DNA of 17,527 nt from Diplocarpon mali (taxonomy: Eukaryota; Ascomycota; Leotiomycetes; Helotiales; Drepanopezizaceae). Below, in pieces: positions 1-17,527 of the stretch. The first letter of the stretch is position 1; each line of letters starts with the position of its first letter. Under the pieces are notes generated by a model. That model did not search any database, was not told the DNA's origin, and saw only the letters and a list, made by a program, of their open reading frames with translations. Location of the stretch: NCBI GenBank assembly GCA_024741835.1, contig JAENRP010000046.1, positions 1 through 17,527 of the forward strand, written 5' to 3'. The position numbers and the translations under genes were made by a program.

Positions 1-141
1 TAATAATTAATTTATATAGTTTATAAATAATAATTATAAAGTGATCTTTAAAGCTAAAATCAAAGATAGACTTTATATTATCTTAAAGGTAATATTATAG
101 AAATTGACTCTTAAGCCGGACTTATAAGTGGATTCCTTTAA

Positions 142-157
142 GGAAAGTGCACTTTCC
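142..157. repeat. Perfect 16-bp palindrome
   Basis: GGAAAGTGCACTTTCC is identical to its reverse complement. It lies in the element A polyprotein frame between the first repeat unit and the solo LTR, where it would encode roughly K-E-S-A-L-S. It may be chance or a binding site; nothing else here supports a function. Confidence 0.6.
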
Positions 158-192
158 ACCCTAATACAATTAAGTAAGAATAGGGAGAATAA

Positions 193-440
193 TGTAGAGA
201 CCTGAGATGGATAGGTCTCGTGACATATATCACATGATCGGCGCAGGCCGGTAGGAGGATAAAAGGGCCACCTTCTATACATAGAGACAGCGCGTGTCGC
301 CATAGTACTAAATATACCCCATACTTAGGACTTATCCCCAACATCTTGTCTAGGAGAGCCCGCTTGTGGTGCTTCCTCCTCTTATTTTTAGGTCTTCCCT
401 TAGGCCTATTCTTATATTATCTCCTCCTCCAAGTTTTATA
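193..440 (+). mobile_element. Solo LTR of the element D family inserted in element A
   Basis: The sequence starts TGTAGAGACCTG and resembles the LTR at 15021 over its length. Shared blocks include TCTCGTGACATA near the start, GAGAGCCCGCTT and AGGCCTATTCT near the end. A TATA-like box (GGATAAAAGGG) lies near 256. The end is placed at about 440 because the next bases repeat the upstream flank (ATAA or AATAA at 188-192 and 440-445), as expected for a target duplication. Taking out the LTR plus one flank copy (252 bp, divisible by three) joins the first repeat unit to the rest of the array in frame. No internal region accompanies it, so it is best read as a solo LTR. The exact right end is uncertain by a few bases. 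Confidence 0.7.
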
Positions 441-826
441 ATAAATAGACTCTTAAGCTAAGATCGCAAGTAAAATTTGCGAAAATGACTCTTAAGCTAG
501 GACTATAGGTAGAATATAATATATTCTTAAAGATGACTCTTAAGCTAGGATTATAAGTGAATTTAATAGAAATGACTTTTAAGCTAAGACTATAAGTGGA
601 TTCTATAGATTTACTAATAATAACTCTTAAGCTAGGATTATAAGTGAAATTCGCAGAAATGACTCTTAAGCTAGGACTGTAAGTGAACTTTACAAATTTG
701 TTAAAAATAACTCTTAAGCTAGGACTATAAGTATATCTTGCTATTTCTAGGAAATCGACTCTTAAGCTAAGATTGCAAGTAGATCTTGCGGTTTTATTAA
801 AAACGACTCTTAAGCCAGGCTTATAA

Positions 827-1921
827 TTAGAAAATGGCAAAACCTTAAACTACTATTACTATTCCTTTCTAGCTGCTAATAATAAAGTATCGACTGATAA
901 TAGGCTACTAAAGCTATTAAAAGCCGAAAGCCTATTAAAGTATTAGCTAATATATAGAAGATTTGCGCATTTAAAGCTAAAGAAATTAAAGGGCCTATAT
1001 AAGGTCTTAACCTTAAAATAGAAGATCTAAGTATTAAAGGATTATCTAATATATCGAATTTGCAAGCTAATAAAACTTCGAAATCAGATGCAAACTAAGC
1101 TTAGTTTATAGAAAGATTTAATACTAGCGCTAATATTTATTAATACCGCTAGACTATTTACAACTTTAATTAAAGGAAATAATTGGTTTTCTTAAATAGT
1201 AGATAACTCTACTTAATAGATATAAACTATTTGTACTAAGACTAAATCTAAGCTTATAGAAAAGCTAGAAACTTAAAAAGTGATAGAGGAACGCTAGACT
1301 TAATTAAAGCTAATAGCTATTAGGTCTAATAATATATTAAAGATTAAGGCAAAGCTTAATAAATAGGTAAAATAAGAAGTTTATTATAAACTAATTATAA
1401 TATATAAAGGTTCCTATTAGAATAGTATTATTAAGCGAAGCATCTACTAAGTAAAGACTAACTATTGCGCTCTATTATAAGATGCTAACCTACTATTAGA
1501 ATTCTAAGACCTTGCGGTTAAGGCAAATGTATACTTATAAAATAGAATAGGTAATAGACTAATAATTAATAGTACCTAAATATCACTATATAAGGCATAT
1601 TTTAAATAAAAACTAAGCTTAGATTATATCTATATCTTTAAAAGCGTCTATTACTCCTATATTAGCCTAAAGTCTTAGCCTGCGAATATAAAAAGTAAGA
1701 AGCTAATAGACTAAGGTAGAGAGTATATATTTATTAAATATATTAAATAGATAATAAAGTAATAGATAGTATATACGCTAGATCTAAAGCAAGTAATTAT
1801 ATCCTTAATAATTAAGTTCGACGAATCTCGAAATAGGAAGGAGCTATCCTTAAAGCTCTATATACTTAAAGATTCGCAAGGTATACCGCTTGATAGTAAT
1901 ACTATTAAGCCAAACTAATAA
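827..1921 (+). pseudogene. Element A integrase region (copia GAG-pre-integrase and rve core)
   Basis: The region would encode zinc-binding and catalytic integrase domains that insert element cDNA into the host chromosome. After the repeat array the frame reads LENGKTLNYYYY and enters a GAG-pre-integrase-like segment around 935-1060 (Y-R-R-F-A-H-L where copia has W-H-R-R-L-G-H). The rve core follows. Its acidic triad appears fully converted: the first Asp codon is AAT at 1142-1144, the second is AAT at 1328-1330 (R-S-N-N for R-S-D-N), and Glu is AAG at 1433-1435 (I-I-K-R-S for I-A-E-R-S). All three are G to A changes. The C-terminal part keeps copia hallmarks: Y-K-A-Y-F, F-K-S-V-Y-Y-S-Y-I and K-F-D-E-S-R-N at about 1580-1840. 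Dozens of stop codons make it inactive. Confidence 0.85.
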
Positions 1922-1989
1922 CTCCTTTCTCTTAGCTTAAGTATATTAAGTACACCTGCTAATTGATAACCTGCTAATCGCTTAAAGGC

Positions 1990-2825
1990 TAAATAGACTA
2001 TTCCTATCGTCTGTAAACTGCTTAAAGTATAAAATAACTTTAATATCATTATCCCTTTAGTTAAAGCACCTATAGTAAAGGATATTCCTAAAATAGGTAT
2101 AAGTAATAATAAGCCTCTACTATTAGAAAGCGGTTCCTTAGATAATAAGCCTATAGAACCTATAGCCGAACCTATGCCTTTAAAGAGGAATAGAGACTTA
2201 GAATCAGAAGATACCTTAGATAAACGCGAGTCTAAGCGTATCTAAGCTATAATAGCATATAAGATTTATAAGCTCGAACTTCAATAGAGCTTTAATAAAG
2301 ATAATATATTCCTAGCCGCTAAAGGGATAATGAAAATCTCTTTTTTAAAGACGTATAATAAAGCTATTAATAATCTAAAGAATAGAGTAGTATAAAATAA
2401 GGCAATCTAAAAGGAGATAAGCTCTCTTACTATAAATGATATATAAATAAAGGAACCGACGCTAAAAGATATAAACCTAGTATTAATAAAGTAGGTCTTT
2501 ATAATTAAAATATATACAAATAAGACTTTAGAATATTATAAGGCAAGGCTTATAGTTAAAGGCTTCTCCTAATAGTATAAAAAAGACTACTTTAATATAT
2601 TTGCACTAATAGTCTATATAAATACCCTTTGCATATTTATAGCAATAGTAGCTGCTAAGAACATTAAATGTAAATAGTATAATATTAAAAATGCATTTAC
2701 TAAAGCGATTATAAAGGAACGGATTTTTCTCTCTTAACCTAATAGTATTCTTATACGCGCTAGCTACTCTCTTTATATACTCTATAATATCTATAGGCTT
2801 AAATAATCAGCCTATAATTAGAACC
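1990..2825 (+). pseudogene. Element A reverse transcriptase, N-terminal half, interrupted by element B
   Basis: This continues the frame from integrase through a charged linker (about 1990-2330) into copia-type RT. Recognisable blocks are A-I-N-N-L-K-N at the RT entry, V-F-I-I-K-I-Y-T-N-K-T-L-E-Y-Y-K-A-R-L-I-V-K-G-F-S at about 2490-2570 (split by no indel), D-Y-F-N-I-F-A, F-I-A-I-V-A-A-K-N, Y-N-I-K-N-A-F-T-K-A and R-L-K-Q-S-A-Y near the right end. The frame stops at 2825 because element B has inserted; the missing half with the polymerase active site resumes at 14771. Stop codons replace Gln and Trp throughout, for example TAG in place of W in the K-W-V-F block. Confidence 0.88.
2821..2825. 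repeat. Target-site duplication of element B, left copy (GAACC)
   Basis: GAACC directly precedes the 5' LTR and recurs at 14771-14775 directly after the 3' LTR. Five bases is the usual duplication length for copia elements, and removing B plus one copy rejoins the element A RT frame. Confidence 0.93.
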
Positions 2826-3066
2826 TGTTGCAGGAATGCCCGTCACATATTTATCACATGATCTGTTATATGACATATCATACATATAATATGTTATATG
2901 ACTTGCCACATGACTTAGTGGCAGCCCTTATTAAATAGCTTATAGTTAGAGAGCTCTTATGAATCAAGACATAAGACACCTAACATCGTCGTTTGCACCT
3001 TATACTTCTTCGTGCCCTCTTCTAGTTTACTATTAAGTTTACTATCAGAAAACCTTTACTGCTATA
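2826..3066 (+). repeat. Element B 5' LTR (241 bp)
   Basis: It begins TGTTGCAGG and ends CTGCTATA, where the 3' copy has CTGCTACA, so the canonical TG...CA ends are visible once RIP is allowed for. The first 100 bp hold a cluster of near-palindromic CACATGA/ATATGAC words, more uniform in a comparison of both LTRs. The 3' partner is exactly the same length. Confidence 0.95.
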
Positions 3067-3084
3067 GGTTATAAGCCCCGTATG
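3067..3084 (+). promoter_or_regulatory. Element B primer-binding site, matching the initiator tRNA-Met anticodon arm
   Basis: GGTTATAAGCCCCGTATG starts at the first base after the LTR. With one RIP-type change reversed (TTATAAG from TTATGAG), its reverse complement contains GGGGCTCATAACC, close to the anticodon stem and loop of eukaryotic initiator tRNA-Met (GGGCUCAUAACCC, CAU anticodon). Priming from an internally cleaved half tRNA is established for Drosophila copia and yeast Ty5. The tRNA match is from memory, not computed against this genome. Confidence 0.7.
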
Positions 3085-3395
3085 CCTATAAATAGCATTC
3101 GACAAATTCCATCGATCAAAGTCTCCCTTACAAACGAAAAGGCTGATCGATATTTTAAGTTTTACTTAACCAACGACGTATAATAAGCGTTATCTTAATA
3201 ATAAAACAGTAGCTACTCCCCTTCTAAAGCGCTATGCAATAATCTAAGCTTACGTAAGATTTGTTACTATAGCTAAATCATCAGGACTAATAGCTGAGAT
3301 TACCAGCTTAATTGCTAAAAGTACTCTACTGCTTAAATCACCTATTTTTAAAGGGACTAATATATAGTACCTTAAACTCGAATTTAATAGTTTAT

Positions 3396-3420
3396 CTCCT
3401 CCTCCTCCTCCTTCTCCTCC
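3396..3420 (+). repeat. CTC/CTT trinucleotide microsatellite in element B gag
   Basis: A 25-bp pyrimidine run of CTC units with one CTT interruption encodes a short proline-rich run (S-P-P-P-P-P-S-P-P) in the gag frame. On the other strand it is a GGAGGA purine run that leaves a short open frame without protein support. Confidence 0.85.
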
Positions 3421-4522
3421 TTTTAATAACTCTATATACAAATATATAAATAAGATATCGTTGTTATTTTCAGCTGCCCTTAGCCTCCCTAAGTCTTAAA
3501 AGCTTAAAGGCGTAGAGGACTATAACTAGTAAAGGAATAAGGTTTTAAACCTTGCAAAGTCAAACGCTTTAACTATATATCTTTATACAAAAGTTAAAAT
3601 ATATGCTCTACCTAAGGTTAACTTATAGGACCGTTCTATTATAAATAAGGAAAGGGACAATTGGGTTAGATAGGAAGCTAAGGAATCTTAAATAAAGCTT
3701 ACTATTACACTTAATTGCAAACTAGGCCTATTAGCTTATATAAAAGGCGACAAATCTGCCTTAGATATATAGGAAGCTTTTTAAAAATAGTACAAAGGAT
3801 CTGGAATAGTGCTTGAATATAACGCTATATAGACCTATATTACTATTAAATATAATAACTTTAATTCACTTAAAGCTTACGTCGTCGCTTTCAGGCTTTC
3901 GATCACTAAATTGGAAGCTCTTGACTCTGCCCCTCCCTCTTACTAGCACCCTATCATATTTATTGCTAGCTGTTTTAATAGATGGCCCATTTAGGTAGAT
4001 CGATAATACTCTAACCTTCGCTTAGCTATAGCAGCTAGACGAAAATCAAAGATCACGCTTAAAGCTCTTATTAAAGATATCACTAATAAAGCTTAAGCCT
4101 TATAAAGTTCAAAGATAAACGGAACCGTCTTATATAGTAATAAATCGGCTAGTAAGCCGCATTCCTTTAATTATAAGAAGTCAGATAATAAGGGAGGTTT
4201 CAAAGACTTAAAGAAGAGCACCTTTAGGAATACTACCAACTCCCTTAACTCCCCTAACTCCCCCTATCCTTATTGCAAGCAATTAGAGCCATACTATAAG
4301 GCAGAAGATTGCTTTACAATTAATAAATCGAAAAGAGAGGCCTAGGAGAAGGACTTAAGGAAGAAGTACATATTCTATTACTTTAAAGGTAAGGATAACA
4401 AGTCCTTGCTATTATTACTAAAAGGTAAGAAGCCTTTTAAGAAGATTTAAAAGGAAGATAAAGAGTCAGATAATGACCTCTTTAGGCATACTATACTATT
4501 ATTAACCCTAGGGCCAATTCTC

Positions 4523-4599
4523 ACTCGCAAGCCAGGCCTAGGAGTCAATTCTAACTCCTCCCTAGGGCCAATTTCCATTCGCAGGCCAGGCCTAGGAGT
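4523..4599 (-). repeat. Two inverted copies of the 23-bp palindromic repeat in element B gag-pol
   Basis: Copies at 4523-4545 and 4577-4599 begin ACTCGCAAGCC (second: ATTCGCAGGCC) and end CCTAGGAGT, the reverse complement orientation of the direct copies at 5987-6102. Their spacing is 54 bp, a multiple of three. In the sense frame of the polyprotein they encode T-R-K-P-G-L-G-V-N and I-R-R-P-G-L-G-V-S, a peptide very similar to that from the opposite orientation. They are almost free of RIP, unlike the array in element A. Confidence 0.88.
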
Positions 4600-4620
4600 T
4601 AGTTCTTCTACCTACTTCTT

Positions 4621-5980
4621 ATTAAAATTGAGGAATTATTAGCTATATAATATAAGTACTAGTAAGCATATCTCTAATAATCTCTCTAAGTTCACTTCTT
4701 ATACTACTTAAGATAATCTATCCTCTTTAAGTATAGTTAATAGATCTATTTAACCTCTTAGCGTTAGTATTTATAAAGTTAACGCACTTAAATCTAATAG
4801 AAAGGTATATATTCTTAAGTTAATTAATACTCTCTATATACCTTAATCTCCTATCTGCCTATACTTAAGTAGCAAACTTAATAAAATCAAAGGCTTCTAT
4901 TGAAATAGCAAGCTATTCCTATCTAATAAGAAGGAAATTTGCACTATCGATAACAATATATATATTAATAAGAAATAGCCTTTTACTAACTCCTCTAGTT
5001 ATATAAGTGGATATGCTCTCCTAGCTGCTATTGAGAATAGACCTCTTAATATTAAGCTCTAGTACTATCGATTAGACCACGCTAGCCTACAAACGGTTAA
5101 AAAGACCTAATCTGCTATTATTAATATATAAATTAAAGAAACAAAATCAAGAAAGATGCGAATTTGCGCTCCTTGCGAGAAAGGCAGACCTTTTTAATAC
5201 ATTAATAAACGTTTAGCTTACCCTTGACTTATAAAAGCATTTAATAAGCTATATATCGATATAGTTTATTTAAAGCCAACTAGCCTTAATAGTTATAAAT
5301 ATACTTCTATCTTCACTTGCGCAGCTATAATAGCTAAATAAGGATAGACCTATATAAATAAATCTAACGCCTTTAAAGTAAATAAGAAGATGATTATCCT
5401 CTTATAAACTTAGTATAATTGCATAATCAAGCGGTAGAGAACTAATAAAGGCAAGGAGTACTCTCTTATATAGATGCGAATACTTATAGAAAACCTTAGT
5501 ATAATTTTAAAGGAATCTACTCTATATATATTAGAATAAGATAGTAGATTAGAACGATTAATTTATATACTAATAGAAATGTTGCAAATAGTTATAATTG
5601 ATTAAAATATCCCCTTCTTTCTCTAGCCTTACCTTCTTCTTTTAATAATATATATTACTAATCTTATTGCCTCTAATATTCTAAGTGGCAAGACTCTATA
5701 TAAGGTCTTTTAGGATAATATTAAGCCTAATAAGCCTTATACTCCTTCTATTAAGCATCTCTAAGTACTAGGCTATTGCGTTTATATACTAATCGAGAAA
5801 GAAAGGCGAACTTAAAGTAATAAACTCGCTCTAAGAGCAGAGGTAGGTACTCTTATCGGATTTGATAGCAAAAGTATCTATCAGATCTATATGCTATTGC
5901 AAATAGGTGAAAAGATTATTTAATTATCTTATATTCGATTTAATAAAGATAGCCTAATTATAAAGCCGCAATTAAGGGGT
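4621..5980 (+). pseudogene. Element B protease-linker and integrase region (copia)
   Basis: This is a frame-2 continuation of the polyprotein. I could not recognise the protease active site in 4621-5040. GAG-pre-integrase lies at about 5045-5175 (Q-Y-Y-R-L-D-H-A-S-L-Q-T-V, copia W-H-x-R-L-G-H-A, then C-A-P-C-E-K-G of the HHCC finger). The rve core follows: first Asp is kept (GAT 5258-5260 in Y-I-D-I-V), the second is Asn (AAT 5444-5446 in T-N-K-G-K-E-Y), and Glu is kept (GAA 5552-5554 in R-L-E-R-L). The spacing of second Asp site to Glu is D-X35-E, as expected. The integrase C-terminal block (L-G-Y-C-V-Y-I, then G-T-L-I-G-F-D-S) is at about 5770-5870. One catalytic residue lost plus many stops means it is inactive. 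Confidence 0.85.
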
Positions 5981-5986
5981 GATTTG

Positions 5987-6102
5987 ACTCCTGGTCTAGG
6001 ACTGCGAGTTAATTCTCACTCTTACGATTTTACTCCTAGGCCGGGACCGCGAGTTAATATTGACTCTTATAATAATTTCACTCCTAGGCCAGGACCGGGA
6101 GT
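5987..6102 (+). repeat. Three direct copies of the 23-bp palindromic repeat in the element B polyprotein
   Basis: Units start at 5987, 6032 and 6080 (spacings 45 and 48 bp) and stay in the pol frame. They encode T-P-G-L-G-L-R-V-N, T-P-R-P-G-P-R-V-N and T-P-R-P-G-P-G-V-N, in a linker between integrase and RT. These are the best preserved copies and define the intact sequence: left half ACTCCTAGGCC, centre G/A-GGACC, right end GCGAGT. Flanks are also shared: GATTT before each and TTAATT or TCAATT after. Confidence 0.92.
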
Positions 6103-6636
6103 CAATTCTGATTTAAGAGAAGCTAATAAAGCTGAGCTTCTAACTTTAAGAAAGAGAGGAAGACCTCCTGATTTAAAGAATAAGGCTTACCCTTAGCCTT
6201 TTAAGAAGAGAGCTACTCGCTTAACTTATACTCTTAGATTCAAAGCTAACAACTTTAATAATAAGGAAGCCTATTTAGGCGCCTTCTATATGGCCTTACT
6301 CGACTCTCTATACCCAAATGACCCGAAAATAGTCGAATAAGTCCTCTCTTGCGCCGACGCCGATAAATAGCGATCTACGATTAACTTTAAGTATAATTCC
6401 CTCGCTTATAAGAATATATAAGTAGTAGTAAAACGCTTAAAACTCTTTAAAGACGATAGAGTACTTAGATCGAGGCTTGTCTTTAAAATAAAAAGAGACT
6501 AAAATAGGAAAATCTCCTAATAGAAGGTCAGATTCGTTATATAAGGCTATATGCAATAATAAGGTTGAGATTACAATTAGATATTTGCTAGAGTATGCAA
6601 ATCTGCGGTTTAGAAGATCGCAATTGCGCTTATAGT
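6103..6636 (+). pseudogene. Element B reverse transcriptase, N-terminal part, interrupted by element C
   Basis: After the repeat linker, a basic stretch (K-R-G-R-P-P-D-L-K) leads into copia RT. Recognisable blocks are L-V-F-K-I-K-R-D at about 6478-6501, V-R-F-V-I-Q-G-Y-M-Q at about 6529-6560 and I-F-A-R-V-C-K-S-A-V-stop-K-I-A-I-A-L near the end. The frame is cut at 6636 by element C and resumes in the same frame after 12992. The TAG in K-S-A-V-stop-K fits a Trp in copia relatives. Confidence 0.87.
6632..6636. repeat. Target-site duplication of element C, left copy (ATAGT)
   Basis: ATAGT directly precedes the 5' LTR and recurs at 12992-12996 immediately after the 3' LTR. With one copy removed, the element B codons join as A-L-I-V-L-Y-D-F-E, a normal copia RT sequence. 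Confidence 0.95.
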
Positions 6637-6928
6637 TGTGACGGATTGTTACTATGTGTAGGTTGTACCCCGGTTTGTACCCGGTTCGGCTACGGCTTGG
6701 CGCAATCTCGGTGTAGGTTACGAACTGGGTTACCCCTGGTTAGCATCCGGTTCGGCTTCCCCTAAGCGGGTGACCCTCTTTTCTCTATATATATATTCTA
6801 TACCCTTCCACTCCTTTAGGGCTTAATAGTTGTTGATTTTAAGTTATTACTAAGATGTTCTATTAGCATTGCTATGTGATTTGTATATGTATCGGTGCTG
6901 AGCAGAGGTTATACTCCTAGTTATTATA
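6637..6928 (+). repeat. Element C 5' LTR (292 bp)
   Basis: It runs from TGTGACGGATTG to CCTAGTTATTATA, the RIP-altered form of CCCAGTCGTCACA in the 3' LTR. A TATATATATAT run near 6787 is a plausible core promoter, followed by CCACTCCTTTAGGG. The sequence just inside (6929 on) shows no primer-binding site I can recognise. Confidence 0.95.
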
Positions 6929-7066
6929 TTATTAATAACTCTTTCGCTTCGCTAGAGATAGTATTATAATATCTATTTATATTATTCCTAGTAGTCGACC
7001 GAAACCCTAACGAGTACGATAATATACTAGAAGACCTATACTAAGCTCTTGCTATAAGCTTAAAGA
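6929..7066 (+). other. Element C leader between 5' LTR and gag
   Basis: This 138-bp stretch should hold the primer-binding site and packaging signal. The first bases (TTATTAATAACTCTTTCGC) do not match a tRNA 3' end that I recognise, even after allowing RIP. A short hairpin-like run CTTTCGCTTCGCTAGAG is present. Nothing else is evident. Confidence 0.5.
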
Positions 7067-8553
7067 ATGGTTCCCCTTATCACTTGGTCTTCAAAGACCC
7101 CTTGCTCTCCCTCCTAGGGAGGTGCCAGTATTACCCCTGGTACCTTTCCTACTAACTTCCTACCGGCTGATGACGATAGCCCTAAAGTCATTATATCATA
7201 AGCCAAACTAGATTCTCTATAGGTACGACTTATATCTATATTAGAAGAATGTGATAGGTATAACTATAAGCTGAATTCTATACACTAATAGTTGATCGAT
7301 TGAGAAAGAGATTTGGATGACCTTTAAAGCGCCTCTAAAGGCATCCTAAGATCAATTGAGAAAACACCTGCACTTAAACTCCGAAACACCTCTAGTTTAC
7401 CTACGCGTCCTTAACGCTCTATAGACTTCGACTTACCTCCTTCTATTTCCTCTACTGCGTATAGTAAGCGACGCGACAATTAAGACGATCCTTCTTCTGC
7501 TTCCCCTAATTGATATACTACCAGTTCGCCTTTAGCTTAGCAGCTAAACCTCCCTTGTATCTATAATATACCGAACCTTACTTAGAAACTGTCCGATAGC
7601 TGTAATTACCGCGCTAAACACTAGAAGGCCTGCGTACTTAACAATTTAGAGCTTTACCACCTTTACTTCTGTAGGGAATGGGCCTGGCTTAACTACGTTT
7701 TAGATTAGACTAAGGGTATAGCTAGGGACTGGCTGACCCCTTAGGTACTTAATAGGGACGCTTGAATTACCGCTAAAACCTTAGTGAGTCAACTTGCTAA
7801 GTTCTTAGCTGACCTGGCAGAACGCGAAGAAGCCGAGATCGAGTTTACTACCCTCTGTATAGAGGCCAATAAGTCTTTTTAGGAATTCTACCTTGAGTTC
7901 TCTCGACTAGCTGCTATAGCAGAGATCGACGATAGCAGTCGACTTTGTAGCGCCCTTAGGGAGAAAATCCTGAAACGCCTCTAAACCTCCCTTATACAAA
8001 AGTGGTATAAGACTAGGACGTTGGACAAGTGGGTTACTGCTATCTAACAAGAAGACGCCGGATAGCGCGCCAAGAGGACGCTATACAGTCAGATATAATA
8101 CAGAGACAAATTAAGTACTAAGGCCAAGCCTAATCTTGGCAAGCCTGCCTAACGAGGAGATAATAATAAATCAAATCCCTTGCTAAGAAACTTTTTCGAA
8201 ATGTATCTGAACCGACCTTGGCATAGCACTCCTGCCCTTGGCTTCGCTAAGTCCGGAACTCCCTCTTTTCCTCCGCGCCGGACCGATACCCCTAGCGCTC
8301 TCCCTCTAACTGATCGAAAAAATCAGTTTGACAAACGGCCGAAATCCCCCTCTATTACTCCTAGGTATTATAGCTCTTGCGTCAATAAGCTAGAGTATAA
8401 TGGCCAAGGATAGAGTAGCGATGAAGAGGAGGACCCTAAGGCCGAATAAGACAATAGTGGCGCTCTCCTTTCCCTTCTGACTCTTAGGGGAAACGCCCCC
8501 GCTTAAGTAAAGCCTCCTTCTTAGGCGCACTTTATAATATGCGATACCTTGAT
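7067..8553 (+). pseudogene. Element C gag (Ty3/gypsy)
   Basis: Capsid/nucleocapsid precursor. The chosen start is the ATG at 7067 (M-V-P-L-I-T-W), the first Met in the coding frame (frame 2). An N-terminal region rich in Ser/Pro is followed by a probable coiled segment (L-D-S-L-stop-V-R-L-I-S-I-L-E-E-C-D at about 7209-7260). A gag core lies at about 7600-8080 with the W-x-x-W and A-R-D-W-L-T-P motif, then F-L-A-D-L-A-E-R-E-E-A-E and F-Q-E-F-Y-L-E-F-S type helices. The C-terminal part is basic and proline-rich (P-P-R-R-T-D-T-P-S) with a degenerate Cys cluster (Y-Y-S-S-C-V-N-K) where a zinc knuckle is expected near 8370. It ends with D-E-E-E-D-P-K. Stops sit at Gln/Trp sites. It overlaps pol, which is in another frame. 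Confidence 0.82.
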
Positions 8554-11500
8554 TTGAGAAACCTCCTTAGTAGCGATTCGATAATGAAATGGATCCTACT
8601 TTCAAAGAATGGTATTTCTTATAAGGTATCGGCATTAATTGATATAGGCGCTAATAGGTATGCTTTGATTAATTCGGCGTTACTTAAATCTTTATCTTCT
8701 TTCCTTAAACTATTGATTCACATACTCCTTATACCCTTCCCAGTTAAGGGATATAACGGTTCTTGGGGTAGTACTATCACTTATTATATACTACTTAATC
8801 TGTATATCAATTAGCGAATTTAATCTTTTACTCCCTTTCTTATTACTAACCTCGGCAACTATGGAGTGATTTTAGGAAGAGTATGGCTTAAGGAGTATAA
8901 AGTTTCTATTAATTATGCTTCTCGCAAGCTGACCTAGCCCGATTCCTATTCCCCTACTGTCTCTTTCGCAAAGAATATCGAAATTACTAATACTAAATGG
9001 TAAAACTTGGATTGATACTACTAGCGAAATGCAACTCGATGCGATACGGTACTAGAACGGTCCCTTTCTGACTATAAAGCTCGACGCTAGGAAACCCTCT
9101 CCTAACTCCCTCCTAAATCACCTCCTATTCTGATTAAACACTCTTTTACCGATTCCACCCCGACTCTACTCTGAGTCGAGGGTAATACCTTTTTCAAGGA
9201 CCACTCCTGCAATATGTTAATTATAAAGCGAGAGCTTAACGCGACTGAGCCTAACTCGGCTCCCTTTCCTGTTTCGACCCTGAAACGCACTTACAATTAG
9301 ATAGCAAAGTGCAAAATTCCCCTTTCTTCTTTGAATATATATGCAATTTCAGCTTATACTTTTCGTATAATAGCTAGGAATTAGCAAGGCGTAAAGCTCT
9401 TTAGCACCTCGTTTTATAAAATTGATTGATTGATTTGAGATAACTAAGAATATTAGGCCTAATAATGCGAAACCGATTCCCTCTTAAACTGATACTATAA
9501 TAGAGAAGTTTCAGTGGCTGTTCTAACTGCCTCCTTTAAACTAATTGAAAAACCAATTCCAGCCGCTTATAAAGAGTACCGCTATATATTCTCGAAAGCC
9601 GCTTCTAATGCGTTGCCGCCCTATTGACCTTATGATTATAAAATCGAGCTTACAGCCGAAGGTGCTTAGAAGGCCCTCTGATACTCCCCCTTGTATAAGA
9701 TGTCTATACCTGAACTGAAAATAGTAAAGGCATACTTTATTAATAACTTTAATAAAGGATTTATCAAGGCCTCCTTCGCCCTTTACGCTGCGCTAGTACT
9801 ATTTATAAAAAAGGCCGATAGTTCCCTACGATTCTATATTGACTACTGTATGCTTAATAACCTCACTTGTAAAGATTGATACCCCTTACCCCTAATCGAC
9901 GAGACCCTAGCTCGATTAGCCAGCGCTTAGATTTTTATAAAGCTCGATATACGGTAGGCTTTCTATCGAATCCGAATGGACCCCGAATCTGAAGAGCTTA
10001 CCACTTTTAGAACTTGGTATAGCGCGTACAAGTGCAAGGTGCTCCCTTTTGGCCTTACTAATGGCCCTGCTACCTATTAAAGGTATATGAATAATATCCT
10101 TTTCGATTACCTTAATGATTTTTATATAGCCTACTTAGACGATATCCTTATTTACTCTATTAATCGACTCAACTACGAATCGCATATGAAATAGGTTCTT
10201 TAGCGATTATTGGATGTAGGACTGTAGGCCGACCTAAAGAAGTGTGAGTTTAATATTATAGAGATTAAGTACCTTGGCTTTATAATTACCACTGAAGGCG
10301 TTTAGGTTGACCCTAATAAGGTAGCAGTAGTAGAGAATTGGACCTACCCCTTTATTGTAAAGGGTATTTAGTCATTCCTTGGTTTTTGCAACTTTTATTA
10401 TTGTTTTATTTGAGACTATGGTCTTATTGCCGCCTCTTTAGTATACCTTACTAAGAATAACGTTCCTTTCCGATTCACCCCCGAATGCGAGCAGAGCTTC
10501 CTATAGCTGCGAGAAGCTCTTACGCATGCCCTAATCCTCTAGCACTATAGGTAAGACCTCCCCTATATACTGGAAACCGATGCCTCTAATGGTATAGTCG
10601 CCTCTGTATTATCGCAGCAATACAGGTCCGAATGGCTCCCGGTTGCCTACTATAGTAAAACCATAGCACTAGCCGAGCTGAACTACGCTATATATAATAA
10701 GGAGATGCTGGCTATTATTCGATCATTTGGCTATTTTAGAGCCGAGCTCGCAGGAGCACCCTACTAAATCGTAATGTATACGGACTATAAAGCACTCGAG
10801 TACTTTATAACTATAAAAAACCTCAGTTCTTGATAGGCCCGCTAGGCCGAGCTTCTCTCCGAATACGACTTTATAATTACCTACCGACCTGGCTCTAAAA
10901 ACCCTCTTGCCAACGCCCTGACTTACTGCGTCGATGAGTTGGAGGATTAGAATATGATAAAATGTAATAACCGCCTTACGATATTATTGCGCTAAGATCA
11001 GATTGACCCCTGAATCCTCTTTAAACAGCTTTGTAAATAGACTATAGCAGAGAACTTAGTCTCTATCGAAGAGGTTTCGGCCTTCTCCCTTGCTTTCTGT
11101 GTTATCGACTAAGTACTAGCCGCTAATCGATAACACAGGCCTTACTAGGTCTATCGCTAGGCAGCCCTCTGGAATAGGTCCGATATAGCCCCGACTAAGG
11201 CTAACCCTTAGACGATGGAAGGAGATTTGCTTCTCTATTAAGGTAAACTAGTGGTACTAGATATGGATTACCTCTGTACGTTACTTATATAGGAGGTCCA
11301 TGATTAAATTGCTACTGCGCATTTAAGCACGCGCAAAACCTACTAGCTTCTCTCCTTATAGTACCACTGGCCGAATCTACGCCGATATATCTCCTAGTAC
11401 TATAAGAACTGCTATACCTATAGACGAAGCAAAGTCCCTTGTAATAAGAAACCTAGTCTTCTTTAACCCCTCCTAGTACTAAGCCGACCTTGGGAGCATA

Positions 11501-12699
11501 TAACTATAGATTATATAAGTTTTAATAAAGATAAGCATAGCTATAATAACGTTCTTATGATTATCGATCGGTTTAGTAAGCAGGCAATCTTAATACCCTG
11601 CCGAAAGACTACCGATTTACGTCAGTTAGCCCAATTCTATATATACTATATATATTGCTACTTTGGTCCCTCTTTGATAATCACCTTGGACCAGGGCCCT
11701 TAATTCATCTTGAGCTTTTGGAAAGCTTTTACCTCCGTTTTAAGTACGAAACTGACCCTTGGTTTGGCCTACTACCTTTAAACCGACAGCCAAATCGAAA
11801 ACTATAATTAGTACCTTATACAACGCCTCCGCCCCTTTGTTAGCTACTATTAAGATGATTGGAGCGAATTCTTGCCTATAATGGATTTCGCCTAGCTAAC
11901 TCTCCCCTATGACTCCCTTAGTGGCTTATCGCCATTTGAAGTAGTGCATAGGTACGCTCCGCGTACTAATTAGGACTAGAAGCTTAATATACCTAATTCG
12001 GAGTCCCCTTCTTAGAAACTTAATCGATAAGACGCCCTTAAGTACTCCGCAAGACATTATGGAGCTTAGACCCTTGCTAAATCTCATATCCTTAAGGCCT
12101 AGGAACGCATGCGAAACGCCATTAATACCTCTTGCCGCTTAGCTACTTTTGAAGTCGGCGATTAGGTATACTTAGATATGCGTCCCTACCCTATAGATAG
12201 GCCTTTTAAAAAGCTTAGCTTTTTTAAAGCTGGCCTGTTTAAGATAGTAGAGAAAGTGTTTGGTTTATACTGACTGAAGCTACCTGACTTTATAAAGGTA
12301 TATAATATCTTCTACCTAAGTCGCCTTTAAAGGGACCCTAGTACCTCTCTAGATGGTCAAGTGAATGAACCCCCTTCTGCTATCAATATTATAGGAGAAT
12401 AAGAATATAAAGTAAAGACCCTGCTTACTATATGGAAGCAAGCTGGTACGCTTACATACCGCGCCTTATAGGTTGGCCGCGATATTGATTTAAAATAGTA
12501 CCTAGCCTCTAATTTTATATATGCGCCTTTCAAGCTTTGCGAATTTCATTAGGAAAATCTAAACCTCCTAGGCCTGCCCGCAAGGCTTCCTAATTGGATA
12601 TAGGCTTACACCGATGGTATAGATGATTATAATAAGATAGGTGACGATAAACCTATAGTTGGACGCTTAAGGACGAGCTTTTTTCGAGAGGGGGGGTGA
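8539..12699 (+). pseudogene. Element C pol: protease, RT, RNase H, integrase, chromodomain-like end
   Basis: Gypsy polyprotein in frame 1, about 1387 codons. Protease has L-I-D-I-G-A-N at 8635-8655 (D-T-G with Thr changed to Ile). RT spans about 9690-10330: P-F-G-L-T-N-G-P-A-T-Y and an intact Y-L-D-D-I-L at 10132-10149. RNase H follows (L-E-T-D-A-S-N, Asp at 10579). Integrase has His at 11299 and 11320, then N-C-Y-T-Y (second Cys now Tyr). The core keeps Asp 11509, Asp 11689 and Glu 11797 with D-X35-E spacing. The C-terminus at about 12394-12552 resembles a chromodomain (E-Y-K-V-K, Y-R-A, V-G-R-D-I-D, S-N-F-I-Y-A-P). TGA at 12697-12699 ends it against the 3' LTR. Tens of in-frame TAG/TAA/TGA make it a pseudogene. 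The start is uncertain because gag-pol fusion likely uses a frameshift. Confidence 0.93.
12686..12699 (+). promoter_or_regulatory. Element C polypurine tract
   Basis: GAGAGGGGGGGTGA abuts the 3' LTR, the position from which plus-strand DNA synthesis is primed in LTR elements. It overlaps the last codons and TGA stop of pol. Confidence 0.88.
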
Positions 12700-12991
12700 T
12701 ATGACGGATTGTCACTATATATAGGTTGTACCCTGGTTTGTACCCGGTTTAGCTATAGCTTAGCGCAATCTCAGTGTAGGTTACAAACCGGGTTACCCCC
12801 AGTTGGCATCCGGTTCGGCTCCCCTTAAGCAAGTGATCCTCTTTTCTCTATATATATATTTTATGCCCTTCCACTCCTTTAGGGCTTAGTAGTTGTTGAT
12901 TCTAAGTTATTACTAAGACGTTCTATTAGCATTGCTATATGATTCGTATACGTATCAGTGCCGAGCAGAGGTTATACTCCCAGTCGTCACA
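12700..12991 (+). repeat. Element C 3' LTR (292 bp)
   Basis: It begins TATGACGGATTG (TG changed to TA) and ends CAGTCGTCACA. It is the same length as the 5' LTR with no indels; the two differ only by transitions. It is followed by ATAGT. Confidence 0.95.
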
Positions 12992-14275
12992 ATAGTGCTA
13001 TACGACTTCGAGCTAGATCAGTTCGATATTAAGATAGCTTTCCTTAATTTAAAAGCTAACTCTAATATCTATATCAAGTTACTTCTTAGATATACTTAAG
13101 ATAAGGTTATTCTATTATCTTAAGACTACTATCTTAAGCTTCTTAAGGCCTTATATAGCTTAAAGTAATCTTTATAACTATAGTAAGAAAAGCTACGGTC
13201 TGAGCTATAAAAGCTCGATTTTCAACCTCTTAATACTAATAATTGCATATATATCAACCGCGCCTCTCGGATTCTCATTGTCACTTATATTAACGACTTC
13301 CTTATAGTAGCAAAGAAGGGTAATATATATAATAAGTTTAAAAGAGATCTTTGCAATCTCTTCGAAATCATAAGTAGCAAATTAGCTAACTACTTCTTAA
13401 GAGTACGTATAGTTAGAGATTAATAAAATAGAATAATCTCACTTTATTAAAACGCCTATATTAATAAGGTTCTTAAACGTTTTTATATAACTAATTACAA
13501 AAGCGTACTAACGCCTTTTGCTAATAGCTATAAAGTTCATATAATCAAATTTAAAGGCTAAGCCACTCTATAGGAAGTAAAGCTATACTAGGAGATCTGT
13601 GGTTCTCTATAGTACCTTGCGCACTATACGCGTTAGGATATACTATACTACTGCTCTATTCTTAGCAAATTCCTTACTAACCCTTTGCTATAATATATAG
13701 CAGCTTTAAAACGAGTTTTACAGTACTTGCAGGGAACGCAATTCTATTATACTACCTTCGAAAGCAAAACAACTGACCTAGAGCTTTAGAAATTGTATAG
13801 CTACTGCGATTCTAACTAGGCAAGTGATAGAGGAAGTAGAGCCTCCTATTCTAGGGCTATCTTCTTCCTTAATAATAGCGTAATTAGCGCCTCCTTTAAG
13901 CGATAGACTATTATCGCTCTCTTATCTATAGAAGTAGAGTATATCACTATATGCAAATTCGCATAAGAGGCCTCTTAGATACGCTAGGTACTTAAGGAAA
14001 TAGGCTACGCTAGCGATAACGCTACTAAAGTCGAGATGATTTATAATAATTAAAGAGCCCTTTATCTTACTAAAAACCTTAAATATTATTAGAGAATAAA
14101 GCATATCAATATCAAGTTCTATTATATTCGGCAAGAACTTTGGAAAGGCCATTTAGACCTTTAGTATACGAATACCAAAGACAACGCCGCCGACGGCCTT
14201 ATTAAGAGCTTAAATAGCTCTAACTACGCCGCCTTTATCAAATTGTTAAATATAAAGGTTCTACACCTCGATTAA
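12992..14275 (+). pseudogene. Element B reverse transcriptase C-terminal part and RNase H
   Basis: This resumes the element B frame (frame 2) directly after element C, including the right ATAGT copy. RT blocks are F-E-L-D-Q-F-D-I-K-I-A-F-L-N, L-Y-S-L-K-Q-S and the active site Y-I-N-D at 13286-13297, where copia has Y-V-D-D, so one catalytic Asp is lost by G to A. RNase H-like blocks follow: G-S-L-Q-Y-L, R-V-L-Q-Y-L-Q-G-T, S-Y-C-D-S-N, L-S-I-E-V-E-Y (copia L-S-S-T-E-A-E-Y) and K-H-I-N-I-K-F-Y-Y-I-R near 14097-14130. The frame ends at TAA 14273-14275. Stops replace Gln/Trp throughout. Confidence 0.9.
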
Positions 14276-14346
14276 GGGGTGATTTTTTTTACACCTCTAT
14301 TATAGGGTGATTTTTTTTTACACTTCCATTAAGAGGTGATTTTTTT
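14264..14346 (+). repeat. Three tandem hairpin-plus-T-tract units at the end of element B
   Basis: Units begin at 14264, 14292 and 14321 (period 28-29 bp). Each has CACCTC or a variant, ATTAAG or a variant, GGGGTGA or a variant, then seven to nine T. The CACCTC and GGGGTG arms can pair around a short loop. The first unit contains the pol stop. The last unit runs straight into a 23-bp palindromic repeat. A role in RNA 3' end formation or as a Pol III-type T-tract is only a guess. Confidence 0.75.
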
Positions 14347-14369
14347 ACTCCTGGGCCAGGCCCGCGAGT
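14347..14369 (+). repeat. Direct 23-bp palindromic repeat in element B 3' untranslated region
   Basis: ACTCCTGGGCC begins the copy and CGCGAGT ends it, followed by TGATTTTGACT. This copy lies after the pol stop, so the repeat is not confined to coding sequence. Its flanks match those of the copy at 5987. Confidence 0.9.
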
Positions 14370-14529
14370 TGATTTTGACTTACTAAAGGGTGGATTTCGC
14401 GCTAGCGAACTCTACTCTATTTCCTATATCTGCAGGTTGATTTTTTATACGAAACTATAGACTATAACAAAAGTTATAATATCATATATATTACTAGCGA
14501 ATACCTTTAAAGGTCTCCCTAGAGGGGTG
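14370..14529 (+). other. Element B 3' untranslated region and polypurine tract
   Basis: This AT-rich sequence has no coding signal. AGAGGGGTG at 14521-14529 abuts the 3' LTR and is the likely polypurine tract. A second GGTTGATTTTTTA run occurs near 14433, resembling the T-tract units upstream. Confidence 0.7.
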
Positions 14530-14770
14530 TGTTGCAAAAATGCCCGTCATATGTTTATTATATGATCTATCATATAATATATCATATATATAATATATCA
14601 TATGACTTGCCATATGACTTAGTGGCAGCCCTTATTAAATAGCTCGTAGTTAAAGAGCTCTTATAAATCAAGACATAAGACACCTAATATCGTCGTTTGC
14701 ACCTCATACTTCTTCGTGCCCTCTTCTAGTTTACTATCAAGTTCACTATCAGAGAACCTTCACTGCTACA
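14530..14770 (+). repeat. Element B 3' LTR (241 bp)
   Basis: TGTTGCAAAAATG to CACTGCTACA, the same length as the 5' LTR and differing from it only by transitions. It is followed by GAACC at 14771-14775, the right copy of the target duplication. Confidence 0.95.
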
Positions 14771-15020
14771 GAACCTCTTATATAGCTTTACTTTAATAGA
14801 AATAGGATTCGTTTAAAGCCTAGCTAACCCTTATCTATTTACCTATATTAAGCGTAGAATTAAGTTGCTATTATATATTAATAATATTACTATAGCTGCG
14901 AAAACAACTACTTAATTAGATTAGTTCTTTATAACTATTTAGAAACATTTTAATACTAAGGATCTAAAGGGAATTTATAAGATCCTTAGCATTTATATTA
15001 TAAGAAACCGCTCTACTTAA
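14771..15020 (+). pseudogene. Element A reverse transcriptase, C-terminal part, truncated by element D
   Basis: This continues the RT cut at 2825. Taken with the GAACC junction the frame is continuous: E-I-G-F-V, S-L-A-N-P-Y-L-F-T-Y, then Y-I-N-N-I at 14874-14888, where both catalytic Asp of Y-V-D-D are Asn (both G to A). A-K-T-T-T, F-N-T-K-D-L-K-G-I-Y-K-I-L-S-I follow, ending with I-I-R-N-R-S-T at the LTR of element D. RNase H should lie beyond D, outside the window. A 10-bp inverted repeat (CTAAGGATCT at 14956-14965, AGATCCTTAG at 14980-14989) lies inside. Confidence 0.9.
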
Positions 15021-15271
15021 TGTAGAGACCTGGAAGTGGAGGATCTCGTGACATAGGTCATATAGTCAGATAAGGACCAAGAAAGAGGTATATATAGGAC
15101 TACTGTTATACTTAAAGATAGCGCGCAATGCCAACTACCTATTCTACCCTTAACAAGTGATTTATCCTAGTTCTGTCTTCGGAGAGCCCGCTTATAGTAC
15201 TTCCTCCCTCTTTATCTTTAGTCTTTACGTAGGCCTATTCTCAGGTGTTATTCCTGCTTCCTCTTATATTA
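15021..15271 (+). repeat. Element D 5' LTR (about 250 bp)
   Basis: It starts TGTAGAGACCTGG. It aligns with the solo LTR at 193-440 through TCTCGTGACATA, AGCGCG, GAGAGCCCGCTT and AGGCCTATTCT. A TATA-like run (GGTATATATAGG) is near 15087. The right end is placed at about 15268-15271 by that alignment; no partner LTR is in the window to fix it, and no clear primer-binding site follows. Confidence 0.75.
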
Positions 15272-15445
15272 GTGACCTACGCAGGGACGATTCCTTTGAG
15301 ATTTCGTCTTTATACGACTTCTCCTCTTGATTCTCTTAGTTCGCAGACAAGAGATTAACCCTTTGAAAAACCCTCTTAAGATAATAATCACTTAGTTATT
15401 TAAAACTGTCAGTTGTCATTCCTCTATTATCGACCTTGCAATCAC
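15272..15445 (+). other. Element D leader
   Basis: No convincing coding or primer-binding signal. It contains the first copy of a diverged 54-bp tandem duplication that begins at 15386. Confidence 0.5.
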
Positions 15446-15493
15446 TCAGTTATTTAGAACTGTCGATTGCCACTCTCTACTATCAACAGCCTC
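15386..15493 (+). repeat. Diverged 54-bp tandem duplication in element D leader
   Basis: AATCACTTAGTTATTTA at 15386 recurs as AATCACTCAGTTATTTA at 15440, both followed by an A/G-ACTGTC...TTG block. The second halves have diverged with small indels. Confidence 0.75.
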
Positions 15494-15880
15494 AGATTTT
15501 CCTATTTCAGCCCCTATTCCGACTCTCCTACCTCTGATCCGACAAAGCTTGAATTATCAGCTTATCGGTACGATTGTCGGATTCCTAGCCTTTTTGATAC
15601 AAAGAAGTTTAATTAGCTACAATAGCTACTTTAAACAATAGCAGTTTTGAGTATTTATACAATACTAAATGAAAGCTCCAATCGGGAGTGTCTCCTTAGC
15701 TTCCTTAAAAAGCTAAATCGGATACTTCAGCCGCCTCCACTCGATAGAACTCTGAAAACTGCCCTAGAATCGTCTCTAGAGACCCCTTTATTCTAAGGAC
15801 CAATAGGAATTGTCCTAGAAGCTAAGATGAATCTTTCTTAGAAACTTTATTTTAGAAATTAGTCTTTAACTTAATAAACC
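15446..15880 (+). pseudogene. Coding-like segment of element D upstream of gag, unknown function
   Basis: Frame 2 reads like protein with stops only at sites expected for Gln/Trp: Y-F-S-P-Y-S-D-S-P-T-S-D-P-T-K-L-E, then R-I-P-S-L-F-D-T-K-K-F-N, L-S-I-Y-T-I-L-N-E-S-S-N-R-E, F-L-K-K-L-N-R-I-L-Q-P-P-P-L-D-R and A-K-M-N-L-S. I do not recognise a family. The following gag-like sequence is in another frame (frame 1). It may be the N-terminal part of the same gag after an indel, or a separate small ORF. Another frame is also fairly open in 15447-15640, so the choice is not certain. Confidence 0.45.
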
Positions 15881-15983
15881 TTTTCTTACTGCTAGTAATT
15901 GCAGTACCTTTATTTATTGCTTCGTACCCATTAAAGAAGTCTTAGCAAAGCATAAATAAACTTTCTACAGAAGCCGGATTTTC

Positions 15984-16006
15984 ACTCCTAGGCTAGGCCC
16001 GCGAGT
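15984..16006 (+). repeat. Direct 23-bp palindromic repeat upstream of element D gag
   Basis: ACTCCTAGGCT starts and CGCGAGT ends the copy, with GGATTTTC before it. In the gag frame it would read S-L-L-G-stop-A-R-E, so it is out of phase with the T-P-R-P peptide, or upstream of the true start. Confidence 0.9.
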
Positions 16007-16011
16007 AGGAA

Positions 16012-17290
16012 TCTAAAAATGCAATTTTGTATAACTCAAGTTCTTTACCTTCCCCTTCTACACCTTCTCCTTCGACACCTTCCCCTTTAACAACTGCACC
16101 TGCTTTCTCAATATCGACACTTGAAAATACTAAAAATATCAATTTTAAACCTCCTTCCGACCCTTTGCCCGAATCTTTTCAAGCTCGCCCTAGTCACTCT
16201 AAGATTGACTCGGATTCTAAAAACTCCTTAGAATACCTTAGGCCCTGTATTCGACCTAACTCCCCTCCTATCGAAACGAATAAAGCGATAATAGCCGCCT
16301 TCAAAGCCATTACTAATCATTTTCCCCTCCCTAGTTCCCTTAGCGCTTCTCATTTCACTAGAGCTAATATTACTAATTTCCTTAAATAATACAAGGAGAC
16401 TTATTATAATTTCGGCATTAGATATAATAAAATAATCAATCGACTTCCCTGCTACTACAACCAAACTAGCAAAGATATTATCAAATCTCTACCTAAGTGG
16501 AAGCTTCGCAAGTCCTAGGAACTACTTATTAAGGCTCTCAAAGCTGAATTTCAGGAATTTGATAGACAGCAGATTTGCGACACTCTAGCCTTTCTAAAGG
16601 AGTTTGTTCTTATTACTCGCACTCCTAAGGAACTTAAAAACTACTATTGGACCTTCACTCGAGTGTCGAATACCTTGATCAACTAGAAAATACTTAGCGA
16701 AGTTAAAAGAGGCCGCCTTTTCTTACTCAGATTACCCACTAGCCTTTATAATAAGATTATTAAGAATTTCAGGATCGATAAATAAGACCCTATAACCTTC
16801 GCCTTATTTAAGGAGTTCTCAGCCTTTGCTTTAAAATCAGATCTTAGTAAGAGAACTATTAATACTATAGAATAGGAAAAAGCCCTTACTCCCTCTTATA
16901 CTAAAGACCTCAAGAGCTTAGTTCAAGAACACTTAAAGGCTTTAAAAGTTACAAAGGAGGCAAAGAGAAATCCAGTAATAATTCCCTTCACTCGCAGTCC
17001 TAGCCTAGGAGTAAAATCTGCCTTAAAAATCAAGGAACTCGAAGCCCAGTTTTCTAAACTTTACATCTAACGTTTGGAAACCTTAATCGAAGGCCTTCTT
17101 TAGAAAACTCATCACGCCCCTTAGTTTGGAAATCGACAGGCTCTAGAAGGCAAAAACTAGCACGCGAACTCTAAATACCTAAATCCAGCTTCCCTTAGGT
17201 TAAATAAACGAGTTGCCACCCTAGAAAGGCTTAATAAACGTCTGTATTAAAGGAATTCCTAAATTGTTAGTCGAATTTTATATAAAGCTT
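16012..17290 (+). pseudogene. Element D gag-like protein
   Basis: Frame 1 shows a low-complexity Ser/Pro/Thr N-terminus (S-P-S-T-P-S-P-S-T-P at 16048-16077), then a gag-like helical core from about 16280: A-I-I-A-A-F-K-A-I-T-N, Y-K-E-T-Y-Y-N-F-G-I-R-Y, R-L-P-C-Y, W-K-L-R-K, A-L-K-A-E-F-Q-E-F-D, Y-Y-W-T-F-T-R-V-S-N and L-R-L-P-T-S-L-Y-N-K-I-I. This pattern (short helical segments, R-L-P, 'E-F' before a polar run) fits fungal retrotransposon capsids. No ATG opens the frame, so the start is unknown. Stops such as TAA 16387-16389 and TAG in S-stop-E-L-L sit at Gln/Trp sites. An inverted 23-bp repeat is in frame at 16990. After 17230 (L-N-K-R-L-Y) stops become dense and coding is doubtful. Confidence 0.7.
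16990..17012 (-). repeat. Inverted 23-bp palindromic repeat, in frame in element D gag
   Basis: ACTCGCAGTCC starts and CCTAGGAGT ends the copy. In the gag frame it encodes T-R-S-P-S-L-G-V-K, the same peptide type as the inverted copies in element B gag (T-R-K-P-G-L-G-V-N). Confidence 0.9.
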
Positions 17291-17414
17291 GAATTTTCTT
17301 TAGCAAGGACGCCTCTTAAGTTGGTTAAAATATATATGCTTAGGATTACTTGAAATTGTCTTTGAATTTTCCTTGAAATTGCGATTTAATAGCTTTAATA
17401 ACTTCGAGCTTTTA

Positions 17415-17437
17415 ACTCGCAGTTTTAAACTAGGAGT
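17415..17437 (-). repeat. Inverted 23-bp palindromic repeat near window end
   Basis: ACTCGCAG starts and CTAGGAGT ends the copy; the centre (TTTTAAA) is altered compared with other copies, mainly by C to T or G to A changes. It lies beyond the clear gag coding signal. Confidence 0.7.
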
Positions 17438-17527
17438 CGCATCACTAAAGGAGGAAAAAGGAGTTTTTATTATTTTATGCGTTTACTACCGCACCTCCCC
17501 CCTTCCCTCTCTCCCTTTATATATTTC
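17438..17527 (+). other. End of window: purine-rich then pyrimidine-rich run
   Basis: GGAGGAAAAAGGAG at about 17450-17463 is followed by a C/T-rich run (CCTCCCCCCTTCCCTCTC) at about 17493-17511. No coding signal is evident; it belongs to element D internal sequence or an unrecognised further insertion. Confidence 0.4.

Follow-up and report, generated by a model that had tools for sequence, protein, structure and literature searches.

A 23-bp near-palindrome shared by unrelated retrotransposons of Diplocarpon mali as a possible protein-recognition site

Introduction

A 23-bp near-palindrome recurs in three retrotransposons lying within 17,527 nt of the Diplocarpon mali genome (contig JAENRP010000046.1; the whole of this stretch is called the window). 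An earlier note on this DNA took it for a very small mobile or gene-converted repeat, and the question raised by the locus is whether the unit moves by itself or is common to unrelated elements for another reason. The reading we tentatively prefer, though we rate it somewhat short of even, is that the motif may be recognised by a protein through its CGG-N7-CCG core, as a site common to several transposon families and resembling the boxes of plant Sireviruses.

Structure and abundance of the unit

The motif can be written as ACTC-S-YRG-K-CC-N-GG-M-CYR-S-GAGT. With at most one mismatch, ACTCNYRRKYYNRRMYYRNRAGT occurs at exactly 19 places in the window and at no others (36 strand matches), against a mean of 0.01 and a maximum of 2 in 200 shuffles of the window. 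All 19 copies counted in the earlier note were recovered, ten in element A, six in B and three in D, and their common length of 23 bp holds. The outer ACTC...GAGT, also said to be common to them, is exact in only 8 of the 19, because the strict pattern ACTC-N15-GAGT matches just eight times in the window (mean of 0.14 in shuffles). Copies in element A are degraded through transitions (ACTCTTAAGC...ATAAGT), and the window displays RIP-type decay with TA/AT of 1.40-1.46.

A genome-wide search with a degenerate 23-mer, the check suggested beforehand, gave a clear excess. In the 49.4-Mb genome a looser pattern has 1,593 matches on the forward strand versus 29 for a reversed-pattern control, and 1,561 versus 35 on the reverse strand; the two sets overlap, with many copies matching on both strands. 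Half-sites separated by a gap of 0 to 30 bases were found at 525 sites (control 0), and the central gap is one base in all 50 sites listed of the 525, although the whole range was allowed. The undecayed form with CGG-N7-CCG accounts for 58 sites (control 0). Half-types in the same 50 sites are C-half/G-half in 45, G/G in five and C/C in none. The motif is polar and not a true homodimer palindrome, which counts against its reading as a dimeric recognition site.

A cross-context table of 25 distinct contexts was derived from 291 motif copies. It demanded a starting ACT and an ending AGT, so that the invariance of these six positions is uninformative; the flank columns were unselected. About six symmetric flanking bases on each side are also conserved, including R at -6, Y at -2 and R at +2, each in 24 of the 25 contexts. 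The spreading unit of 45-48 bp suggested previously did not hold up: the conserved unit is 23 bp with about six flanking bases per side, and 45 and 48 are periods of the arrays. These periods are 39, 45, 48, 54 and 61-66 bp, and 96 of 105 successive spacings below 70 bp equal 39, 45, 48 or 54. Neighbouring array copies are separated by 16, 22, 25 or 31 bp, in linkers that by eye differ between families, so a unit of 45-48 bp was rejected.

Host elements

All features of the window described here are on the plus strand unless otherwise noted. Element A (1..2825) is a Copia element, Copia-A, of the same lineage as locus L125, and is split by a second one, Copia-B. Its first motif copy (107..129) lies upstream of an inserted solo LTR and is contiguous with the array in locus L069. 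The other nine copies form an array (449..828) starting at 449, 488, 536, 575, 623, 662, 710, 758 and 806, with spacings of 39 and 48; a minus-strand frame of 134 aa is open over this array (436-840). The solo LTR (193..439), related to the LTR-like start of element D, is flanked by the target-site duplication AATAA (188-192 and 440-444).

Element B, Copia-B (2826..14770), has LTRs at about 2826-3067 and 14530-14770 and the duplication GAACC (2821-2825 and 14771-14775). Two of its six copies are found in the Gag tail, the first behind a stretch that resembles a zinc knuckle by eye (4523..4545, coding in the frame T-R-K-P-G-L-G-V) and the second 54 bp further on (4577..4599). Three more, starting at 5987, 6032 and 6080 (5987..6102), are in frame in the linker between integrase and reverse transcriptase (e.g. 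T-P-R-P-G-P-R-V). They lie directly behind the integrase SH3 domain, as located in the related copy L129, which has gag_pre-integrs and integrase SH3 domains. The sixth copy (14347..14369) is located between pol and the 3' LTR, in DNA that is non-coding by eye. Nested within Copia-B is an element that we named Gypsy-like by eye (6639..12984; LTRs at about 6639-6921 and 12702-12984), and the pattern search of the window found no motif copy in it.

Element D (15019..17527) consists of an LTR-like repeat followed by an ORF that is Gag-like by eye, and the record reads N beyond the end of the window. No Pfam match was found for this ORF. Copy D1 (15984..16006) is not in phase 0, the phase that reads ACT as a codon; D2 (16990..17012) keeps the reading frame of the Gag-like ORF (T-R-S-P-S-L-G-V), and D3 is at 17415..17437.

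Beyond these three elements, the motif is also carried by another Gypsy-like element (L068), which has RNase H domains with the motif behind them, and by a two-ORF element (L070), in which all six copies are in phase 0. L070 gave no match in Pfam, nor did a 576-aa piece of it when queried against other species. The presence of the motif in three different retrotransposons, as claimed in the earlier note, is thereby extended to five host elements, across which motif positions and flanks are unrelated and the reported occurrence in both orientations and in coding and non-coding DNA is borne out. Most copies are in frame between protein domains. Others are in the 3' non-coding stretch of Copia-B and, by eye, of Copia-A (L072 4182-4309, L069 1837-1964); no copy in an LTR was demonstrated.

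Empty sites and mobility

Precise empty sites were proposed as the evidence that would support mobility, and none was found at the isolated copies, even though empty sites of whole retrotransposons are detectable in the same data: one for Copia-B in locus L072 and one for the solo LTR in locus L069. D1 is filled in 38 of 38 genome copies found (up to 40 matches scored), and the 3' site of Copia-B has the filled length in 29 of 29 genome copies, as judged by length. No shortened match was seen among the 40 scored for the Gypsy-like linker, L070:6604 and L006. A further test of isolated copies found 14 of 14 filled at 74-81% identity, and comparison among the collected loci revealed no empty site at isolated copies either. 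Copy number within arrays is the only feature that varies. In an early junction scan, 126 copies had a partner in which fewer than 16 bases were inserted; the portion inspected consisted of array differences and misregistered alignments, and the stricter comparison was preferred. Mobility of the motif is not supported, and we rejected recent mobility because the families tested showed no empty site at isolated copies.

A tiny palindrome, mobile or template-switched, might have passed between transposon families in ancient times and been immobile since, in which case its conservation would reflect recency or homogenisation and not function. We regard this as doubtful. The same 23-mer, mostly in the same polarity, recurs in both orientations in hosts that are unrelated, with about 25 different flank contexts. 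Nine of ten sampled Copia copies lack it at the integrase/reverse transcriptase linker, as do three database relatives; the remaining copy is of Copia-B type. In addition, a ATTAAGGGGTGATTT-like stretch (family D11) precedes both the linker array of Copia-B (~5972-5986) and its 3' copy (~14330-14345), which suggests that short patches may have been copied within this one element. However, the families tested lack empty sites at isolated copies while the positive controls work, and inspection of the 25 contexts by eye shows no consistent target-site duplication. Copies of D1, D2, Gag copy 1 and L070:6604 show no variation in half-type at positions 5 and 19 other than transitions, and hence there is no sign of exchange between sites.

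Sequence conservation

Transversions per site are lower in the motif than in its flanks at all seven contexts having enough copies. The motif has none at D1, D2 and L070:6604, and the contrast is less clear-cut at D3 (0.033 versus 0.060) and at Copia-B 5987 (0.016 versus 0.041). With other flank lengths, high motif values appear at two array sites, the Copia-A array and Copia-B 6080, which we interpret as misregister. A column test, in which the motif was masked when recruiting copies, counted columns with a transversion. The motif has 0/22 such columns against 24/125 in the flanks at D1 (p 0.014), 0/22 against 26/130 at L070:6604 (p 0.011) and 0/22 against 38/300 at D2 (p 0.057); Gag copy 1 displays no significant excess conservation (1/22 against 4/108, p 0.80). 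Pooled after the fact, these four give p 6e-5, with the reservation that neither the columns nor the copies of a single family can be treated as independent. Third codon positions of D2, Gag copy 1 and L070 give 0/18 in the motif against 34/181 in the flanks (p 0.029). Gag copy 2 (17/22 against 16/85) was left out of the pooling because the array copies recruited for it were out of register, and pooled tests that include it show nothing (p 0.76 for all columns, 0.38 for third positions).

The same third positions bear on the idea that selection acts on the peptide repeat T-[P/R]-R-P-G-[L/P]-[R/G]-V, for instance as a processing site or a flexible linker that separates the domains of a polyprotein, with the DNA palindrome as a by-product. 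Stops are fewest in phase 0 for 20 of the 25 contexts, often by small margins, and a peptide would also be in keeping with the prevailing array spacings, the six phase-0 copies of L070 and a location that is inter-domain in Copia-B and follows RNase H in L068. Against it, third positions within the motif are free of transversions, D1 is out of phase 0, the non-coding 3' copy of Copia-B is kept too, and a symmetric one-base spacing would be meaningless for a peptide. We consider this explanation improbable.

Still less probable is an RNA or DNA hairpin acting as a dimerisation, packaging or cruciform signal. The unit is near-palindromic, and a probe at 14341-14375 outperforms most of its shuffles in folding (z -1.66; 12 of 200 equalled or surpassed it), but the two other 35-mers with a whole copy show no such advantage (z 0.17 and 1.45); these were the three whole-copy probes of the folding test, and the L129 probe contained only part of one copy. 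Base pairing is not preserved: positions 5 and 19 are C-C in 15 of 24 tabulated copies and positions 9 and 15 are mismatched in seven of 24, so the halves look to be read as sequence.

An origin of the motif as nothing more than an internal linker, the outcome the earlier note set against its own proposal, or as a minisatellite, inherited within a single retrotransposon lineage, would fit its constant place within each family tested and the differing copy numbers of arrays. It is ruled out because Copia-A, Copia-B, the Gypsy-like element, D and L070 all carry the motif, with positions and flanks that are unrelated.

A putative recognition site

The preferred reading of a recognition site builds on an identical unit across families, its strict spacing, its fixation in the families tested, its absence from the corresponding linker of other Copia lineages, a transversion level below that of the flanks and base pairing that is not kept, with the Sirevirus boxes as a precedent. 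The motif would be a near dyad-symmetric DNA site, in which two half-sites, reading ACTC[C/G]CGG[G/T]CC prior to RIP-type decay, are opposed with a single free base between them and so create the CGG-N7-CCG core. The candidate reader would probably be a dimeric protein, encoded by the host or by an element. Two Copia lineages, the Gypsy-like element, LTR element D and the two-ORF element may each have acquired the site long ago, by a route that we can only infer, before each family amplified. The site would have been kept thereafter, perhaps to the benefit of the elements. Many copies are in frame, within arrays, Gag tails and the linkers that join domains, and others are in the non-coding 3' DNA that precedes the LTR. 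Local expansion and contraction would then have altered the tandem copies, and C-to-T change is now degrading most copies. What counts against this reading is that regulatory boxes are not expected mainly in coding regions, where the motif largely sits.

A bolder version, which we think unlikely, is that one 23-bp address was exchanged across unrelated families and kept inside coding regions, with a single host or element factor acting on all of them in activation, silencing or targeting. If true, transposons would possess a regulatory code that crosses superfamilies and is written in frame within genes. Sharing of the motif by Copia, Gypsy-like and other elements, together with its protection in ORFs, would link these families through a common factor, and the passage of short signals between unrelated transposons would become a testable question. 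If, instead, the unit spread on its own, its size would be unusually small among the dispersed repeats of nuclear genomes.

Comparison with known systems

Rickettsia palindromic elements are hairpin-folding sequences of about 100-150 bp located in host genes. The likeness to them drawn in the earlier note is partial. Both systems place short palindromes, in either orientation, at numerous unrelated loci, some in frame within proteins and others non-coding, whereas here the unit is 23-35 bp, pairing is not kept and a stable hairpin is disfavoured, the identified hosts are transposons, and precise empty sites were not found. Minisatellites within retrotransposon ORFs form tandem in-frame arrays of variable copy number, as the motif does; unlike them, the motif also occurs as isolated single copies and one unit is common to unrelated elements. 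Sites of fungal Zn2Cys6 (Gal4-type) factors have the form CGG-Nx-CCG, with inverted CGG halves at fixed spacing. The motif has such halves and spacing too, and goes beyond them in its conserved ACTC/GAGT ends and its C/G polarity. A literature phrase search for CGG-N7-CCG yielded no paper on it among the matches listed.

Yeast GC clusters are mitochondrial palindromes proposed to be mobile. Fusarium palindromic microsatellites (PMC7218506) are mitochondrial as well and likewise proposed to be mobile. Both resemble the motif as short palindromic repeats of fungi for which mobility was proposed. As far as these descriptions extend, the mitochondrial palindromes are optional between close relatives, whereas the motif copies lie in transposon repeats and are not optional where tested.

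The repeated motif (RM) boxes described in the relevant parts of Bousios et al. (2010; PMC2829016) come from 13 plant Sireviruses, which are Copia retrotransposons, measure 10-20 bp, differ between elements, number at least eight per element and are found chiefly in LTRs and ahead of ENV; their function is put forward there as a proposal only. To that extent the motif is similar in being multi-copy (10 and 6 in the Copia hosts here), in its dyad symmetry and CGG-CCG core conserved amid divergent flanks, and in the location of some copies between pol and the 3' LTR. It differs from the boxes so described in that one 23-mer is found across Copia, Gypsy-like and other elements, largely in coding DNA of a fungal genome.

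Searches outside this genome

A 121-aa piece with four motif peptides matched nothing among 49 candidates from other species (proteins of 0.55-1.75 times its length). Prokaryote contigs amounting to about 257 Gb contain ACTCNYRGGCCNGGNCYRNGAGT in 37 stretches with one site each, and IMG/VR gave two matches, both GC-rich and chance-like; a prokaryote or phage origin was rejected on these grounds. By comparison, 304 kb of this genome, from loci that had been chosen for the motif, contain 85 matches to ACTCNYRGGCCNGGNCYRNGAGT. Among database relatives of Copia-B just one is named, from the powdery mildew Podosphaera aphanis.

Motif copies in the window and the genome

The window is made up of nested, decayed LTR retrotransposons, with TA/AT of 1.40-1.46 and (CA+TG)/(AC+GT) of 0.55-0.78, as left by repeat-induced mutation from C to T (RIP); these indices are 1.06 and 1.09 at the gene-like control locus L007. 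Copia-A (1-2825) hosts the inserted Copia-B (2826-14770, TSD GAACC), within which lies a Gypsy-like element (6639-12984). The Copia-A array is interrupted by a solo LTR related to D (193-439, TSD AATAA), whose empty site is seen in L069, and element D, which has a Gag-like ORF by eye, starts at about 15019. All 19 copies claimed in the earlier note for the 23-bp near-palindrome ACTC-S-YRG-K-CC-N-GG-M-CYR-S-GAGT were confirmed in the window, distributed over Copia-A, Copia-B and D. The inner Gypsy-like element holds no copy, and its five poor look-alikes lack the ACTC and GAGT ends.

In the genome (49.4 Mb, 676 contigs), ACTCNNNGNNNNGNNNNNNGAGT matches 1,593 times forward and 1,561 times reverse, compared with 29 and 35 for the reversed-pattern control. 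The undecayed form occurs at 58 sites (control 0). Two half-sites with a permitted gap of 0-30 were found at 525 sites (control 0), and the gap is exactly one base in all 50 sites listed from these. The 23-bp unit has polarity; the 50 listed sites, which are not independent, combine a C-half and a G-half in 45 cases, G/G in 5 and C/C in 0. Comparison of about 305 kb revealed 291 copies in 25 distinct flank contexts, or 314 copies and 30 contexts, part of them chance, under a looser rule. The loci partly overlap, and a recount with added loci gave 301 copies, 288 with distinct context sequence. With the common flanks, RAWTYN before the 23 bp and NRAWTY after, the symmetric unit is about 35 bp.

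Positions in host elements

Domain placements are by eye, save Pfam or alignment results. The Copia-B copies sit in the Gag tail (two, 4523..4545 and 4577..4599), in the integrase/RT linker (two to four; 5987, 6032 and 6080 in the window) and in non-coding DNA at the 3' side (one, 14347..14369). In L129, a locus of Copia-B type, the linker copies lie directly behind the integrase SH3 domain (Pfam SH3_retrovirus, gag_pre-integrs). Copia-A has the array plus three copies apparently behind pol (L069 1837-1964, L072 4182-4309), and D has three (D1, 15984..16006; D2, 16990..17012; D3, 17415..17437). The L068 element, in which Pfam recognises RNase H domains of the RT type and whose order is Gypsy by eye, carries one pair upstream of RT (721, 766) and another behind RNase H (2668, 2713). 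The element in L070 (1500-9000) is present in many copies, with 227 first-look candidates, and searches of Pfam and of databases yielded no relative. It contains two ORFs in tandem that are paralogous to each other (36% identity over 254 residues, E 3e-37). Its six motif copies share the same codon phase; one pair aligns between the ORFs, and two other pairs correspond by eye. Stop codons are rarest in phase 0 for 20 of the 25 contexts, with margins often small and same-element contexts not independent.

The RVT_2 search of the genome scored 150 of 1,082 first-look candidates. The stretch upstream of RVT_2 was sampled in ten Copia copies; it holds the motif only in L129 and lacks it in the other nine (L122-L128, L130, L131), which represent about five linker types by eye (about six for all ten). 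One of the nine, L125, is of the Copia-A lineage, which has the motif elsewhere. The motif peptide is missing from three database relatives of Copia-B; the alignment covers both flanks of the linker in two of them (JGI proteins) and only the upstream side in the third (a Podosphaera protein).

Search for empty sites

The small mobile palindrome proposed earlier predicted precise empty sites, and none appeared at isolated copies (D1, Copia-B 3', the Gypsy-like linker, L070:6604 and L006), each DNA search scoring the best 40 of 175-258 candidates, so that the absence is not exhaustive. At D1, with gaps of 4-34 permitted, all 38 matches were filled, as were ten more copies, some overlapping with the 38. 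The Copia-B 3' site was of filled length (55-58 bases) in 29/29 matches, and none of the 40 best matches each for the Gypsy-like linker, L070:6604 and L006 was shorter by about 23 bases. The motif is present in 14/14 L070 relatives at 74-81% identity, with ends decayed in some, and in six distant L001 relatives out of 40 listed. Comparison within the 305 kb did show gaps the size of the motif at 40 copies, each of which has a neighbouring copy at most 110 bases away. The test itself works, since two retrotransposon insertions show clean empty sites in the same data.

Sequence constraint

RIP yields transitions, and transversions therefore reflect the time before decay. Per-site transversions, excluding the central base, were lower in the motif than in the flanks in all seven contexts compared, an eighth having too few copies: D1 (0 vs 0.018), D2 (0 vs 0.010), L070:6604 (0 vs 0.081), Gag copy 1 (0.006 vs 0.009), Gag copy 2 (0.006 vs 0.057), D3 (0.033 vs 0.060) and Copia-B 5987 (0.016 vs 0.041). 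Columns with a transversion numbered 0/22 vs 24/125 at D1, 0/22 vs 38/300 at D2, 0/22 vs 26/130 at L070, 1/22 vs 4/108 at Gag copy 1 and 17/22 vs 16/85 at Gag copy 2, where shifted array copies, drawn in by the use of other flank lengths, put the test out of register. The pooled p was 0.76 with Gag copy 2 and 6e-5 without it, an omission decided after seeing the result.

At third codon positions of D2, Gag copy 1 and L070, the motif had transversions at 0/18 and the flanks at 34/181 (p 0.029). A third-position transversion excess in the flanks of L070 (0.130 vs 0.054 and 0.047) and D2 (0.032 vs 0.012 and 0.015) supports coding in phase 0; no such excess was seen at D1, D3 and Gag copy 2, and two array sites in this flank comparison were out of register. 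Transitions were less frequent in the motif than around it only at Gag copy 1 and L070, which indicates that RIP strikes the motif like its surroundings.

Putative function and spread

The copies are fixed, strictly spaced and symmetric without base pairing, and their conservation seemingly reaches third codon positions; recognition of the site by a protein, through a CGG-N7-CCG core, would be the simplest account. Selection on the encoded peptide alone is disfavoured by the Copia-B 3' copy, which lies outside pol and is retained like the copies in coding sequence. A hairpin is disfavoured by positions 5 and 19, C-C in 15 of 24 copies tabulated by hand, and by mismatches at 9/15 in 7 of the 24. 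Among the described sequences found, the RM boxes that plant Sireviruses carry come nearest (PMC2829016). No fungal counterpart was recognised in titles and abstract openings of the papers listed from one open-access library. The motif may have passed between families by template switching in the course of reverse transcription, among other possible routes; within one Copia-B element, the motif and its preceding bases are common to two places.

Other short sequences were observed in Copia elements. Three units of a second short repeat of about 28-29 bp (TACACCTCYATTAAGGGGTGATTTTTTT) precede the Copia-B 3' copy (14262-14346), and the end of this repeat also precedes the integrase/RT array (5959-5989). 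In one Copia copy, L126 (C358), the integrase/RT linker holds a run of repeated E-D-N-plus-stop units, so expansion of repeats seems to be generally tolerated there. Some Copia-B copies (L051, L129 and others) contain an extra stretch, CTATACCTTAAGGAAAATTCCTCTT..., upstream of the integrase/RT array, which is an optional insert of a kind other than the motif.
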